The translations under genes and the position numbers were made by a program. A stretch of 64,000 nt of DNA from an uncultured Bacteroidales bacterium (lineage in GTDB: Bacteria; Bacteroidota; Bacteroidia; Bacteroidales; Paludibacteraceae), in NCBI GenBank assembly GCA_903911085.1, contig CAIWCC010000117.1, positions 1 through 64,000 on the forward strand, read 5' to 3'. Positions 1 to 64,000 of the stretch are shown here, piece by piece. The notes below the pieces were generated by a model. The model was not told the DNA's origin, searched no databases, and saw only the letters and a list, made by a program, of their open reading frames with translations. The number at the start of each line of letters is the position of its first letter. The first letter of the stretch is position 1.

Positions 1-31
1 CACTAAGTTTAATTTTAAATCAAATATAGAC

Positions 32-108
32 CACTAAGTATAAAACATAAATGTTTTATAGAGAAACAATTGCAATATAAACAAAAACATTTATGTTTTT
101 CCTTAGTG
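32..108. repeat. Inverted repeat built on CACTAAG/CTTAGTG
   Basis: The arm at 32-57 (starts CACTAAG, ends ATAAATGTTTT) is the near-exact reverse complement of 84-108 (starts AAAACATTTATG, ends CTTAGTG), with about 26 nt of loop. More CTTAGTG-type words follow at about 120-165. The same words recur at 9711-9740 and 47481-47560, so this is an interspersed intergenic repeat and not a gene-specific terminator. No coding potential is seen in bases 1-271. Confidence 0.7.
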
Positions 109-200
109 TTCTTTGTTCAGCTAATATTCTTAGTGTAACTCAGTGCACTTAGTATCTTAGTGGTGAATCTTAATTCTTTGTTTTTGAGTACAATAATCAT

Positions 201-222
201 TTAATCAATATAAACTCTATAA
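201..222 (+). repeat. Recurring leader motif TTAATCAATATAAACTCTA
   Basis: The motif TTAATCAATATAAACTCTA lies 50 nt upstream of the first gene. Close copies occur on the same strand at 1881-1903 (just before the sulfatase), 9760-9780 and 47578-47600, in three of four cases next to the CTTAGTG repeat. Its function is unknown; it may be part of the repeat or a shared 5' leader. Confidence 0.5.
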
Positions 223-271
223 ATAAAAACATTGCTTAAAATTAATACGAACAATTAAAAATCAATTTAAA

Positions 272-1798
272 ATGAAAAAAATGAAAACTATTACAAAATT
301 ATGTGCTTTGATGTTATTCATGGCAAGTTTTAATGGGCTTAAAGCTCAAACATGGGATTTCACTTCAGGAGTGGAAAACTGGAATTGGGGTGTAGTAAAA
401 TGTACCGCTACTCAATCGAATGGCAATCTTGTTGTTAATTCTGCTGGAACAGGAAATGCAGAATTTGGAATTACAGGTGCTGATTTTATGGCAACCAATT
501 TAAATTACTTGGTTGTAAACGTAAAAAACCAAACGGCTGCACCCTATATTGCTATAAATCTTTGGGTTTCTATTCCAGATGGAAATGGCGGATATTTGGC
601 TGAAACAATAAAAGGTTTTCAATTGGCGGTTGCAGCTAATACTTCAACCTATCAACGTCGTATAGCTAATTTAGCATCTATGATATCTGGTTATTCTCAG
701 ACTTGGCGAATTAATAGAATTAGATTTACTGCTGTTTCACAATCGGTTGCAGGTGTTATCTCGATTGATTACGTTCGTTTTGTTAGCGATGCTCACGTTG
801 AGTGGAATTTCGACAGTGAAATAGAAGGCTGGGGTGGTTTTAATAATTTGCAATGTGCAACTTCTCAGGCTGATGGAAATCTCGTGGTTGCCCAAACTGC
901 TTTTGCATCAGCAAATTTAAATTTAGGAGTTGGTAATATTAACTTTATAGCTACGAATGATAATTATTTAGTTCTAAAACTGAAAAACCAATCGCCAGCT
1001 ACCTCTCTAAGTGTGATACTATGGGCACAAGCTCTTACTGGAAGTACTTATGGCTCTGCATTTACGCGTACGGTTATTCTTCCGATTACAGCCAATAGCT
1101 CGGAATTTAAAGAGTACAGAATAAATTTAACCTCTTATACTGGTTTTGCTAATACATGGCAAATATCCAATTTAAGAATAGATGCAGGTTTAGTAAATAC
1201 CGATAACAGAATGTATTTCGATTTTATAGGTTTTAAAAAATTCATAACTCCTGACGCTCCTACAAGTGTAGCGGCTACTGCTGGTGATAATCAAGCTTTG
1301 GTTTCATTCACTGCACCTACAAATGTTGGCGGTTCACCTATTTTAAACTATACAGTTACTTCAAATCCCGGTGGATTTACAACAACTGGTGCAACAAGTC
1401 CATTAACAGTTACGGGATTAACTAACCTAACAGCTTATACATTTACTGTAACTGCAAATAATGCCGAAGGTACAGGTGTTGTAAGTGCTGCCTCCGCTTC
1501 AGTTACACCAAGTACCACCACAGGTATTTCTCCAGCGTTAGAATCATCAGAAAATGCTTTCCAACTTTATCCTACACTTGTAAATAAGGGCAATGCGTTG
1601 TCATTAAATATGACCGATTTAAGCTCTAAAGTGCTCGAAGTTTCTGTGATTAACTTACAGGGTCGTATGTTACAAAAAGTGGATATGTTGGGGCAAAGAA
1701 ATATCCAAATTCCTACATCAAATTTGAATTCAGGCACTTACTTTATTAGCATCAAAACAGAAGGAAATCAGATATTCAAAAAGTTTATTGTTAAATAA
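272..1798 (+). CDS. T9SS-secreted protein: two carbohydrate-binding-like domains, Fn3, sorting domain
   Basis: 508 aa. A signal peptide ends at about residue 26 (LKAQ); a second in-frame Met at residue 4 is an alternative start. Two related beta-sandwich modules begin at about residues 28 (WDFTSGVENW) and 178 (WNFDSEIEGW), each with a conserved NYLV-(V/L)-(N/K)-(V/L)-KNQ core. They are followed by one Fn3 domain (about 328-415) and a T9SS type A sorting domain (about 430-508: LYPTLVNKG, VINLQGRMLQK, GTYFISIKTEG). No catalytic domain is visible, so it is probably an exported, surface-attached or released glycan-binding protein. Its second module, Fn3 and sorting domain closely match the C-terminal third of the GH115 protein at 6323-9682, which implies module duplication. 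Module family names are inferred from pattern, not from a search. Confidence 0.8.
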   Translation: MKKMKTITKLCALMLFMASFNGLKAQTWDFTSGVENWNWGVVKCTATQSNGNLVVNSAGTGNAEFGITGADFMATNLNYLVVNVKNQTAAPYIAINLWVSIPDGNGGYLAETIKGFQLAVAANTSTYQRRIANLASMISGYSQTWRINRIRFTAVSQSVAGVISIDYVRFVSDAHVEWNFDSEIEGWGGFNNLQCATSQADGNLVVAQTAFASANLNLGVGNINFIATNDNYLVLKLKNQSPATSLSVILWAQALTGSTYGSAFTRTVILPITANSSEFKEYRINLTSYTGFANTWQISNLRIDAGLVNTDNRMYFDFIGFKKFITPDAPTSVAATAGDNQALVSFTAPTNVGGSPILNYTVTSNPGGFTTTGATSPLTVTGLTNLTAYTFTVTANNAEGTGVVSAASASVTPSTTTGISPALESSENAFQLYPTLVNKGNALSLNMTDLSSKVLEVSVINLQGRMLQKVDMLGQRNIQIPTSNLNSGTYFISIKTEGNQIFKKFIVK

Positions 1799-1829
1799 TA
1801 CAATATTCATATAAGCAATGGATTGTGAA

Positions 1830-1863
1830 ATAGAGAGTTGCTATATTAATAGTAACTCTCTAT
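1830..1863 (+). terminator. Hairpin terminator after the first gene
   Basis: A 15-bp stem (ATAGAGAGTTGCTAT with ATAGTAACTCTCTAT, one G-T wobble) with a 4-nt loop begins 31 nt after the stop codon. There is no strong T tract, so it could also act as a processing or stability hairpin. Confidence 0.6.
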
Positions 1864-1933
1864 ATGTTAAGCATATTCGCTAATCAATATAAGCTCTAAT
1901 AAATAATCGTAGAAATACTTTAAGATATTTCAA

Positions 1934-3328
1934 ATGACAAAATGTTCAATATTAATATCCTTGTTTGCTTGCTCAAGTTTAATTCAGGCAAAGCAAAAAC
2001 CAAATGTGATTGTAATTTTGACCGACGACCAGGGTTATCAGGATTTGGGATGCTATGGCTCACCATTAATAAAAACACCTTGTATTGATAAAATGGCTTT
2101 GGAAGGATTAAAGTTGACCGATTTTTATCAGTCATCGTCCATTTCGAGTCCTTCGCGTGCTGGACTGCTGACAGGTAAGCTCAATTCGAACAACGGTGTG
2201 AAGGTAGTTTATTTTCCGGAAGAAAAAGGCTTGCCAAAAACTGAAATCACATTGGCAGAAGCATTAAAAACGCAAGGTTACAAAACAGCATGCTTCGGCA
2301 AATGGCACTTGGGCGACTTGAAAGGTTATTTACCAACTGACCATGGATTTGATGAATACTTCGGTATTCCTTATAGCAACGATATGTATATTGCACCTTC
2401 GCAACAGTTTGCCTCGAACGTAAATCTTAGAGAAACCTACAACTTGGAACAGGCAAAAGCCGATCAAGAATTTGTACGTACAACCAAAAATAAAGAAGCA
2501 ATCATAGTAAAACTCGGTGGTAAGTGTCCGTTGATGCAAAACGATGAAATAGTGGAATATCCCTGCGATTTGGCTACTACCACACAGCGCTATTTCGAAC
2601 ATGCCATTCAGTTTGTTGAAAAAAACAAAAAACAACCATTTTTTATGTACATCACTCCTGCTATGCCACACGTTCCACTTTTTGCTTCCGAAAAATTTAG
2701 AGGTAAAAGTAAACGTGGCTTGTATGGCGATGTAGTGGAAGAGTTGGATTGGAACGTTGGACAATTGCTCGCAGCATTGGACAAAAATAAATTATCCGAA
2801 AATACGATTGTAATTTTCACGTCGGATAATGGACCTTGGCTAACAAAAAAACAGGATGGCGGTAGCGCCGACCCGCTTCGTGATGGTAAATTTTCGATCT
2901 ACGAAGGTGGTGTTCGTGTACCTTGCCTTATCCGCTGGAAAGGCACCATTCCGAAAGGAGTTATAAGCAACGAAATTGTTTCTGGAATCGATGTTTTTCC
3001 AACCATTATGCACTTAGCGGGTGTAGAAAAACTATCGCACAAGGTTGATGGAACTGATATTTCGAAGTTTTTAAAGAAACCATCCATTAAAATGAATAAC
3101 GAATATGTGTATGTAAAATACGGTAAAGTTTCGGGCGTTCGTAAAGGAGAATGGGTGTATTTAGACGATACTGGAAAAAAACAATCGGTTAATGGCGATG
3201 CTCCCGAGTTATTCAATTTAAAGCAAGATATCAGTCAGCAGAAAAACGTGTTTAACGACAATATGACACGCGTTTCCGACATGAAAAAAATACTCGAAAA
3301 ATACATCAATACAAAAGTTGCAAATTAA
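1934..3328 (+). CDS. Sulfatase (S1 family, Ser-type formylglycine motif)
   Basis: 464 aa, normal for a small exported arylsulfatase-fold enzyme that removes sulfate esters from sugars. The metal-binding start of the fold is at residues 24-34 (NVIVILTDDQG, Asp31/Asp32). The signature S-S-P-S-R-A-G-L-L-T-G is at 71-81, with Ser71 as the residue expected to be converted to formylglycine. KWHLGD and FTSDNGPW are further family motifs. The Ser-type motif needs an anaerobic radical-SAM maturase (anSME); none is encoded here. The N-terminus gives a signal peptide ending near Ala19; Cys13 in LFAC is a weak lipobox alternative. There is no T9SS domain, so periplasmic location is likely. It is followed closely by the esterase gene at 3359 (30-nt gap), a probable operon. 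Substrate specificity cannot be read. Confidence 0.93.
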   Translation: MTKCSILISLFACSSLIQAKQKPNVIVILTDDQGYQDLGCYGSPLIKTPCIDKMALEGLKLTDFYQSSSISSPSRAGLLTGKLNSNNGVKVVYFPEEKGLPKTEITLAEALKTQGYKTACFGKWHLGDLKGYLPTDHGFDEYFGIPYSNDMYIAPSQQFASNVNLRETYNLEQAKADQEFVRTTKNKEAIIVKLGGKCPLMQNDEIVEYPCDLATTTQRYFEHAIQFVEKNKKQPFFMYITPAMPHVPLFASEKFRGKSKRGLYGDVVEELDWNVGQLLAALDKNKLSENTIVIFTSDNGPWLTKKQDGGSADPLRDGKFSIYEGGVRVPCLIRWKGTIPKGVISNEIVSGIDVFPTIMHLAGVEKLSHKVDGTDISKFLKKPSIKMNNEYVYVKYGKVSGVRKGEWVYLDDTGKKQSVNGDAPELFNLKQDISQQKNVFNDNMTRVSDMKKILEKYINTKVAN

Positions 3329-3358
3329 TATATAATCAGATATAAACCCAATTTACCA

Positions 3359-6121
3359 ATGAAGAAAACAATTTTAACATTGTTCTTGTGCAGTATAGCT
3401 TTCTTTTCTGCAAACTCACAAACATCAATTTTGTATGATTTTGCCAGCGATGCTGTAGGCAGTGCCCCAGCAGGCATTTATCCTGAATTGTCACCTAAAC
3501 TTACCACACCAACCACTGTGATAGTCACTGCTATGTCACCAATAACAAAGGGTATTAAGTTTAGCGCTGGAACACTAGCTGCAAGTCCAAGTGCATTTCT
3601 TTTTGGCAACTTTCCCGCAGCAGATAATGATTCTGTAATTTGGGGTGAAGTGATATCCAACGCGGCTGTAAGATGCGCTATGATTTTACGTGCTCAACCA
3701 CAACCATTACTCTATCCTTCAGCCACATATCCGGTCTGCCGAAGTGGCTATGCATTTCAAGTGAATGGCTCTGGATCAACAGTCGGAGGAGTTGTCAGGA
3801 TTTATAAATTCAGTGGAGCCACTGCTACAAATTTAAACGCAAGTGCAAATTTAGGTTTTGTAGCTAATGTAAAATATTGGTTTAAAGCAGAGGCAAATGG
3901 CAGTGCATTAAAAATGTATTATTCAACAGTTTCAAGAAAAGGTCCATGGATACTTGCTGCAAGTGCCACCGATGCCACTTTTACTGCCGGATATACTGCA
4001 TGGACAGAAAATTATGGAACTAATGCATTGGGCTACGCAACAATTGATAGTGTAGAAATGAAATATAGTGGCTCACCGGTTGCCATGAAACTGGATGCTC
4101 CCTATAGCCTTTCATCAACCGGCAAAACAACCACATCAGCCACCATTGCATGGACTGCCCCTGCAACAAAATCGTCACTACCAGTATTAAAATATAAAAT
4201 CTACCGAAACGGAACTTATGTAGGTTCAAGCAACACAACTTCATATACCGACAATGGATTATTGCCATCAACAACTTACACTTATGCTGTCAGTGACTCT
4301 GTGGCTATGGTGTCGGGAGAGTCAGAAAAAACTACTGCCTCATTAGGCGATTTAAGTGTTACTACTTCGGCTTCGGCAACTGGATCAATTACAATAAGTA
4401 ATCCGGTAACCTGCCAAATTATTCAACGGGACACAATCACCAATTTAGCAGATATTAAAATACAAGGTACTTATACTGGTACACCAGCTTCAATTGAGGC
4501 AAGCTGGAATGGTGGTGCATATCAAACTATTGTAGCCTCACCTTCAGGAGGAACTTTCACCGCTACTCTTACCAATCAAACAACAGGGCAAGGCACATTG
4601 ACAGTACGCTTTACTGACGCTCCAACAATAACTACAACAGTGGCTACTGTTGGAATTGGTGATGTATTTATATTATACGGACAAAGTAATACGGATGGAC
4701 GAGGAGCGGTTCATACCTACACTTCTCCGGCTACCGGAATAAAAGCAAGTTTATTTACTGCCGGTATAAATGGAGGATCAGGCGGGAGCGGAATTACCCT
4801 AAACAAATGGGTAAACCTGCAAGACAACAACTACTGCCCCGACCTTGCAACTTACCTGATGGCAAAACGACCAAACATCCCGGTTGGATTTGTAAAAAGA
4901 GCACATGGAGGCACTGCCATAGCTAATTTCTTACCCGGAACTGCTGATTATACAGCATTAAGCACTGCAATTACAAATGCTATTGGCACACAAAACGGAA
5001 AAGCGCTTGCCATGCTTTGGTACCAGGGTGAATCGGACACGAATATATCAACAACTGCAAGTTCATATATCAGCAACTGGACAACCATTGTGAATGGAGT
5101 ACGCTCATTGACTAATAATTCGATAGTTGGCATGGCTGGTATAATGGGAACAGACCAATACAATGCTACCACCACACCAAGTCAATCGGATACCATCAGA
5201 AATGCTCAGGTAAAAATAGCCTCTCTAAGCAACAACCTTCCGGGTGCATCAATGATTGACAACTGCGGTAACGGCTTGCATTATGACAACCAGACATCAT
5301 TGGATTTTATGGGATACAGATGGTTTCAAACAATCAACAAATATTTATATAATAGTTTAGACTATGATGCTTATCCTAAATTAGTTCCATCTTCTGTTTT
5401 ATATTATTCTGCAACAAACACCATCGAATTAAAATTCGACAGTGAGTTAGCACGTAGCGGAATTTTATTAAAAGACAATAATGATAATGGACCTGTAACA
5501 ATCAATTCATTGCCAAATGGTGCAGCATTCAATATCATCAATAACGGTAGTACAACAAGTACTTATGCAACAGGGCGTGCTGCTATTACTAATGTTTCAT
5601 TGGCATCGGACAATAGAACTGTTACACTTACTTTAGCTGCTGGAACAACCATTAATCAAAACACAAAGTTAAGCTATGCTTCCGACTGGAACGGGCAAAG
5701 AATAGCCGGAACGATGAACAATGGTGCTGGTACTGGTACCTGTTACCCTTCAACAAATGGCGGAAACTGTTTTTACAGCAAAAAAGACTTTATGCCGGCT
5801 TATCCATTCTACAATCAGCCAATTAAAGCTTCGATAACAAGCATCAATAACACTCAAAAGGAGAAATCATCATTAACTGTATATCCTAACCCTGTATGTA
5901 AAAATATGACGGTTAAACTTAATTCAACCTATATAGGAAAGGTATCGATTAATATTCTTGATCTACAAGGTAGAACAATAAAGAAAATAGATGAGCTGAA
6001 GTCAGACCTGATTTTGAGCAAAAATATTGATGTTGCAAATTTGAAAATGGGTGAATACATTGTATGTATACAGTCTACCAACAAAATATCATCGGAAACA
6101 AAATTTATAATATCAAGATAA
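3359..6121 (+). CDS. T9SS-secreted SGNH carbohydrate esterase (SASA/sialate O-acetylesterase-like)
   Basis: 920 aa with a signal peptide (…SANSQ, residue 21). Order: a LamG/concanavalin-like region (about 23-240), Fn3 (about 245-325), a beta-sandwich linker domain (about 340-432), an SGNH esterase domain (about 435-670), a beta-rich region (about 680-810) and a T9SS sorting domain (about 840-920). Catalytic signs are the nucleophile block ILYGQSNTDGRG (Ser443), WYQGESD (554-560) and NGLHYD, whose His641 fits the catalytic His. The family (PF03629, including CE6-type xylan acetylesterases and sialate esterases) removes O-acetyl groups from glycans. Its place between a sulfatase and GH115 enzymes suggests removal of acetyl decorations before glycosidase action. 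The exact ester is unknown. Confidence 0.85.
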   Translation: MKKTILTLFLCSIAFFSANSQTSILYDFASDAVGSAPAGIYPELSPKLTTPTTVIVTAMSPITKGIKFSAGTLAASPSAFLFGNFPAADNDSVIWGEVISNAAVRCAMILRAQPQPLLYPSATYPVCRSGYAFQVNGSGSTVGGVVRIYKFSGATATNLNASANLGFVANVKYWFKAEANGSALKMYYSTVSRKGPWILAASATDATFTAGYTAWTENYGTNALGYATIDSVEMKYSGSPVAMKLDAPYSLSSTGKTTTSATIAWTAPATKSSLPVLKYKIYRNGTYVGSSNTTSYTDNGLLPSTTYTYAVSDSVAMVSGESEKTTASLGDLSVTTSASATGSITISNPVTCQIIQRDTITNLADIKIQGTYTGTPASIEASWNGGAYQTIVASPSGGTFTATLTNQTTGQGTLTVRFTDAPTITTTVATVGIGDVFILYGQSNTDGRGAVHTYTSPATGIKASLFTAGINGGSGGSGITLNKWVNLQDNNYCPDLATYLMAKRPNIPVGFVKRAHGGTAIANFLPGTADYTALSTAITNAIGTQNGKALAMLWYQGESDTNISTTASSYISNWTTIVNGVRSLTNNSIVGMAGIMGTDQYNATTTPSQSDTIRNAQVKIASLSNNLPGASMIDNCGNGLHYDNQTSLDFMGYRWFQTINKYLYNSLDYDAYPKLVPSSVLYYSATNTIELKFDSELARSGILLKDNNDNGPVTINSLPNGAAFNIINNGSTTSTYATGRAAITNVSLASDNRTVTLTLAAGTTINQNTKLSYASDWNGQRIAGTMNNGAGTGTCYPSTNGGNCFYSKKDFMPAYPFYNQPIKASITSINNTQKEKSSLTVYPNPVCKNMTVKLNSTYIGKVSINILDLQGRTIKKIDELKSDLILSKNIDVANLKMGEYIVCIQSTNKISSETKFIISR

Positions 6122-6237
6122 TCATTGACGTTTATTTTTGAGGTTTAAGTGCCTGCTTCGTTGATGAATAAGGAGTATAGTATTATAGAGAATAGAAATT
6201 CACACACAAAGTGATTATTTGACAAAATAACACGAAA

Positions 6238-6256
6238 CGATTCAATCAATGAATCG
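6238..6256. promoter_or_regulatory. Palindrome upstream of the first GH115 gene
   Basis: CGATTCA-atcaa-TGAATCG is a perfect 7-bp inverted repeat 66 nt before the start codon at 6323. It could be an operator or a small hairpin. Nothing in the window binds it demonstrably. Confidence 0.35.
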
Positions 6257-6322
6257 ACGTTTTATCTTTAACGTTTTTTTTTCGATGTTGAACAACGATA
6301 ATCAAAAATACCATTTTAAAAT

Positions 6323-9300
6323 ATGAATCATTCACATTCTCTCAAAAATATATTCCTTATTATTCCTTTCTTGCTAGCTGGAATTTCTTTTAGTTACGGT
6401 CAAAATGTAAGTATATTAGCACCAGGAAGCGAAAACGCAGTAATTTATCTTCCCGAAACTGCTCCAAGCGGTGTAAAATATGGATGTAATGACTTTATTA
6501 CTGATGCAAAAGAAGCTACAGGTCAACAACTAAACATAGTTAGCAAATTAATAGGTAGCCATCGATTAATAATTTTGCCGGTAGTGGTTGATAACGATTC
6601 GATATTAAATAAATTAGAGTTAGAAGGCAAAATCGACTTATCTGGAGTTAGAGGTAAATGGGAATCTTATTTAATTCAACAAGTTTCAAATTATCTCGTC
6701 ATTGCGGGAAGTTGCCCAAGAGCAGTAGCTTATGGGCTCTACGAAATTAGCGAAAAATCGTTTGGAACCGATCCGCTAAAATTATGGACCGATTTTATTC
6801 CGAATCATATTGAAACAGCTACTTGGACTGGAAGTTCTTATTTTAAAGGTCCGACAGTAAAATACCGTGGATGTTTTGTGAATGACGAAAACTATTTGAT
6901 TAACTGGAAAATAGCAAACGACAAAGTTGTAGAGCCAGAAGTTTGGGCTAAAATTATTGAAACAGTAGCCCGAACTAGAGGCAACTTCATTACATTACCC
7001 GACGAATACAATAAAGGCTATTTTGAACATGAAACACGCTTGTTAATTGAAGGTCGGGATATGTTTTTATCAGGAAATCATTTACAAGCCATGTTAGTTC
7101 AAACTATGAATTTTACAGAGTTTTGTCAAGCGAAGGGTTTTTCCACAAACTGGTCGTGGATTACGAACAAACAAGCCTTATTGGCATTTTGGGAAGACAA
7201 AGTGAAATACAATGCGCAATTTAAGAATAATATTTGGCCCATTGGTTTGAGGGGAATGAATGACAGAAATTACTCTGAAGTAGATGCTGCAGCTCCAAAA
7301 GACCCAATCGAACTTACTAAATTAATGAATGAAATTATTAAAGCTCAATACGATTTACTTAAAAAATACATTCCTGAAAACCAAATTGTTACGACATTTA
7401 CAATGCGCGGCGAACCGTACCAATTGTATCAAACCGGACTTCTTGAACTTCCCAAAAGTTGTATCCTGGTGTGGTGCGATTCAGGAAGTTGGGCAGAAAT
7501 AAGCGATTTACCAAATACCACCGAGCAAGATAGAGTAGGAGGCAATGGAATATATTATCATCTAACCTACTGCGACAATCAACCTGTTCAATGGGTTTCG
7601 CCTAAAAAAATTCGCGAACAATTTACAAATGCAATTATTACTAATAAAGTTACTGAATATGTAATACATAATGTAGGTGATATTCGAGAACTTCCTCTTT
7701 CATTATCAGCAGGGTTCGATATACTATGGAATATTGACCCTTGGAATAATGATAATTACGATCAAACCTACACCGCCAATTGGATTAAAAAACGGTTCGA
7801 AGTAAATGAGGTTGGTGGTGAGGTTTTATTAGACATTCAAAACCGTTATTTTGACCTTGAACAAGATATGCGTTCGACAAGTATTGTTGAAATTGTTCGT
7901 CCTGAGGTTCTGAAAATCAACAATGAACCTTCGATAAAGGCAATTAGAACACTCCTGCGTGATACAAAATTTGAAGCCACAAGTAGATATAGAGTGAGCG
8001 AATCACAGCTTAAACTGAATGAACCCAAATGGGCACAACTTAAACTTGAAACTTATAATGCAATTGGTTCAATACCTGAAATTCGCAAACCGTTTTATAA
8101 CGATTATTCGCTTTTGCATCTTGAAACTTCCGTGGCTGTAAATCGATATGCAATGGGGATTCGACGCGCCATTGATGCAGCTCAGGTTGGCGATAAAAGC
8201 AAGATTGTTTTGGAATGCGATTATGCAAAAAATGCCATGATGTTAGTTTACCAAAAAAGAAACGAAGCCATGCATGGTCAATGGGAAAATTGGTTTAGAG
8301 GTGATTATTTATGGGGTGATAATAATTGGTTTTTGCGCCCTGATGTATTTGCAACCGAAATTGAAACCCTGAAAAACAGACTTTTAACTTATGTGGAGGA
8401 AGAGTTATTTTTGGTAGGAGATGTACTTGTAAGTAGTCAGAATGACGAAAAAACAATCAGAGGAATAGGTCAAACAATTCAATTGTATGCGAAATGGAAA
8501 AGCACTGGCTTAGCTGTAGATGCCAATTGGACAGTTGACAGAACCGACCTTGCTTCAATTAATAGTAACGGGGTAATTACTTCAAGTAAGTTCGGTAGTA
8601 TTATTGCGACAGCTACTGCAAAAGATGGTTCAAAGAGGTATGGTTCTTACCAAATAAACATCATTGATCCGAGCGCAATGAAAGCTTGGGAATTTACATC
8701 AAGTACCGAAAATTGGGGCCTTTGGGGTACTGCGAGATGTGCAGTTTCTCAGTTGAATGGCAGTCTTGTTATAGCCCAAACTGATTTTTCATCAGCAAAT
8801 ACAAACTTTGGCGTTTCCAGTTTTAGCTTCGTTTCTACAACTTATAACTATTTAGTTCTAAGGATTAAAAATCAATCGCCAGCAAGTTCTATTAGTGTGA
8901 TACTGTGGGCTCAAGCCCTAAGTGGTAGCACTTACGGCGCTGCATTTACCCGTTCAGTAGTTCTTCCTGTTACACCTAATAGTTCGGAATTTAAAGAATA
9001 CAGAATTAATTTAAAGTCTTATGCTGGTTTCGTAAATACATGGAAAATCTACAGTATGAGAATAGATGCCGGATTAGTAAATGCTGTAAGCAGACTCTCT
9101 TTCGATTATATTAGGTTTGTAAATTTTACAACTCCTAATGCACCCACAAGCGTAGTTGCTACTGCTGGTAATGCACAGGCTTCAATTACTTTAACAGCTC
9201 CGATTGACAATGGTGGTTCTTCAATTTTAGACTACACGGTTACTTCTAACCCGGGTGGAATCACTAAAACCGGAACTACAAGTCCAATAATTGTAACAGG

Positions 9301-9682
9301 ATTAACCAACGGAACGGCATATACGTTTACCGTAACTGCCAGAAATGCAGCAGGTGAAAGTGTTGCTAGTGCTGCTTCGGTTTCAGTTAAACCCATCAAT
9401 ACTACAGACATCTCACCTGTATTAGAATCATCCGAAAATTATTTACATCTATATCCTGTTCCCGTAAGTAAGGGCTCTGTATTGTCTTTAATGCTCAATG
9501 ACTTGAATTCCAAAGTGCTCGAAGTTTCGGTAGTTGATTTACAAGGTAGATTGTTACAAAAAATTGATATTCAAGGACAAGAAATCATCAAAATTTCGAC
9601 TTCAAATTTTAATTCGGGATCTTACTTTATTAGCATAAAAACAGAAAGAAATAAAATTTTCAAAAAGTTTATTGTATTGTAA
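6323..9682 (+). CDS. T9SS-secreted GH115 alpha-glucuronidase with Ig, CBM-like, Fn3 and sorting domains
   Basis: 1119 aa. Residues about 27-700 form a GH115-type catalytic region: an N-terminal domain ending in the AVAYGLYEISEKSFG block, then a TIM-barrel with KYRGCFVNDE, NNIWPIGLRGMNDR and VIHNVGDIRELPLS. GH115 enzymes remove (4-O-methyl-)glucuronic acid from glucuronoxylan or arabinogalactan side chains. Then come a Big_2-like Ig domain (about 700-783), a carbohydrate-binding-like module (about 786-930), Fn3 (about 937-1030) and a T9SS sorting domain (about 1042-1119). The signal peptide ends SYGQ. The tail after residue 786 is homologous to the protein at 272-1798, and the catalytic part to the protein at 11880-13970. 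Export to the cell surface is expected. I am confident of the family but not of the substrate. Confidence 0.85.
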   Translation: MNHSHSLKNIFLIIPFLLAGISFSYGQNVSILAPGSENAVIYLPETAPSGVKYGCNDFITDAKEATGQQLNIVSKLIGSHRLIILPVVVDNDSILNKLELEGKIDLSGVRGKWESYLIQQVSNYLVIAGSCPRAVAYGLYEISEKSFGTDPLKLWTDFIPNHIETATWTGSSYFKGPTVKYRGCFVNDENYLINWKIANDKVVEPEVWAKIIETVARTRGNFITLPDEYNKGYFEHETRLLIEGRDMFLSGNHLQAMLVQTMNFTEFCQAKGFSTNWSWITNKQALLAFWEDKVKYNAQFKNNIWPIGLRGMNDRNYSEVDAAAPKDPIELTKLMNEIIKAQYDLLKKYIPENQIVTTFTMRGEPYQLYQTGLLELPKSCILVWCDSGSWAEISDLPNTTEQDRVGGNGIYYHLTYCDNQPVQWVSPKKIREQFTNAIITNKVTEYVIHNVGDIRELPLSLSAGFDILWNIDPWNNDNYDQTYTANWIKKRFEVNEVGGEVLLDIQNRYFDLEQDMRSTSIVEIVRPEVLKINNEPSIKAIRTLLRDTKFEATSRYRVSESQLKLNEPKWAQLKLETYNAIGSIPEIRKPFYNDYSLLHLETSVAVNRYAMGIRRAIDAAQVGDKSKIVLECDYAKNAMMLVYQKRNEAMHGQWENWFRGDYLWGDNNWFLRPDVFATEIETLKNRLLTYVEEELFLVGDVLVSSQNDEKTIRGIGQTIQLYAKWKSTGLAVDANWTVDRTDLASINSNGVITSSKFGSIIATATAKDGSKRYGSYQINIIDPSAMKAWEFTSSTENWGLWGTARCAVSQLNGSLVIAQTDFSSANTNFGVSSFSFVSTTYNYLVLRIKNQSPASSISVILWAQALSGSTYGAAFTRSVVLPVTPNSSEFKEYRINLKSYAGFVNTWKIYSMRIDAGLVNAVSRLSFDYIRFVNFTTPNAPTSVVATAGNAQASITLTAPIDNGGSSILDYTVTSNPGGITKTGTTSPIIVTGLTNGTAYTFTVTARNAAGESVASAASVSVKPINTTDISPVLESSENYLHLYPVPVSKGSVLSLMLNDLNSKVLEVSVVDLQGRLLQKIDIQGQEIIKISTSNFNSGSYFISIKTERNKIFKKFIVL

Positions 9683-10146
9683 GTAATTGGAAAGCTATAA
9701 GTTAGTTTGTGTGCTTAGTATCAAAGTGGTAAGTTTTTTATTTTAAATCACATGGCAAATTAATCAATATAAACTTTAATGCATATTGCAAATAATAATT
9801 TGAACGAAAATTTTTGTATCTCCTGAAAAGTGGCTATTATAACTGGTGCCAAGGGTAATATTCTTGAAGCAACACTTGCTCACGAAATATTTATTTGATA
9901 TGCAAATTGCCAACTTGAAAAAGATAACAAACCACAACATGAACGGCACAATTTACCCAAGTTATGTTTTTGCTGAGGTGAGGCATAGCAAAATTCAGGA
10001 AGAATAATCAACTACTACTCGATGGTGTTTTAAGCACATTCAGCGGGTGTAAATTTATAATTCAAACTTGAACACATATTACAAAAAACCGATAGCAAAT
10101 AGTTTAATTCTAGTTTTAAAAAGTAAATCAATTAAAAATTCAGGTA
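9683..10146. other. 464-bp gap with repeat words and a possible gene remnant
   Basis: It contains CTTAGTG-like words (9711-9740), the TTAATCAATATAAACT motif (9760-9780), and at about 9800-10010 a stretch with short broken reading frames. One frame reads FLYLLKSGYYNWCQG before a stop. A GYY pattern of this kind is common in GH43 enzymes, so a decayed glycosidase fragment is possible but unproven. No intact gene is seen. Confidence 0.4.
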
Positions 10147-11685
10147 ATGAAGAGGTTAATTATTTTGATCATGGGGCTACATTTATGTTTTTTGATGTAT
10201 GGTATAAACCCATTTTTGCCTCCCTATGCATTTATTCCGGATGGAGAACCGCATGTATTTAAAGTAGGAGATGAGGAACGCCTTTTTATCTATGGCTCTC
10301 GTGATGAAACGACTATTAGTTTTTGTGGAACAGGACATGATTTGTGGTCTGCACCAGTTAATGATCTTACGAAATGGAAGTTTCATGGCGAAATATTCAA
10401 TGTAAAACAAGTTGCTGAAATTGGCTACGGTAAAGTTCCAAAACAACATTTCGGAGCTCCGGATTGTGTCTATAATCCGGTAACTAAAAAGTATTATTTA
10501 TACACATTTCTAGGCACTCCTTACAAATTAGACGGCATTGAAGGTCCACGAAAAGACAGCGTTAATTTATCTGAGACCTTTGGTCAATTTGGACCAAAAT
10601 GTGTAATGGCGAAGAGCGATTCTCCTTATGGCCCTTTTACAAATCCTATCATGTGTGATTGGGAAGTGGACAATTCGGCCGGCACTTTTGACCCTTCTGT
10701 AATAGTCATTAATCTGCCCGACAACAGTGTTCGTGTTTTTGCTTATTGGGGAATGAAAAAAGGAGATAGATGGGCTGAAATAGACGCCGCTGATATGCAT
10801 ACTGTGATAAACGGTTCTACGCGAAAACCAGATAGAAAAGCAACCTATAAAACATTAAATAATCCTACACTGAATAATTATAAAACGCTGTTTGAAGCAT
10901 CGTCCATCAAACAAGTATCCAACGATTTATTTGTGTTTGTTTTCTCACCAAACTATAAAGCAAGTGCATTGTCTTATTGTTATGGCAACTCTCCAGAGGG
11001 TCCTTGGAAATGGGGTGGCGAAATCGTTAATAATAGTACTAATTGGAAGTTTGGTAACAATCATGGTAGCATTGTCAAAGTTGGAAATCAATGGTATGTG
11101 GTTTATCATCGTGCAGCTCCTAATAACTTCAATCGCCAAGCTATGATAGAACCGATTGACCTTAGAATTGAAGGAGATAAGGTGATTATTCCCGAGGTAA
11201 GTATGACGTCTCAAGGAATTTTAAAGGACGGATTACCAATTTACCAGAGATACTATGCAGGAATTGTATGCCATCTTGAGGGAAGTGCGTCTGTTGATGG
11301 TAAACGTCGGTTAGAGAACGGCTACAATCCAGTAGTTGTTGAACCTGCGGGTGCAGTTCTCGGATATAAGTATTTCAATTTCGGTACTAATGCGCTGCAA
11401 AAACTCACTTTTATTCTTAATGCAAATGCTGCTACTGATTTTAGTATTAAGCTTGAAGTCATGCCTCTAAATGGGAAGAAAAGAATTTTGATAGCTCAGC
11501 AGACCTTCTCTCCAACACGTAAACAAAAAAATGTGTTTGTTGATTATTGTATTAATATTCAGAGACTTGAACAAAATGTTGATTTGCAATTGGCTGGAGG
11601 TTTATCAGGGAGCATGGCAATGTATATTACACTAAAATCGGCCAATAATATGGAAATAAAGGAACTGGAATTTAAAAATAAATAA
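10147..11685 (+). CDS. GH43-type glycoside hydrolase
   Basis: 512 aa. The start at 10147 gives a hydrophobic signal sequence (MKRLIILIMGLHLCFLMYG). A five-bladed beta-propeller of GH43 type spans about residues 25-350: PDGEPHVF supplies the general base Asp32, FDPSVIV the pKa-modulating Asp182, and LFEASSIKQ the general acid Glu250. Residues about 360-512 form a C-terminal beta-sandwich of CBM6-like type. GH43 enzymes cleave alpha-L-arabinofuranosides, beta-xylosides or beta-galactosides with inversion; which one applies here cannot be told. There is no T9SS domain, so it is probably periplasmic, acting on imported oligosaccharides between the two GH115 genes. Confidence 0.87.
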   Translation: MKRLIILIMGLHLCFLMYGINPFLPPYAFIPDGEPHVFKVGDEERLFIYGSRDETTISFCGTGHDLWSAPVNDLTKWKFHGEIFNVKQVAEIGYGKVPKQHFGAPDCVYNPVTKKYYLYTFLGTPYKLDGIEGPRKDSVNLSETFGQFGPKCVMAKSDSPYGPFTNPIMCDWEVDNSAGTFDPSVIVINLPDNSVRVFAYWGMKKGDRWAEIDAADMHTVINGSTRKPDRKATYKTLNNPTLNNYKTLFEASSIKQVSNDLFVFVFSPNYKASALSYCYGNSPEGPWKWGGEIVNNSTNWKFGNNHGSIVKVGNQWYVVYHRAAPNNFNRQAMIEPIDLRIEGDKVIIPEVSMTSQGILKDGLPIYQRYYAGIVCHLEGSASVDGKRRLENGYNPVVVEPAGAVLGYKYFNFGTNALQKLTFILNANAATDFSIKLEVMPLNGKKRILIAQQTFSPTRKQKNVFVDYCINIQRLEQNVDLQLAGGLSGSMAMYITLKSANNMEIKELEFKNK

Positions 11686-11879
11686 ATTGACAAAATTATT
11701 AATCACGCTCTTACTATTATTATCGATAAGTATTAATTTAAGAATAACGAATAGGTGTTGTAAAAGTTGTATGTGTTTGATATATTAAATTTTATGCTAT
11801 TTAAATCAAAAAAAAAGTACGTGTAAATCTACATACAATTTTCAAAAACGAACGAACTAATATAAACTGTATTTTACAA

Positions 11880-13970
11880 ATGAAACGAACAAGCTATCTC
11901 AAAAGTACAATTTTGACAATTATATTTTTACTAACAGCAATATCATTTTGCAATGGTCAGAAAATTAAAATTATAGCACCTCGATTAGAAAACGCAGTAA
12001 TTTATCTTCCCGAAACTGCTCCAAATGGCGTGAAATATGGTTGTGCCGACTTTATTACCGATGCAAAAGAAGCCACAGGTCAACAGCTTAAAACTGTAAG
12101 CAAAATAACAGTCAATAATCGTTTAATTATTTTGCCAGCAGTAGTTGATAACGATTCGATATTAAATAAATTAGAAAAAGAAGGCAAAATCGACTTATCT
12201 GGGGTTAGAGGTAAATGGGAAGCTTATTTAATTCAACAAGTTGCAAATTACCTTGTAATTGCTGGAAGTTGCCCAAGAGCAGTAGCTTATGGACTTTACG
12301 AAATTAGCGAAAAATCGTTTGGAACCGATCCATTAAAATTATGGACAGATTTTATTCCGAATCATATTGAAACAGCTACCTGGACTGGAAGTTCTTATTT
12401 TAAAGGTCCAACAGTAAAATACCGTGGATATTTTGTGAATGATGAGAACTATCTGATTAACTGGAAAATTGAACTAGATAAAGTTGTAGAGCCAGAAGTT
12501 TGGGCTAAAATTATTGAAACAGTAGCACGAACAAGAGGTAATTTCATCGCATTGCCCGACGAATACAACAAAGGTTATTTTGACCACGAAACGCGATTGT
12601 TAATCGAAAATCGTGACTTGTTTCTAACAGGTAATCATTTACAAGGTATGTTGGTTCAAACTATGAATTTTCCTGAGTTTTGTCAGAAAAATGGATTTTC
12701 GCCAGTTTGGTCGTGGATTACCAACAAACAAGCATTATTAGCTTTTTGGGAAGAAAAAGTTAAGTACAATGCGCAATTTAAGAATAATATTTGGCCAATT
12801 GGTTTACGCGCAATGAATGACAGGGATTACTCCGAAGTGGACGAAGCTGCTCCAAAGGATCCTAAAGAATTAGCAAAATTAACGAATATAATTATTAAAG
12901 CTCAAAACGATTTGCTTAAAAAATATATACCTGAAGACCAGATTGTAACCACATTTACAATGCGGGGCGAACCTTACCAATTGTATAAAACTGGACTTTT
13001 AGAACTTCCCAAACATTGCATTCTTGTGTGGGGCGATGCCGGCAGTTGGGCTGAATTGCGCGATTTGCCAACTAAAGCAGAAGAACAAAAAAGAGTAGGA
13101 GGTAATGGAATATATTATCATGTAAGCTACTGCGACAATCAATATGTTCAATGGGTTTCTCCTAAAAAAATTCGCCAGGAATTTTTAAAAGGAGTTAATA
13201 ATTACAAAATGTCGGAATATGTTATGCACAATGTAGGCGACATTCGAGAACTTCCACTTTCGATTGCTGCTGGGTTTGATATACTGTGGAATATAGAACC
13301 TTGGCAAACTGAAAACTACGACCAAACCTTCACTGCTAATTGGATAAAAAAACGATTCGAAGTTAAAGGGAAAGGTGAAAAAGCATTATTAAACATTCAA
13401 AATCGCTATTTCGAACTTGAACAGGACATGCGTGCGACAAGTATTATTGAAGTTGTTCGTCCTTCGGTTGTTAAAGTAATTAAGGAAACATCATTAGAAA
13501 AAGTTGAAAAGATACTACTTGAAACGAAATTTGAAGCAGAAAGTAGATTTAGAGTGAGCGAAGCACAACTTAAAATGAATGAACCAAAATGGGCACAACT
13601 TAAAATTGAAGCCTACAAAGCTGTAGAATTTATTCCGAAAAACCGACAACAGTTTTTTTACGATTATTCGCTTTTGCATCTTCAAACTTCGGTGGCTGTG
13701 AATCGATATGCAATGGGGGTTCGTCGAGCCATTGATGCAGCTCTGGTTAGCGATAAAGATAAGGTTGTCTCTGAATGCGATTATGCAAAAAATGCTATGC
13801 TGCTAGTTTACGAAAAAAGAAATCAAGCTATGCATGGTCAATGGAAAAATTGGTTTAGAGGCGATTATTTATGGGGCGACAATAATTGGTTTCTGCGTCC
13901 CGATGTATTTGCAAACGAAATTGAAACTTTTAAAAAGCGACTTTTAGAATATACAAACAAATCAAAATAA
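11880..13970 (+). CDS. GH115 alpha-glucuronidase, periplasmic paralogue
   Basis: 696 aa, ending where the catalytic part of the 6323-9682 protein ends (FANEIETFKKRLLEY). Most positions match that paralogue by eye, including KYRGYFVNDE, NNIWPIGLRAMNDR and VMHNVGDIRELPLS. It has a signal peptide (ISFCNGQ) but lacks the Ig, binding-module, Fn3 and T9SS parts. It should therefore stay in the periplasm while its twin goes to the surface. The expected reaction is release of glucuronic acid or its 4-O-methyl ether from xylan-type or arabinogalactan-type chains. It lies 16 nt upstream of the next gene, so the two are very likely co-transcribed. Confidence 0.85.
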   Translation: MKRTSYLKSTILTIIFLLTAISFCNGQKIKIIAPRLENAVIYLPETAPNGVKYGCADFITDAKEATGQQLKTVSKITVNNRLIILPAVVDNDSILNKLEKEGKIDLSGVRGKWEAYLIQQVANYLVIAGSCPRAVAYGLYEISEKSFGTDPLKLWTDFIPNHIETATWTGSSYFKGPTVKYRGYFVNDENYLINWKIELDKVVEPEVWAKIIETVARTRGNFIALPDEYNKGYFDHETRLLIENRDLFLTGNHLQGMLVQTMNFPEFCQKNGFSPVWSWITNKQALLAFWEEKVKYNAQFKNNIWPIGLRAMNDRDYSEVDEAAPKDPKELAKLTNIIIKAQNDLLKKYIPEDQIVTTFTMRGEPYQLYKTGLLELPKHCILVWGDAGSWAELRDLPTKAEEQKRVGGNGIYYHVSYCDNQYVQWVSPKKIRQEFLKGVNNYKMSEYVMHNVGDIRELPLSIAAGFDILWNIEPWQTENYDQTFTANWIKKRFEVKGKGEKALLNIQNRYFELEQDMRATSIIEVVRPSVVKVIKETSLEKVEKILLETKFEAESRFRVSEAQLKMNEPKWAQLKIEAYKAVEFIPKNRQQFFYDYSLLHLQTSVAVNRYAMGVRRAIDAALVSDKDKVVSECDYAKNAMLLVYEKRNQAMHGQWKNWFRGDYLWGDNNWFLRPDVFANEIETFKKRLLEYTNKSK

Positions 13971-13986
13971 TTAAAATTGAGAATTT

Positions 13987-15264
13987 ATGAAAAAAACAAA
14001 TTTAGTAATCGTCATTTTATTTATGGCAACGTTGAGTTATGGTCAATTGTTAATCAACAATCCCAAGATAGTTGATTATAGAAAAAACCTGAGTGGAATT
14101 GATACTTTAATGAAGAAAGGGATTTTTAAAGACGATGTTTCGGGTTTGAAATATTTCACGGGTTATTCATACAAAACACTTTACGATTGGGACCAGTATT
14201 TCGAATCCATTGTGCAAATTTACATGGGTTGGCCGTCCGATTATATTAAAAACGGAGTAATCATATTTCTCCAAAACGAAAAGGAATCGGGCTTTATAGC
14301 TCGCTCGGTACCCGGCAGCGAATGGCACGACAATGAACATGTAAAGCCCTTTTTAGCTCAAATAAGTTATATGGTTTACAAAGCTTATGGCGAAAAGGAC
14401 TGGATTTTGAACGAAAATTATTTCCCAAAATTAAAGAAGTATTTGGACTACTGGCTTTATGATATGGATATAAATAAAAACGGTTTGAGCGAGTGGATGA
14501 GTGCACCGCACACGGGTATGGATAATCAACATGAACGTGCTGGTTATTGGTTGGATAGGTCATGCGAAGGAGTGGATTTGAACTCTTATTTAGTACGCGA
14601 AGTAAAGGCCTTTGCAAAATTAGCACAACTGGCCGGTAAAATTAAACTGGCAAAAGAATATGAAGCAATTGCGCAAGAACGTGCCAAAAATATTCAAAAA
14701 TACCTGTGGGATGAAAAAAGTGGATTTTTCTATGATCAAAAAGTAGATCCTAAAAAACCATTAGCAAAATCAATTTGGATAGGTTCAAAGATGAATGCAA
14801 TGTCGGCAAACCGGTCGCGGATACCGGTGAAATCGGTTGCGGGATTTACGCCCATTTGGGCTGGAGTTGCCACAGCAGCTCAGGTAAAAAGAATGATTGT
14901 TGAACATTTACTTAATCCACGTGAGTTTTGGAGTCCTTATCCAATTCCGGCTTTGGCTAAATCGGAACAATGGTACAGCACAATTATACTTCCTGCAGAT
15001 AACGGTTGTAGTTGGCGCGCTAACACTTGGATGCCAACCAATTATATGATTTATCACGGAACGAAATCTTATGGATATGATATTGTTGCCACTACCATTG
15101 CCCAACGAACCAACGAACTAATGAAAAAAGCGGGGGATAGAGAATATTATAATTCAGAAACTGGCGAAGGAGTTGGACTAGATCCATTCTGGGGATGGAG
15201 TCTTTTAGGGCATTTCTTTAACTTAGAGGAATCATTGGATGTTAATATTAATAGCTTAGATTAA
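13987..15264 (+). CDS. (alpha/alpha)6-barrel glycoside hydrolase, GH63/MGH-like
   Basis: 425 aa, with a signal peptide ending near LSYGQ (residue 20). It is helix-rich throughout. It has LYDWDQYFESI near the N-terminus, SEWMSAPHTGMDNQ in the middle, and SWRANTWMPTNYMIYHG near the C-terminus. The last resembles the (Y/W)WRGP(I/V)W…NY…G motif of clan GH-G enzymes (GH63, GH37 and mannosylglycerate-hydrolase-like proteins), in which an Asp and a Glu carry out hydrolysis with inversion. It follows the GH115 gene by 16 nt. With no sorting domain it is probably periplasmic, trimming an exposed alpha-linked sugar. The precise family and substrate are uncertain. Confidence 0.7.
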   Translation: MKKTNLVIVILFMATLSYGQLLINNPKIVDYRKNLSGIDTLMKKGIFKDDVSGLKYFTGYSYKTLYDWDQYFESIVQIYMGWPSDYIKNGVIIFLQNEKESGFIARSVPGSEWHDNEHVKPFLAQISYMVYKAYGEKDWILNENYFPKLKKYLDYWLYDMDINKNGLSEWMSAPHTGMDNQHERAGYWLDRSCEGVDLNSYLVREVKAFAKLAQLAGKIKLAKEYEAIAQERAKNIQKYLWDEKSGFFYDQKVDPKKPLAKSIWIGSKMNAMSANRSRIPVKSVAGFTPIWAGVATAAQVKRMIVEHLLNPREFWSPYPIPALAKSEQWYSTIILPADNGCSWRANTWMPTNYMIYHGTKSYGYDIVATTIAQRTNELMKKAGDREYYNSETGEGVGLDPFWGWSLLGHFFNLEESLDVNINSLD

Positions 15265-15284
15265 TTCTTCTGTTGAAACAAAAT

Positions 15285-15337
15285 ATTTACTAGGTGTTCT
15301 TGCTTTAAACGACTACTGCGAGAATCATCTAGTAAAT
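15285..15337. terminator. Long hairpin between glycosidase and esterase genes
   Basis: ATTTACTAG (15285-15293) pairs with CTAGTAAAT (15329-15337). The stem continues inward with few mismatches (GTTCTTGC against GCGAGAAT), leaving about a 14-nt loop. It starts 20 nt after the stop codon; there is no T tract. It is a likely transcript end or processing site. Confidence 0.55.
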
Positions 15338-15386
15338 AAAAACACAATAGCAAAGTATGTTTGCCGTAAATTTTAAATCTTTCAAT

Positions 15387-16880
15387 ATGAAATGGATTTC
15401 AATCATATCATTCTTTTTCTTGACTTTTGCAGTAAACACTGCCAAGGCACAATGTCGCATTGTATCAGATGGAACAAGAATCTCGGCTATAACACAGCAG
15501 TCGTGGGGTCAAACCTTTGTTCCAGGTTGTTCAATGAATATAAATTTCTTGACATTTAATACTGCAACAGCTGTAAATTCAAGTTTTACATTTACTTTAC
15601 GTAGCGGTTCGGATTGTAATGGAGCAATAATTTACACTCAAAAGTTAGCAAAAATTGTGAACGGTGAAAATAGGGTTAATTTTGAGACGCCTATTCCTGT
15701 TTTAGCACGTAAAACCTATTATTTCAGCGTTGAATCAGACTTAAATAACACTTTTCAGATTCGGTTCAGCTTAACTTCGTTGATACCAGGCAACCTGAAA
15801 ACATATAATACCGGATCGGCTAAAACCGCCTGCGACAGGGATTTTCCAGATTATGATTGGAATTTCAACTTAGATACTATAGTTCAACCTTCTATTCCAC
15901 CATTTCCTACTTTAGGACAAAATGTTGATTTAATTATTTGGGCTGGTCAATCCAACGCTCAAGGTGCGAAGGGTGATGGAGCCTATTATCCGGCTGATTC
16001 ATCAAATTTTGATTCATTTATTGGATTAAATTACAAAAATATTCTTACATCGAGTTCCTCTGGATATTGGATCAAGATGCAACCGCAGTTAGGTGAATTT
16101 ACAAAAGGTCACTTTGGACCCGAAGTTACATTTAGCCGTAAATTAAAGGAAGCTGGATTTAATCCTGCCATTTTCAAATACACAAGAGGTGGAACCAGCA
16201 TTTATTCCTTTTGGAAAACACCTGGAGCCGGTGGGTATTATGACAGCTTGAAATTAGAATTAAAGAAAGCCATTACTGCATTGGAACTTAAAGGATTCAA
16301 GGTAACAATAAGAGGTTTTGTTTGGATTCAAGGTGAAAGTGACGCCGAACCAACAGCTTCTCCACTTTATTATTCTTCGTTGTTGAGCATACTGCGCGAT
16401 ATACGTTCAAATGTAGCCAAAAACACCAATCTGCCAATAGTTTTGGGAGTCGATGAGCAATTTTTTCGTGTGGTGAATTTCCCCATCGTTTTGGAATCCC
16501 AAAAGCGAATAGCCAGTGAAGAAACGAATGTTGTTTTTACAAGTATGTACGATTTACAAAAGGCGGATGAAACTCATCTCACACCTGCTGGACTTATAGC
16601 TCATGGAATCCGGATTTTTGATGCTTATAAAATGCTGAACCTTATGTCAAGTACTTCTGAAATAAAAACGTTGAATTATAAATTATTTGTCATCGATAAT
16701 CGTTTAATTGGTTCCACCCAAGGTGCAAATATCGAATTGTCTGTTTTTGACATGTTGGGGCATTTGATAACATACAAATCAAGTCAACAGGGAAATGTTG
16801 ATATACCGCTTAAAAAAGGTTGTTATATCGTTAAAATGGATATAAATAAACAACAAATTATTCGAAAAATAATCATTTGA
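15387..16880 (+). CDS. T9SS-secreted SGNH carbohydrate esterase (SASA family), second copy
   Basis: The open frame begins at 15357, but the ATG at 15387 gives a proper signal peptide (MKWISIISFFF…AKAQ), so I prefer it (497 aa). Residues about 22-130 form a beta-sandwich. Residues about 178-415 are the esterase: LIIWAGQSNAQGAKG (nucleophile Ser189), FVWIQGESDAEP (oxyanion/support block 315-319) and DETHLTPAG, where Asp394 and His397 are the expected catalytic pair. Residues about 425-497 form a T9SS sorting domain (VFDMLGHLITYK, GCYIVKMD). It likely removes acetyl esters from the target glycan at or outside the cell surface. It differs in architecture from the esterase at 3359-6121 and is not a recent duplicate. 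Confidence 0.85.
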   Translation: MKWISIISFFFLTFAVNTAKAQCRIVSDGTRISAITQQSWGQTFVPGCSMNINFLTFNTATAVNSSFTFTLRSGSDCNGAIIYTQKLAKIVNGENRVNFETPIPVLARKTYYFSVESDLNNTFQIRFSLTSLIPGNLKTYNTGSAKTACDRDFPDYDWNFNLDTIVQPSIPPFPTLGQNVDLIIWAGQSNAQGAKGDGAYYPADSSNFDSFIGLNYKNILTSSSSGYWIKMQPQLGEFTKGHFGPEVTFSRKLKEAGFNPAIFKYTRGGTSIYSFWKTPGAGGYYDSLKLELKKAITALELKGFKVTIRGFVWIQGESDAEPTASPLYYSSLLSILRDIRSNVAKNTNLPIVLGVDEQFFRVVNFPIVLESQKRIASEETNVVFTSMYDLQKADETHLTPAGLIAHGIRIFDAYKMLNLMSSTSEIKTLNYKLFVIDNRLIGSTQGANIELSVFDMLGHLITYKSSQQGNVDIPLKKGCYIVKMDINKQQIIRKIII

Positions 16881-17069
16881 ACTGAATAGAAATGTTGGAA
16901 TCATATTCAAATTCCTGAAAGAAATAATGCATGTTTTGACATTGGAAATAAAGGCCTAAATGTAATAACAATAGTTCGTTAAGTCCAAAATAATACTAAA
17001 TGGTTTTATTGCAGAAATATGTTTAGTTGGTATAATATGTTGTGCTATTTTCTTTAGAAACAAGGGGTT

Positions 17070-17105
17070 CTGCAAAACAAGGGGTTGCAATCCCTTGTTT
17101 TGCAG
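17070..17105. terminator. Strong hairpin with 14-bp perfect stem
   Basis: CTGCAAAACAAGGG pairs exactly with CCCTTGTTTTGCAG, plus one G-T pair, over a TTGCAA loop. ACAAGGGGTT is also directly repeated just upstream (17060-17069 and 17078-17087). There is no T run after it. It lies 190 nt beyond the esterase stop, so its role as terminator or repeat hairpin is open. Confidence 0.5.
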
Positions 17106-17180
17106 TAGCGAAAAACGACATTAATTAATTCCACTTACTTAGCTCTTTGACATGGTGGTGACTATTATTTAAAAAATATT

Positions 17181-17218
17181 CAGATTATATGCGTAATCTG
17201 AAAAATATATTACTTTTG
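17181..17218 (+). promoter_or_regulatory. Sigma-factor gene promoter with overlapping palindrome
   Basis: TACTTTTG (17211-17218) exactly fits the Bacteroidota -7 box TAnnTTTG, 30 nt before the start codon at 17248. The -33 region is replaced by a perfect inverted repeat CAGATTA-tatgcg-TAATCTG (17181-17200). This suggests a regulator-bound promoter. Confidence 0.6.
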
Positions 17219-17247
17219 TATCCGTTGAAAATCACAATTGCCTAAAT

Positions 17248-17832
17248 ATGTCAATAAAAAAGATAGATGAAAATATAATTCTAAGTATAGCCAAAGGCGA
17301 TCAAAAAGCTTTTGCGTTACTCTACGATTGCTATTACACCTATCTGAATACGGTTGCACTTTGTTATGTTATAAACAAAGATGTAGCCAACGAAGTAGTA
17401 AATGATGTTTTTGTAAATGTTTGGCACAAACGAAGCACATTGGTTTACCCAATTCATTTTTATTTGGTGCAGTCGGTGAAAAATGGCTGTTTGAACTATA
17501 TCCGTTCCCAAAAATCGCTCGAACGTGTGTTGGGTGAACATACCAAACAAATGCTCGACTTCCAAGAGGAATATATACTCTCGAACCCAACTCCTTTACA
17601 ATATGTAGAATCCCAAGAAATTGAAAAGGAAGTGTTGAAAGCAATTGACCAGCTACCTGAGAAATGCCGGCATATTTTTGAACAATACCTGTTTAATGGT
17701 AAATTACCCGACGAAATTGCCAATGACCTTCTGATTAATGTAAGTACTGTTAGGGTACAGATAAAAAATGCCATGGATAAATTAAAGGTTTCACTCAATC
17801 ATCTTATCAGCATACTTCTACTTATTTTTTGA
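17248..17832 (+). CDS. ECF-type RNA polymerase sigma-70 factor (FecI-like)
   Basis: 194 aa, the usual ECF length. Region 2 spans about residues 20-88 (LLYDCYYTYLN, ANEVVNDVFVNVWHKR, HFYLVQSVKNGCLNYIRS). Region 4 spans about 125-180 (AIDQLPEKCRHIFEQYLFNGKLPDEIA, INVSTVRVQIKNAM). It directs RNA polymerase to target promoters when released from its anti-sigma factor. It is first in a run with fecR (28-nt gap), a second fecR and an STN-domain receptor. This is the classic FecI-FecR-FecA trans-envelope signalling set, so substrate binding outside probably activates the locus. Confidence 0.95.
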   Translation: MSIKKIDENIILSIAKGDQKAFALLYDCYYTYLNTVALCYVINKDVANEVVNDVFVNVWHKRSTLVYPIHFYLVQSVKNGCLNYIRSQKSLERVLGEHTKQMLDFQEEYILSNPTPLQYVESQEIEKEVLKAIDQLPEKCRHIFEQYLFNGKLPDEIANDLLINVSTVRVQIKNAMDKLKVSLNHLISILLLIF

Positions 17833-17860
17833 AATAATTTTATCGACTTATATTTATAGA

Positions 17861-18874
17861 ATGCAAAGCGAAAATAAAATATTAGATGATTTATTGATAG
17901 ATTACTTTTCGGGAATGATTTCCGAAAGTGATCAAAAACAACTTTCGGAGCTTTTGAAATCGAACGTTGAATTCAAAAAGCAGTTTGACGAGATGTCAAA
18001 ATTGCACGCAGTTGCGTTTGCACCCAAAATTGAAGCTGAAAAACAGGCTAATTATAACAAACTAATTGAGCAAATTAACGATACGCCATCAATACAATTG
18101 CCTCCCTCGCGGATTTCTAATTTTAGAAATATCGCTGCTATTATTACATTAATTATTTCTGTTTCTGTTGCTTCATTTTACATATACCGCGATTTTACAG
18201 CACCTGCTGACATTGCATTCTGGTACGAAACCATGTCGCCAGTGGGTTCGCAAACTAAAATTATTCTCCCTGATAGCACCATAGTTTGGCTCAATTCAGG
18301 TTCCACATTAAAATACAACAGGTCTTTTGGTGAAAAATGCAGGGAAGTGGCACTTGCAGGTGAAGGTTATTTTGAAGTAAAAAAGGATAAAACAAAACCT
18401 TTCACAGTGCACACTGATTCGATAAATGTGAATGTGTTGGGCACGGTTTTTAATGTAAGGGCTTATATTGAAGATGCAACTGTAACTGTAAATTTGATTG
18501 AAGGTTCTGTTAATGTTTCTTTGCCAAATGCCGATAGTCAAGGCGCGCTGACTATGAAGCCAAATGAGAAATTAGTTTTCAACAAACTGACTAAGAAAAT
18601 TGAGTCTTCACAAGTTGACGCTTCCCGTTCATCATTATGGACTACGGGCAAACTTTGTTTTGTGGATGCTACATTGGAGCAAATTTCAAGAGATTTGGAA
18701 CGTAAATACAATGTAAAAATTCAAATAGCAAGTGAAAAAACTAAAAATGAACTATTCTCAGGAAGTTTAAATTTGAATCAACCACTTTTGGAGGTGCTAA
18801 ATTATATTGATGTAGATAAAAAGTTCATAATCAGTCAGGTGTCCGATTCAATCATTATCAATATTAAGGAATAA
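17861..18874 (+). CDS. FecR-family anti-sigma factor 1
   Basis: 337 aa. It has a short cytoplasmic N-terminal sigma-binding part with the typical LLIDYFSGMISESD motif, one membrane segment at about 90-110 (IAAIITLIISVSVASFYIY), a periplasmic FecR domain (about 125-225: VPGSQTK-like SPVGSQTKIILPDST, LAGEGYFEVKKD, VLGTVFNVRAY) and a DUF4974-type C-terminal domain (about 262-335). In this family the periplasmic part contacts the STN domain of a TonB receptor and relays the signal to the sigma factor. It lies 28 nt after the sigma gene. The homologous second fecR follows after 143 nt. Confidence 0.95.
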   Translation: MQSENKILDDLLIDYFSGMISESDQKQLSELLKSNVEFKKQFDEMSKLHAVAFAPKIEAEKQANYNKLIEQINDTPSIQLPPSRISNFRNIAAIITLIISVSVASFYIYRDFTAPADIAFWYETMSPVGSQTKIILPDSTIVWLNSGSTLKYNRSFGEKCREVALAGEGYFEVKKDKTKPFTVHTDSINVNVLGTVFNVRAYIEDATVTVNLIEGSVNVSLPNADSQGALTMKPNEKLVFNKLTKKIESSQVDASRSSLWTTGKLCFVDATLEQISRDLERKYNVKIQIASEKTKNELFSGSLNLNQPLLEVLNYIDVDKKFIISQVSDSIIINIKE

Positions 18875-18903
18875 TTAGCATAGTTATTCTTTCTTCTTTT
18901 TTG

Positions 18904-18947
18904 TAATCCATTATTTTTTCAAAATAATGAAAAATAATTATGGATTA
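18904..18947. terminator. Hairpin between the two fecR genes
   Basis: TAATCCAT near 18904 pairs with ATGGATTA ending at 18947. The stem continues through T-rich and A-rich sides (one or two bulges) to a small loop near 18921-18928. It lies in the 143-nt gap, so it may attenuate transcription or mark an mRNA processing point. Confidence 0.45.
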
Positions 18948-19017
18948 GCCTAAATGTTTTCGAGTTGAGATGTGTATTAATAAACAGGGAGCAATATAAT
19001 GCGATCTAACCTATTTA

Positions 19018-20028
19018 ATGCAGAATAAAACACAACAATTCGAAAAACTAATGGTGCATCATCTATCGGGGAGCATCTCCGAAAGTGATGAACTTTTATT
19101 GTTGGATATTCTCAATTCCGACCCTAAGTTCAAAATACAATATAATGAAATGGTAAAAACAAGAGCCATTTCACTCATTCCATTTATCGAAACTCAAAAA
19201 GCATCGAACTACGAACTTTTAATACAACTTTTGAATAATAGCTTGACATTGAATGGCAAACCAAAATATATGCAATACTTTTTACGGATTGCTGCCATCA
19301 TTGTTTTCGTACTTTCAACATCTACTTCAATTTATTTCATTTACACAGCATTCAATAATTCGTCAGATAACATGATGAGTTATCAAACTATTGTGCCACT
19401 GGGCTCACAATCTAAAATAATACTTCCCGACGGAACTGTGGCGTGGCTCAATTCTGGTTCAATTTTAATATACAACAATTCTTATGGAATTGAAAATAGA
19501 ACTGTGGAATTAACGGGTGAAGGCTACTTCGAAGTAAAAAAAGATAAAAATAAGCCGTTCTTAGTACACACAAATGCGATTCAAATAAAGGTTTTGGGTA
19601 CAACTTTTAATGTGCGTTCATACATTAATGACCAAACTGTTGAAGTAAATCTATTGGAGGGAAAAGTGGATGTTTCAGTATTAGATAGCAAAAGTATTCC
19701 AACCTTAACTTTAAAGCCAAATCAAAAAATGATTTACAATAAAAAAGCCAAAACAATGCAAGCTTTTGCTGCCAATGTTTCCAAATCGGCACAATGGCAA
19801 ACAGGTAAATTGTGTTTTATCGATGCATCGCTCGAAGAAATAGCAAAAGATTTAGAAAGGAAATACGATGTTCAAATATGCTTTCAATCAAATAAAATTA
19901 AAAGTGAATTTTATTCTGGAAGTCTTGATTTGAATCTGCCACTCAATACATTATTGGAATATATTGATGTAGATAAAAAATTCACAAGAACATACCACGG
20001 AAAAACTGTAACAATAAATATTAAGTAA
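19018..20028 (+). CDS. FecR-family anti-sigma factor 2
   Basis: 336 aa, collinear with FecR 1: LMVHHLSGSISESDE at the N-terminus, a membrane segment at about 89-110, a FecR domain at about 125-225 (VPLGSQSKIILPDGT, LTGEGYFEVKKDKNKPF, VLGTTFNVRSY) and a DUF4974-type end. It is an obvious tandem duplicate that has diverged. It sits 5 nt upstream of the receptor gene, so it is the more likely direct partner of that receptor. Only one sigma factor is present, so either both anti-sigma factors control it or one has another partner elsewhere. Confidence 0.95.
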   Translation: MQNKTQQFEKLMVHHLSGSISESDELLLLDILNSDPKFKIQYNEMVKTRAISLIPFIETQKASNYELLIQLLNNSLTLNGKPKYMQYFLRIAAIIVFVLSTSTSIYFIYTAFNNSSDNMMSYQTIVPLGSQSKIILPDGTVAWLNSGSILIYNNSYGIENRTVELTGEGYFEVKKDKNKPFLVHTNAIQIKVLGTTFNVRSYINDQTVEVNLLEGKVDVSVLDSKSIPTLTLKPNQKMIYNKKAKTMQAFAANVSKSAQWQTGKLCFIDASLEEIAKDLERKYDVQICFQSNKIKSEFYSGSLDLNLPLNTLLEYIDVDKKFTRTYHGKTVTINIK

Positions 20029-20033
20029 TACCT

Positions 20034-23000
20034 ATGAAAATCAAAACATTTAACACTGATAAAAAATACTCTATGTCTTTTCAAAAAACACTTATTCTTC
20101 TCGTTTTTGTCTTTTCTACATCATTATTTTCGGTATTGGCACAGAATATTAAAATTAATCTAAAAATTAAAAACCAGAGCTTAAGTGAAGTATTAAATCA
20201 GCTTGAAGTAAAATCAGGTTATTCTTTTTTAGTGAGGAGTAACGATGTTAATCTAAAAGAACTTGTTACTATTGATGTAGTGAATAAAAGTGTGGAAGAT
20301 ATTTTGACGATTCTTTTTGAAAAGAACAAAATTAATTTTGAAATAACAGGTAAGAGCATTTCGATTTTTAAACCTCAGAAAAATCAAAACAATACTCCAA
20401 CTAATGTTCCTAAACCAAATCGAAAAATTTCGGGTATTGTTCTCGATGAAAAAGGACTCCCAGTTATTGGTGCAAGTGTAATCATCCCTGGAACAAATAT
20501 TGGTGTAGCAACAGATATAAATGGACGCTTCACCCTCGAAGCACCAGCAAATGCAAAAATCCGCATTAGTTATATTGGGTACGAACCAAAAATGGAGGAA
20601 TTAAAAGCCAGTTCCGATATGAAAATATCGTTGGAACAAACACCAAAATTATTGTCTGAAATGGTGATAACTGCACAAGCCATTGGGCAAAAAAATGCCA
20701 TCCGTCAACAAATAAATTCCAACACCTTAAAAAACGTGGTGGCTGCCGACCGCTTGCAGGAAAACCCCGATGCTAATGCAACAGAAGCCATTGGTCGACT
20801 ACCGGGCATTTCAGTTTCACGCAGTGGTGGCGAGGGAACGGGACTGGTAATTAGAGGGCTAGAATCAAAGTATACCAATGTTACCTTAAATGGAGTGGCT
20901 ATGCCTTCTACAGGTGGTGGTCGCGAAACAAGTGTTTCTGGAATTTCCCAGTATGTACTACAAGGCGTTGAGGTGTACAAGTCATTAACCGCCGATATGG
21001 AAGCAAATGCGGTGGCAGGAACTGTCAATATGAAACTGAGACAAACAATTCCCGGATTTCATTCCAATGTGATGGCTCAATTTGGGTACAACAATATGAA
21101 TAATTATTGGGGTAATTATAAACTTCAAGGAGAGGTGAGTAATCGGTTTTTTAAGGATAAATTAGGTGTGTTTTTTACAGCAACTGCCGAAAAAGTAAAC
21201 CGTAGCACACAAACCATGAGTGCTGGCTATGGTTTAAATGGAATTGGTGTAGATAACATATTAATAAATACAGTTAATCTAAATGACATTCATAAAATAA
21301 AATATAGAAGGTCAGCCATGTTGTCGTTGGACTATAAAGTGTCACCATCAACAGTACTTAATTTATATGGTTTATACAATTATTCGAACGATGATAGTCA
21401 AAATCAATCGAAAAGTTATAATGTAGCTGCCAGAACTGTCAATAAAAATTTCAGTTATAATCCGTTTAATAAAACAAATATGATACAATCTGCTTTGAGT
21501 GGAAATACCAAATGGAAGTTTATGGAAATGGATTATGGTGTTGCCTTTTCACAAACAGTAAATGATAATCCTCAATCACGATCTTGGGGGTATGGATATA
21601 ATAAAAAACTTGTCAAAATTGACTTTAGTAATGCAGAAAAAAAAGCAAGTCCAGAAGATATTATCTTAAAATTTAATGACAATGTGGTCACGGACTCAAT
21701 TTTAGAATTAAAAAGTATAGGTCAAACTAAAAGTTATATGTCCGAGAGAAACTATACTGGATATTTGAATATAAAAGTTCCATTCAAAATTGCAGATGTA
21801 TTATCAGGATTTGTAAAATTTGGAGGAACCTACCGTACAAAAAAGCGTTTTCAGGATGTCACTTCGGGTTCGCAAGGTTTTGAAGTTAACCAATTTGGAC
21901 GATCTATTTTGGCAGATTCCCTTCCATGGTTAGTTACAGGTACTGATAATCAACTATCAGCAAGTGGCTTAGCTAATCATCAAGTGACAAATTTTATTGA
22001 TGGAAAATATAACTATGGGTCCTATTACGACTTTGATAAACTGAACCAGATTACAGATAAGTGGGCTCAGGTTTCTGATTATTATTATAATCAGGGATAT
22101 AATGTTTGGTCTCGTATATTTGGGGAAATAAATAAAATAGGTTTTAGTCAAGATGTTAGTGGCTGTATCATTAACGACCAAGATATAACTGAGAATTATG
22201 GCGCTGGTTATTTAATGACAGAATTAAATATTGGAAAATGGTTGATGCTGCTTCCCGGAGTGCGGTACGAAAAAACAAATGCCAATATGCATGGCTATAA
22301 TGGTATTATTACCACCTATACGGGGCCTGTTAATGACCCAATTAATGCTGATTCAACTTATGCCGAACGAAGCGATGAATTCCTTTTACCCATGCTTCAT
22401 TTACGTTTAAAACCAACAGATTGGTTTTATATACACTCTGCTTATACTCAAACACTGAGTCGACCAAGTTTTAATACAATGTCGCCAACAACCATGATAA
22501 ATACTAGTTTTGAACCTTTTTCTTATACTTCGCAAAACCCAGAAATTAGAGCCGAAAAATGGACAAATTATGATTTGCAATTTACCTTTCATGGACCCAA
22601 AATCGGCTTATTTTCAGTAAGTGGTTTTTACAAAACTGTACAGGATAAAATATGGGGAAGAAGCTTTACGCGTATTAAAGGCGATCCCATTATCAATCCA
22701 TTTCCAGATGTTTCTAATGTAATTGTAAATATAACAGAGAATCATCAATACCCAATTTACCTCAAAGGTGTAGAGGTGGAATTGCAAACATCATTTTGGT
22801 ATTTGCCTAAACCATTCAGTTATTTTACTTTTTATGCCAATTATACCTATACTGACTCAGAAACGCAATATCCTTATACAAGAATTTTGAGTGTAGTACC
22901 TCCAGGAGGTGGACGTCCGGTGACTATACGTAAAGATTCTACAACTACAGGTGTAATGCTAATGCAACCCAAACATATAGCCAACTTTTCGCTAGGGTAT

Positions 23001-23285
23001 AACAAAAATAGTTTAAATGTTTGGTTGTCATATCAATACAATGGCGGAATTACACAAGCTTATGATAATGTTATGGAAATGGAACCTGTTAAAGAATTTT
23101 ACAATCGTTGGGATTTACAAATTTCACAAAAACTATCCGGAAAGTGGAAAGGAGTTCAAGTACTTCTTAATGTGGCTAATTTAAGTGATTTTATGGAAAC
23201 AACCAGATTAAAAGGTGACCCTCGCCCTACATATTTGGAAAAATATGGATGGACGGCAGATGTGGGAGTTAGATATAATTTTTAA
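20034..23285 (+). CDS. TonB-dependent receptor with STN signalling domain (FecA-like)
   Basis: 1083 aa. The start at 20034 lies 5 nt after fecR 2; Met14 is an alternative start giving a shorter signal peptide (ends SVLAQ, residue 37). Order: STN domain (about 40-110), carboxypeptidase-D regulatory-like domain (about 131-203: KISGIVLDEKGLPVIGASV), plug (about 225-345: LPGISVSRSGGEGTGLVIRG) and a 22-strand-type barrel to a terminal aromatic (VGVRYNF). It takes up a glycan or other ligand across the outer membrane using TonB energy, and its STN domain signals to FecR. No susD gene follows, unlike the canonical SusC pair at 60798-64000. The ligand is unknown; the next gene encodes a secreted beta-helix-like protein. 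Confidence 0.93.
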   Translation: MKIKTFNTDKKYSMSFQKTLILLVFVFSTSLFSVLAQNIKINLKIKNQSLSEVLNQLEVKSGYSFLVRSNDVNLKELVTIDVVNKSVEDILTILFEKNKINFEITGKSISIFKPQKNQNNTPTNVPKPNRKISGIVLDEKGLPVIGASVIIPGTNIGVATDINGRFTLEAPANAKIRISYIGYEPKMEELKASSDMKISLEQTPKLLSEMVITAQAIGQKNAIRQQINSNTLKNVVAADRLQENPDANATEAIGRLPGISVSRSGGEGTGLVIRGLESKYTNVTLNGVAMPSTGGGRETSVSGISQYVLQGVEVYKSLTADMEANAVAGTVNMKLRQTIPGFHSNVMAQFGYNNMNNYWGNYKLQGEVSNRFFKDKLGVFFTATAEKVNRSTQTMSAGYGLNGIGVDNILINTVNLNDIHKIKYRRSAMLSLDYKVSPSTVLNLYGLYNYSNDDSQNQSKSYNVAARTVNKNFSYNPFNKTNMIQSALSGNTKWKFMEMDYGVAFSQTVNDNPQSRSWGYGYNKKLVKIDFSNAEKKASPEDIILKFNDNVVTDSILELKSIGQTKSYMSERNYTGYLNIKVPFKIADVLSGFVKFGGTYRTKKRFQDVTSGSQGFEVNQFGRSILADSLPWLVTGTDNQLSASGLANHQVTNFIDGKYNYGSYYDFDKLNQITDKWAQVSDYYYNQGYNVWSRIFGEINKIGFSQDVSGCIINDQDITENYGAGYLMTELNIGKWLMLLPGVRYEKTNANMHGYNGIITTYTGPVNDPINADSTYAERSDEFLLPMLHLRLKPTDWFYIHSAYTQTLSRPSFNTMSPTTMINTSFEPFSYTSQNPEIRAEKWTNYDLQFTFHGPKIGLFSVSGFYKTVQDKIWGRSFTRIKGDPIINPFPDVSNVIVNITENHQYPIYLKGVEVELQTSFWYLPKPFSYFTFYANYTYTDSETQYPYTRILSVVPPGGGRPVTIRKDSTTTGVMLMQPKHIANFSLGYNKNSLNVWLSYQYNGGITQAYDNVMEMEPVKEFYNRWDLQISQKLSGKWKGVQVLLNVANLSDFMETTRLKGDPRPTYLEKYGWTADVGVRYNF

Positions 23286-23341
23286 TTTAAAATACTAAGA
23301 TTTTTCTAATACAAATAATTATCAATAAAAAAATAACAAAG

Positions 23342-25099
23342 ATGAAAAACAAATTCTCTATTTTACTGATTGTGGCATTAATACTTCTCTGTCAGGTCGG
23401 TTTTGCACAAGACGTATTGGTGGTTGAGCCAGGTGTTGGTACACTCAATCAGGCAATTACCACGTATGGTGGTACTAAAATTTATCAATTAAAAGCAGGT
23501 GGATGGTATCAGATAACTGCACCCATTCAAAATGCAGGTTATCATCTACAGATTATTGGTCAGGAGCCAGCTGTAAAAGGCGGTATGCCAGCAACCTTGC
23601 AAACCAATGCAACTGCACAAGGTGTGGTTTTTGCCAAAATGTTTGATGCTCAGGGCGATATAACATTAAAAAATATATATTTTGTAAATGCAGATTTGAC
23701 TGGAGTTCTCGGTGGAGCCTTTTTGTTTAACACGGCAGATAATGCAAGAACAGTGATTGATAGATGTATTCTTGATCCCGTATCAGGTGGTAGTGCAATG
23801 AATTTATCTGGTCAAATGCAAAAATCCTATTTTACAAATAATCTATTTAATAGAATGGGGCATCAGTTAAGTCCGAATGATGGGCATTTTTTTAAGACCT
23901 CACGTACTGGAAATATTGGATTTGATACACTCTTAGTTCAGAATAATACATTTGTGTGTATTGGAACGAGTGTCCATAATGGTGACTTAGGAAGAACTTA
24001 TGTTAATAAATTTTCAAAATTTGATCATAATACTTTTGTAGAACAAAAAAGTCAGCTTGACTGGCATAAAATGGAAAGCGAATATTATTGGACTAATAAT
24101 TTGATGTTTGATATGAATACTCAACCCTGGAGTGTAACTTGGAATCCGATGGGTGGCTCTGATAAAGGTTTACCTAATACTGCATTAATTTATGCCGATA
24201 CAATTCCGGGCGATGTTTTTCCTTCAAATACAATACAATTTGTGGAATATAATATGCACTATCGGAATCCGAAATTTTATACTCTTATCAATGAACTCAA
24301 TACTCAGGGACAAAAAGATGGGAAGCCGTATCTAATTTTTATGCCTCTGGTTTGGCCAAAAGACTCATCGGCTGTTTCAAGAGAAACTAATTTGTTTGCA
24401 AATGACACTTCATTTCCATCTTGGAAAGTTGGTAATAATACAATTGATGTTGATCCACAATGGACTGATAGCCGAATTTACACTATGTCCGATAATTTTG
24501 TATTATGGACAAAACCTGCAACCCAAGTACATGCAATGGGTTATTCGCCCAGCAATTTCCCTATTGCTGCAAATTGGACAAAATATCATTGGGATCCAGA
24601 CGGAGATGCTTCCAATAATTTGACATGGCCACTATTTAATGGAGTTTATCGCAATCCAGCCATGTTAATTGGTTCTATCGAAGGATTGCCTTTAGGTGAC
24701 TTAAACTGGTTTCCTGAATCAAAAACTTTGTGGACAAAAAATAAATCTAGAATTGATGCACATTTAAAGGCAGCTATTGAAAGTAAACTGGATATGGTTT
24801 CTGGGGTTAAATCCATCAATCTGTCGGATATAAAAACTTCGTGTTATCCAAATCCATTTTCAAACCAACTTACAATCTCATATACATTAAAAAATGCTGC
24901 TGTGGTGAAATTGACAATTCTTACGCTCAATGGTCAAACTGTTACCGAATTAGTGAATCAATCGCAAGTGGCAGGTGATTATAATTCCAAATGGAATGGA
25001 ACAAATACAGATGGTAAATTGACACCTAATGGCATGTATCTTTATAGACTACAAGTAGGCAATAAAGTTGCTAGTGGTCGTTTTGTGAAAATAAAATAA
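23342..25099 (+). CDS. Secreted beta-helix-like protein with FlgD/T9SS-type C-terminal domain
   Basis: 585 aa with a signal peptide (VGFAQ, residue 23). Residues about 45-330 contain repeated short strands typical of a right-handed parallel beta-helix (ITLKNIYFVNADLTG, TVIDRCILDP, SYFTNNLFNR, LLVQNNTFVC, FDHNTFVEQ). Pectate-lyase-like enzymes and glycan-binding proteins of polysaccharide loci have this fold. The last ~80 residues (SCYPNPFSNQLTISYTL… GMYLYRLQVGNKVASGRFVKIK) form a FlgD-like Ig/T9SS sorting domain. It follows the receptor by 56 nt and is probably co-transcribed. I see no recognised catalytic motif, so lyase activity is only a possibility; DUF4957/DUF5123-type proteins are the nearest comparison I can offer. 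Confidence 0.65.
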   Translation: MKNKFSILLIVALILLCQVGFAQDVLVVEPGVGTLNQAITTYGGTKIYQLKAGGWYQITAPIQNAGYHLQIIGQEPAVKGGMPATLQTNATAQGVVFAKMFDAQGDITLKNIYFVNADLTGVLGGAFLFNTADNARTVIDRCILDPVSGGSAMNLSGQMQKSYFTNNLFNRMGHQLSPNDGHFFKTSRTGNIGFDTLLVQNNTFVCIGTSVHNGDLGRTYVNKFSKFDHNTFVEQKSQLDWHKMESEYYWTNNLMFDMNTQPWSVTWNPMGGSDKGLPNTALIYADTIPGDVFPSNTIQFVEYNMHYRNPKFYTLINELNTQGQKDGKPYLIFMPLVWPKDSSAVSRETNLFANDTSFPSWKVGNNTIDVDPQWTDSRIYTMSDNFVLWTKPATQVHAMGYSPSNFPIAANWTKYHWDPDGDASNNLTWPLFNGVYRNPAMLIGSIEGLPLGDLNWFPESKTLWTKNKSRIDAHLKAAIESKLDMVSGVKSINLSDIKTSCYPNPFSNQLTISYTLKNAAVVKLTILTLNGQTVTELVNQSQVAGDYNSKWNGTNTDGKLTPNGMYLYRLQVGNKVASGRFVKIK

Positions 25100-25210
25100 G
25101 CCATTTTGATTTGTTGGAAGCTTGAATTATAAGTCAATCTTCCAGTGAATAAATATGACTTTCTGACTTAAAAACAATTATATTATAAAAATTTTAAAAA
25201 CAAAAATAGT

Positions 25211-26275
25211 ATGAAAAACATGAATTTACTCAAATCAATGAAGACAATATGCATTGCATTGGGTCTATTAGGCACTTTGTTGGTTAGTGCATCTGTACCG
25301 GCATTCGACAGCGACAAGCCAACTACAACTTTAGTCACCTCATATACACAGGATTTTACGACAAACGTGTGGGATAATACAAAATTTTATGCTCAATGGG
25401 ATGCCCTTAATCCAACTGTTTTTACTGCCACCGACATTGCTTTAGGTTATTTGCGGTTAACATGGGATACTAAACGCATGATTTATTCAAAAACAAACTA
25501 CGCTACTCCTTATATTTTTGAAACTGATATTGAACATGAAGCGTACAAGGGAGGTATAGTATTAAGAGCTAAAGTTACTACTGTTGTCAATGCGGAATAT
25601 TTGCAAGATGCAAATTATGCTACTCCAAACTTTAATCGCGAGGGAATTGCACTTTATCCATCAAGCGATGCAAATTCTATGAATGTTCAATTTTCTGGAG
25701 TTGAAGCTGCAGCATCAACAACCAGAAGTCTGATTGTTGTTCCTAAGCCTACAGGTGTAACAAGTATGCTAACCAGGGGAGTTTTAAAGGTGGAAGATTT
25801 TGGAACATCAATTTATGTGTATTATAATGGAAATCCTTATATAAGAATTGATCTTGGTGGTCTGTCGGGAACTAATTATACATCTGGTACGGTCTACGAT
25901 GCCAATATGGTATCCAAAGGAACATTTACTGGTATGGAGATTGCAGCTTCCGGAAGAGTTGCAATTGCACAAAGAGTTGCTGCAAAGAGAATTTATAGTG
26001 CAACAATTAAAACTCCAACAATTGTATCAGGTGTAACCAATTTAATGTCTAAATTTAATGTCTCTCAGCTAAACTCTGCTATCTTGATGGATTTGACAGG
26101 TTTGAGTGGACAACAGTTAATATCTATTTGTGATATACAAGGTAAAATAGTTTTAAGTCGTCGAGCTGTGGGTGGTGAAAAATTAAAAATCGAAAAAGCA
26201 CTAAAAAGTGGCGTGTATATTGTAAAAGTTCAGGGAGCAGAGCAATCTATTAAAACAAAACTGTTTGTTAGATAG
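25211..26275 (+). CDS. T9SS-secreted protein of unknown function
   Basis: 354 aa. Three Mets lie near the start; the one at residue 10 (MKTICIALG) would also give a good signal peptide ending at about SASVPA. Residues about 40-270 look like a single beta-sandwich (SYTQDFTTNVWDNTKF, YIFETDIEHEAYKGGIVLRAK, YVYYNGNPYIRIDLGG), in the style of concanavalin/LamG-like domains that bind or cleave glycans. Residues about 285-354 form a sorting domain (ISICDIQGKIVLSRR, SGVYIVKVQGAEQ). I do not recognise a family. Its position between two other secreted proteins suggests a role in the same polysaccharide system. Confidence 0.6.
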   Translation: MKNMNLLKSMKTICIALGLLGTLLVSASVPAFDSDKPTTTLVTSYTQDFTTNVWDNTKFYAQWDALNPTVFTATDIALGYLRLTWDTKRMIYSKTNYATPYIFETDIEHEAYKGGIVLRAKVTTVVNAEYLQDANYATPNFNREGIALYPSSDANSMNVQFSGVEAAASTTRSLIVVPKPTGVTSMLTRGVLKVEDFGTSIYVYYNGNPYIRIDLGGLSGTNYTSGTVYDANMVSKGTFTGMEIAASGRVAIAQRVAAKRIYSATIKTPTIVSGVTNLMSKFNVSQLNSAILMDLTGLSGQQLISICDIQGKIVLSRRAVGGEKLKIEKALKSGVYIVKVQGAEQSIKTKLFVR

Positions 26276-26294
26276 ATAATCAGAAAATGAAAAA

Positions 26295-26342
26295 ATTCAA
26301 CACTGTCTAAACTTACGTAATGTAGGTTTGGACAGTTTGAAT
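26295..26342 (+). terminator. Long hairpin terminator
   Basis: ATTCAACACTGTCTAAACTTAC pairs in full (one bulged base, two wobbles) with the segment ending at 26342, around a GTAAT loop. The core is CTGTCTAAACTTAC against GTAGGTTTGGACAG. It lies 20 nt after the stop at 26275. Confidence 0.65.
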
Positions 26343-26374
26343 AATAGTTAAATTATAAATTAATATTTAATGCC

Positions 26375-28870
26375 ATGAAAAAAATATTTATACGAATTCC
26401 GCTTTTTATCATTCTTCTGCTGTCCGTTTTTATAAATGAATTGAAAGCAGGAGAGCCTTGTTGTCACATTATGATATGTTGCAAATCATGTAATGGTGGT
26501 GCAAAATTCTTAGTAAATAATGAATGGAATTCTTCTCATGATTATAAAGAAATAAATCAAGTAAGAAGTATTTTACAAAAAATAAAAGATGCGGGTATTA
26601 ACACGGTGATAATTGATATGACCAATGCCTCTCAATGGACTATCTTTAAGGATGGTTATGAAATAGGTGTTAATAATGTTCAGCAGGTGTGTAATGAGAA
26701 AGACATGAAGTACTTTATTTTTATAGGCGGACAATTGTCTAATGATACTAAAACAGGTTGTAATATTCCGTTGGAAACAGATGCATTTCAGTTCTGGAAT
26801 GATATGGCAGCAAGAATTTGGAATACATGGGCACAGAATCCTGCTTACAAAAGGTTTGGATATGGTGACGACCGACCAATGATTCTGGCGTTTTTACCTT
26901 CACAAACTTATTGGAGTCAGTACGATGTTAAACCAGCAGCTTACAAAACTTATTTGTCAAAATTTTATATTGGAACCACCCAGGTGAATGAAGCAATTGT
27001 ACCTGGTGCTACCGACGGTTGGGGGTATCGTAATTATTCACAAAATGCAAATGGGAATATAAGGTTTGCTTCGACCAATGGTGGGGTGAATCCTAGTGAC
27101 CCTTGGTATAAGATTGGTGTAGATGAATGGAGAAGGAGAGTGGAATGGGCATCGAAAGCTGAAAAATATAGTATCTATGGGTCGTATGATGATACTTGCG
27201 ATGCTATACAATGGGGTATAGCTGATACAAAAAATGTAACTGCGGAAAAAAATAAATATCCGGGCGACGATCCTTGGGTGTACTACAATATTTTGAAACA
27301 AATTGTAAATCCTCGAGAAAAAACACTTTATAATTTTGAGTTTAATAATGCCGCAAGTGGCACTCAAGGTTGGACTGGAAATTCAAATGTTGGTACCTTA
27401 ACACAGAAAACTGCATTGAATGGAACAGAAGGAGTCATAAAATCATTGAATGGCATTGCGGGCAATTCACCTGAAATAAAACTCGATTCGGTGATTGCCT
27501 TACCAAGTATTTATAAAGGTTGGGGAGGTGTCGAAATGCGCATTCGTCAAATAAATACGGGTGGTTCTACCACTCAAGTGTTTGACCCACAAGGAACAAT
27601 ATTTGATATAAAACATCAAAACATTTTAAGTTTAGCTGAAATTAAAACTCCAACATGGACCATTACTAATGAATCAACTGGTGATTGGATTGTTGCTAAA
27701 GCCGATATTTCTTCAATAGCTTCAAATACAATTACAAATCTGCTTGTAAAACCAATTGGAAACGCTTCGAGTGTAGGCAAAAATTTTGAAATTGATTATA
27801 TCCGGCTTACCGGAGTTCTCAAAATGGAAGTACCATCAGGCTTAACTTCAACTAGTGGTGACGGTTTTGTTTCATTGGAGTGGGGAGACAATATCGAAAC
27901 CGACATATCGAAATATAAATTGTATAGAAGCACCCAATTAGGTGGTCCATATACTTTTTTATCAGAAACAACAACAAGTACTTTTAAAGACAATACGGTA
28001 AATAATGATGTAACATATTATTATGTAGCTTCCGCTGTCGATACCAAAGGCGCGGAAACTGGTTTTAGCAATGAAACGTCTGCTAAGCCCAAAGGAATTG
28101 GTGTAATTAATGAATATGCTTTCAAATTTGATTTCAACAAAACAGGTAATATCGAAGGTTGGGTAGCCAATGGTGATGCAGGTGGATTAGTGCAGGCAAC
28201 AAGTCTCAATGGAATTGATGGAGTGTTAAAGTCGAAAGCAGGAATAACGGCGGTAGATCCGCGTATTAATTTTACTGCAGGGCTTACATTGCCAGCGGGC
28301 TATACATCGTGGAAAGGTGTAGAGGTTCGTTTAAGACAAATTGGTACTGATGGTATAACACCACAGGTATTTGACCCACAGGGAACTATATACCACGTTT
28401 ACTCTCCGGATAAATTGAGTTTAAGTGAGATAAAACCTCCTGTATGGAATATCGTTACCGAGCCCGAAGGAAACTGGATAGTGGCTAAAGGGGATATTTC
28501 TCTAATTGGAAATGGTTACATTACACTTACTTTTGTTGATCCTATAGGAAATACTGCGGGCATAGGTAAAAATTTTGAGTTGGACTATGTTTATCTAACA
28601 GGAGTTATTGCTCCTAGCGCAATTGCCGAAGTGCGGTCAAGGAATTTTGAAATTTATCCCAACCCAGCAAAAGACAAGATAACCATCCGAAGTGATAAAT
28701 ACAAAGTGCATAGCTTTAAAATAATGGACTTGCAGGGAAGAGTTGTTTACAGCAGTAACAAGTTTGATTCATTTCAACAAAATGTAGTTGTAAGTTTAGA
28801 GAAAGGCATTTATTTTGTAAAATTAGAGGGTGATACTGCTTTTAAGACTCAAAAACTGATTATAGAGTAA
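26375..28870 (+). CDS. T9SS-secreted putative TIM-barrel glycosidase with repeated binding modules
   Basis: 831 aa, with a signal peptide ending near residue 25 (LKAG). Residues about 30-310 look like a TIM barrel (INTVIIDMTNASQWT, MKYFIFIGGQ, DDRPMILAFLP, KYSIYGSYDDTCDAIQWGI, DDPWVYYNILKQIV), loosely like GH71/GH99-type or DUF5010-type proteins. Two homologous beta-sandwich modules (about 318-490 and 585-750; both contain TQVFDPQGTI-like cores) flank one Fn3 domain (about 493-580). A T9SS sorting domain closes the protein (FEIYPNPAKDKITI, IMDLQGRVVYSS). A Cys-rich patch sits at residues 29-39. Likely an extracellular glycan hydrolase, but the family assignment is tentative and no catalytic pair was identified. 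Confidence 0.6.
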   Translation: MKKIFIRIPLFIILLLSVFINELKAGEPCCHIMICCKSCNGGAKFLVNNEWNSSHDYKEINQVRSILQKIKDAGINTVIIDMTNASQWTIFKDGYEIGVNNVQQVCNEKDMKYFIFIGGQLSNDTKTGCNIPLETDAFQFWNDMAARIWNTWAQNPAYKRFGYGDDRPMILAFLPSQTYWSQYDVKPAAYKTYLSKFYIGTTQVNEAIVPGATDGWGYRNYSQNANGNIRFASTNGGVNPSDPWYKIGVDEWRRRVEWASKAEKYSIYGSYDDTCDAIQWGIADTKNVTAEKNKYPGDDPWVYYNILKQIVNPREKTLYNFEFNNAASGTQGWTGNSNVGTLTQKTALNGTEGVIKSLNGIAGNSPEIKLDSVIALPSIYKGWGGVEMRIRQINTGGSTTQVFDPQGTIFDIKHQNILSLAEIKTPTWTITNESTGDWIVAKADISSIASNTITNLLVKPIGNASSVGKNFEIDYIRLTGVLKMEVPSGLTSTSGDGFVSLEWGDNIETDISKYKLYRSTQLGGPYTFLSETTTSTFKDNTVNNDVTYYYVASAVDTKGAETGFSNETSAKPKGIGVINEYAFKFDFNKTGNIEGWVANGDAGGLVQATSLNGIDGVLKSKAGITAVDPRINFTAGLTLPAGYTSWKGVEVRLRQIGTDGITPQVFDPQGTIYHVYSPDKLSLSEIKPPVWNIVTEPEGNWIVAKGDISLIGNGYITLTFVDPIGNTAGIGKNFELDYVYLTGVIAPSAIAEVRSRNFEIYPNPAKDKITIRSDKYKVHSFKIMDLQGRVVYSSNKFDSFQQNVVVSLEKGIYFVKLEGDTAFKTQKLIIE

Positions 28871-29045
28871 CTGTATAAGAGTTATATCCAATACTGCATA
28901 ATTTGAAATATTGGTCATCCCTCAATTTAAACAAGACAAAAGCTGAAAATCCAAAGCGTTTTTTTTACTTTGCAATTTTTTATGCTAGTAAAATTTTCAA
29001 TTTGCTAATGTCTTAGTTAATAGGGATAAATCCTTAAAGAAATTC

Positions 29046-32000
29046 ATGAAAAAAACATTATTAATTTTTATAATTGCCTGTAGTTTAATTACTTCACAGG
29101 CACAAACCATTGTTGGCGGTACCGAGGATGCAGTATCATCACCTACAGAGGGTATTATTACTTCCAATTTCGTTAGTGAAACTACAATGAAAAGCGACAT
29201 TCTACAGATATTGGCAAATTTTCTGACCTATGTAAAAGTCAATTATCAAGATTCTGCAACAACGAATACTGTGAATGAAGCCTGTGGGTACTTTAAAGGT
29301 GAAGCCACTGCTAGCAGTGGTGAAACTGGTGTAAGGCATAATGCTGATATTTCTATGGTTTGTGCATTTTTGTACAAATATGGTAAAGATAAGGTTACTT
29401 TACCGGCTGGAGTTAGCTGGGACGATGTAAACAAAATGGCTCGCAAGAGTTTGATATTTGCATATTCTACGCATAAAGCCAATAAACTACAAACTTGTGT
29501 TGCTGGAGATTATTGGGGCTCAACAAGTAAAACTGACTACGTTTGGGAAAGTTCGTTATGGGCCATGTCGGTAGCCTATTCAGCCTATTTTCAATATGAT
29601 TCGCTTTCTACAACTCAGAAACAGTATGTGCAGAATCTGGTAAAAGCAGAATGCAATTACGAGTTGGCCCGCACCATACCCACAGGCTATGTGGTCGATT
29701 CAAAAGCGGAAGAAAATGGCTGGGAAGCTAATATCTTGGCTTGTGCCCTCGGTCTATATCCTAACGATGCATTGGCTTCGCAGTGGTTCGACCGCTTAAG
29801 GGCTTTTGCCATAAACAGTTATTCACATATAAGTGATGCAACCGATGCTACAGTTATTGATCCAACTTACAATACAAAAACCATTAAAGATTATTATCAG
29901 GGCAAAAACTTGTTTGATGATTACACTTTACAGAATCACAACTTTTTCCATGCCTCTTATCAACAAGTAGTTATACAGGAGTTGTGCGAAAGCTTTTTAG
30001 CATTAAAGATGTTCCAAACCGGAATTTATGGAACAGAAAAATGGAAAACAAATGCGTTGTTGCACAACAATCAGAACGTAATGGATAAGGTTCTCAACAA
30101 ACTTGCATTGGCGGATGGCGATTTGGCCATGCCTAACGGCAACGACTGGAGTTTGTTTACTTACGACCAAATTGCTACTTACGCAACCATGGCTTGTTTT
30201 CACAAAGACCCAAATGCATTGATGCTGGAAAATCTGGTATACAAAAACTTAAAAGCTCGACTGACAACTACTACGGATGGAAGTTGGATGTTGCGCCCCG
30301 ATGCAGGCGCACGTCGTATGGGTGTTCAAGCACACCGTGTAATGATGACATGGCTTATGCACGAGATGGCATCTACAGCCAGTTTGACACCAACTAAATG
30401 GGTCGATTTTAGAAAAAATTATGAGAAGGCCGAACTTTTTACCTCACAAAATTTAGTCAGAGCTAGCACAAAAGATCGTTTTACATGTTTCTCTTGGAGT
30501 GCTGGAATTAAGAGTTATACAGGCTATTTTAATCCGAACTCTCCTGATAAAAACAAGATTGTGGTTCCTTATAAAGCCAATAATACAGGAAACTTATTGG
30601 GTTGGTACACAGTAAGTGGAAAAGCAACCAATGCAGTCCCAACAGTAAGCGGCATTTACGATTTGAAGGGAAATAGCTATACCATGAATGGAGTCATTAA
30701 TACAAATGATGCTTCTTTGACAAATAATTTTGCAATTTACTCTACTCCGGGCAATGCACTGATTTATCTGGATTATGTAAAAGCCAATACTGCAGTAACA
30801 ATTACTGGTGCCAGAGGTGGTTTGCTGAATATTAGTACTGATAACTTTACCAAACTGCAACGTACGATTTATCACAATGGCGGACGGTATCAGACCGATG
30901 GAACTACTACACTTAAGTTAGCAACTTCGTGGGCTAATATTGATAACCAGATAGGCATTGTAACTCCAACTAGCAGTAGTATGGCTTTTGGCGATAGAGC
31001 TGCAAACAAATCAATTTATGCCACCAATTTTTATCCATTTTACAGTGCCACTAGTCGTGTCGTGAATAGTGGTGATGTGGTGGATTGTCGGCAAATGATT
31101 TATTACAGTGGAGTAAGTGCTATTAAAACCAAGGAATTTGCAGGCGGTGCTGTTTCGCTAAAAGATTCACTTCCTGTTGGTTGGAATGGTGTGATTGCCA
31201 CAGATCCTGATAGTGTCAGGTATATGTTAGTAAGTAATTTTGTAGGCGCAACTTCAGCGGATATGAAAGCAATAGGTTTTGCCGAAGGTGCTCCGGTATT
31301 CTCAGTGCCAACTGATATTTCATCCGGAAAATCAATTGCACATTTTACACTCCCCACATCACAAAGTGTTGGGAATGCATTGCGTATATTTGTTACATCA
31401 GGAAGTATCACAGCCCAACAAGGTCCAGATTCAATAAGTGCTTACCTTACAAATAATACAGCTTCAGTCAAAACTATTGGAATACTAATTATTGCTAATG
31501 GTAAAATAACTGGAACTGTAGATATCCCTGCAAATAGTCGAGTACTGGTTACTGTTAAAAACGGAGCGGTTGTTACCAATGCGCAACATTTTAAAACGCC
31601 AACCAATGATATTACAGTTCTTGTATTGAAAAATGCAGGTTTTGATGCATCGCCCATAACATATAATTTTGCAGGAACACTTAACACAAGTGCGGTGAAT
31701 ATATGGAATGGATTGGGTTACACAGGCGCTTATGCCTATAATCAGACGGATTGGACAAACCGTAGTGCAGATGTTAGTAATTCAACACTTACTGCTTCTT
31801 TTGATTATGGTTCGTCCACAAAGTTTAATGCCATTAGTGTACCTACAGTAGACAAAAACGGTAATAATAGCGGTGCCTGTTTAGGCTTATCAACTGGTTG
31901 GGTTGCTGGCAATAGAGTCCAATTTACTCAGAAAGTTCAATTACCTGTTGGAAATTACAAATTAAATTATGATGTTTACAATGCTAATACAACCGTAACA

Positions 32001-32600
32001 ACCTTAATCAATAATTTGACAGGCTTTCGAAACGGTTCTACCACTTGGTACGATACAGCTACTGGTTTTAACTCTTCAGTGTGGACTACATCTTCTGCAA
32101 GTGCATTATTCACAACACCATTTCTGGGCGAAGTTAGTGTCGGAATCAGTAGTACCAATGTTGTTTCTGGAGCAGTTCCAAAAATATTCATAGATAATAT
32201 TCAAATTCTTACTGACCAAAGCATTGAGAGTGCTGAAAGTTTTTATTGGAATATAGCAAAAGATAGTGCACAATCAGCCTTGGATCGTTACCCTAAAGTT
32301 ACAAGCGGAACTTTGTACACTGATTTGCAAACTGCATTGCAGCAAACATATTCTACTATTAATGAATGTGCTACAGCCATAAAAATACTAAATGACGCAA
32401 CAGCAAAATTTTTAGCAGGATTTAGTACCCATCTCAAATCAGTTACAACAGTTGAATCCGAAAATACGCCCCAATATATATATAATTTAAAAGGTCAACT
32501 ATTAACTTCGAGGAAATACACCAAACTAGAAGTATTGAAATATTTTAAAAGTGGTATATATGTTATTGGAAATGAAAAGGTTGTTGTTAAAACAAAGTAA
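29046..32600 (+). CDS. Large T9SS-secreted (alpha/alpha)-toroid protein, unclassified lyase or hydrolase candidate
   Basis: 1184 aa, with a signal peptide (ITSQAQ, residue 20). Residues about 45-450 are helix-rich and periodic like an incomplete (alpha/alpha) toroid, with conserved-looking polar blocks (SKAEENGWEANILACAL at about 219-235, LQNHNFFHASY at 295-305, DAGARRMGVQAHR at about 419-431). Residues about 460-830 are beta-rich, as in two-domain polysaccharide lyases and heparinase-like proteins. Then follow a carbohydrate-binding-like domain (about 860-1060), a short helical FIVAR-like segment (about 1075-1125) and a sorting domain (ESENTPQYIYNLKGQLL… SGIYVIG). The general layout resembles PL8-type lyases, but the PL8 His/Tyr motif is not there. 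Enzyme class unproven; alternatives include a GH of toroid fold. Confidence 0.55.
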   Translation: MKKTLLIFIIACSLITSQAQTIVGGTEDAVSSPTEGIITSNFVSETTMKSDILQILANFLTYVKVNYQDSATTNTVNEACGYFKGEATASSGETGVRHNADISMVCAFLYKYGKDKVTLPAGVSWDDVNKMARKSLIFAYSTHKANKLQTCVAGDYWGSTSKTDYVWESSLWAMSVAYSAYFQYDSLSTTQKQYVQNLVKAECNYELARTIPTGYVVDSKAEENGWEANILACALGLYPNDALASQWFDRLRAFAINSYSHISDATDATVIDPTYNTKTIKDYYQGKNLFDDYTLQNHNFFHASYQQVVIQELCESFLALKMFQTGIYGTEKWKTNALLHNNQNVMDKVLNKLALADGDLAMPNGNDWSLFTYDQIATYATMACFHKDPNALMLENLVYKNLKARLTTTTDGSWMLRPDAGARRMGVQAHRVMMTWLMHEMASTASLTPTKWVDFRKNYEKAELFTSQNLVRASTKDRFTCFSWSAGIKSYTGYFNPNSPDKNKIVVPYKANNTGNLLGWYTVSGKATNAVPTVSGIYDLKGNSYTMNGVINTNDASLTNNFAIYSTPGNALIYLDYVKANTAVTITGARGGLLNISTDNFTKLQRTIYHNGGRYQTDGTTTLKLATSWANIDNQIGIVTPTSSSMAFGDRAANKSIYATNFYPFYSATSRVVNSGDVVDCRQMIYYSGVSAIKTKEFAGGAVSLKDSLPVGWNGVIATDPDSVRYMLVSNFVGATSADMKAIGFAEGAPVFSVPTDISSGKSIAHFTLPTSQSVGNALRIFVTSGSITAQQGPDSISAYLTNNTASVKTIGILIIANGKITGTVDIPANSRVLVTVKNGAVVTNAQHFKTPTNDITVLVLKNAGFDASPITYNFAGTLNTSAVNIWNGLGYTGAYAYNQTDWTNRSADVSNSTLTASFDYGSSTKFNAISVPTVDKNGNNSGACLGLSTGWVAGNRVQFTQKVQLPVGNYKLNYDVYNANTTVTTLINNLTGFRNGSTTWYDTATGFNSSVWTTSSASALFTTPFLGEVSVGISSTNVVSGAVPKIFIDNIQILTDQSIESAESFYWNIAKDSAQSALDRYPKVTSGTLYTDLQTALQQTYSTINECATAIKILNDATAKFLAGFSTHLKSVTTVESENTPQYIYNLKGQLLTSRKYTKLEVLKYFKSGIYVIGNEKVVVKTK

Positions 32601-32629
32601 TCATACATGTTTGAATAGCCTCGTTTATG

Positions 32630-32698
32630 TATCATAAGATAATACAAGCTAATCGCAATAAGATTATAGATTTATATCTCAAAATTAATACAAATTTG
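32630..32698 (+). promoter_or_regulatory. Copy A of shared activator site and promoter (GH2-GH106)
   Basis: Half-sites TATCATAAGATAA (starts 32630) and AATCGCAATAAGA (starts 32651) are 21 bp apart. The -7-like TTTG ends at 32698, 64 nt from the start of TAAGATA (32635). The start codon at 32762 is 64 nt further. The same spacing occurs in copies B-E. Confidence 0.7.
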
Positions 32699-32761
32699 TA
32701 GTCGAATTATTATAAGTAAAATCACATATCTCCCTTAGTTATATTTTTTGAATTTAATATT

Positions 32762-35236
32762 ATGAAACGAACTTTTTTGACAGTCCTATTTTCTATACTT
32801 TTTTTGGGGTTATTTAATTTCCATGCCTTTGCTCAAACTGACGAGAATGTATTTCGAACCACAACGGTAGTTAAAGCGAAATTATCATCGGAATACACTA
32901 TGGATGAGGTTGTTAATTTTAATGTAAATTGGAAATTTCAGCTGGGTGAATTGCCCGAATTTTATGTTCCGACCTATAACGATAGCAGTTGGCGTACACT
33001 TGATGTTCCTCACGATTGGTCTGTTGAAGGGAAATTTGACAAACAAAACCCTTGTGGTAGTTCTGGTGGATTTCTTCCAACGGGAATTGGATGCTACCGT
33101 AAGCATTTTTTTATGCCCAAAGGTTCAAAGGGGAAACGGGTAAAAATAAGATTCGATGGCGTTTATATGAAATCATCGGTTTATTTGAATGGAGTGTTTT
33201 TGGGAAACAGACCGTATGGATTTAGCACGTTTGAATATGACCTTACTCCAAAGCTGAAATACGATAAAGCTGAAAATATAATTGCTGTTGAAGTGGATAA
33301 TATGTTGCAGCCAAGTGCCCGTTGGTATACTGGCTCAGGTATTAACCGAAATGTACAGCTGATAATAACCGAACAGCAACATTTCAAATCATTCGAAACT
33401 TTTATTAGAACCGAAAAGTTAACCACAAACAAAGCTGTAATTAAAATCGATTGTAAAATTATTTCCAACCAATATAATGGGAGTGATGCAGTTAAGTTTC
33501 AGAAATATCCCGAAGATGTTAAGCAGAAAATAAAACCATCAAAAATTGTAGCCCTACTAAAAAATACCAAGGGTGAATTGATAAAAGAAGTAAGCTCTAA
33601 TCAACCTTTAAGCGATTATACAGAGATTGCAGCACAATTAGAACTAAATGTTGACCAACCCATTTTGTGGTCGGATAAAAATCCATATCTGTACAATATG
33701 GAATTGCAGTTGTGGGTGGATGGAAAGTTAACAAATACAGAGCTTCATAAAATTGGAATTCGCAAAATTGAATTTAATAGTAATGAGGGGATGCTGGTAA
33801 ATGGTGAAAAGGTTGTAGTGAAGGGTCTTTGCTTGCATAAAGATGCCGGCTCGTTCGGTACTGCTGTGCCTAAAGATGTTTGGCGCTATCGTTTACAGAA
33901 ATTAAAGGCTTTAGGTTGTAATTCTATACGTACTCATGGGCCTGTAGATCCGGTTTTTATTGATTTATGCGACGAAATGGGCTTTTATATGATGGCCGAA
34001 GCTTTTGATGAATGGGACAAAACATGGGAAAATGGATACTCTGAAGATCCTTGGGGTAAATTGCCTTATACTTATAACAAATTCTTTAAACAATGGGCTG
34101 AAACCGACCTAAAGGATATGGTGAAAAGAGATAGAAATCATCCTTCGGTATTCATGTATTCGGTTGGAAATGAGGTGCCCAATCAACGTTATGCCGACGG
34201 GCCAAAAACACTCAAAATGTTGAAGGATTGGGTAAAAGAAGAAGATAATACTCGTCCGGTAATTGCAGCCTGCGACTGGGGTGCATGGGCAAATAAATCC
34301 GGGTTCATGGATACTATGGATATTGCTGGGTATAACTATCCCGACAGGTATTTCAAAAAACATTATGCTGAGGAACATGCAACTTATCCAAATCGTATTC
34401 TGTTAGGAGCTGAAAACTACCCAGATCTTGAAAACTGGATTATGGTACACGACAATCCTTATGTGGTAGGTCTTTTTTTATGGGTTGGCATTGATTACAT
34501 TGGCGAAGCAGTGCAATGGCCTCGCCGCGGTTGGGAATGGGGATTAATTGATATTGCCGGCTTCGAAAAGAGTTTGTATTATTACTGGCAGGCGTTTTGG
34601 TCGGAAAAACCAATGGTGCATATTGCAGTCAATCTGAAAGAAAAAGACAATTTTCGCTGGAAGTGCTATAACATAGCTTCGCACTGGAATTTTATTAAAA
34701 ATGACGTTGATACAGTTTTTGTTCACAGCAATACGGAAGAGGTGGAATTATTCCTAAATAATAAAAGTCTAGGGAAAAAGAAAGTTGATAAAAACACCTA
34801 CCTTGCTCAATATCAAGTTAAATATCAAGAAGGTGCTTTGAGGGCTGTCGCTTACAATCGAGGTAAAAAAGTATGTCAACACCTTCTCAAAACAGCAGAT
34901 AAACCGCATCAATTGGCATTAAATCCTGAAAAAGAAACTGTCGATTTAGCAAAAGGAGAATTGATATTTATTCCAATAGAAGTGTTAGATAAAAACGGAG
35001 TTAGATGCCCGAGTGCCATTAACAACATACAAATAAAAGTAGAAGGAGCTGGTGAATTGATTGGAATTGATTCTGGTAATCAGTTCAGCCACGAACTATA
35101 CAAAATCGATAATAGGAATGCGTATGAAGGTCGGATATTGGTGACAATAAAGCCTACAAAAAGCGGAATTGTAACAGTGAAAGCAATCTCAGATAATCTA
35201 ATAACAGGTGTAAAAACAATTAATATAATTAATTAA
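32762..35236 (+). CDS. GH2 glycoside hydrolase (beta-galactosidase/beta-glucuronidase family)
   Basis: 824 aa. The signal peptide ends AFAQ (residue 25). Order: jelly-roll sugar-binding domain (about 45-205: VPHDWSVEG, GCYRKHF, YLNGVFLG), Ig-like domain (about 206-340), TIM barrel (about 341-640) and C-terminal Ig-like domains (about 650-824). The acid/base is Glu471 in MYSVGNEVPN; the likely nucleophile is Glu551 in LLGAENYPD. GH2 enzymes remove terminal beta-linked galactose, glucuronic acid, mannose or alpha-arabinose with retention. No T9SS domain is present, so it is probably periplasmic. Its stop codon directly abuts the start of the GH106 gene, so the two are co-translated. Regulator-site copy A lies upstream. 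Confidence 0.92.
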   Translation: MKRTFLTVLFSILFLGLFNFHAFAQTDENVFRTTTVVKAKLSSEYTMDEVVNFNVNWKFQLGELPEFYVPTYNDSSWRTLDVPHDWSVEGKFDKQNPCGSSGGFLPTGIGCYRKHFFMPKGSKGKRVKIRFDGVYMKSSVYLNGVFLGNRPYGFSTFEYDLTPKLKYDKAENIIAVEVDNMLQPSARWYTGSGINRNVQLIITEQQHFKSFETFIRTEKLTTNKAVIKIDCKIISNQYNGSDAVKFQKYPEDVKQKIKPSKIVALLKNTKGELIKEVSSNQPLSDYTEIAAQLELNVDQPILWSDKNPYLYNMELQLWVDGKLTNTELHKIGIRKIEFNSNEGMLVNGEKVVVKGLCLHKDAGSFGTAVPKDVWRYRLQKLKALGCNSIRTHGPVDPVFIDLCDEMGFYMMAEAFDEWDKTWENGYSEDPWGKLPYTYNKFFKQWAETDLKDMVKRDRNHPSVFMYSVGNEVPNQRYADGPKTLKMLKDWVKEEDNTRPVIAACDWGAWANKSGFMDTMDIAGYNYPDRYFKKHYAEEHATYPNRILLGAENYPDLENWIMVHDNPYVVGLFLWVGIDYIGEAVQWPRRGWEWGLIDIAGFEKSLYYYWQAFWSEKPMVHIAVNLKEKDNFRWKCYNIASHWNFIKNDVDTVFVHSNTEEVELFLNNKSLGKKKVDKNTYLAQYQVKYQEGALRAVAYNRGKKVCQHLLKTADKPHQLALNPEKETVDLAKGELIFIPIEVLDKNGVRCPSAINNIQIKVEGAGELIGIDSGNQFSHELYKIDNRNAYEGRILVTIKPTKSGIVTVKAISDNLITGVKTINIIN

Positions 35237-38200
35237 ATGAAAAAAACAATCATTCTACTTGCTTGCTTTATTGTTGTCTGTTATCAAGTTACAGCTATTT
35301 CAAATAAGAAATCGATCCAACAAAATTCATCATTGGAGAATGGTTTTAAAAATCCTCCTGAATCAGCACGCCCCGGTGTTTATTGGTATTTCATGGATGG
35401 CAATATTTCCAAAGAAGCTATCACAGCCGATTTGGAATCCATGAAAAAAGTAGGCATAGGTCATGTACTTTTTCTGGAAGTAAATGTTGGAATTCCGCGA
35501 GGAAAAATTGATTTTTTGAGTGAAGAGTGGCAAGTCCTATTTACACATATTGTACGTGAATCAGAACGCTTGGGTATAGTCATTTCGCTCGGAGTTGGTC
35601 CCGGTTGGACTGGGAGTGGAGGTCCATGGGTTTCGGGCGCAGAGTCAATGCAGCATTTGGTAAGTAGTACAATAAAAGTGTCGGGCAATGAAAACGGGAA
35701 GATAATTCTACCAAAACCTTCACCAATTAAACCCTACTTTGGTGAAGGTGCATTTACAGCTGAACTTAAACAAAGGTGGCTCGATTATTACCAAGATATT
35801 GCGGTATTGGCATTCCCAACACCAACCAATGATTTCAAAATAAATGATATTTTGGAGAAAGCACTTTATTATAGACCACCTTATACTTCTAAAGTAGGAG
35901 TTAAAGCTTTTTTTCCATCTTTTGCAACTTACGATGAGCCACAAAATGGCAATGCGATTGCATCTAATAAAATAATAGATGTGACTCCGTTTTTGAAATC
36001 CGACAGTATTTTGGACTGGAAAGCACCAGAGGGAAATTGGACGATTATGCGCTTTGGAAGTCGAAATAATGGTGCAGTTACCCGCCCGGCACCGCTCCCC
36101 GGTGTTGGTTTTGAGGCTGATAAGTGTGATACAACTGCCATTAATGCACATTTGGCAAACTTTACAGGCAAGTTACTTGCACGAACAGGCATTCCGAATA
36201 AAAACCTACAAGGTGGTTTAAAAATGCTCCACATGGACAGCTGGGAAGTTGGCGCACAAAACTGGACTGCCAAATTACGAGCTGAATTTACAAAACGACG
36301 TGGATATGATCCACTACCATTTTATCCTGTATATGCTGGTCAAATAGTTGATAATCTGGAAAAAAGTGAACGCTTTTTGTGGGATTTGCGTCTTACTTTT
36401 CAAGAACTTGTTATAGAAAATCATGCCCAACATTTAAAAAAATATGCTCGAAAATATAATATGGGTTTTTCTATTGAACCTTATGATTTGAACCCCACTG
36501 CCGATTTGGAATTAGGCGCAGTTGCCGATGTGCCAATGTGTGAATTCTGGAGTAAAGATTTTGGCTTCAATTCTTCTTTCAGCTGTATCGAAGCTGCTTC
36601 AATTGCACATATTGAGGGTAAAAATGTGGTTGCTGCCGAAGCGTTTACGGCTCGTGCTGATGCATGGAAACAATATCCTGGTTCAATGAAAAATCAAGGT
36701 GATTGGGCTTTTGCTGCTGGTATTAATAAATTCATGTATCACACCTATCAGCACCAGTCTTTGCCCGAAAACCTAAAACCCGGAATGACCATGGGACCTT
36801 ATGGTGTGCATCACGACCGTAATCAAACATGGTGGTCAATGGCTGATGGTTATCATAGTTACGTGGCTCGGTGCCAATATGTTTTGCAACAAGGAAAAAC
36901 CGTTGCCGACATTCTTTACCTTACTCCCGAAGGTGCGCCTCAGGTTTTTCGGGCTCCGGCTACAGCATTAACAAGTACTGATGATTTCACGAATCCACCT
37001 TCAACTACCCCAAAAGATCCAAAATTGGCTGGACTAATGAAAGAGGATTTTCTTCCCGACCGCAAAGGATATAATTTTGATGGTTGTGCGCCTTCTCAAC
37101 TAATGAAAGTTTCGGTAAGTAATGGTAAAATTATTTTTCCATCGGGAGCAAATTATAGTTTGTTAGTTTTGCCAAAAACTGAAACAATGACACCAGAATT
37201 ACTGCTAAAAATTCAATCGTTGGTAAAAGCAGGTGCAGTTGTTATTGGCAATCCTCCAAGCAAGTCACCAAGTTTAGTAAATTATCCTGCATGCGACAGT
37301 CAGGTTAAGGTATTAGCATCATCAATTTGGGGAGAAGTAACTGCACCTTCGGAAATTTCAAAACTAGTATTGGGCAAAGGTAAAATTTATTGGGGTGGAG
37401 CTTTTTCTCAAATGAAACAATCGGAATTTTACCCAACTTATTACAGTACAGCTTCCTTACTTAGGGAAATGGGAATTCAAGAGGATTTTATGTCAACAGG
37501 TCAGGTAAGATATACACACCAAATTATCGGGTCGGACGATGTTTATTTTGTATCGAATAAAACTAATTCCAGCATAAATTCAAATTGCTTATTCAGGGTG
37601 AAAAAAGGAACACCGGAATTGTGGAATCCCATGACAGGTGAAATTCGTCAAATGAATGATTATGTAGTGCTTAATGGTCAAATTCAAATTCCTTTACAAT
37701 TTGAACCTTACGAAAGTTATTTTATTGTTTTTAATAAAAATGGGAAAGTCAAATCAGTAAATAATCAGTTAAGCGAAAATTTCTCCGAACCAGTTGTGCT
37801 GTCTGAAATTAGCAAGCCATGGAAAGTTTCATTCGACCCCAAATGGGGCGGTCCTGAAACTATTATATTTGACAAACTCGAAGACTGGACAACCAGAGCC
37901 GAAGAAGGAATTAAATATTATTCCGGAACAGCCATTTATCATACTGATATTGAACTCAATGAAAAAACGATTGCTGATAAAAAATCCGATATTTTTATTG
38001 ATTTGGGTGAGGTAAACAATATGGCAAGAGTATGGGTAAACGGCAAAGATATGGGTGTGGTTTGGACAGCACCATTCCGTTTGAAAATTTCCGATGCAGT
38101 AGTTGCTGGCGAAAATAAAATTGACATTGAAGTGGCAAATCTATGGCCAAATCGCTTAATTGGAGATGAACAAAAACCGGATGATGGTATTGTAAAAAAT

Positions 38201-38344
38201 CAATGGCCAGAATGGTTAAAAAATGGCACTGCAAGGACATCGGGTAGGTTTACATTCACAACATTCAAATTTTATATTAAAGATTCAAAATTATTGAAAT
38301 CGGGTTTGATGGGTCCGGTAAAAATAATAACAATTAAAAAATAG
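35237..38344 (+). CDS. GH106 alpha-L-rhamnosidase
   Basis: 1035 aa, usual for GH106. The signal peptide ends near ITAIS. The opening block FKNPPESARPGVYWYFMDGN followed by ADLESMKKVGIGHVLFLE is characteristic of this family, as are SLGVGPGWTGSGGPWV and the LHMDSWEVGAQNW block. The C-terminal part carries a galactose-binding-like jelly roll (about 870-1035: IFIDLGEVNNMARVWVNGKDMGVVWTAPF). GH106 enzymes release terminal alpha-L-rhamnose from pectin, arabinogalactan or ulvan-type oligosaccharides by inversion with a calcium ion. It begins on the base after the GH2 stop codon. Together the pair suggests sequential removal of rhamnose and a beta-linked sugar or uronic acid. Likely periplasmic. Confidence 0.92.
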   Translation: MKKTIILLACFIVVCYQVTAISNKKSIQQNSSLENGFKNPPESARPGVYWYFMDGNISKEAITADLESMKKVGIGHVLFLEVNVGIPRGKIDFLSEEWQVLFTHIVRESERLGIVISLGVGPGWTGSGGPWVSGAESMQHLVSSTIKVSGNENGKIILPKPSPIKPYFGEGAFTAELKQRWLDYYQDIAVLAFPTPTNDFKINDILEKALYYRPPYTSKVGVKAFFPSFATYDEPQNGNAIASNKIIDVTPFLKSDSILDWKAPEGNWTIMRFGSRNNGAVTRPAPLPGVGFEADKCDTTAINAHLANFTGKLLARTGIPNKNLQGGLKMLHMDSWEVGAQNWTAKLRAEFTKRRGYDPLPFYPVYAGQIVDNLEKSERFLWDLRLTFQELVIENHAQHLKKYARKYNMGFSIEPYDLNPTADLELGAVADVPMCEFWSKDFGFNSSFSCIEAASIAHIEGKNVVAAEAFTARADAWKQYPGSMKNQGDWAFAAGINKFMYHTYQHQSLPENLKPGMTMGPYGVHHDRNQTWWSMADGYHSYVARCQYVLQQGKTVADILYLTPEGAPQVFRAPATALTSTDDFTNPPSTTPKDPKLAGLMKEDFLPDRKGYNFDGCAPSQLMKVSVSNGKIIFPSGANYSLLVLPKTETMTPELLLKIQSLVKAGAVVIGNPPSKSPSLVNYPACDSQVKVLASSIWGEVTAPSEISKLVLGKGKIYWGGAFSQMKQSEFYPTYYSTASLLREMGIQEDFMSTGQVRYTHQIIGSDDVYFVSNKTNSSINSNCLFRVKKGTPELWNPMTGEIRQMNDYVVLNGQIQIPLQFEPYESYFIVFNKNGKVKSVNNQLSENFSEPVVLSEISKPWKVSFDPKWGGPETIIFDKLEDWTTRAEEGIKYYSGTAIYHTDIELNEKTIADKKSDIFIDLGEVNNMARVWVNGKDMGVVWTAPFRLKISDAVVAGENKIDIEVANLWPNRLIGDEQKPDDGIVKNQWPEWLKNGTARTSGRFTFTTFKFYIKDSKLLKSGLMGPVKIITIKK

Positions 38345-38352
38345 CGACTTTA

Positions 38353-38672
38353 ATATAAGTAATGGACATAATATGATGTCGTATAAAAAAAAAGAATAGA
38401 ACGCAGATTTGACGGATTAAGCGGATAAATACGGATAATATCTAAACGGTTTGAGAACTGATTAAAGTTATGTAAACATGACTGATTACATCTAAACTAT
38501 TGAAAATCATTAACTACGTTGATCTTCGATTCCGATTTATCGGAACCAACGGTCATCGACCAAAGGGAGATAATTAAAATCCGTTTTTTATCCGCTCAAT
38601 CAGCGTTTATCCGCGTACCATTCTTTTTCTTTTTAACATAACAAATACGACATTATTTACTTCCACTTATTT
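38353..38672. repeat. 320-bp block bounded by long imperfect inverted repeats
   Basis: The left arm (38353-38440) and right arm (38577-38672) are reverse complements with gaps. Shared words include ATGTCGTAT, AAAAAGAAT, ACGC and GCGGATAAA. The arms carry repeats of the ATCCGC/GCGGAT type. In the centre TTCCGAT-tt-ATCGGAA forms a hairpin (38530-38545). No ORF is present. A partial copy of the outer right end occurs at about 17115-17141. It looks like a non-autonomous or REP-like intergenic element. Confidence 0.65.
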
Positions 38673-38764
38673 ACATAGTCGATTTTCTTTGGTTCCCAAT
38701 AGTTTTTTCAGACTAGAAGCTATATCATTTTAATAATCAATATTATTTGAGTTGTCATTTTCTT

Positions 38765-38833
38765 AATCGTAAGATAGTGCAATAAAATCGCTGAAAAATT
38801 ATATATTATTCTCATAAAAGAAGTGGATATTTG
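38765..38833 (+). promoter_or_regulatory. Copy B of shared activator site and promoter (beta-helix 1)
   Basis: Half-sites TAATCGTAAGATAG (AATCG at 38766) and AATCGCTGAAAAA (38787) are 21 bp apart. GATATTTG, a one-mismatch -7 box, ends at 38833, 64 nt from the start of TAAGATA (38770). The sequence GGATATTTGCACC is shared exactly with copy C. The leader to the ATG at 39101 is long (267 nt). Confidence 0.75.
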
Positions 38834-39100
38834 CACCCGAATTATATTGATTACAAATATGTACGTCAAAGCCGTTAATTATTAATGGTAACGATTGTGT
38901 GTTCTATCTGTTTGATAAATAAATAATTGTAAATATTAAATATAAACCTTTGAGTTGTAAATTCCCAAAATATTTGTAAATTGGAAAGTCTTATTTAATT
39001 GTTATTCCCCCGAAAATAGCCAGTCTACTACAATTATACAACATAAAAACCCGCATTTATTTAAGAATATAATTATATAAACACTTTAAATTAATACAAT

Positions 39101-42100
39101 ATGAAAAAATGCATTCTACTCTTAATTTTTGCCACAACTGCGTTTTTTGCAAATGCGCAACTTATTACCAATGGCGATTTTGAAGCTGCTGTCGGTGGCT
39201 ATACCGTTGTTGAATCAACAACAAATGTACTGAAACGTGTTACTAATTTTTATGATGCTACAACACAAATAACGTTTCCTACTTTAGCAAGTAGTGATGC
39301 AGTTGCTACCGGACAATGGGTAAAAAGAGCTCCTGCCGATGTCTTGGCAAAGGGGATAATTTTTTCAACTACAGGTCGTAATGCTACTGCAACAAATTGT
39401 TTAAACCTGAAAATTGGAATAAATTCAGCTGTTGCTGGTTACAACAACTCTTTTGCAATGCTTGCTGTTCAAAGACTTACAGGATTATTAAATGACAAAA
39501 GATACGTGGTTTCTTTCTGGGCAAAACAAGATGGAACAGCCAATAACAGATGTGTAGGCGTTAATGTTGTATTGGGCGATAATGTTGTTAAATCAACAAC
39601 TGTTCCGCTGACTGTAGGAGCAATGCTTACTGGTGCCACTACCTGGACAGAATATACAGTGGTATTAGATATTCCAAAATATGTTGCATCAAACCCTACA
39701 GCGGATTTTACTACAGCCGAATTTGGTTTTGCCATAACTACTCCTATTGCAGCATCCAAAACTGCTTATGCTGGTGTTTTAATAGATGATGTTGTAATGA
39801 CAGAACTTACTACACCTACAATTATGTATGTTAAACCTGTTGCTACAGGTACTGGTGATGGCACTTCGTGGGCAGATGCTACTGATGATATTCAGACAGC
39901 GATAAACTCATTAACGTATGGCGAAGTAAGAGTAGCTGCTGGAACCTATACCCCCGCTGCTACCATTACGCTAAAAACTGGAGTAAACCTTATGGGCGCT
40001 TACGCCGACGATGGTTCTGGTACACGTGATATCTGGAACAATCAAACCATACTTGATGGAGCAGGAACTAAACGATTATTAATGAATAGCTTTAGTTCAA
40101 ATCCATTCAAATATACTACAATGGTAAATGGCTTTATTCTCCAAAATGGATATTCTGATTTAGGTTCTGCAGCATCGTTGAGTTTAGGTACAGTATTGGA
40201 AAATTGCATTATTAGGAACAATAGTGGAACTACAAAAGGTGCCGCCGTTTATTTTAGTCGCAATACAAGTGTTTCTGGATCAGGCTACAGTACAAATTAT
40301 CAAAATTCAGGTGGTTTAATAAATTGTGTTGTTATCAATAATTCTTCAACTGGTGGTTCAGGTGCAGTGTATGGTGAGGCAAATACACTTTTCGGGCTTA
40401 TAAATTGTGTTATCGCTAATAATAAATGTACAGAGGCAACTACAGGAACTGGAGGAGTTTATATTGGTGGTAGCGCTCAATGGGCGCACCTTCAAAATTG
40501 TATATTATACAATAACAGTGGTGCGTCAACCAATTATAATAATTTAAGAAATAATACACTTGCAACTCCTGTTGCATTAAATGGCATTCTAAGCAATTGG
40601 TTTGATAATAATTCATCAATAAATACTTCAGGTGTTGGTAACTTTTATTTGCATGCTACTAATTCAACAAACAATAAATTTAGCAATAATATTGCTACTC
40701 CAAATTTTGAACGACCAACCAATTTTCAAGGTGTACCAGCAGATGCAGACCAGTTAGCAGCACTTGAGGCCTCGAACTGGAGATTAAAATCCACTTCAGG
40801 CTTAATAGGACTAGGAAATTCTACTCAAAATGTAAAATTCCCGTACGAAAATATTAATGCAATTCTTGTTGCAACAACTGGTGGTAGAGCCTTTACCGAC
40901 ATTTCTAAAGACATTATGGGAAATGAACGCATTATAAATACAACCGTTGATTTGGGAGCCTACGAGTATAATCCAGTGGTGGTTACTGCTACAAATGGTG
41001 CAAATGGAACAGCTGCCGGTGGTATCACGGTTAGTAAGGGTACAACGGTAACTTTAACATCTAGCCCATCGGCTGGCTATGGATTATCTAATTGGACAAA
41101 TGGTGCTACTGTTGTCTCTACAAGCCCAAGTTATACTTTTGTTCCTTCTGGCGATTGTACCATTCAAGCTAATTTTATTACTGCGTGGGTTATTTCTGCT
41201 ACTGCCACTAACGGTAGTGTAACTGGTACGGGTACAATAAATGATGGTTCTAGCATTTCACTTGTAGCTACACCCAACGCCGGTTATGGTTTTGTAAACT
41301 GGACGGAAGGTGCAACGGTAGTTTCTACAAGTGCAACATACACATTCAATGCAGCTTCAAATAGATCATTGGTTGCTAACTTTGCAGCTAGCACAGTATC
41401 AGTTTCCCAAACTACACGCACAGGTTTTGCTTATACTTACAATGCTGGTCCTTCTTCAGAGCAATCATTTACTGTAGCTGGATCAAATTTGAATGGAGAT
41501 ATTACCATAACGCCTCCAACAAATTACGAAATTTCTACTGCTACTGGTGGCTTTTTCATTGGTATAAATCCATTAACTCTAACCCCAAGTAACGGCACTT
41601 TAGGTACTACAACCATATATGTTCGGTTAAGAACAGGTTTGGGGGTAGCAAATTACAATTCCGAAAACATAACAATTGCAACTACAGGTATTAGTGATCA
41701 AAATGTTGCATGTTCGGGAAGTGTAAATGGAATCACTCCAACTGTAACTGTAACTCCTATTGGTACTTATACTTATACCGGTTCACCTCAAGGACCAATT
41801 GCTGCTACTACAGGTGGTTCTGCTGGAGCAGTAACTTTCAGTTACGAAGGTACTGGTTACGGACCAACTGATGTACTTCCAACTGCTGCTGGTTCTTACA
41901 CAGCAACGGCAACAGTAGCTGCAAATGGAAATTATGCTTCAGGAATTTCAGCGGCAACTCCGTTTACAATTGCTAAAGTAGCATTAACCATTACCGCCGG
42001 AAATCAATCGGTAGCTTTTGGTACAGCGGCTTCCACCGTAAATGGTGCTGGAACATATACGCCAGCTGGCTTTGTAAATAATGAAACTGCAAGTGTTATT

Positions 42101-43801
42101 AGTGGTTCAGTTACTTATTCAACAGATTACAGCAATATTACTACTGTCGGAACTTCGGGAATTACCATTACGCCAAATGTTAGCGGTTTATCAGCTACCA
42201 ATTATAGCTTTACTCCGGTGAATGGTACAATAACCATTGTTGCTCAAAATAATGTGCCTGAAGTTACAACACCAATAAATTTGAGTGATTTACCTGTTGA
42301 TGCAGGTAGCAATTTAACTGTTGCCAATAATGGTACTTTAACGGTAAATGCTTCGCCCAATGTAAATAGTGTAACTGTGGATGCAGGTGGAAAACTTAAT
42401 GTAACTAGTCAAATAACAGTTGAAACGGTAACATTAAAAGCTGGAAAAGATGCTTCTACCTTTAGCGCAAAATTGGATGCCAAAATTACTGCCACTACCG
42501 TACGATTATTGAAAACCATCGACGACACGAAATGGTACTTTATGGCTTTCCCATGCGATGTGCGTATTTCGGATATCAGATTGTCCAATGGAGATCCGGT
42601 TGGAATATTAGGAATTGATTGGTTTATTAAGTATTACAATGGTAATAAACGTGCCACTGATGGTACTTCTAACGGTACAAACTGGATAGCATTATCAAGT
42701 GCCGATTATACTGCAGAACCTGCTACGTTTAAGCTCAATGCCAACCAAGGTTATATATTTGGTTTGAACACACTTATAAGTGGAACTTATGAAAGAGAAT
42801 TGTCATTCCCACTTAATAAAAACGTTGTGGCAAGTGAGGCTACACCTCGTTCCATTCCTGTTACTTATCATGCGGGTGCTTTGGATATCACCAACAATGG
42901 ATGGAATTTGGTAGGGCAACCTTATTTGAGTAAATATAATGCCGAAACTGGTTCAAATGTGCCTTACATGGCTACTCCAAAGGGAACAGGTGGTTATGAT
43001 TATTATTCAAGTACGTTCCATAATCTTCCAACATCTGTCAATCCATTTTCAGCTTATTTTGTGCAAGCTGATGCTGGACTTCAAACAAGTGGTTTGACAT
43101 TCACATTGGCTGCTCGTCAGGCAGCTCCTGCTGCGGTGGCTTCTAGCTTGTCCGATTTGGTACAACTTAACGTAACGAGCCCAGGTGGCACCGATTTCAC
43201 AGGTTTAATAATGGACAATGACCAAAGTACTTCTTATCAAATTGGTCAGGACTTTTTGAAATGGGATGGAAATGGCACTCAACTTTACAGTATATTAGGT
43301 GGTGTAAATTATGCTTACAATGGTTTGCCAATGAGTAGCGTTAATAATTTACCAATTGGATTTTCGACGCTAACTGGTGGAGCAAGCATTATTAGTGTTG
43401 CCAATCCATCGCAAGCGCCAAGTTTATCGCACTTATGGCTTACCGATAGCAAAAATCCTGGTGTTGTAACTGATTTGTTGACATCTAATTATAGCTTTAT
43501 TGCTGATGCAGGAACAACCACTAATCGTTTTGCAATTACTGCGCAACGTGTGTCTACTGCCAATGATTTAGAAAGTTTTAATCGTGGAGAGTCATCAATT
43601 TCAATAGTTAATGGTCAGTTGTTGGTTACAAATATTCTGCCTTCATCAACAGTTCGGGTCTTTGATGCCATTGGACGTTTGGTGGTGAGTAAAGTTGCTA
43701 ATAACAATGCTTTGAATATCAAACTGCCAGCTACCGGAATCTATACCGTACGTATTGAATCGGGTGTAAATAGCTGGAGCAAAAAGATTGTAAATAAATA
43801 A
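39101..43801 (+). CDS. Giant T9SS-secreted right-handed beta-helix protein (paralogue 1)
   Basis: 1566 aa. Signal peptide ends FANAQ (20). Order: an N-terminal beta-sandwich binding-type domain (about 21-235, LITNGDFEAAVGGY), a right-handed beta-helix (about 245-625, opening MYVKPVATGTGDGTSWADAT, with ENCIIRNNSG, INCVVINNSS, INCVIANN and LQNCILYNN rungs), InlB/bacterial-repeat domains (about 627-765: VSKGTTVTLTSSPSAGYGLSNW), Ig-like and MBG-like domains (about 770-1085), a long beta-rich region (about 1090-1490) and a sorting domain (about 1495-1566). The fold is that of PL6-type and other uronate lyases and of choice-of-anchor-Q proteins; no catalytic residues were identified. It heads a family of four with 45155, 47732 and 50016. 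Copy B of the regulator site is upstream. Confidence 0.75.
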   Translation: MKKCILLLIFATTAFFANAQLITNGDFEAAVGGYTVVESTTNVLKRVTNFYDATTQITFPTLASSDAVATGQWVKRAPADVLAKGIIFSTTGRNATATNCLNLKIGINSAVAGYNNSFAMLAVQRLTGLLNDKRYVVSFWAKQDGTANNRCVGVNVVLGDNVVKSTTVPLTVGAMLTGATTWTEYTVVLDIPKYVASNPTADFTTAEFGFAITTPIAASKTAYAGVLIDDVVMTELTTPTIMYVKPVATGTGDGTSWADATDDIQTAINSLTYGEVRVAAGTYTPAATITLKTGVNLMGAYADDGSGTRDIWNNQTILDGAGTKRLLMNSFSSNPFKYTTMVNGFILQNGYSDLGSAASLSLGTVLENCIIRNNSGTTKGAAVYFSRNTSVSGSGYSTNYQNSGGLINCVVINNSSTGGSGAVYGEANTLFGLINCVIANNKCTEATTGTGGVYIGGSAQWAHLQNCILYNNSGASTNYNNLRNNTLATPVALNGILSNWFDNNSSINTSGVGNFYLHATNSTNNKFSNNIATPNFERPTNFQGVPADADQLAALEASNWRLKSTSGLIGLGNSTQNVKFPYENINAILVATTGGRAFTDISKDIMGNERIINTTVDLGAYEYNPVVVTATNGANGTAAGGITVSKGTTVTLTSSPSAGYGLSNWTNGATVVSTSPSYTFVPSGDCTIQANFITAWVISATATNGSVTGTGTINDGSSISLVATPNAGYGFVNWTEGATVVSTSATYTFNAASNRSLVANFAASTVSVSQTTRTGFAYTYNAGPSSEQSFTVAGSNLNGDITITPPTNYEISTATGGFFIGINPLTLTPSNGTLGTTTIYVRLRTGLGVANYNSENITIATTGISDQNVACSGSVNGITPTVTVTPIGTYTYTGSPQGPIAATTGGSAGAVTFSYEGTGYGPTDVLPTAAGSYTATATVAANGNYASGISAATPFTIAKVALTITAGNQSVAFGTAASTVNGAGTYTPAGFVNNETASVISGSVTYSTDYSNITTVGTSGITITPNVSGLSATNYSFTPVNGTITIVAQNNVPEVTTPINLSDLPVDAGSNLTVANNGTLTVNASPNVNSVTVDAGGKLNVTSQITVETVTLKAGKDASTFSAKLDAKITATTVRLLKTIDDTKWYFMAFPCDVRISDIRLSNGDPVGILGIDWFIKYYNGNKRATDGTSNGTNWIALSSADYTAEPATFKLNANQGYIFGLNTLISGTYERELSFPLNKNVVASEATPRSIPVTYHAGALDITNNGWNLVGQPYLSKYNAETGSNVPYMATPKGTGGYDYYSSTFHNLPTSVNPFSAYFVQADAGLQTSGLTFTLAARQAAPAAVASSLSDLVQLNVTSPGGTDFTGLIMDNDQSTSYQIGQDFLKWDGNGTQLYSILGGVNYAYNGLPMSSVNNLPIGFSTLTGGASIISVANPSQAPSLSHLWLTDSKNPGVVTDLLTSNYSFIADAGTTTNRFAITAQRVSTANDLESFNRGESSISIVNGQLLVTNILPSSTVRVFDAIGRLVVSKVANNNALNIKLPATGIYTVRIESGVNSWSKKIVNK

Positions 43802-43810
43802 TAATAAAGA

Positions 43811-43876
43811 CTACTCAGCATTCAGCTAATTTTTTAATCTAATGATTACAAAATTTGTTGGGCGCTGAGTTTTTTC
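43811..43876 (+). terminator. Terminator after beta-helix paralogue 1
   Basis: ACTCAGC (43813-43819) pairs with GCTGAGT (43864-43870), which is followed by a run of T. The loop is long (about 44 nt) and AT-rich. Stem plus T tract supports rho-independent termination, though the large loop weakens it. Confidence 0.45.
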
Positions 43877-43963
43877 ATTTTGTACAGTCGTACTTCGACG
43901 TTGGCGCGGGTCTGAAATAATAATAAGATAAAAAACTGTCATTAATAATTGTGAATTACTTAT

Positions 43964-44890
43964 ATGCGCATTTCTAATCAAAAAATCTATCGTTTTAATC
44001 TTATTATTGTTGTGCTTATCTTTTTGATAAGTTGCAAGATAAAAACAAACCTTGTAAATGCGGATACCGATAAGTCTAAGATAAAAAACGAACTTTTTGC
44101 ATTTGATTTTACATTAGATAAGAAATCGATACCTGAAAGAGTACATTTTTTAGACTCTTTGGGATATATGGGAGTGACATTTCCGGTAAATACATTGGCT
44201 GATATTGCCAAGATTGATGCCTATCAGAAAGCTATTGTCGAAACAAAAAGTCGGTTTTCGATTCCCGCTGTTTTTTATGCTCATAATCCCAAAGCTAAAA
44301 ATGCATCCGAAACATGGATGGCAATTGCAAATAAATTAGTTGGAACAAAAACCGATATTTGGGTTATTGTAAGCAAACCAAAGAATCAAATTGTTGAGCA
44401 AAAAGAAGTACTTGCATTTTTCAATCAAATTTCGGATTATGCCGATAGTTTGCATTTGAATGTGGTAATTTATCCACACGACGAAACTTTTATTGAATCG
44501 GCTTCCGAAGCACTTTGGTATGTAAAGCAATCCAAACGTAAAAACTTGTTTTTAGCCTTTCACTTGTGCCACGAGTTGCGAGCGGGTAATGGAAATAGAA
44601 TGAATGCTGCTATTGCTGAAGTAGCTCCCTATATAAAATTGGCGTCCATCTGTGGAGCCGATTCGGTAATGCTTCCAAACCAATTACCCGGTTTTTGGGA
44701 CGATGCTATAAAACCACTCTACAAAGGTAACTATGATAGTTCTTTAATGCTCGAATGTTTGGTTCGCAATGGTTATGATGGACCTATTGCCCTGCATACA
44801 TTTGGACTAAAAGAGCCAGTCGATGAGCATTTTAATCGGTCTCTGCTAGAATGGAATCGTTTGAAAATTAAAGTCTCAAAAGAATTGTAA
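43964..44890 (+). CDS. Lipoprotein sugar-phosphate isomerase/epimerase-like TIM barrel
   Basis: 308 aa. The N-terminus has a hydrophobic stretch ending in the lipobox LISC, so Cys24 is the probable lipid anchor. The rest reads as a xylose-isomerase-like TIM barrel (AP_endonuc_2 type): FDFTLDKKSIPERVHFLDSLGYMGVTFP, LNVVIYPHDETF, LFLAFHLCHELRAGNGNRM, YIKLASICGAD and YDGPIALHTFGL. In this family Glu, Asp and His residues at the strand ends bind a divalent metal and the enzymes isomerise or epimerise sugars. Location outside the cytoplasm is unusual for a phosphate-sugar enzyme, so the substrate is more likely a free or oligomeric sugar. It lies between two beta-helix genes and has no copy of the regulator site directly upstream. 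Confidence 0.8.
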   Translation: MRISNQKIYRFNLIIVVLIFLISCKIKTNLVNADTDKSKIKNELFAFDFTLDKKSIPERVHFLDSLGYMGVTFPVNTLADIAKIDAYQKAIVETKSRFSIPAVFYAHNPKAKNASETWMAIANKLVGTKTDIWVIVSKPKNQIVEQKEVLAFFNQISDYADSLHLNVVIYPHDETFIESASEALWYVKQSKRKNLFLAFHLCHELRAGNGNRMNAAIAEVAPYIKLASICGADSVMLPNQLPGFWDDAIKPLYKGNYDSSLMLECLVRNGYDGPIALHTFGLKEPVDEHFNRSLLEWNRLKIKVSKEL

Positions 44891-44904
44891 ACTTTACGGA
44901 TTTT

Positions 44905-44973
44905 AATAGTAAGATAATCCAATTCAATCAAAACAAAGTTATAGGTTTATTATTTAAAAACATTGGATATTTG
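44905..44973 (+). promoter_or_regulatory. Copy C of shared activator site and promoter (beta-helix 2)
   Basis: Half-sites AATAGTAAGATAA (44906) and AATCAAAACAAAG (44927) are 21 bp apart. GATATTTG ends at 44973, 64 nt from TAAGATA (44910). It is followed by the same CACC as in copy B. The start codon at 45155 is 182 nt away. Confidence 0.75.
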
Positions 44974-45154
44974 CACCTACATTAAAGCATCTAATTTTCA
45001 GTAAGAATATCGTTAAAAGCATTGTGTAATAATAAGGGTAATACTACTTATATAATCTTCGAGAGTTAATTTTTTTTTTTTGCGCATTATTAACAAAATC
45101 AGACACGTAACACGTAACTCGTAACTACTTATTACTAACTTTAAAATAAACAAA

Positions 45155-47245
45155 ATGAAGAAAATTACTTTGATTTCAGTTTTGGCATTATTATGCTTTG
45201 TTGTTAATTCACAAAACCTCATCACAAATGGTGGTTTTGAAGATGCAGTGAGTGGATATACTGTTTCGGAATCTACAGATAATGTATTAAAGCGTGTTGC
45301 GAATATTTTTGATGCTACAAATGCAGCTACATTACCAACAGCTACTGCTGCCACTGTTGCCACTGGTCAATGGGTAAAAAAAGCAGTTGCCGAAGGAGAA
45401 GATTTGGTAAAAGGAGTTGTAACTACAACAGCTTCAAAATCAGGTTCAAGTTCTTTGAATTTAAAGATTGGTGTAACCGCTACTGCAGGTTTAGATAATT
45501 ACACTAACACTGTAGCTGCTCAAAAATTAGCTGCACCCCTTGATAACACAAAAAAATACATTGTTACGTTTTGGGCAAAAAAAGATGCAACACCCGATAA
45601 CAACTGTAGAAGTATTACAGTTATGATTACCGATAATACACTAAAACAGGTTGCCCTTCCACTTTCTTCAACAATTTACTTGTCAAATTCAACAGATTGG
45701 GTAAAATACACAGTTGTATTAGATGTTCCCAAATTCAAATTGTTTAATGCCACAGTAGATTTCACTACTGCATTTTTAGGTTTTGGCATAAACACAACTT
45801 ATACCACCGATTCACCTGCATTTACAAATTATTCTGGTGTGTTATTAGATGATATTAGCATGACTGAATACACCGGACCAACTGTACTTTATGTTAAGCA
45901 AAATGGTATTGGCGATGGTAGCTCATGGGCAAATGCAACTTCAGATGTTGTGGCTGCAATGAATCAAATTACTCGTGGAGAAGTACGTGTAGCAGCAGGT
46001 ACATACTTTCCTTCTATGACTATTACATTGAAAGATAGCGTATTATTAAAAGGTGGTTTTGACCCCAATGGTTCAGGGACTCGTAATTTGGCTTATTACA
46101 AAACAATTTTGGATGGTAATATGAACAAACGACTTATTCTGGCTAATGATTCTGTTGCACCTTTTTACAATGAGGCAAAAGCAGATGGTTTTATACTTCA
46201 AAATGGTTATTGCAACTTTGGCTCTGCAGCACATCTTACATTAGGCGCAGTATTAGAAAACTGTATTCTTCGTAATAATACCGGAGCTGGTGTAGTGGGT
46301 GCAGCTGTGTATTTCAACAGAAACTTAAAAATACCGCAAGTATCAGCTAACAAAAATTACCAAAACTCTGGTGCATTGATTAATTGTCTAATTATCAATA
46401 ATTCATCTAATGGCGGTGCAGGAGCAATATATGGTGCAGAATCTACACTTTACTCAATCATAAATACAGTTATAGCCAACAATGTGTGTTCTGAACCTAC
46501 AACAGGAACCGGAGGTCTTTATATTGGAAAAAGTAGTCAGTGGACTCATGTACAAAACTGTATTTTCTATAAAAACAGTGGTGCAACAGTTGCGCTTAAT
46601 AATATTAGGAATAATACCACAACGCAATTATTTGAAATACTTTACAATTGGTTCGATAATACAACTTTGCCATTTGTTCCTACTACAGACCCAAGATCTA
46701 TTTGTAAAAACAATTATACTGCTACAAATATTTCAAGCCCTGATTTTGTACTTCCAACAAGTTTTGCGGGCGCAACAACAGATGCCACACAGTTTAACGA
46801 ATTAGTAAATTCTAATTGGAGTTTAAAAGGAACATCTGGTTTGCTTGAGTTAGGTAATTCAACGCAAGGTCTCAGATTCCCTTACGAAAGTATGAATTCA
46901 AATGCAACTGCAAATCCTCCTAAAAGTTTTACTGCTATAACCACTGACATAATAGGAAGCCCTCGAATTGTGATGACTGAAGTAGATATGGGCGCTTATG
47001 AGTTCAATCCTTATGCTGCAATTAAGGAATTAAAAGCTATTGAAGATAATAATTTGGTAAATGTTCAAGGCCGTAATTTGACTATCAAAGCCGAAGGTAA
47101 AATAGAAATATATAACACTTTAGGACGACTTGTTCATGCTCAAAATAACAATGAATCAATAGTTTCAGTAAAACCTGGAGGCATTTACATGGTAAAAGTT
47201 ACCAACTCGCAGAATGTGAGAGTACAAAAAGTGTTGGTACAATAA
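45155..47245 (+). CDS. T9SS-secreted right-handed beta-helix protein (paralogue 2)
   Basis: 696 aa. Signal peptide ends VVNSQ (20). The N-terminal sandwich domain spans about 21-240 (LITNGGFEDAVSGYTVSEST, FWAKKDATPDNNCRS). The beta-helix spans about 247-625 (VLYVKQNGIGDGSSWANAT, EVRVAAGTYFPSMTITLKD, ENCILRNNTG, INCLIINNSS, VQNCIFYKNSG). The sorting domain spans about 635-696 (EIYNTLGRLVHAQN, GIYMVKVTNSQ). It is nearly collinear and highly similar to paralogue 3 at 47732. It is a candidate extracellular lyase, esterase or glycan-binding protein. No catalytic residues are assigned. Copy C of the regulator site is upstream and a hairpin terminator follows. Confidence 0.8.
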   Translation: MKKITLISVLALLCFVVNSQNLITNGGFEDAVSGYTVSESTDNVLKRVANIFDATNAATLPTATAATVATGQWVKKAVAEGEDLVKGVVTTTASKSGSSSLNLKIGVTATAGLDNYTNTVAAQKLAAPLDNTKKYIVTFWAKKDATPDNNCRSITVMITDNTLKQVALPLSSTIYLSNSTDWVKYTVVLDVPKFKLFNATVDFTTAFLGFGINTTYTTDSPAFTNYSGVLLDDISMTEYTGPTVLYVKQNGIGDGSSWANATSDVVAAMNQITRGEVRVAAGTYFPSMTITLKDSVLLKGGFDPNGSGTRNLAYYKTILDGNMNKRLILANDSVAPFYNEAKADGFILQNGYCNFGSAAHLTLGAVLENCILRNNTGAGVVGAAVYFNRNLKIPQVSANKNYQNSGALINCLIINNSSNGGAGAIYGAESTLYSIINTVIANNVCSEPTTGTGGLYIGKSSQWTHVQNCIFYKNSGATVALNNIRNNTTTQLFEILYNWFDNTTLPFVPTTDPRSICKNNYTATNISSPDFVLPTSFAGATTDATQFNELVNSNWSLKGTSGLLELGNSTQGLRFPYESMNSNATANPPKSFTAITTDIIGSPRIVMTEVDMGAYEFNPYAAIKELKAIEDNNLVNVQGRNLTIKAEGKIEIYNTLGRLVHAQNNNESIVSVKPGGIYMVKVTNSQNVRVQKVLVQ

Positions 47246-47307
47246 ATTAACCATCTTTTATGGATTTAATATAAATCACATATCAATTTTGATAAGTATA
47301 ATTTTAT

Positions 47308-47343
47308 TGTCGGGAAGATTTTCTCCCCCAAATTTTCCCGACA
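47308..47343 (+). terminator. Terminator after beta-helix paralogue 2
   Basis: TGTCGGGAA pairs with TTCCCGACA, 62 nt after the stop codon. A version with the same TCGGGAAGATTTT word follows paralogue 3 at 49891-49922, so the terminator was copied with the gene. Confidence 0.7.
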
Positions 47344-47370
47344 TATAAATTTCTTTTTTACTTCAAATGT

Positions 47371-47690
47371 GTGTGCTTAAGTTTATTTCTTTTTTTGAGG
47401 TGCTATTAATTCAATTAATCACCGTATTTTTCTGCTTAGAATAAAATTAAAATATTTAATTTCAATTTCTTCAATCTTTATACTTAGTGTTCAATATTAG
47501 TTTGAAAAAATCTTAGTGGGTATTAGTGTTTCTCAATAGACTTAGTGTTAAGGGTCTTATTTTTAATTGCATAGCAATTTAATCTATATAAAGTCTAATA
47601 GCTATACCACAAAGAAACACAAAAAAGATACACAAGGGTTCACTAAAAAATACAATAGCACCTCAAAAAAAGAAATTGCCATACTTAAAT
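47371..47690. mobile_element. Possible MITE-like element with inverted repeats
   Basis: The left end (47371-47407) and right end (47654-47690) are reverse complements, 23 nt of them without mismatch (core CTTTTTTTGAGGTGCTATT). About 245 bp lies between. The interior has no ORF and is full of CTTAGTG and CACAAAG words. No transposase or clear target-site duplication was found, so mobility is inference. It sits where paralogue 3's promoter would be. Confidence 0.45.
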
Positions 47691-47731
47691 AGTATTCATT
47701 AATTACCAAACTACAAAAAATTGAATCGAAA

Positions 47732-49822
47732 ATGAAAAAAATTACTTTTATCTTATTTTTTGCTTTGACAAGTTTCATAGCAAGTGCTCAAAATCTCATT
47801 ACCAATGGTGGTTTTGAAAATGCAGTAGGCGGATATACCGTTTCGGAATCTACTGATAATGTGTTAATGCGTGTGGCAAATATTTACGATGGTACAAATG
47901 CAGCTACTTTTCCAACTGCCACTGCTGCCACTATTGCTCCGGGTCAATGGGTTAAAAAAGCTTTGTCCGTTGGTGATGATTTGGTTAAAGGAGTTGTAAC
48001 TACAACAGCTTCAAAATCAGGTTCTAGTTCTTTGAATCTTAAAATTGGTGTATTAGCAACAACTGGTTATGAGAGATACATAAACGCTGTTGCGGCACAA
48101 AAATTAGCCTCACCGCTTGATAATACAAAAAAATACATTGTTACGTTTTGGGCTAAACAAGATGCTACTCCAAATAACAATTGCAGAAGTATTACTGTAA
48201 TGATTACTGATAATACACTAAAACAAATATCTTATCCTCTCGCCTCTACAGTTTTTTTGGCAAATTCAGCTGATTGGGTAAAATACTCAGTTGTTTTGGA
48301 TCTTCCTAAATTCAAATCGTTTAATGCAACAGCCGATTTTGCTACAGCATTTTTAGGTTTTGGCATAAACACAACTTATACCAGCGATGCGCCTGCATTT
48401 ACAAATTATTCGGGTGTGTTATTAGATGATATTAGCATGACTGAATACACAGGACCAACTGTACTTTATGTAAAACAGAATGGAACTGGTGATGGTAGCT
48501 CATGGGCAAATGCAACTTCGGATATTGTTACTGCAATGAATCAAATTACTTGTGGAGAAGTCCGTGTAGCAGCAGGTACATACTTTCCTTCTATGGCTAT
48601 TACATTGAAAGACAGTGTGACTTTAAAAGGCGGTTATGACCCAAATGGTTCAGGAACCCGTAATTTGGCTTATAATAAAACTATTTTGGATGGTAATATG
48701 AATAAGCGACTTATTCTTGCAAATGATACTGCTGCTCCTTTCTATTACGAAGCAAAAGCTGATGGTTTTATACTTCAAAATGGTAGTTGCAACTATGGTT
48801 CAGCGGCACATCTTACTTTGGGTGCAGTATTAGAAAACTGTATTATCCGTAATAATACTGGAGCAGGTGTAGTAGGTGCAGCAGTTTATTTCAATAGAAA
48901 CCTTAAACTAGCATCAGTTTCAGCGAATAAAAATTACCAGTGCTCTGGTGCGTTGATTAATTGTGTAGTTATTAATAATTCATCCAATGGAGGTGCTGGT
49001 GCTATTTATGGCGAAAAATCTACACTATTTTCAATCATAAATACCGTAATAGCTAATAATGTGTGTACCGAACCTACAACAGGAACTGGTGGACTTTATA
49101 TCGGAAATAGTAGTCAGTTTGATCATGTTCAAAACTGTATTTTTTATAAAAATAGTGGAGCAACAGTCGCTCTCAATAATATAAGAAATAACTCTTCAGT
49201 AGGTTTATATGCAGTACTTCACAATTGGTTTGATAATACAACAGTGCCAATTGTATCGAATGCAGACGCAAGAACTATTTGTAAAAATAATTATACTACC
49301 ACAAATATCGCAAATCCAGATTTTGTACTTCCAACAAGTTTTGCAGGCGCTACTACCGATGCCACACAGTTTACCGAAATAGTAAATTCTAATTGGAGTT
49401 TAAAGGGAACATCTGGTTTGCTTGAATTAGGTAATTCAACCCAAGGTATAAGATATCCTTACGAAAATATGAATCCAAATGCTACTGCAACGCCTATTAG
49501 AAACATTACTTCCATAGCGACAGACATAATAGGTAGTCCTCGAATTGTGATGACAGAGGTAGATTTAGGTGCTTATGAGTTCAATCCTTATTCTGCGATT
49601 AAGGAATTAAAAGCAATTGAAGATAACAATTTGGTAAATGTTCAAGGTCGTAATTTAATAATAAAAGCCGAAGGTAAGGTAGAAATATATAACACTTTAG
49701 GACGACTTGTATATGTTCTAAATAACAATGAATCAATTGTTTCAGTAAAAATTGGAGGCATTTACATGGTAAAAGTAACCAACTCGCAAAACGTGAAAGT
49801 ACAAAAAGTATTGGTACAATAA
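47732..49822 (+). CDS. T9SS-secreted right-handed beta-helix protein (paralogue 3)
   Basis: 696 aa, the same length as paralogue 2 and very similar throughout: sandwich domain (about 21-240), beta-helix (about 247-625, VLYVKQNGTGDGSSWANATSDIVTAMNQIT) and sorting domain (EIYNTLGRLVYVLNNNESIVS). Signal peptide ends IASAQ. Its first 47 coding bases are identical to those of paralogue 4 at 50016, although the mature proteins differ, which points to recombination. It lacks the 21-bp-spaced regulator site; the inverted-repeat block at 47371-47690 lies upstream. Function as for paralogue 2, not proven to be enzymatic. Confidence 0.8.
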   Translation: MKKITFILFFALTSFIASAQNLITNGGFENAVGGYTVSESTDNVLMRVANIYDGTNAATFPTATAATIAPGQWVKKALSVGDDLVKGVVTTTASKSGSSSLNLKIGVLATTGYERYINAVAAQKLASPLDNTKKYIVTFWAKQDATPNNNCRSITVMITDNTLKQISYPLASTVFLANSADWVKYSVVLDLPKFKSFNATADFATAFLGFGINTTYTSDAPAFTNYSGVLLDDISMTEYTGPTVLYVKQNGTGDGSSWANATSDIVTAMNQITCGEVRVAAGTYFPSMAITLKDSVTLKGGYDPNGSGTRNLAYNKTILDGNMNKRLILANDTAAPFYYEAKADGFILQNGSCNYGSAAHLTLGAVLENCIIRNNTGAGVVGAAVYFNRNLKLASVSANKNYQCSGALINCVVINNSSNGGAGAIYGEKSTLFSIINTVIANNVCTEPTTGTGGLYIGNSSQFDHVQNCIFYKNSGATVALNNIRNNSSVGLYAVLHNWFDNTTVPIVSNADARTICKNNYTTTNIANPDFVLPTSFAGATTDATQFTEIVNSNWSLKGTSGLLELGNSTQGIRYPYENMNPNATATPIRNITSIATDIIGSPRIVMTEVDLGAYEFNPYSAIKELKAIEDNNLVNVQGRNLIIKAEGKVEIYNTLGRLVYVLNNNESIVSVKIGGIYMVKVTNSQNVKVQKVLVQ

Positions 49823-49890
49823 ATTAACCATACTATTGAGTAAATTTCATAAAAATACATTCTAACATTTGGTTAATATTAGTTTTGTAG

Positions 49891-49922
49891 TCGGGAAGAT
49901 TTTTTAATTTAAATCTTCCCGA
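49891..49922 (+). terminator. Terminator after beta-helix paralogue 3
   Basis: TCGGGAAGATTT and AAATCTTCCCGA make a perfect 12-bp stem with an 8-nt loop, 68 nt after the stop codon. It is homologous to the terminator at 47308-47343. Confidence 0.75.
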
Positions 49923-50015
49923 TATATAGACTTTTTGCTTAAAAATAGCCAATATTAACTAGAATTTAATATCAAATTAATAAAATTACAAACTATAAAT
50001 TAAAAACAATCAAAA

Positions 50016-52244
50016 ATGAAAAAAATTACTTTTATCTTATTTTTTGCTTTGACAAGTTTCATGGCAAATGCGCAAATTATTACCAATGGTGATTTTGAAA
50101 CTGCTGGTACAATTAAACGTGTTACAAATTTTTACGATGCTGCAATTCAGGGAACCAATCCTACTGCCACAGCGGGCGAAGCTGTTGCTGCCGGACAATG
50201 GGTAAAAAGAGCATTGGATGATGCAAAGGCAACGGCAGTAATTACTACAGGTGGTCATACTGCTAATTGTTTAAATTTAAAAATAGCTACAACAAATAAC
50301 GCTGCTTACACCAATTCATTGGCATTTCTTGCTGTACAAAAACTTACAGGTTTGGATAATACCAAGCGATACCTTGTTACTTTTTGGGCAAAACAAGATG
50401 CAACCACCACAAACAACTGTCATGGTGTAAATGTAGTTTTGGGCGATAATGTTGTAAAGTCATTATCTGCTCCGCTCACTGTTGGAACAATGCTTACGGG
50501 AGGAGTAAACTGGACACAATACACGGTGGTATTGGATTTACCAAAATACATTGTTTCAAACCCAACAGCAGATTTCAGTACGGCTGAATTCGGATTCGCC
50601 ATTACTGTAAAAGCTACTACAGCAGCTGCAGGAATTTTGATAGACGATGTTGTAATGACAGAGCTTACAACACCTACAGTTGCTTATGTAAAACCAGTTG
50701 CTTCAGGTACTGGCGATGGTTCATCTTGGGAAAATGCCTCAGCAGATATTCAAACAGCAATTAATTCATTGATATACGGCGAAGTAAGAGTAGCTGCTGG
50801 AACGTATACCCCAGATGCAACCATTTCGCTCAAAGATGGAGTTAACCTGATGGGTGCTTATGCAGCCGATGGTTCGGGAACACGCGATATCTGGAACAAT
50901 AAAACCATACTTGATGGAGCTGGAACAAAACGCATAATAATGAATAGCTCTAGTTCAAATCCATTCAAATATGCTACAATGGTAAATGGCTTTATTCTCC
51001 AAAATGGATATTCTGATTTAGGTTCGGCAGCATCGTTGAGCTTAGGTGCTGTATTGGAAAATTGCATTATTAGAAACAATACTGGAACTACTAAGGGTGC
51101 CGCTGTTTATTTTAGTCGCAACACATCGATATCTGGTTCCGCTTACAGTACAAACTACCAAGCTGCAGGTTCTTTAATTAACTGCCTTATCATCAACAAT
51201 TCATCAACCGGTGGTGCAGGTGCAGTATATGGAGATGCGAATTCACTTTTTGGAATTGTAAATTGTGTGATTGCCAATAATACTTGTAGCGAAGCAACCA
51301 CCGGGACTGGTGGGCTTTATATTGGACTTAGTGATCAATGGTTTCATCTTCAGAACAGTATATTTTATAACAATAGCGGAGCAACTACAGCTTTAAATAA
51401 TGTAAAAAATGCTACTACCACAACTTTATCAGCAACTCTTAATAACTGGTTTAGCGACGCAACTATGCCTCTTACATATACTGCAGGCAAATTATCTGCC
51501 AATAATAAATCGGCAGCCGATGTGGCCACTCCTGGATTTGAACTACCTACTTCATTTCAAGGTGCAACTACTGATCCTGCTAAACTTGCGGAATATGAAA
51601 CTTGTAACTGGAGATTGAAATCTACATCGGGATTAATTGGATTAGGAAATGCTACTCAAAACTTAAGAGTACCTTACGAAAATATTAATGCAATTGTTTT
51701 GGTAACAACTGGTGGTAGAGCTTATACAGATATTGCTACTGACTTAATGGGAAGTGCTCGCGTAATAAATACAACTGCTGATTTGGGAGTTTACGAGTAC
51801 AATCCGGTAGTTGTAACAGCACTTTCGAGCGATGATACAAAAGGAACTGTAGCTGGTGGTATTACCGTAAGTAAAGGAACTTCTGTAACACTTACTTCAA
51901 GCCCTGCTAGCGGACAAAAACTTATTGACTGGAATGATGGTGTTTCAGATGTTTCTACCGCAGTAGATTACACATTTGTACCAATGGCTGATGTAACTGT
52001 AACTGCCACTTTTGATGTAATCTCAGGTTTATCTAAGAATATTCAAGACAATTTTGTTACAGTTGATGGACGTAACATTACAATAAAAGGCGAAGGTACA
52101 ATTGAAATTTATTCTGCTGTAGGTAAATTGGTGTTGAAACAAGCACTCAATGGATCTGTAGTATCACTTGGCGATAATGGTATTTACTTAGTAAAAGTAA
52201 GTAATGCTAAAGGTGTTAAAATTCAAAAGATAGTAGTTCGTTAA
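50016..52244 (+). CDS. T9SS-secreted right-handed beta-helix protein (paralogue 4, mosaic)
   Basis: 742 aa. The signal peptide (MKKITFILFFALTSFMANAQ) is that of paralogue 3. The sandwich domain and beta-helix (about 21-610: VAYVKPVASGTGDGSSWENAS, NLMGAYAADGSGTRDIWNNK, GLIGLGNATQNLRVPYENIN) follow paralogue 1 instead. One InlB-like repeat (about 612-672) also matches paralogue 1. The sorting domain (about 682-742, GRNITIKGEGTIEIYSAVGKL) is again of the paralogue 2/3 type. The gene is thus a chimera. It precedes the PL8 lyase by 88 nt. Role as for its paralogues. Confidence 0.8.
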   Translation: MKKITFILFFALTSFMANAQIITNGDFETAGTIKRVTNFYDAAIQGTNPTATAGEAVAAGQWVKRALDDAKATAVITTGGHTANCLNLKIATTNNAAYTNSLAFLAVQKLTGLDNTKRYLVTFWAKQDATTTNNCHGVNVVLGDNVVKSLSAPLTVGTMLTGGVNWTQYTVVLDLPKYIVSNPTADFSTAEFGFAITVKATTAAAGILIDDVVMTELTTPTVAYVKPVASGTGDGSSWENASADIQTAINSLIYGEVRVAAGTYTPDATISLKDGVNLMGAYAADGSGTRDIWNNKTILDGAGTKRIIMNSSSSNPFKYATMVNGFILQNGYSDLGSAASLSLGAVLENCIIRNNTGTTKGAAVYFSRNTSISGSAYSTNYQAAGSLINCLIINNSSTGGAGAVYGDANSLFGIVNCVIANNTCSEATTGTGGLYIGLSDQWFHLQNSIFYNNSGATTALNNVKNATTTTLSATLNNWFSDATMPLTYTAGKLSANNKSAADVATPGFELPTSFQGATTDPAKLAEYETCNWRLKSTSGLIGLGNATQNLRVPYENINAIVLVTTGGRAYTDIATDLMGSARVINTTADLGVYEYNPVVVTALSSDDTKGTVAGGITVSKGTSVTLTSSPASGQKLIDWNDGVSDVSTAVDYTFVPMADVTVTATFDVISGLSKNIQDNFVTVDGRNITIKGEGTIEIYSAVGKLVLKQALNGSVVSLGDNGIYLVKVSNAKGVKIQKIVVR

Positions 52245-52246
52245 AC

Positions 52247-52304
52247 GTTTAGTTTTGCTTAGTGGGAGTGCGACTCTAAGTAGCGCTCCTACTAGGTGCT
52301 AAAC
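52247..52304. terminator. Two-part hairpin before the PL8 gene
   Basis: Outer arms GTTTAG/CTAAAC and inner arms TAGTGGGAGTGC/GCGCTCCTACTA (two wobbles) form a long stem directly after the stop of paralogue 4. There is no T tract. It may terminate or attenuate transcription into the lyase gene. Confidence 0.5.
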
Positions 52305-52332
52305 TGTTGATTACATCTATATAAAACTCTCC

Positions 52333-54786
52333 ATGATAAAAAAAATAATATTTTTAAGTGTCCTTTTTGTTACAAATCATCTTATTTGTTTTGGTCAAAT
52401 TGATACAGTTGCCAATCGGTTAAGAAATGAGAATATCAACAAAGTTGTTGCAGATTCAAAGATTACCGGTTACTTAACTATCTTCAAAACAGATGGTAGT
52501 TATACGGATATAGACTATACAAGTACCGCTGGCACTGCATGGCCACAATTGGACCATTTAAATAGATTGTTGGAAATATGTATTGTATATAACAAGCCAA
52601 GTAGTAGTTTTTATCATTCGGCCAATCTGAAAGCTAAAATAAAAAGTAGTTTTGACTTTTTTGCGGCCTTACCAGTAAAATCCATTAATTGGTGGTATGA
52701 GGCTATTGGTATTCCTATCATATATGGTCCTGCATTGATATTGATGAAAACAAATGATGCTTTTGGTTTTGATCAAGCTACTTTGAATGCCTATTCAGCG
52801 GCTCGTCTTAAGTTTTTTGCACAATCAATTGCCCTTTGGCCTGGTGCCTCAACTGGTGCAAATAAAGTTTGGTTGCTAAATGGCTCCATCTATAAAGCTG
52901 CTATCGAAAACGACGCAACTACATTAAAATCTAACTTTGCATCGGTTTTTAGCGAAGTAAAAGTTGCTACTACTTCATCTGATGGAATCAAGCAAGATTT
53001 TAGTTATTATCAACACGGACCCCAATTATATTGTGCGGGATATGGAATGGCGTTTCTTTCGGATGTTACTTATTTTGGTCTAATCTCCAATAATACAGAG
53101 TTTCAGATGTCTAGCGCTCAAATCAAGTTATTGTCAGACGTTACAATTGAAGGTTATCATTGGTTTGCTCATAAAACAGCATACGATTTTGGTAGTAATG
53201 GGCGTGAAATTTCCAGATCAGCTTCAATGTCTACTGGTGGGCTGGTTACAATTATTGATCGGTTAATATCCTTGAATGCTCCACGAATAACAGAATTGCA
53301 AAAATGCAAAAGTTATCTTAACGGAACTGCCGACTTTCAGGCTCCAGGTAATAAGCACTACTGGAAAATGGATATGATGGTTCAACATGGAACAAATTTT
53401 TATTTATCAGCCAAATTTCCATCTAAAAGAACAGTTGGTACAGAATGGATGAATGGCGAAAATTTAAAAGCGAAAAATTTATCGTGGGGTGCAACCAATA
53501 TAATGAATAGCGGTACTGAATACAAAGGTATTTTTGCTACTTGGGATTGGAGCATTATACCTGGCGTAACAAGTTGTAAAGAAACAATTGCTAAGTTTCC
53601 AACATCTGGAGGTAAAAATTTAATTCCTCTTTCAAGCTTTGCCGGAGGTGTGTCCAATGGTTCGTATGGTTTTGCAGCCTACGATTTTACAGGATTTACA
53701 AGTAATACTGATAGTTACGTTGATATTGTGGCTCGTAAATCGTATTTCTTCACGCCCGAAGCCATGTATTGTATGGGAGTTGGCATCGATGCCAATAAAA
53801 CAAATCCTGTTATTACTGCCATTAATCAATGTTATTCAGTAGGTGATGTAACAGTAAATGTTGGTGGTGTTAAATCCATTTTTGCCGACACGCTTAGAAA
53901 TTACCGCCTCACTACTCTAAATTGGTTGCACCACAATCAAGTAGGTTATTTCTTCCCAACCATTGGAAATAATATTTATGTTGGAAATAAAAATCAATCT
54001 GGAGCATGGTATGATATAAATACTTCTGAAAGTAAAACAAAACTAACCAACAAAGTATTTAGTGCATGGTTTAATCACACTAACATGCCTGTAAACGGTA
54101 AATACGAATACATTGTAGTTCCTGCAAAAAATATAAGTCAATTTGAAACGTGGACTACAACAAATCCATTGAAATCCATTGTTAATGAAAGAACCAAACA
54201 AGCCATTTATGATAAAAATGCAGGTATCTATGGTGTCGTTTTTTATGCAGTTGACAGTGTTGTACTTGAAAGTAATCTTAAAGTGTGGGCTGACAAACCA
54301 TGTATTATGTTAATTCAGTATGTAAATGCTACCAAAACTTATAAAATATCGGTTGCCGATCCTTCGGCAAGTAGTGCAGATGTAACTATTAAATTATCCA
54401 AAAAACTATCTGGAAGTGGTGTTACAAATAATTTGGATAATACTTCAAGTATAAGATTTGTTTTGCCTACCGGCGAAAATTTGACAAAAACAGTTACTGC
54501 GGATTTTCAGGATATTGGTGTAAGCGGATTGAATAATACAAATGAAGACAGTAGAGTAGTAATATCACCGAATCCTGTTACCGACATTTTAAACATTAGA
54601 ACTAATGGGATAGTAAATCCTAAAATTCAGATAGTTGAAATAAGCGGTAAAGTGCTTTTTCAAATGATACCAAAGAATGAAAATGTATCTATAAATATTA
54701 AAAATAAAATAAATAATGGAATCTACTTTGTAAGAGTAGTAGGTGTAAATTATTCAAACAGTGTAAAAATTATTGTTTGTCGATAA
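52333..54786 (+). CDS. T9SS-secreted PL8 polysaccharide lyase (chondroitin AC lyase-like)
   Basis: 817 aa with a signal peptide (ICFGQ, residue 22). Residues about 30-340 form an (alpha/alpha) toroid, about 345-700 the antiparallel beta-sandwich domains, and about 740-817 a T9SS sorting domain (VVISPNPVTDILNI, GIYFVRVVG). The PL8 catalytic residues are visible: Asn177 in STGANKVW, His228 and Tyr237 in QHGPQLYCAGYG, and Arg291 in GREISRS. This set and its numbering sit close to those of Pedobacter heparinus chondroitin AC lyase (His225, Tyr234, Arg288). PL8 enzymes cleave hyaluronan, chondroitin or xanthan next to a uronic acid by beta-elimination. The real substrate here is unknown. It is probably surface-located and makes the oligosaccharides for import. 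Confidence 0.92.
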   Translation: MIKKIIFLSVLFVTNHLICFGQIDTVANRLRNENINKVVADSKITGYLTIFKTDGSYTDIDYTSTAGTAWPQLDHLNRLLEICIVYNKPSSSFYHSANLKAKIKSSFDFFAALPVKSINWWYEAIGIPIIYGPALILMKTNDAFGFDQATLNAYSAARLKFFAQSIALWPGASTGANKVWLLNGSIYKAAIENDATTLKSNFASVFSEVKVATTSSDGIKQDFSYYQHGPQLYCAGYGMAFLSDVTYFGLISNNTEFQMSSAQIKLLSDVTIEGYHWFAHKTAYDFGSNGREISRSASMSTGGLVTIIDRLISLNAPRITELQKCKSYLNGTADFQAPGNKHYWKMDMMVQHGTNFYLSAKFPSKRTVGTEWMNGENLKAKNLSWGATNIMNSGTEYKGIFATWDWSIIPGVTSCKETIAKFPTSGGKNLIPLSSFAGGVSNGSYGFAAYDFTGFTSNTDSYVDIVARKSYFFTPEAMYCMGVGIDANKTNPVITAINQCYSVGDVTVNVGGVKSIFADTLRNYRLTTLNWLHHNQVGYFFPTIGNNIYVGNKNQSGAWYDINTSESKTKLTNKVFSAWFNHTNMPVNGKYEYIVVPAKNISQFETWTTTNPLKSIVNERTKQAIYDKNAGIYGVVFYAVDSVVLESNLKVWADKPCIMLIQYVNATKTYKISVADPSASSADVTIKLSKKLSGSGVTNNLDNTSSIRFVLPTGENLTKTVTADFQDIGVSGLNNTNEDSRVVISPNPVTDILNIRTNGIVNPKIQIVEISGKVLFQMIPKNENVSINIKNKINNGIYFVRVVGVNYSNSVKIIVCR

Positions 54787-54874
54787 ATTGTGTTGCTAAA
54801 TTTTGACAGAGTATTTTTTAAGGTGTATTTAGTAAAAATTTTGTTTAATTTTTGATTGAGTTTTGATTGAGTTG

Positions 54875-54906
54875 AGGGTGGTATGTGTTATGCCACCCTT
54901 TTTTTT
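54875..54906 (+). terminator. Rho-independent terminator after the PL8 gene
   Basis: AGGGTGGTAT pairs with ATGCCACCCT (one wobble) over a GTGTT loop and is followed by eight T. It is the clearest terminator of the window. Two tandem TTTTGATTGAG copies precede it. Confidence 0.9.
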
Positions 54907-54990
54907 AGAATTGATGAAGAGTATTATATTAACACTAGTTTTTAATTGTAATTAGTCAGTAAAGTAGAATTACACAGAATAATTGTTTTT

Positions 54991-55875
54991 TTATCTTTCT
55001 CTCTCTCTATATTTTGATGGCGAAACACCAATTATTTTGCCAAAAATTCTACTGAAATAGGCAGCGTCGTCAAATCCGAGTTTTGGGTAAATGTCGGAAA
55101 TTTTAATATTAGATAACTCAAGATATTCGCACGCTTTCTGTATTTTAAGTGTTATGTAGTATTTTATTGGTGACTGCTTTGTCTCTTCCTGAAAAAGAAC
55201 TGAAAAATGAGATGGTGAAAATCCAAAATGAGATGCTAATTGATCCAAAGTGAGATTTGTGTGGAGATTTTCACGCATAAAATAAATTACTTTTTCGCTG
55301 AAGCGTTGTTCGGTATCAATATGCGACCGTACATGTCTGAATTGATCTAGGTATTTGAATGATGCTAAAAAGTGAAAAAGACAATTTGATGCATAACAAT
55401 AATGATCTATTTGATGGCTCAATTCGAGATTTTCATAAATTTCTTCGAATAGATTGATACGATCTTCAAGCCGAGAATTATTTCCGGGTAGAATTTGACG
55501 GGGTACAACTGGCATCATGTAGAAATTTGATGACATTTTCCCCATAAAGTGTATAAAATATAAGGTCCAAGGGTTTTTTTTATCAGCACCGAAACTATGT
55601 GGAATGTCCTGAGGGAGTATTACAAATTCGTTTTCCTTGACTTTGTAATATTTTTCTCCGATAGTGTACCAGCCTTCGCCAGAAACGCAATACATCAAAA
55701 TATTATAATTAACCCCTTTGTCTTTGTTAACATAATGGTATTTTACTGAAGGAAAAAAACCAATTTTACGTATATATAGGTTTTTTAAAATGGGATGATT
55801 ATCGCATTTTTCAAGAATTTCAGAGCTTACCGTTATCACTCTTTGTCCTTTGAAACCTTCCCTAATTTGTGGCAT
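54991..55875 (-). CDS. AraC-family transcriptional regulator
   Basis: 294 aa. An N-terminal cupin-type sensing domain (about 37-115: YNILMYCVSGEGWYTIGEKYY, NEFVILPQDIPHSFGAD) is joined to a C-terminal double HTH (about 193-292: LTLDQLASHFGFSPSHFSVLF and KISDIYPKLGFDDAAYFSRIFGK). Such regulators bind a sugar and activate genes by binding direct repeats. It is divergent from the PMI-ROK-MFS operon, with 193 nt between the start codons. Copy D of a 21-bp-spaced direct repeat lies there. I infer that this protein binds all five copies. It ends in a (CT)n tract encoding RERER. Confidence 0.95.
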   Translation of the reverse strand: MPQIREGFKGQRVITVSSEILEKCDNHPILKNLYIRKIGFFPSVKYHYVNKDKGVNYNILMYCVSGEGWYTIGEKYYKVKENEFVILPQDIPHSFGADKKNPWTLYFIHFMGKMSSNFYMMPVVPRQILPGNNSRLEDRINLFEEIYENLELSHQIDHYCYASNCLFHFLASFKYLDQFRHVRSHIDTEQRFSEKVIYFMRENLHTNLTLDQLASHFGFSPSHFSVLFQEETKQSPIKYYITLKIQKACEYLELSNIKISDIYPKLGFDDAAYFSRIFGKIIGVSPSKYRERER

Positions 55876-55890
55876 ATTATATAATTTTTT

Positions 55891-55959
55891 AATCGTAAGA
55901 TAGTCTAAGATAATCGCAACAAAGTTATATATTTATATTCAAAAATAAGATGAATTTTG
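55891..55959 (+). promoter_or_regulatory. Copy D of shared activator site and promoter (PMI-ROK-MFS)
   Basis: Half-sites AATCGTAAGATAG (55891) and AATCGCAACAAAG (55912, start at the A before ATCGC) are 21 bp apart and agree at most positions. GAATTTTG, a weak -7 box, ends at 55959, 64 nt from the start of TAAGATA (55896). The site is also just upstream of the araC start, so it could serve autoregulation. Confidence 0.75.
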
Positions 55960-56068
55960 TAAATTATATCAGAATTATTACAAACTATTTATTTAGAGTT
56001 CATTCAGAGCACTTTTAGCAAATGTTTTTTACTAGAAAATTATATCTGAAATTAACAAATTAATTTAC

Positions 56069-57811
56069 ATGTCAAATTATAACAAAACGCCTTTTTTCTC
56101 AGTGTTCGGTAAATTGTTCTCTGGTTGGAACAACATTATCGAGGAGATTAATTCAAAAATTATAAATTCAAAAAAAGACACCTACGTTTTAACAATAGAG
56201 TGTTATCAAGGAGTAAATAATGATGAATTAATTTCAAATATTAAGAATTTAAATTCGACTACGTTTATAAATTCTCAAGATTCATTTTACGATGAAGATA
56301 TTATTCGCAAAAAGACTGCTCCAGATGTGACAGAAGATGCTTTGTTTGGATTTATGACAAGGCTTACATTTCATGATTTTATTGACCCGATAAAACTTAA
56401 ATCAGTTCGCAAAAAAATTAAAGAGGCTACTGGTTTGGTAATTGTTTATGGTAATGCAGCATTTTTGATTCCAGAAAAGTCAGATTGTATAGTTTATGCC
56501 GATATGGCTCGTTGGGAAATTCAACTTCGCCAACGTAAGAATGAAATAAACAACCTTGGCATTAATAATTCTGATGAACCTGCAGGTATTCAATACAAAA
56601 GAGGTTATTTTGTTGACTGGAGAGTTTGTGATAAATTGAAACAAGAGCTTTTCACAAAAGCAGACTATTGGCTGGATACAAATAAAACAAATAATCCGAA
56701 AATGCTCCGCACTCAAATAATGCTAAATGGACTGGATGCTATTTCAAAAAGTCCATTTCGTGTAGTACCATTTTTTGATCCAGGCCCTTGGGGAGGCCAA
56801 TGGATGAAGCAAAAATTTGAACTCGACAATTGTAAGCCAAATTATGCCTGGTCTTTTGATGGCGTACCAGAAGAAAACAGTTTGTTACTTGAACTTGATG
56901 GTGAGATATTCGAAATGCCAAGTATTAATCTTGTTTTTTACAAAAGTAAAGAATTATTGGGCGAACCCGTGGTATCTCGTTTTGGAAAAGAATTTCCAAT
57001 TCGTTTCGATTTGTTGGATACTATTGATGGTGGTAATTTGAGTTTACAAGTGCACCCTACAACGCAGTATATTCGTGAAAAATTCGGAACGAGTTACACT
57101 CAAGATGAAAGCTATTATATGCTTGAAGCAATGCCAGACGCAACTGTATATCTTGGCGTTAAGGCGGATTGTGATGGTGACCAAATGATTGCCGATTTGA
57201 AATATGCGAAAGAAACAAGTTCTGAGTTTGATACTGAAAAATATGTTAATAAGTTTCCGGCTAAGAAGCATGATCATTTTTTAATACCCAATGGTACGAT
57301 ACATTGTTCAGGAAAAAACGCTTTAGTTTTGGAAATTAGCGCAACTCCATATATCTTTACATTCAAATTGTACGATTGGGGACGTTTGGGAATTGATGGT
57401 GTGCCTCGTGCTATAAACATTGATCATGGTGCCAAAGTTATAGATTGGAAAAGGGATACTAAATACTGTTCAGATAAATTGATTAATAATTTTGAAGTTA
57501 TTGGTGAGGGTGATGGATGGCGTGAAGAAAGAACAGGACTTCATAAAAATCAATTTATTGAAACTCGACGTCACTGGTTCACAAATACAGTAATTCATCA
57601 CACTTGCGATAGTGTTAATGTGTTGAACCTAATTGAGGGTAACGAGGTTATCGTTGAAAGTCCAACCAATTCTTTTAACCCATTTATTGTTCATTATGCC
57701 GAAACTTTTATTGTTCCAGCATCTGTAAATACTTATACCATTCGTCCTTATGGAGCAAGTGAGGGAATGAAATGTGCTACTATAAAAGCTTATGTTAGAC
57801 ATAAGTGTTAA
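56069..57811 (+). CDS. Class I mannose-6-phosphate isomerase-like protein with N-terminal kinase-like domain
   Basis: 580 aa, no signal peptide, cytoplasmic. Residues about 230-580 match type I phosphomannose isomerases. The zinc ligands are recognisable: Gln327 and His329 in LSLQVHP, Glu347 in TQDESYYMLEA and His412 in LIPNGTIHCSG. It would interconvert mannose-6-phosphate and fructose-6-phosphate or a related pair. The first ~150 residues read like a nucleoside/uridine-kinase-type alpha/beta domain (YVLTIECYQGVN, VIVYGNAAFLI, CIVYADMARWEIQLRQR), but the P-loop is missing, so it is probably regulatory or structural. It is first in an operon with ROK kinase (12-nt gap) and MFS transporter genes, under copy D of the regulator site. 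Confidence 0.85.
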   Translation: MSNYNKTPFFSVFGKLFSGWNNIIEEINSKIINSKKDTYVLTIECYQGVNNDELISNIKNLNSTTFINSQDSFYDEDIIRKKTAPDVTEDALFGFMTRLTFHDFIDPIKLKSVRKKIKEATGLVIVYGNAAFLIPEKSDCIVYADMARWEIQLRQRKNEINNLGINNSDEPAGIQYKRGYFVDWRVCDKLKQELFTKADYWLDTNKTNNPKMLRTQIMLNGLDAISKSPFRVVPFFDPGPWGGQWMKQKFELDNCKPNYAWSFDGVPEENSLLLELDGEIFEMPSINLVFYKSKELLGEPVVSRFGKEFPIRFDLLDTIDGGNLSLQVHPTTQYIREKFGTSYTQDESYYMLEAMPDATVYLGVKADCDGDQMIADLKYAKETSSEFDTEKYVNKFPAKKHDHFLIPNGTIHCSGKNALVLEISATPYIFTFKLYDWGRLGIDGVPRAINIDHGAKVIDWKRDTKYCSDKLINNFEVIGEGDGWREERTGLHKNQFIETRRHWFTNTVIHHTCDSVNVLNLIEGNEVIVESPTNSFNPFIVHYAETFIVPASVNTYTIRPYGASEGMKCATIKAYVRHKC

Positions 57812-57823
57812 TGTAAAGAAGAT

Positions 57824-58933
57824 ATGTACGAATTTGATAAACGCATAGTGATGACGCTTGATGGTGGGGGAACAAACTTTGTTTTTTCTGCAATTCAAGA
57901 GCACCAGGAAATTGTAAAATCAATTCATTTGCCTTCAAATGGACATGATTTAAATCTGTGTTTAGAGTCTATCTTTTTAGGTTTTGCCAAGGTTAAAGAG
58001 CAGCTGTCATCTGAACCAGTAGCAATTAGTTTTGCATTTCCAGGTCCTGCCGATTATGCAAATGGTATTATCGGAGAGCTCCAGAATTTAAAAGCTTTTC
58101 GGCAACCAATAGCATTAGGTCCTATTCTCGAAGAAAAATTTGGGATTCCAGTTTTTATAAACAATGATGGAAATTTATATGCTCTGGGCGAAGCATTAGG
58201 TGGTTTCTTGCCCGAGATAAACAAAAGACTTGAAGCAGCAGAAAATCCTAAAAGGTATAAGAATTTACTGGCATTAACTTTAGGCACGGGTTTTGGCTCT
58301 GGCTTTATTAACGATGGAAAATTAGTATGGGGCGACAATGGATGTGCAGCAAATATTTGGGCTTACAGGCACAAAAAATTTGAAAATTGTATAACAGAAG
58401 AAAGTGTTGGAGCAGCAGCCATTAAAAGATTGTATGCTGAATTTTCTGGAGATTTTGAATCTCAACTAACACCAAAAGATATATTTGATGTTGCTGATGG
58501 AAAGAAAAATGGCGATCAAAAAGCTGCACAGCAAGCATTTGCTGAACTTGGCGAGGAGGCTGGAAATGTAATTGCACATGCAATATCTATTATTGATGGA
58601 TTAGTGGTTATTGGAGGTGGAATTAGTGGCGCTGCGAAATTTTTTATGCCGTCATTAATTAGAGAAGTTAATTCTCAAATTAGAAAGTTAAATGGCGATT
58701 GTTTTCCTAGACTAGAGATGAAAGCCTATAACCTTGAAGATGACATTGAACTCAATGAGTTTATTGCACCTAATCAACAATATATTGAGGTTTTAGGGTC
58801 AGTCAAAAAAGCTTTGTACGATTCATCCAAACGTATTGGAATTGCCATTACCAAACTTGGTACAAGCAGAGCAATAGCTCTCGGCGCTTATACTTTTGCA
58901 TTGAATAAACTCGATGAAAATAAATCGTTTTAA
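57824..58933 (+). CDS. ROK-family sugar kinase-like protein
   Basis: 369 aa, cytoplasmic. The ATP phosphate motif LDGGGTNFVFSAI (12-24, Asp13), the sugar-binding/catalytic block INNDGNLYALGE (Asp115 as base) and LTLGTGFGSGFINDGKLVWGDNG (about 151-173) are those of ROK kinases such as glucokinase or fructokinase. The zinc-binding CxCGxxGC motif usual in the family is absent; the corresponding place reads FENCITEESVGA. There is no N-terminal HTH, so it is an enzyme rather than a ROK repressor. It likely phosphorylates the hexose brought in by the neighbouring MFS carrier and feeds the PMI-like enzyme encoded 12 nt upstream. The exact sugar is unknown. Confidence 0.88.
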   Translation: MYEFDKRIVMTLDGGGTNFVFSAIQEHQEIVKSIHLPSNGHDLNLCLESIFLGFAKVKEQLSSEPVAISFAFPGPADYANGIIGELQNLKAFRQPIALGPILEEKFGIPVFINNDGNLYALGEALGGFLPEINKRLEAAENPKRYKNLLALTLGTGFGSGFINDGKLVWGDNGCAANIWAYRHKKFENCITEESVGAAAIKRLYAEFSGDFESQLTPKDIFDVADGKKNGDQKAAQQAFAELGEEAGNVIAHAISIIDGLVVIGGGISGAAKFFMPSLIREVNSQIRKLNGDCFPRLEMKAYNLEDDIELNEFIAPNQQYIEVLGSVKKALYDSSKRIGIAITKLGTSRAIALGAYTFALNKLDENKSF

Positions 58934-58990
58934 TAGTCTGGTTAATCCAACTTGTTTGCCTTGATTCACACCCTTAAATTTTAATTTCAC

Positions 58991-60145
58991 ATGAATAAAT
59001 CTACAACTTCAAAAGTGCTTCCTGTGTTATTTGGCTTCTTTATCATGGGTTTTTGCGATGTAGTGGGAATAACTTCTGCGCATGTTAAAAACGATTTTGG
59101 CTTGAGTGACACAATGTCAAATATGATTCCAGTAGCATTATTTTCAATGTTTTTGCTTTTCTCAATTCCAACAGGAATTTTAATGAATAAAATTGGACGA
59201 AAGCGAACAGTTTTAGCAAGTAATGTTATTACAATTATTGCAATGTTTTTGCCATTAATTGGTTATTCATTTGCCATTTCATTAGTGGCATTTGCTTTAC
59301 TTGGAATAGCCAATACGATTTTGCAAGTGTCATTAAATCCTCTGCTAACCAATGTTGTAAAAGGAAATATGCTCACAAGTAATCTTACAGCTGGTCAATT
59401 TATAAAAGCAATTTCTTCTTTTTCAGCTCCTTTTATAGCTGTTTTTGCTACAGAGTATCTTGGAAGTTGGCAAATGATTTTTCCAATTTATGCAGGCATC
59501 ACAGTACTTTCTACTATTTGGTTGATGAGTACACCTATCGAAGAGCTTGATGTACAGAACAAAATATCCACTTTTAGCGAAGTGTTTGATTTGTTGAAGG
59601 ACAAGACCATTTTTCAATTATTTTTGGGAATTTTATTTGTTGTGGGGGTAGATGTTGGATTAAACACAGTAGCATCAAAAGTGTTAATGGAAAGATGTGG
59701 ATTGCAAATTGCTGACGCTGGTTATGGTTCTAGTATCTATTTTGCCTTTCGTACCATTGGTGCTTTTACAGGCACCTATTTCCTTGCAAAATTTTCTTCC
59801 GAAAGATTTTTTAAAATTAATGTTTTAATTGCTATCTTGGCAATAGTTGTGCTTATTTTCACTTCTTCTAAATTTTTAATTTTTGCGTTATATGGGATAA
59901 TTGGTTTTAGTATTTCTAATGTTTTTCCAATTATTTATGCTCATGCAATTTTTTTACGCCCCAACAAAACGAATGAAATTTCTGGTTTGATGATTACCGG
60001 TGTGATAGGTGGTGCAATTATTCCAGTTATAATGGGATTATTGTCAGATGCTTTTCACTCACAAGTAGGTGCATTGATAGTTATTTTGATAAGTTCATTG
60101 TATCTTTTGTATTGTGCATTTGTAGTGGCCGAAAAGAAACTATGA
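58991..60145 (+). CDS. MFS sugar transporter
   Basis: 384 aa with about 12 hydrophobic segments. The canonical MFS loop 2-3 motif is present as GILMNKIGRKRT. LPVLFGFFIMGFCDVVGITS at the N-terminus and a long central loop (STPIEELDVQNKISTFSEVFDLLKDK, in parts) between segments 6 and 7 fit sugar-type carriers of the major facilitator superfamily. Probably a proton symporter of the inner membrane that imports the monosaccharide released in the periplasm. It is third in the PMI-ROK-MFS operon, 57 nt after the kinase gene. Confidence 0.9.
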   Translation: MNKSTTSKVLPVLFGFFIMGFCDVVGITSAHVKNDFGLSDTMSNMIPVALFSMFLLFSIPTGILMNKIGRKRTVLASNVITIIAMFLPLIGYSFAISLVAFALLGIANTILQVSLNPLLTNVVKGNMLTSNLTAGQFIKAISSFSAPFIAVFATEYLGSWQMIFPIYAGITVLSTIWLMSTPIEELDVQNKISTFSEVFDLLKDKTIFQLFLGILFVVGVDVGLNTVASKVLMERCGLQIADAGYGSSIYFAFRTIGAFTGTYFLAKFSSERFFKINVLIAILAIVVLIFTSSKFLIFALYGIIGFSISNVFPIIYAHAIFLRPNKTNEISGLMITGVIGGAIIPVIMGLLSDAFHSQVGALIVILISSLYLLYCAFVVAEKKL

Positions 60146-60797
60146 TTGCTAGATAGCTGAAATGTGAATTGTAATAATATTTACAAATTCGTTTTAAAGT
60201 GTATATGATAATCTCTCTAAATTTTAAAAGTTAGGTTTTTTATTTAAATCTCAACAATTAATCCACACCATTCTTACTATTAATATTGACTCTTGATGTT
60301 CCGATATTGACGGGACAATAATACTTCCTTAATACTTTCAATTGCATTATACAGTAATAATCTTCATTTGCTTTATCTGAAAGTTTACAACAGCAATAAT
60401 TATTATACCTCGTAAAAATTAAGATATTTACATTTCTGACTGCTATGTGTGTATTATTGCAGGCCGAAATGTTTAATGTTTAATTTTTGGTGACATTACG
60501 GCAATCAATAAAATTGGCTTATAAGCAAATACGGAATTTTATATTGTTTTTTTTAAGCATGTGTTTTTTGACAAGTCGATATTGATTATTGCCAATCGAA
60601 ATATAGTCCAAGTAAATCAGAATAATATGATACTTTATTTGAAAAAAGCATGGGTATTTTTGTATGCTGTTATATATGCTGAAATTTCAGATTTGAAATG
60701 ATAAAAATGAATTGCAGCTTTCGTTATTTTTCTTGATTGATCTTATAAAAAATATCGTTATATTACTAATAATCTTAAATTTAAAATTATTTTGCTT
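60146..60797. other. 652-bp intergenic region upstream of susC
   Basis: No gene or strong hairpin is seen in the first ~440 nt. At 60594-60662 it carries regulator-site copy E with a perfect -7 box. About 135 nt of AT-rich leader then precede the susC start. Confidence 0.7.
60594..60662 (+). promoter_or_regulatory. Copy E of shared activator site and promoter (susC)
   Basis: Half-sites AATCGAAATATAG (60594) and AATCAGAATAATA (60615) are 21 bp apart. TATTTTTG (60655-60662) is a perfect TAnnTTTG -7 box and ends exactly at the position predicted from copies A-D. The agreement in spacing is stronger evidence than the sequence match alone. Confidence 0.75.
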
Positions 60798-63700
60798 ATG
60801 AAAAAACAAAAAATTAAAGTCTGGAAATTGCTGTTGTTTTTTAGCGCATTGCTATTGACAACTATGCAAATAAATGGTCAGATAAAGGGTAAAATCTTGG
60901 ATTCAGGAGGAATGCCGCTCCCAGGTGTAAATATTATAGAAAAAGGGACACGAAATGGCGTCATGTCTGATATAAATGGCAATTATCAGATAAAATTAAA
61001 AAATGAAAAAGGAGCTGTTCTTTCGTTTTCATTTATAGGTATGGATGCAAAAGAACTCCCAGTAGATGGTAAAACAACATTAAATGTCACCTTAAATGAT
61101 GACTCAAAAAAACTTGATGAAGTAGTTGTTGTTGCCTATGGTACGCAAAAAAAAGTTTCTGTAACTGGTGCAATTTCATCCGTAAATACAAAAGAATTAA
61201 AACAAAGTCCATCTGCGAATTTTGTTGGAGCTCTAGCTGGTCGATTACCAGGTTTAATAACTGTTCAAAATAGTGGACAGCCAGGTACTGAGAATATTGC
61301 TTTTTATTTGCGCGGTGCAAGTACTACCAATGGTCAAAGTCCTTTGATTTTAATTGATGGAGTGCCCAGAGATAATATTACCACAATTGACCCGAATGAA
61401 GTTGCTACAGTTTCTATTTTAAAAGATGCTTCGGCAACAGCTGTATTTGGGGTACGAGGTGCAAATGGTGTGATTCTTATCACAACAAAACGTGGCGCTT
61501 CGGAAACACCACAACTTAGCGTTTCGGCAGAATATGGTTTGCAGGATTTTACACGAACTGTACAAAATGTAGATTCGTGGGATTATGCACGACTTAAAAA
61601 TCAGGCACTTAGAAACGATGGCTTATTACCTCAATTTTCGCAAGACCAAATTGAAAAATATAGAAGTGGTTATGATACTTACATGTATCCAAATACTCGC
61701 TGGGTAAAGGAATTAGTAAAACCTAACACACCCATGAGTCGGTACAATGTGAATGTTACAGGTGGAACTGATAGGGTTAAATACTTTATGAATGCTAGTT
61801 ACATGCATCAAGGTGGTATGTTTAATACTGAATCAGAAGCTAAATTAGGTTACGATCCACAATATAAAATGGATAGATATAACTTTAGAACCAACCTGGA
61901 TATTAAAGTAAATAGCTGGATTAAAACTACAGTGAATTTAGCTGGATATTTAGAGAATGTAAATGCTGCAGGTTCGGTAGGTACAAGTCGCGGTAATCCA
62001 CTATACATTGTAGTTGGATTGTACCAAGCAATTCCAACTCAACCAGGCCCATTAACAAGAGAAGGGTATGGAGTACCAGCAGGAGAGGTGATTTCTTCCA
62101 CTCAAAACTCAAATCCTTCTTATGGTGATTTGAACCGCATGGGATATGTAAATACTGATAGAGCAAACTTGAACTCAACTTTGGCATTTGATTTTGACCT
62201 TGGTTGGATGATTAAGGGGTTAAGTTCCAAAGTTATGGGATCTTTCGACTCAAAATCTACTGCAGTAATTGATGGTAACAAATCATTTTTGATTTATAAT
62301 TATGCAATAACTCAAACAACAGATGCTACAAGTGGATTAATAACCGATAAATTAACTTTAACTCCACGCGGCACACCAACATTTTTTCCTATAACACTTT
62401 CAAAATCTGCCTCATTTCAATATGCAGTGAATTTGCAATGGGCAATTAACTATGCCCGTACTTTTGGCAAACACCAAGTAACAGGAATGATTTTGACACA
62501 ACGTGATAATAGTGAAGTGGCTTCAGGTACAAGTGATTTGCTGTTGCCATACAACGTTTTAGGTGTCGCGAGTCGTGCTACTTATGGCTATGATAATCGC
62601 TATTTGTTAGAAGTCAATGGTGGTTATAATGGTTCAGAACAATTTGCACCGGGCACTACTCGTTTTGGATTTTTTCCAGCCGCATCTATTGGTTGGGTAC
62701 TTTCCAATGAGGCGTTTATGAAAAATCAAAATGTAATTACTAACCTTAAAGTTCGTGCTTCGTATGGTAAAGTTGGTAATGATAAATTAGGTAGTGATCG
62801 CTTTCTTTATTTAGACAATGTTTCGGTAGTAACTGGTGGATTATCTTCTAGTTTAGGTTCTGGAAAATATGTAAACGAAGATCTTTTTGGTAATCCACTC
62901 ATTTCATGGGAAACTGCCTATAAGCAAAATTATGGAGTTGAACTTTCTATAATGAAAGATTTGGCCTTTACAGGCGATGTGTTTTTTGAAAAAAGAGATA
63001 ATATATTAATTACTCGTGGAACAATACCAGCAATTCAAGGTATTCCTTTAGGGGTGTTGCCCAAACAAAATTTAGGACAAGTAAACAACAAAGGTTTTGA
63101 GTTAGAATTAACTTATACGAAAATTGTAAATAAAGATTTTTCATTTATTGTTCGTGGAAATTACAATTATAACGAGAATAAAGTTATAAATTTTGATGAG
63201 GCACCAAACGATCCATCTTTTCCATACGCATATTCACGTACAGGTTATTCGTTAAGTCAAAACTGGGGATATGAAATTGATTGGAATTCTCCAGGAAAAG
63301 GTTATTATACTTCGGCCGAGGAAATTACAAACTCAGGACTGACTTACGAAGGAATTCAGCCACAAGCCGGAGATTTTGTATATAAGGATATTAATGACGA
63401 CAAAGTTATCAATACAAAAGATTATACACCAATTAAATATGGTAATATACCACGTATTACTTATGGTGCTAACTTTTCGTTAACTTACAAAGGATTCGAT
63501 ATATCAGCTATGTTGCAAGGAACAGCACAATTCTCGAATTACTATTCGAGTTGGGGAGTTTTTGAAACTCCTGGTGGTGAGGGTAATTACTATGATTATC
63601 ATGTGAATGCATGGACCAAAGAATTGTATGATGCAGGGGAAAAAATTACTTACCCACGTTTATCTACAGCTGGTTCAAGTAGTTTAGCACAAAATTCTTT

Positions 63701-63932
63701 CTTTATTATGGATAAATCATATTTAAGATTGAAAAATGCTGAAATCGGTTATAATCTGCCTCGAAATGTGGTTAAAAAGTTTGGAGCTCAGAAAGTTAGA
63801 TTATATGTGAACGGTCAGAATATTTTTGCTTGGGATAATTTGCCAACTAAGAATTTCGACCCAGAACAAGCGGCTGCTACTTCAGTTCCAATTCTAAGGG
63901 TATTTAATTTTGGAGCTAATATTGTATTCTAA
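60798..63932 (+). CDS. SusC/RagA-type TonB-linked outer-membrane transporter
   Basis: The open frame can start with TTG at 60792, but the ATG at 60798 is the better start (1044 aa). The signal peptide ends MQINGQ. Order: carboxypeptidase-D regulatory-like domain (about 28-100: IKGKILDSGGMPLPGVNI), TonB box and SusC signature (LDEVVVVAYGTQKKVSVTGAISSV), plug (about 110-230: LAGRLPGLITVQNSGQPG, SPLILIDGVPRDN, ILKDASATAVFGVRGANGV) and a barrel ending FNFGANIVF. With a SusD lipoprotein it imports oligosaccharides using TonB energy. The start of a lipoprotein gene 14 nt downstream fits susD. Regulator-site copy E is upstream. No STN domain is present, unlike the receptor at 20034. Confidence 0.96.
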   Translation: MKKQKIKVWKLLLFFSALLLTTMQINGQIKGKILDSGGMPLPGVNIIEKGTRNGVMSDINGNYQIKLKNEKGAVLSFSFIGMDAKELPVDGKTTLNVTLNDDSKKLDEVVVVAYGTQKKVSVTGAISSVNTKELKQSPSANFVGALAGRLPGLITVQNSGQPGTENIAFYLRGASTTNGQSPLILIDGVPRDNITTIDPNEVATVSILKDASATAVFGVRGANGVILITTKRGASETPQLSVSAEYGLQDFTRTVQNVDSWDYARLKNQALRNDGLLPQFSQDQIEKYRSGYDTYMYPNTRWVKELVKPNTPMSRYNVNVTGGTDRVKYFMNASYMHQGGMFNTESEAKLGYDPQYKMDRYNFRTNLDIKVNSWIKTTVNLAGYLENVNAAGSVGTSRGNPLYIVVGLYQAIPTQPGPLTREGYGVPAGEVISSTQNSNPSYGDLNRMGYVNTDRANLNSTLAFDFDLGWMIKGLSSKVMGSFDSKSTAVIDGNKSFLIYNYAITQTTDATSGLITDKLTLTPRGTPTFFPITLSKSASFQYAVNLQWAINYARTFGKHQVTGMILTQRDNSEVASGTSDLLLPYNVLGVASRATYGYDNRYLLEVNGGYNGSEQFAPGTTRFGFFPAASIGWVLSNEAFMKNQNVITNLKVRASYGKVGNDKLGSDRFLYLDNVSVVTGGLSSSLGSGKYVNEDLFGNPLISWETAYKQNYGVELSIMKDLAFTGDVFFEKRDNILITRGTIPAIQGIPLGVLPKQNLGQVNNKGFELELTYTKIVNKDFSFIVRGNYNYNENKVINFDEAPNDPSFPYAYSRTGYSLSQNWGYEIDWNSPGKGYYTSAEEITNSGLTYEGIQPQAGDFVYKDINDDKVINTKDYTPIKYGNIPRITYGANFSLTYKGFDISAMLQGTAQFSNYYSSWGVFETPGGEGNYYDYHVNAWTKELYDAGEKITYPRLSTAGSSSLAQNSFFIMDKSYLRLKNAEIGYNLPRNVVKKFGAQKVRLYVNGQNIFAWDNLPTKNFDPEQAAATSVPILRVFNFGANIVF

Positions 63933-63946
63933 TAAATTTGAAAAAA

Positions 63947-64000
63947 ATGAAAAACAAGATATTAATTTTATTATCAATAGTAATAGTAGGATTTTCGTCG
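63947..64000 (+). CDS. Start of a probable SusD-type lipoprotein gene (cut by window end)
   Basis: Only 18 codons are visible: MKNKILILLSIVIVGFSS, a lipoprotein-type signal sequence that would reach its Cys just beyond the window. It starts 14 nt after the SusC stop codon. SusD glycan-binding lipoproteins nearly always follow susC, which is the basis of the call. The body of the gene is not in view. Confidence 0.7.
   Translation, partial: MKNKILILLSIVIVGFSS

Follow-up and report, generated by a model that had tools for sequence, protein, structure and literature searches.

A predicted AraC-family regulon that resembles a mannose regulon and extends to a rhamnosidase/SusC cluster in an uncultured Bacteroidales bacterium

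The gene cluster and its predicted sites

Control of polysaccharide clusters in the Bacteroidota is commonly ascribed to hybrid two-component systems, SusR or ECF sigma factors. The stretch of DNA analysed here (the window) comprises the first 64 kb of a 134.6-kb contig from the 6.25-Mb genome of an uncultured Bacteroidales bacterium. It carries genes for glycosidases, a lyase and a SusC/RagA transporter, together with the gene of an AraC-family regulator and five sites of one layout, A to E (Table 1). At 17248-23285 the window also holds an ECF sigma factor gene, two FecR-type anti-sigma genes and a gene for a TonB-dependent receptor with an STN domain; this cluster has a different control of its own and is without an AraC site.

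Table 1. Features of the window and further predicted sites of the same genome (C numbers, other positions of the genome)
Feature	Position	Strand	Remarks
Site A	32630-32698	+	boxes from 32630 and 32651 (second AATC); TTTG at 32695-32698; putative promoter of GH2-GH106
GH2 protein, beta-galactosidase-like	32762-35236	+	Pfam; PDB GH2 beta-galactosidases
GH106 alpha-L-rhamnosidase	35237-38344	+	Pfam PF17132, E 5e-175
Site B	38765-38833	+	second AATC at 38786; would drive the 1566-aa protein at 39101 (leader of about 262 nt)
Large protein following site B; type IX secretion tail	39101-43801	+	domain-family matches
Site C	44905-44973	+	second AATC at 44926; would drive the 696-aa protein at 45155
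Protein following site C; type IX secretion tail	45155-47245	+	domain-family matches
PL8 lyase	52333-54786		chondroitinase AC-like; xanthan lyases among relatives
AraC-family regulator, 294 aa	54991-55875	-	N-terminal cupin sensor, C-terminal double helix-turn-helix; Pfam PF02311, PF12833, PF00165
Site D	55891-55959	+	second AATC at 55912; between araC (minus strand) and PMI-ROK-MFS; orthologues carry a site at the same position
TAACTTTG	55920-55927	-	candidate for araC's own -7 box, within the second box of site D
Mannose-6-phosphate-isomerase-like (PMI-like) protein, 580 aa	56069-57811	+	residues 223-451 match PDB 1qwr (E 4e-12)
ROK-family protein, probable sugar kinase	57824-58933	+	Pfam PF00480
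MFS transporter, GluP/FucP-like	58991-60145	+	Pfam PF07690; TIGR01272 below cut-off
Site E	60594-60662	+	second AATC at 60615; putative promoter of susC and the genes after it
SusC/RagA outer-membrane transporter	60792-63932	+	TIGR04056; probable SusD (putative) at contig position 63947
Further site	C47:3360		R1 E 5.6e-14, outside R1 training; downstream, protein without Pfam family
Further site	C45:23593		R1 E 1.8e-5, outside R1 training; downstream, GH127-like protein
Further site	C117:83481 (also given as 83482)		R1 E 0.016, outside R1 training; downstream, aldo/keto reductase, two GH106, GH43

The PMI-like protein has no Pfam or NCBIfam match of its own, and is 57% identical to a Parabacteroides protein annotated as class I mannose-6-phosphate isomerase. 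Site C may perhaps also drive the genes up to the PL8 lyase. A first-pass annotation of this DNA had tied GH2-GH106, PMI-ROK-MFS, susC and two 'beta-helix' genes into one regulon. Sites stand in front of all of these, but the beta-helix label is not confirmed for the proteins at 39101 and 45155, in which we found no such Pfam family and no PDB relative beyond the secretion tail; the latter protein shows a weak NCBIfam choice-of-anchor Q match (0.00036), and its AlphaFold model is poor (mean pLDDT 43). The region 39101-52244 contains four paralogues, the other three being 84, 53 and 48% identical to the protein at 45155. Two of the four are first genes after AraC sites, and the secretion tail is found in those at 39101 and 45155.

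In each of the five sites, all intergenic according to the window's ORF table, the second AATC follows 21 bp after the first box, and TTTG occupies positions +44 to +47 counted from that AATC. The sites align without gaps over 71 bp (MAFFT). When leave-one-out matrices were used, each held-out site (5/5) topped all other non-training positions of the window on both strands, with two-box scores of 25.0 to 45.2 bits; with the five-site matrix, the best non-site position reached 8.8, as opposed to at least 44.9 for the training sites. The ungapped layout with boxes 21 bp apart, as first described, is thus borne out by the positions in 5/5 sites, the alignment and the held-out matrices, and the 64 nt then counted from the start of the core to the end of the TTTG are right in all five. 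As to the site starts, those of A, D and E stand, whereas B and C begin one base earlier than had been given. An exact degenerate pattern proved too strict, recovering site D only, and Rfam at gathering scores gave no match across the window.

Self-similarity within the sites is best at 21 bp among offsets of 12-32 (mean identity 0.52, next 0.44), as in a direct repeat of about this distance, and was equalled in 19 of 5000 column permutations with 11 sites and in 71 of 5000 with the window five alone. Each box is strongly conserved between sites, whereas the two boxes of one site are only about half identical to each other. The five-site observation is confirmed as real.

A sequence profile built from the five window sites (R1) was run over the whole genome. 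It returned the five training sites (site A, for example, at E 7.5e-14) and then three more down to E 0.016, followed by a gap to the next row at 0.15, with 15 rows at E<=1 in all; matches did not scatter at random, and it was random scatter that had been named beforehand as an outcome speaking against the regulon. The three additional sites sit between ORFs of at least 120 aa and have TTTG at the same place as the window five. The regulon is therefore larger than the five sites of the first-pass annotation, with eight predicted sites in the genome, six of them on the window's contig. All eight show the geometry of a pair of direct half-sites separated by two turns and adjoining the -33/-35 region. 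The araI1-I2 site of E. coli AraC is likewise a pair of direct half-sites, spaced by 21 bp and adjacent to the promoter.

Could the likeness of the sites merely reflect recent common descent, the five being copies of one duplicated promoter segment? Site A and the C47 site do have common flanks (82% over 154 bp), as do site E and C117:83482 (77% over 71 bp, reaching 35 bp upstream), and for some other pairs the blastn pieces run slightly past the core. Against this, the remaining site pairs are only 0.21-0.45 identical in register over 100 bp on either side, and the same boxes and spacing stand in front of orthologues in other families. On the flank comparison we therefore rejected the idea that the sites are alike through recent duplication, the pairs A/C47 and E/C117:83482 excepted, and we regard this explanation as highly improbable for the set of five. 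Promoter copying may nevertheless be the origin of single sites. The proteins at 29046-32600 of the window and at L054:3687-5383 (C47) have near-identical N-termini and no Pfam family; the former lies just before site A, and the latter has a site-A-like site in front. Promoter shuffling is possible.

The AraC-family protein and the recurrence of its predicted site

The regulator matches PF02311 at E 2.3e-11 and PF12833/PF00165 at E 1e-18 and 1.7e-21; Pfam assigns it only AraC and cupin families, with no kinase or receiver domain found. With its double helix-turn-helix and cupin, it has the make-up of an AraC/XylS one-component regulator. Its AlphaFold model is good (mean pLDDT 89.9), and in Foldseek the sensor domain matches BgaR (TMt 0.67-0.73) and AraC (2arc, 0.62). 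The cupin-type sensor fold is therefore one that it shares with E. coli AraC and with the lactose sensor BgaR (PDB 6nwj), from which it differs in sequence (12-18% identity over the fold matches), in the probable sugar and in that the window system goes with a -7 box of the Bacteroidota kind.

The clean tests of recurrence are those made with R1 and with the five-site matrix. Over 60 relatives, own genome included, R1 gave E values below 1e-9 outside the own genome only in G007 (one site) and G005 (two sites); nothing better than 3.3e-4 was found in the other 57 genomes. The G007 site and one G005 site adjoin an AraC orthologue (66% and 64% identity, respectively), and the second G005 site adjoins a broken araC copy. 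At this last locus (L057, G005:C61:24537-24978) the copy is broken by one stop, with an intact type I site (the type to which the window sites belong) beside it, and the genes that follow look like ROK and MFS by their first residues.

An AraC-alignment search of genome contigs was used to collect orthologues, and the best 80 of 582 relatives found were taken, 40 of which, at 46-68% identity (L063-L101 and L104), make up the orthologue set. A site was counted where the window-five repeat matrix scored at least 14 bits within 400 bp upstream, reading away from araC. By this measure a site lies upstream of 31 of the 40 orthologues and at two of the remaining 40 loci (L110, L133). In 23 of the 31, TTTG is at the same place, and in the opposite orientation these loci score at most 7.0 bits, as opposed to the threshold of 14. 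The nine orthologues lacking a site by the window-five matrix are L069, L070, L074, L079, L081, L095, L099, L101 and L104, of which a slightly shorter matrix recovers L079 and L101. As a control, seven of the 40 loci score at least 14 elsewhere in the locus; six of these scores are further sites of the same layout (L067, L074, L075, L084, L095, L099), and the extra score in L076 is without explanation.

A second profile, R2, was trained on many orthologue sites and all eight own sites, and it found a match at E<=0.01 in 38 of 39 orthologue genomes (a partly circular figure; L069 of the 40 loci was left out), with eight in the own genome and zero to four in the others. Under stricter filters, no match at E<=0.001 was found in the 197 other sampled genomes of the class (198 with the own); in a class sample of the same size, four of the 197 others have a homologue at E<=1e-60, all 37-41% identical. 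In addition, a Parabacteroides distasonis plasmid record, which was in no model's training, carries a type I site that separates araC from a row of genes for a hypothetical protein, a class I mannose-6-phosphate isomerase, ROK and GH92. Relatedness among rows inflates these counts: L065/L066 are the same places as G007/G005, L008 is L137, and L090/L093 are near copies. On these comparisons the predicted AraC sites are real and conserved.

A related site, type II, is common upstream of more distant homologues and has TTTG at the same position. Among 96 regulators, 36 were labelled type I, 33 type II and 27 neither, the opposite-orientation control giving one match for type I and none for type II; the type II matrix had been trained on eight loci, seven of them among the 33 rows and one the same place as another row. 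A quick tree (SH-aLRT only, midpoint root) was computed from 95 of the 96 rows, leaving out the 107-aa fragment L104. It places 41 regulators in one clade (support 100), comprising 35 with type I and six with neither type; the other 54 divide into 33 with type II, 20 with none and one with type I (L110, 15.2 bits). Two changes between type I and type II are needed. Site type follows the regulator tree, with type II prevailing outside the type I clade, whose type I rows span seven NCBI family names.

Chitinophaga regulators (L090, L093, L096) nest in a clade rich in Parabacteroides, while Flavobacterium regulators are the group into which the window protein falls; the module may therefore have moved between families.

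Having assigned the sites to the adjacent AraC gene, as did the first-pass annotation, we would note that another AraC-type protein, either a hybrid two-component regulator or the own paralogue at C2:5266, might bind them, the protein at 54991 being a mere neighbour. According to an excerpt of PMC3878776, direct repeats spaced by 21 bp on average also serve the hybrid two-component regulators of Bacteroides, and long frames ending in an AraC-type domain occur in this genome, such as the 1357-aa frame at C25:16015. However, type I goes with this AraC's clade across the seven family names and is absent at E<=0.001 from the 197 sampled class genomes, and L133, only 40% identical by tblastn, falls inside the clade and carries type I. 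The C2 paralogue has a type II site of its own, outside the type II training, and no type I site, and was rejected as the binder. We judge a different binder very unlikely. The AraC protein at 54991-55875 is very probably the regulator of the type I sites, because the site recurs at its orthologues (31 of 40), is absent at E<=0.001 from sampled class genomes without a close orthologue (0 of 197) and has a type that tracks the regulator tree.

The paralogue (L061, G000:C2:5266-6156) is divergent from a gene for an MFS-like sugar porter, followed by a 942-aa ORF, and perhaps runs a second sugar regulon.

Neighbouring genes and the likely signal

The first gene was read after 34 araC-adjacent type I sites, i.e. 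the 36 type I rows minus L097 and L110, with the second G005 copy also left out. It is PMI-like in 22, six-hairpin glycosidase-like in eight and a GH92 alpha-mannosidase in four, lying 2.5 kb off in L067 and 0.5 kb off in L066. The gene order at the G007 araC locus is PMI-like, SusC-like, probable SusD (putative), GH76 and GH92. Part of the non-araC R2 rows of other genomes was also examined, the weaker ones being left out. Of the 14 non-araC sites examined in other genomes, five have GH92 or GH38 first (L074, L095, L186, L190 at 1.6 kb, L191) and five a six-hairpin-type gene by Pfam or blastp (L067, L094, L187, L188, L189); among the other four, L075 and L084 are alike by eye only, the weak site L192 is followed by an esterase, and L099 by no clear gene.

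The 435-aa six-hairpin family (L073:3599-4906, L085, L086 and others), which supplies the first gene of eight of the 34 loci, has weak Pfam matches, and a search of the PDB gave nothing at E<=0.01. It is a candidate new glycosidase family.

Since PMI-like, GH92, GH38 and GH76 genes recur beside the orthologous sites, the signal points to mannose or mannosides, and we consider mannose or a mannose derivative the likely effector. In the window, site D before PMI-ROK-MFS and site E before susC would, by their positions, put the PMI genes and susC under one regulator. This mannose signal is carried over from the orthologues, because in the own genome the two GH92 genes (on C39 and C225) have no R2 match at E<=0.01 on their contigs, no GH38 was found, and at the seven non-araC sites no first gene is a mannosidase (GH92/GH38) by Pfam.

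The same observation gives some weight to a different effector, for instance L-rhamnose, a uronic acid or some further constituent of the polymer that is degraded: no first gene at the own sites is an alpha-mannosidase, GH106 is among the genes that follow these sites, and site C has a PL8-type lyase downstream. The recurrence of mannose-related genes beside the orthologous sites argues the other way, and we think a non-mannose effector somewhat unlikely. We thus keep mannose as the signal and read the type I regulon as one that looks like a mannose regulon, extended here to the rhamnosidase/SusC cluster; in this reading, it would have moved to a cluster with GH106, GH2, the PL8 lyase and susC. 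The polymer could well be a gum that contains mannose, uronic acid and rhamnose.

Proposed mechanism and relation to known systems

Promoter boxes were counted in 55 sites, 34 araC-adjacent (without the weak L075 and L097 and the marginal L110) and 21 others. The -7 box of the Bacteroidota housekeeping promoter has the consensus TAnnTTTG, as given in an excerpt of PMC7366714. Its TTTG is present in 28 of the 34, 21 of the 21 and 8 of the 8 own sites, and the full TAnnTTTG in 35 of the 55. The '-7-like box' of the first-pass annotation holds for the TTTG in all five window sites, but the full consensus is found in only two of the eight own sites (E and C117:83482).

Some 22 bp separate the end of the boxes from the -7 position, and TTTG occurs in the -33 zone in only 3 of the 55 sites, site E being one of the three. 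This rarity is as expected if the activator replaces that contact, although Flavobacterium johnsoniae in general likewise showed no -33 motif, as far as the excerpted text of PMC7366714 goes.

In the araC-adjacent sites, the second box itself holds a reversed -7 box: it reads CAAAnnTA, the reverse complement of TAnnTTTG, in register in 24 of the 34, as opposed to 1 of the 21 others (site C; Fisher 1.0e-6, with rows treated as independent despite their kinship). In the window, this element lies about 45 bp from the araC start codon, and 6 of the 7 own non-araC sites are without it. Because the second box overlaps the reversed -7 box, self-limitation of araC is suggested. By the same token, binding at site D and at most orthologous sites should hinder araC transcription, which raises the question of whether the protein represses these promoters or acts on them in both ways. 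For the target genes, boxes that end about 22 bp before the -7 box, in place of a -33 element, fit activation instead, and we hold repression or dual control there to be unlikely.

We therefore favour activation at the target genes and propose, with good confidence, that the AraC protein is a soluble one-component sensor of an ancestral mannose or mannoside regulon, acting via the 21-bp boxes. The sites, their geometry, their co-distribution with the regulator and the neighbouring genes are seen in the sequences, from which binding, activation, effector and self-repression are inferred. Thus, the protein would bind mannose or a mannose derivative, and the sugar-bound dimer would occupy the pair of direct boxes with their 21-bp spacing. 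These lie upstream of the -7 box TTTG by about two helical turns, in the usual place of a -33 element, from where the dimer would recruit RNA polymerase (class II activation). At the divergent araC promoter, binding would shut off araC while opening PMI-ROK-MFS. The seven further own sites would bring in GH2-GH106, the two secreted proteins, susC, aldo/keto reductase-GH106, the GH127-like gene and the C47 gene, so that the degradation cluster as a whole would be turned on by mannose freed from a mixed polymer.

Several known systems share parts of this arrangement. First, in the AraC-like hybrid two-component (HTCS) regulons of Bacteroides thetaiotaomicron, the direct repeats are on average 21 bp apart (Ravcheev et al. 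2013, PMC3878776, in excerpt). The likeness extends to an AraC-type DNA-binding domain and control of PUL genes including SusC/SusD; unlike them, the window regulator is a 294-aa soluble protein with no periplasmic sensor, kinase or receiver. Second, ManR of the same species (BT2103, GntR family) is described in that excerpt as controlling mannose uptake, conversion to fructose 6-phosphate, SusC/SusD and extracellular glycosidases (PMC3878776). The regulon predicted here from site positions would likewise join mannose metabolism with SusC/SusD and glycosidases. ManR is GntR-type, whereas the window regulator is AraC-type without a GntR domain (Pfam), and the extracellular targets of ManR are oligo-alpha-mannosidases (PMC3878776, same excerpt), as opposed to GH2, GH106 and others here. 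Third, RhaR (BT3768) is likewise an AraC-family regulator of a monosaccharide pathway in B. thetaiotaomicron, but it controls a single rhamnose operon (PMC3878776, same excerpt). The regulator described here would be an additional member of the AraC kind, ManR-like in its working but not ManR, and HTCS-like in site spacing but not an HTCS. Among the titles and abstracts listed from the open-licence PMC literature, we found no paper on this family in searches for an AraC-type mannose regulator of Bacteroidota. What is new is the first-gene pattern of the type I sites (PMI-like, six-hairpin, GH92), the mannose reading and the reversed -7 box.

A wider proposal, to which we give about an even chance, is that an AraC clade over several Bacteroidota families, so far undescribed, senses mannose, and that its operator box is the regulator's own reversed -7 box, which would couple activation of mannose genes to regulator shut-off. 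Here the element would have spread purely as an activator site, in most cases having no reversed -7 box, and would be placing a rhamnosidase-rich SusC cluster under a cytoplasmic monosaccharide switch rather than the usual membrane sensor. The system is a one-component regulator with a well-defined predicted site, whose regulon can be read from sequence across many genomes. The two clades, whose site types track the protein tree, lend themselves to mapping how AraC proteins recognise DNA, and the window offers a direct test of how a monosaccharide regulon widens to a polysaccharide cluster.
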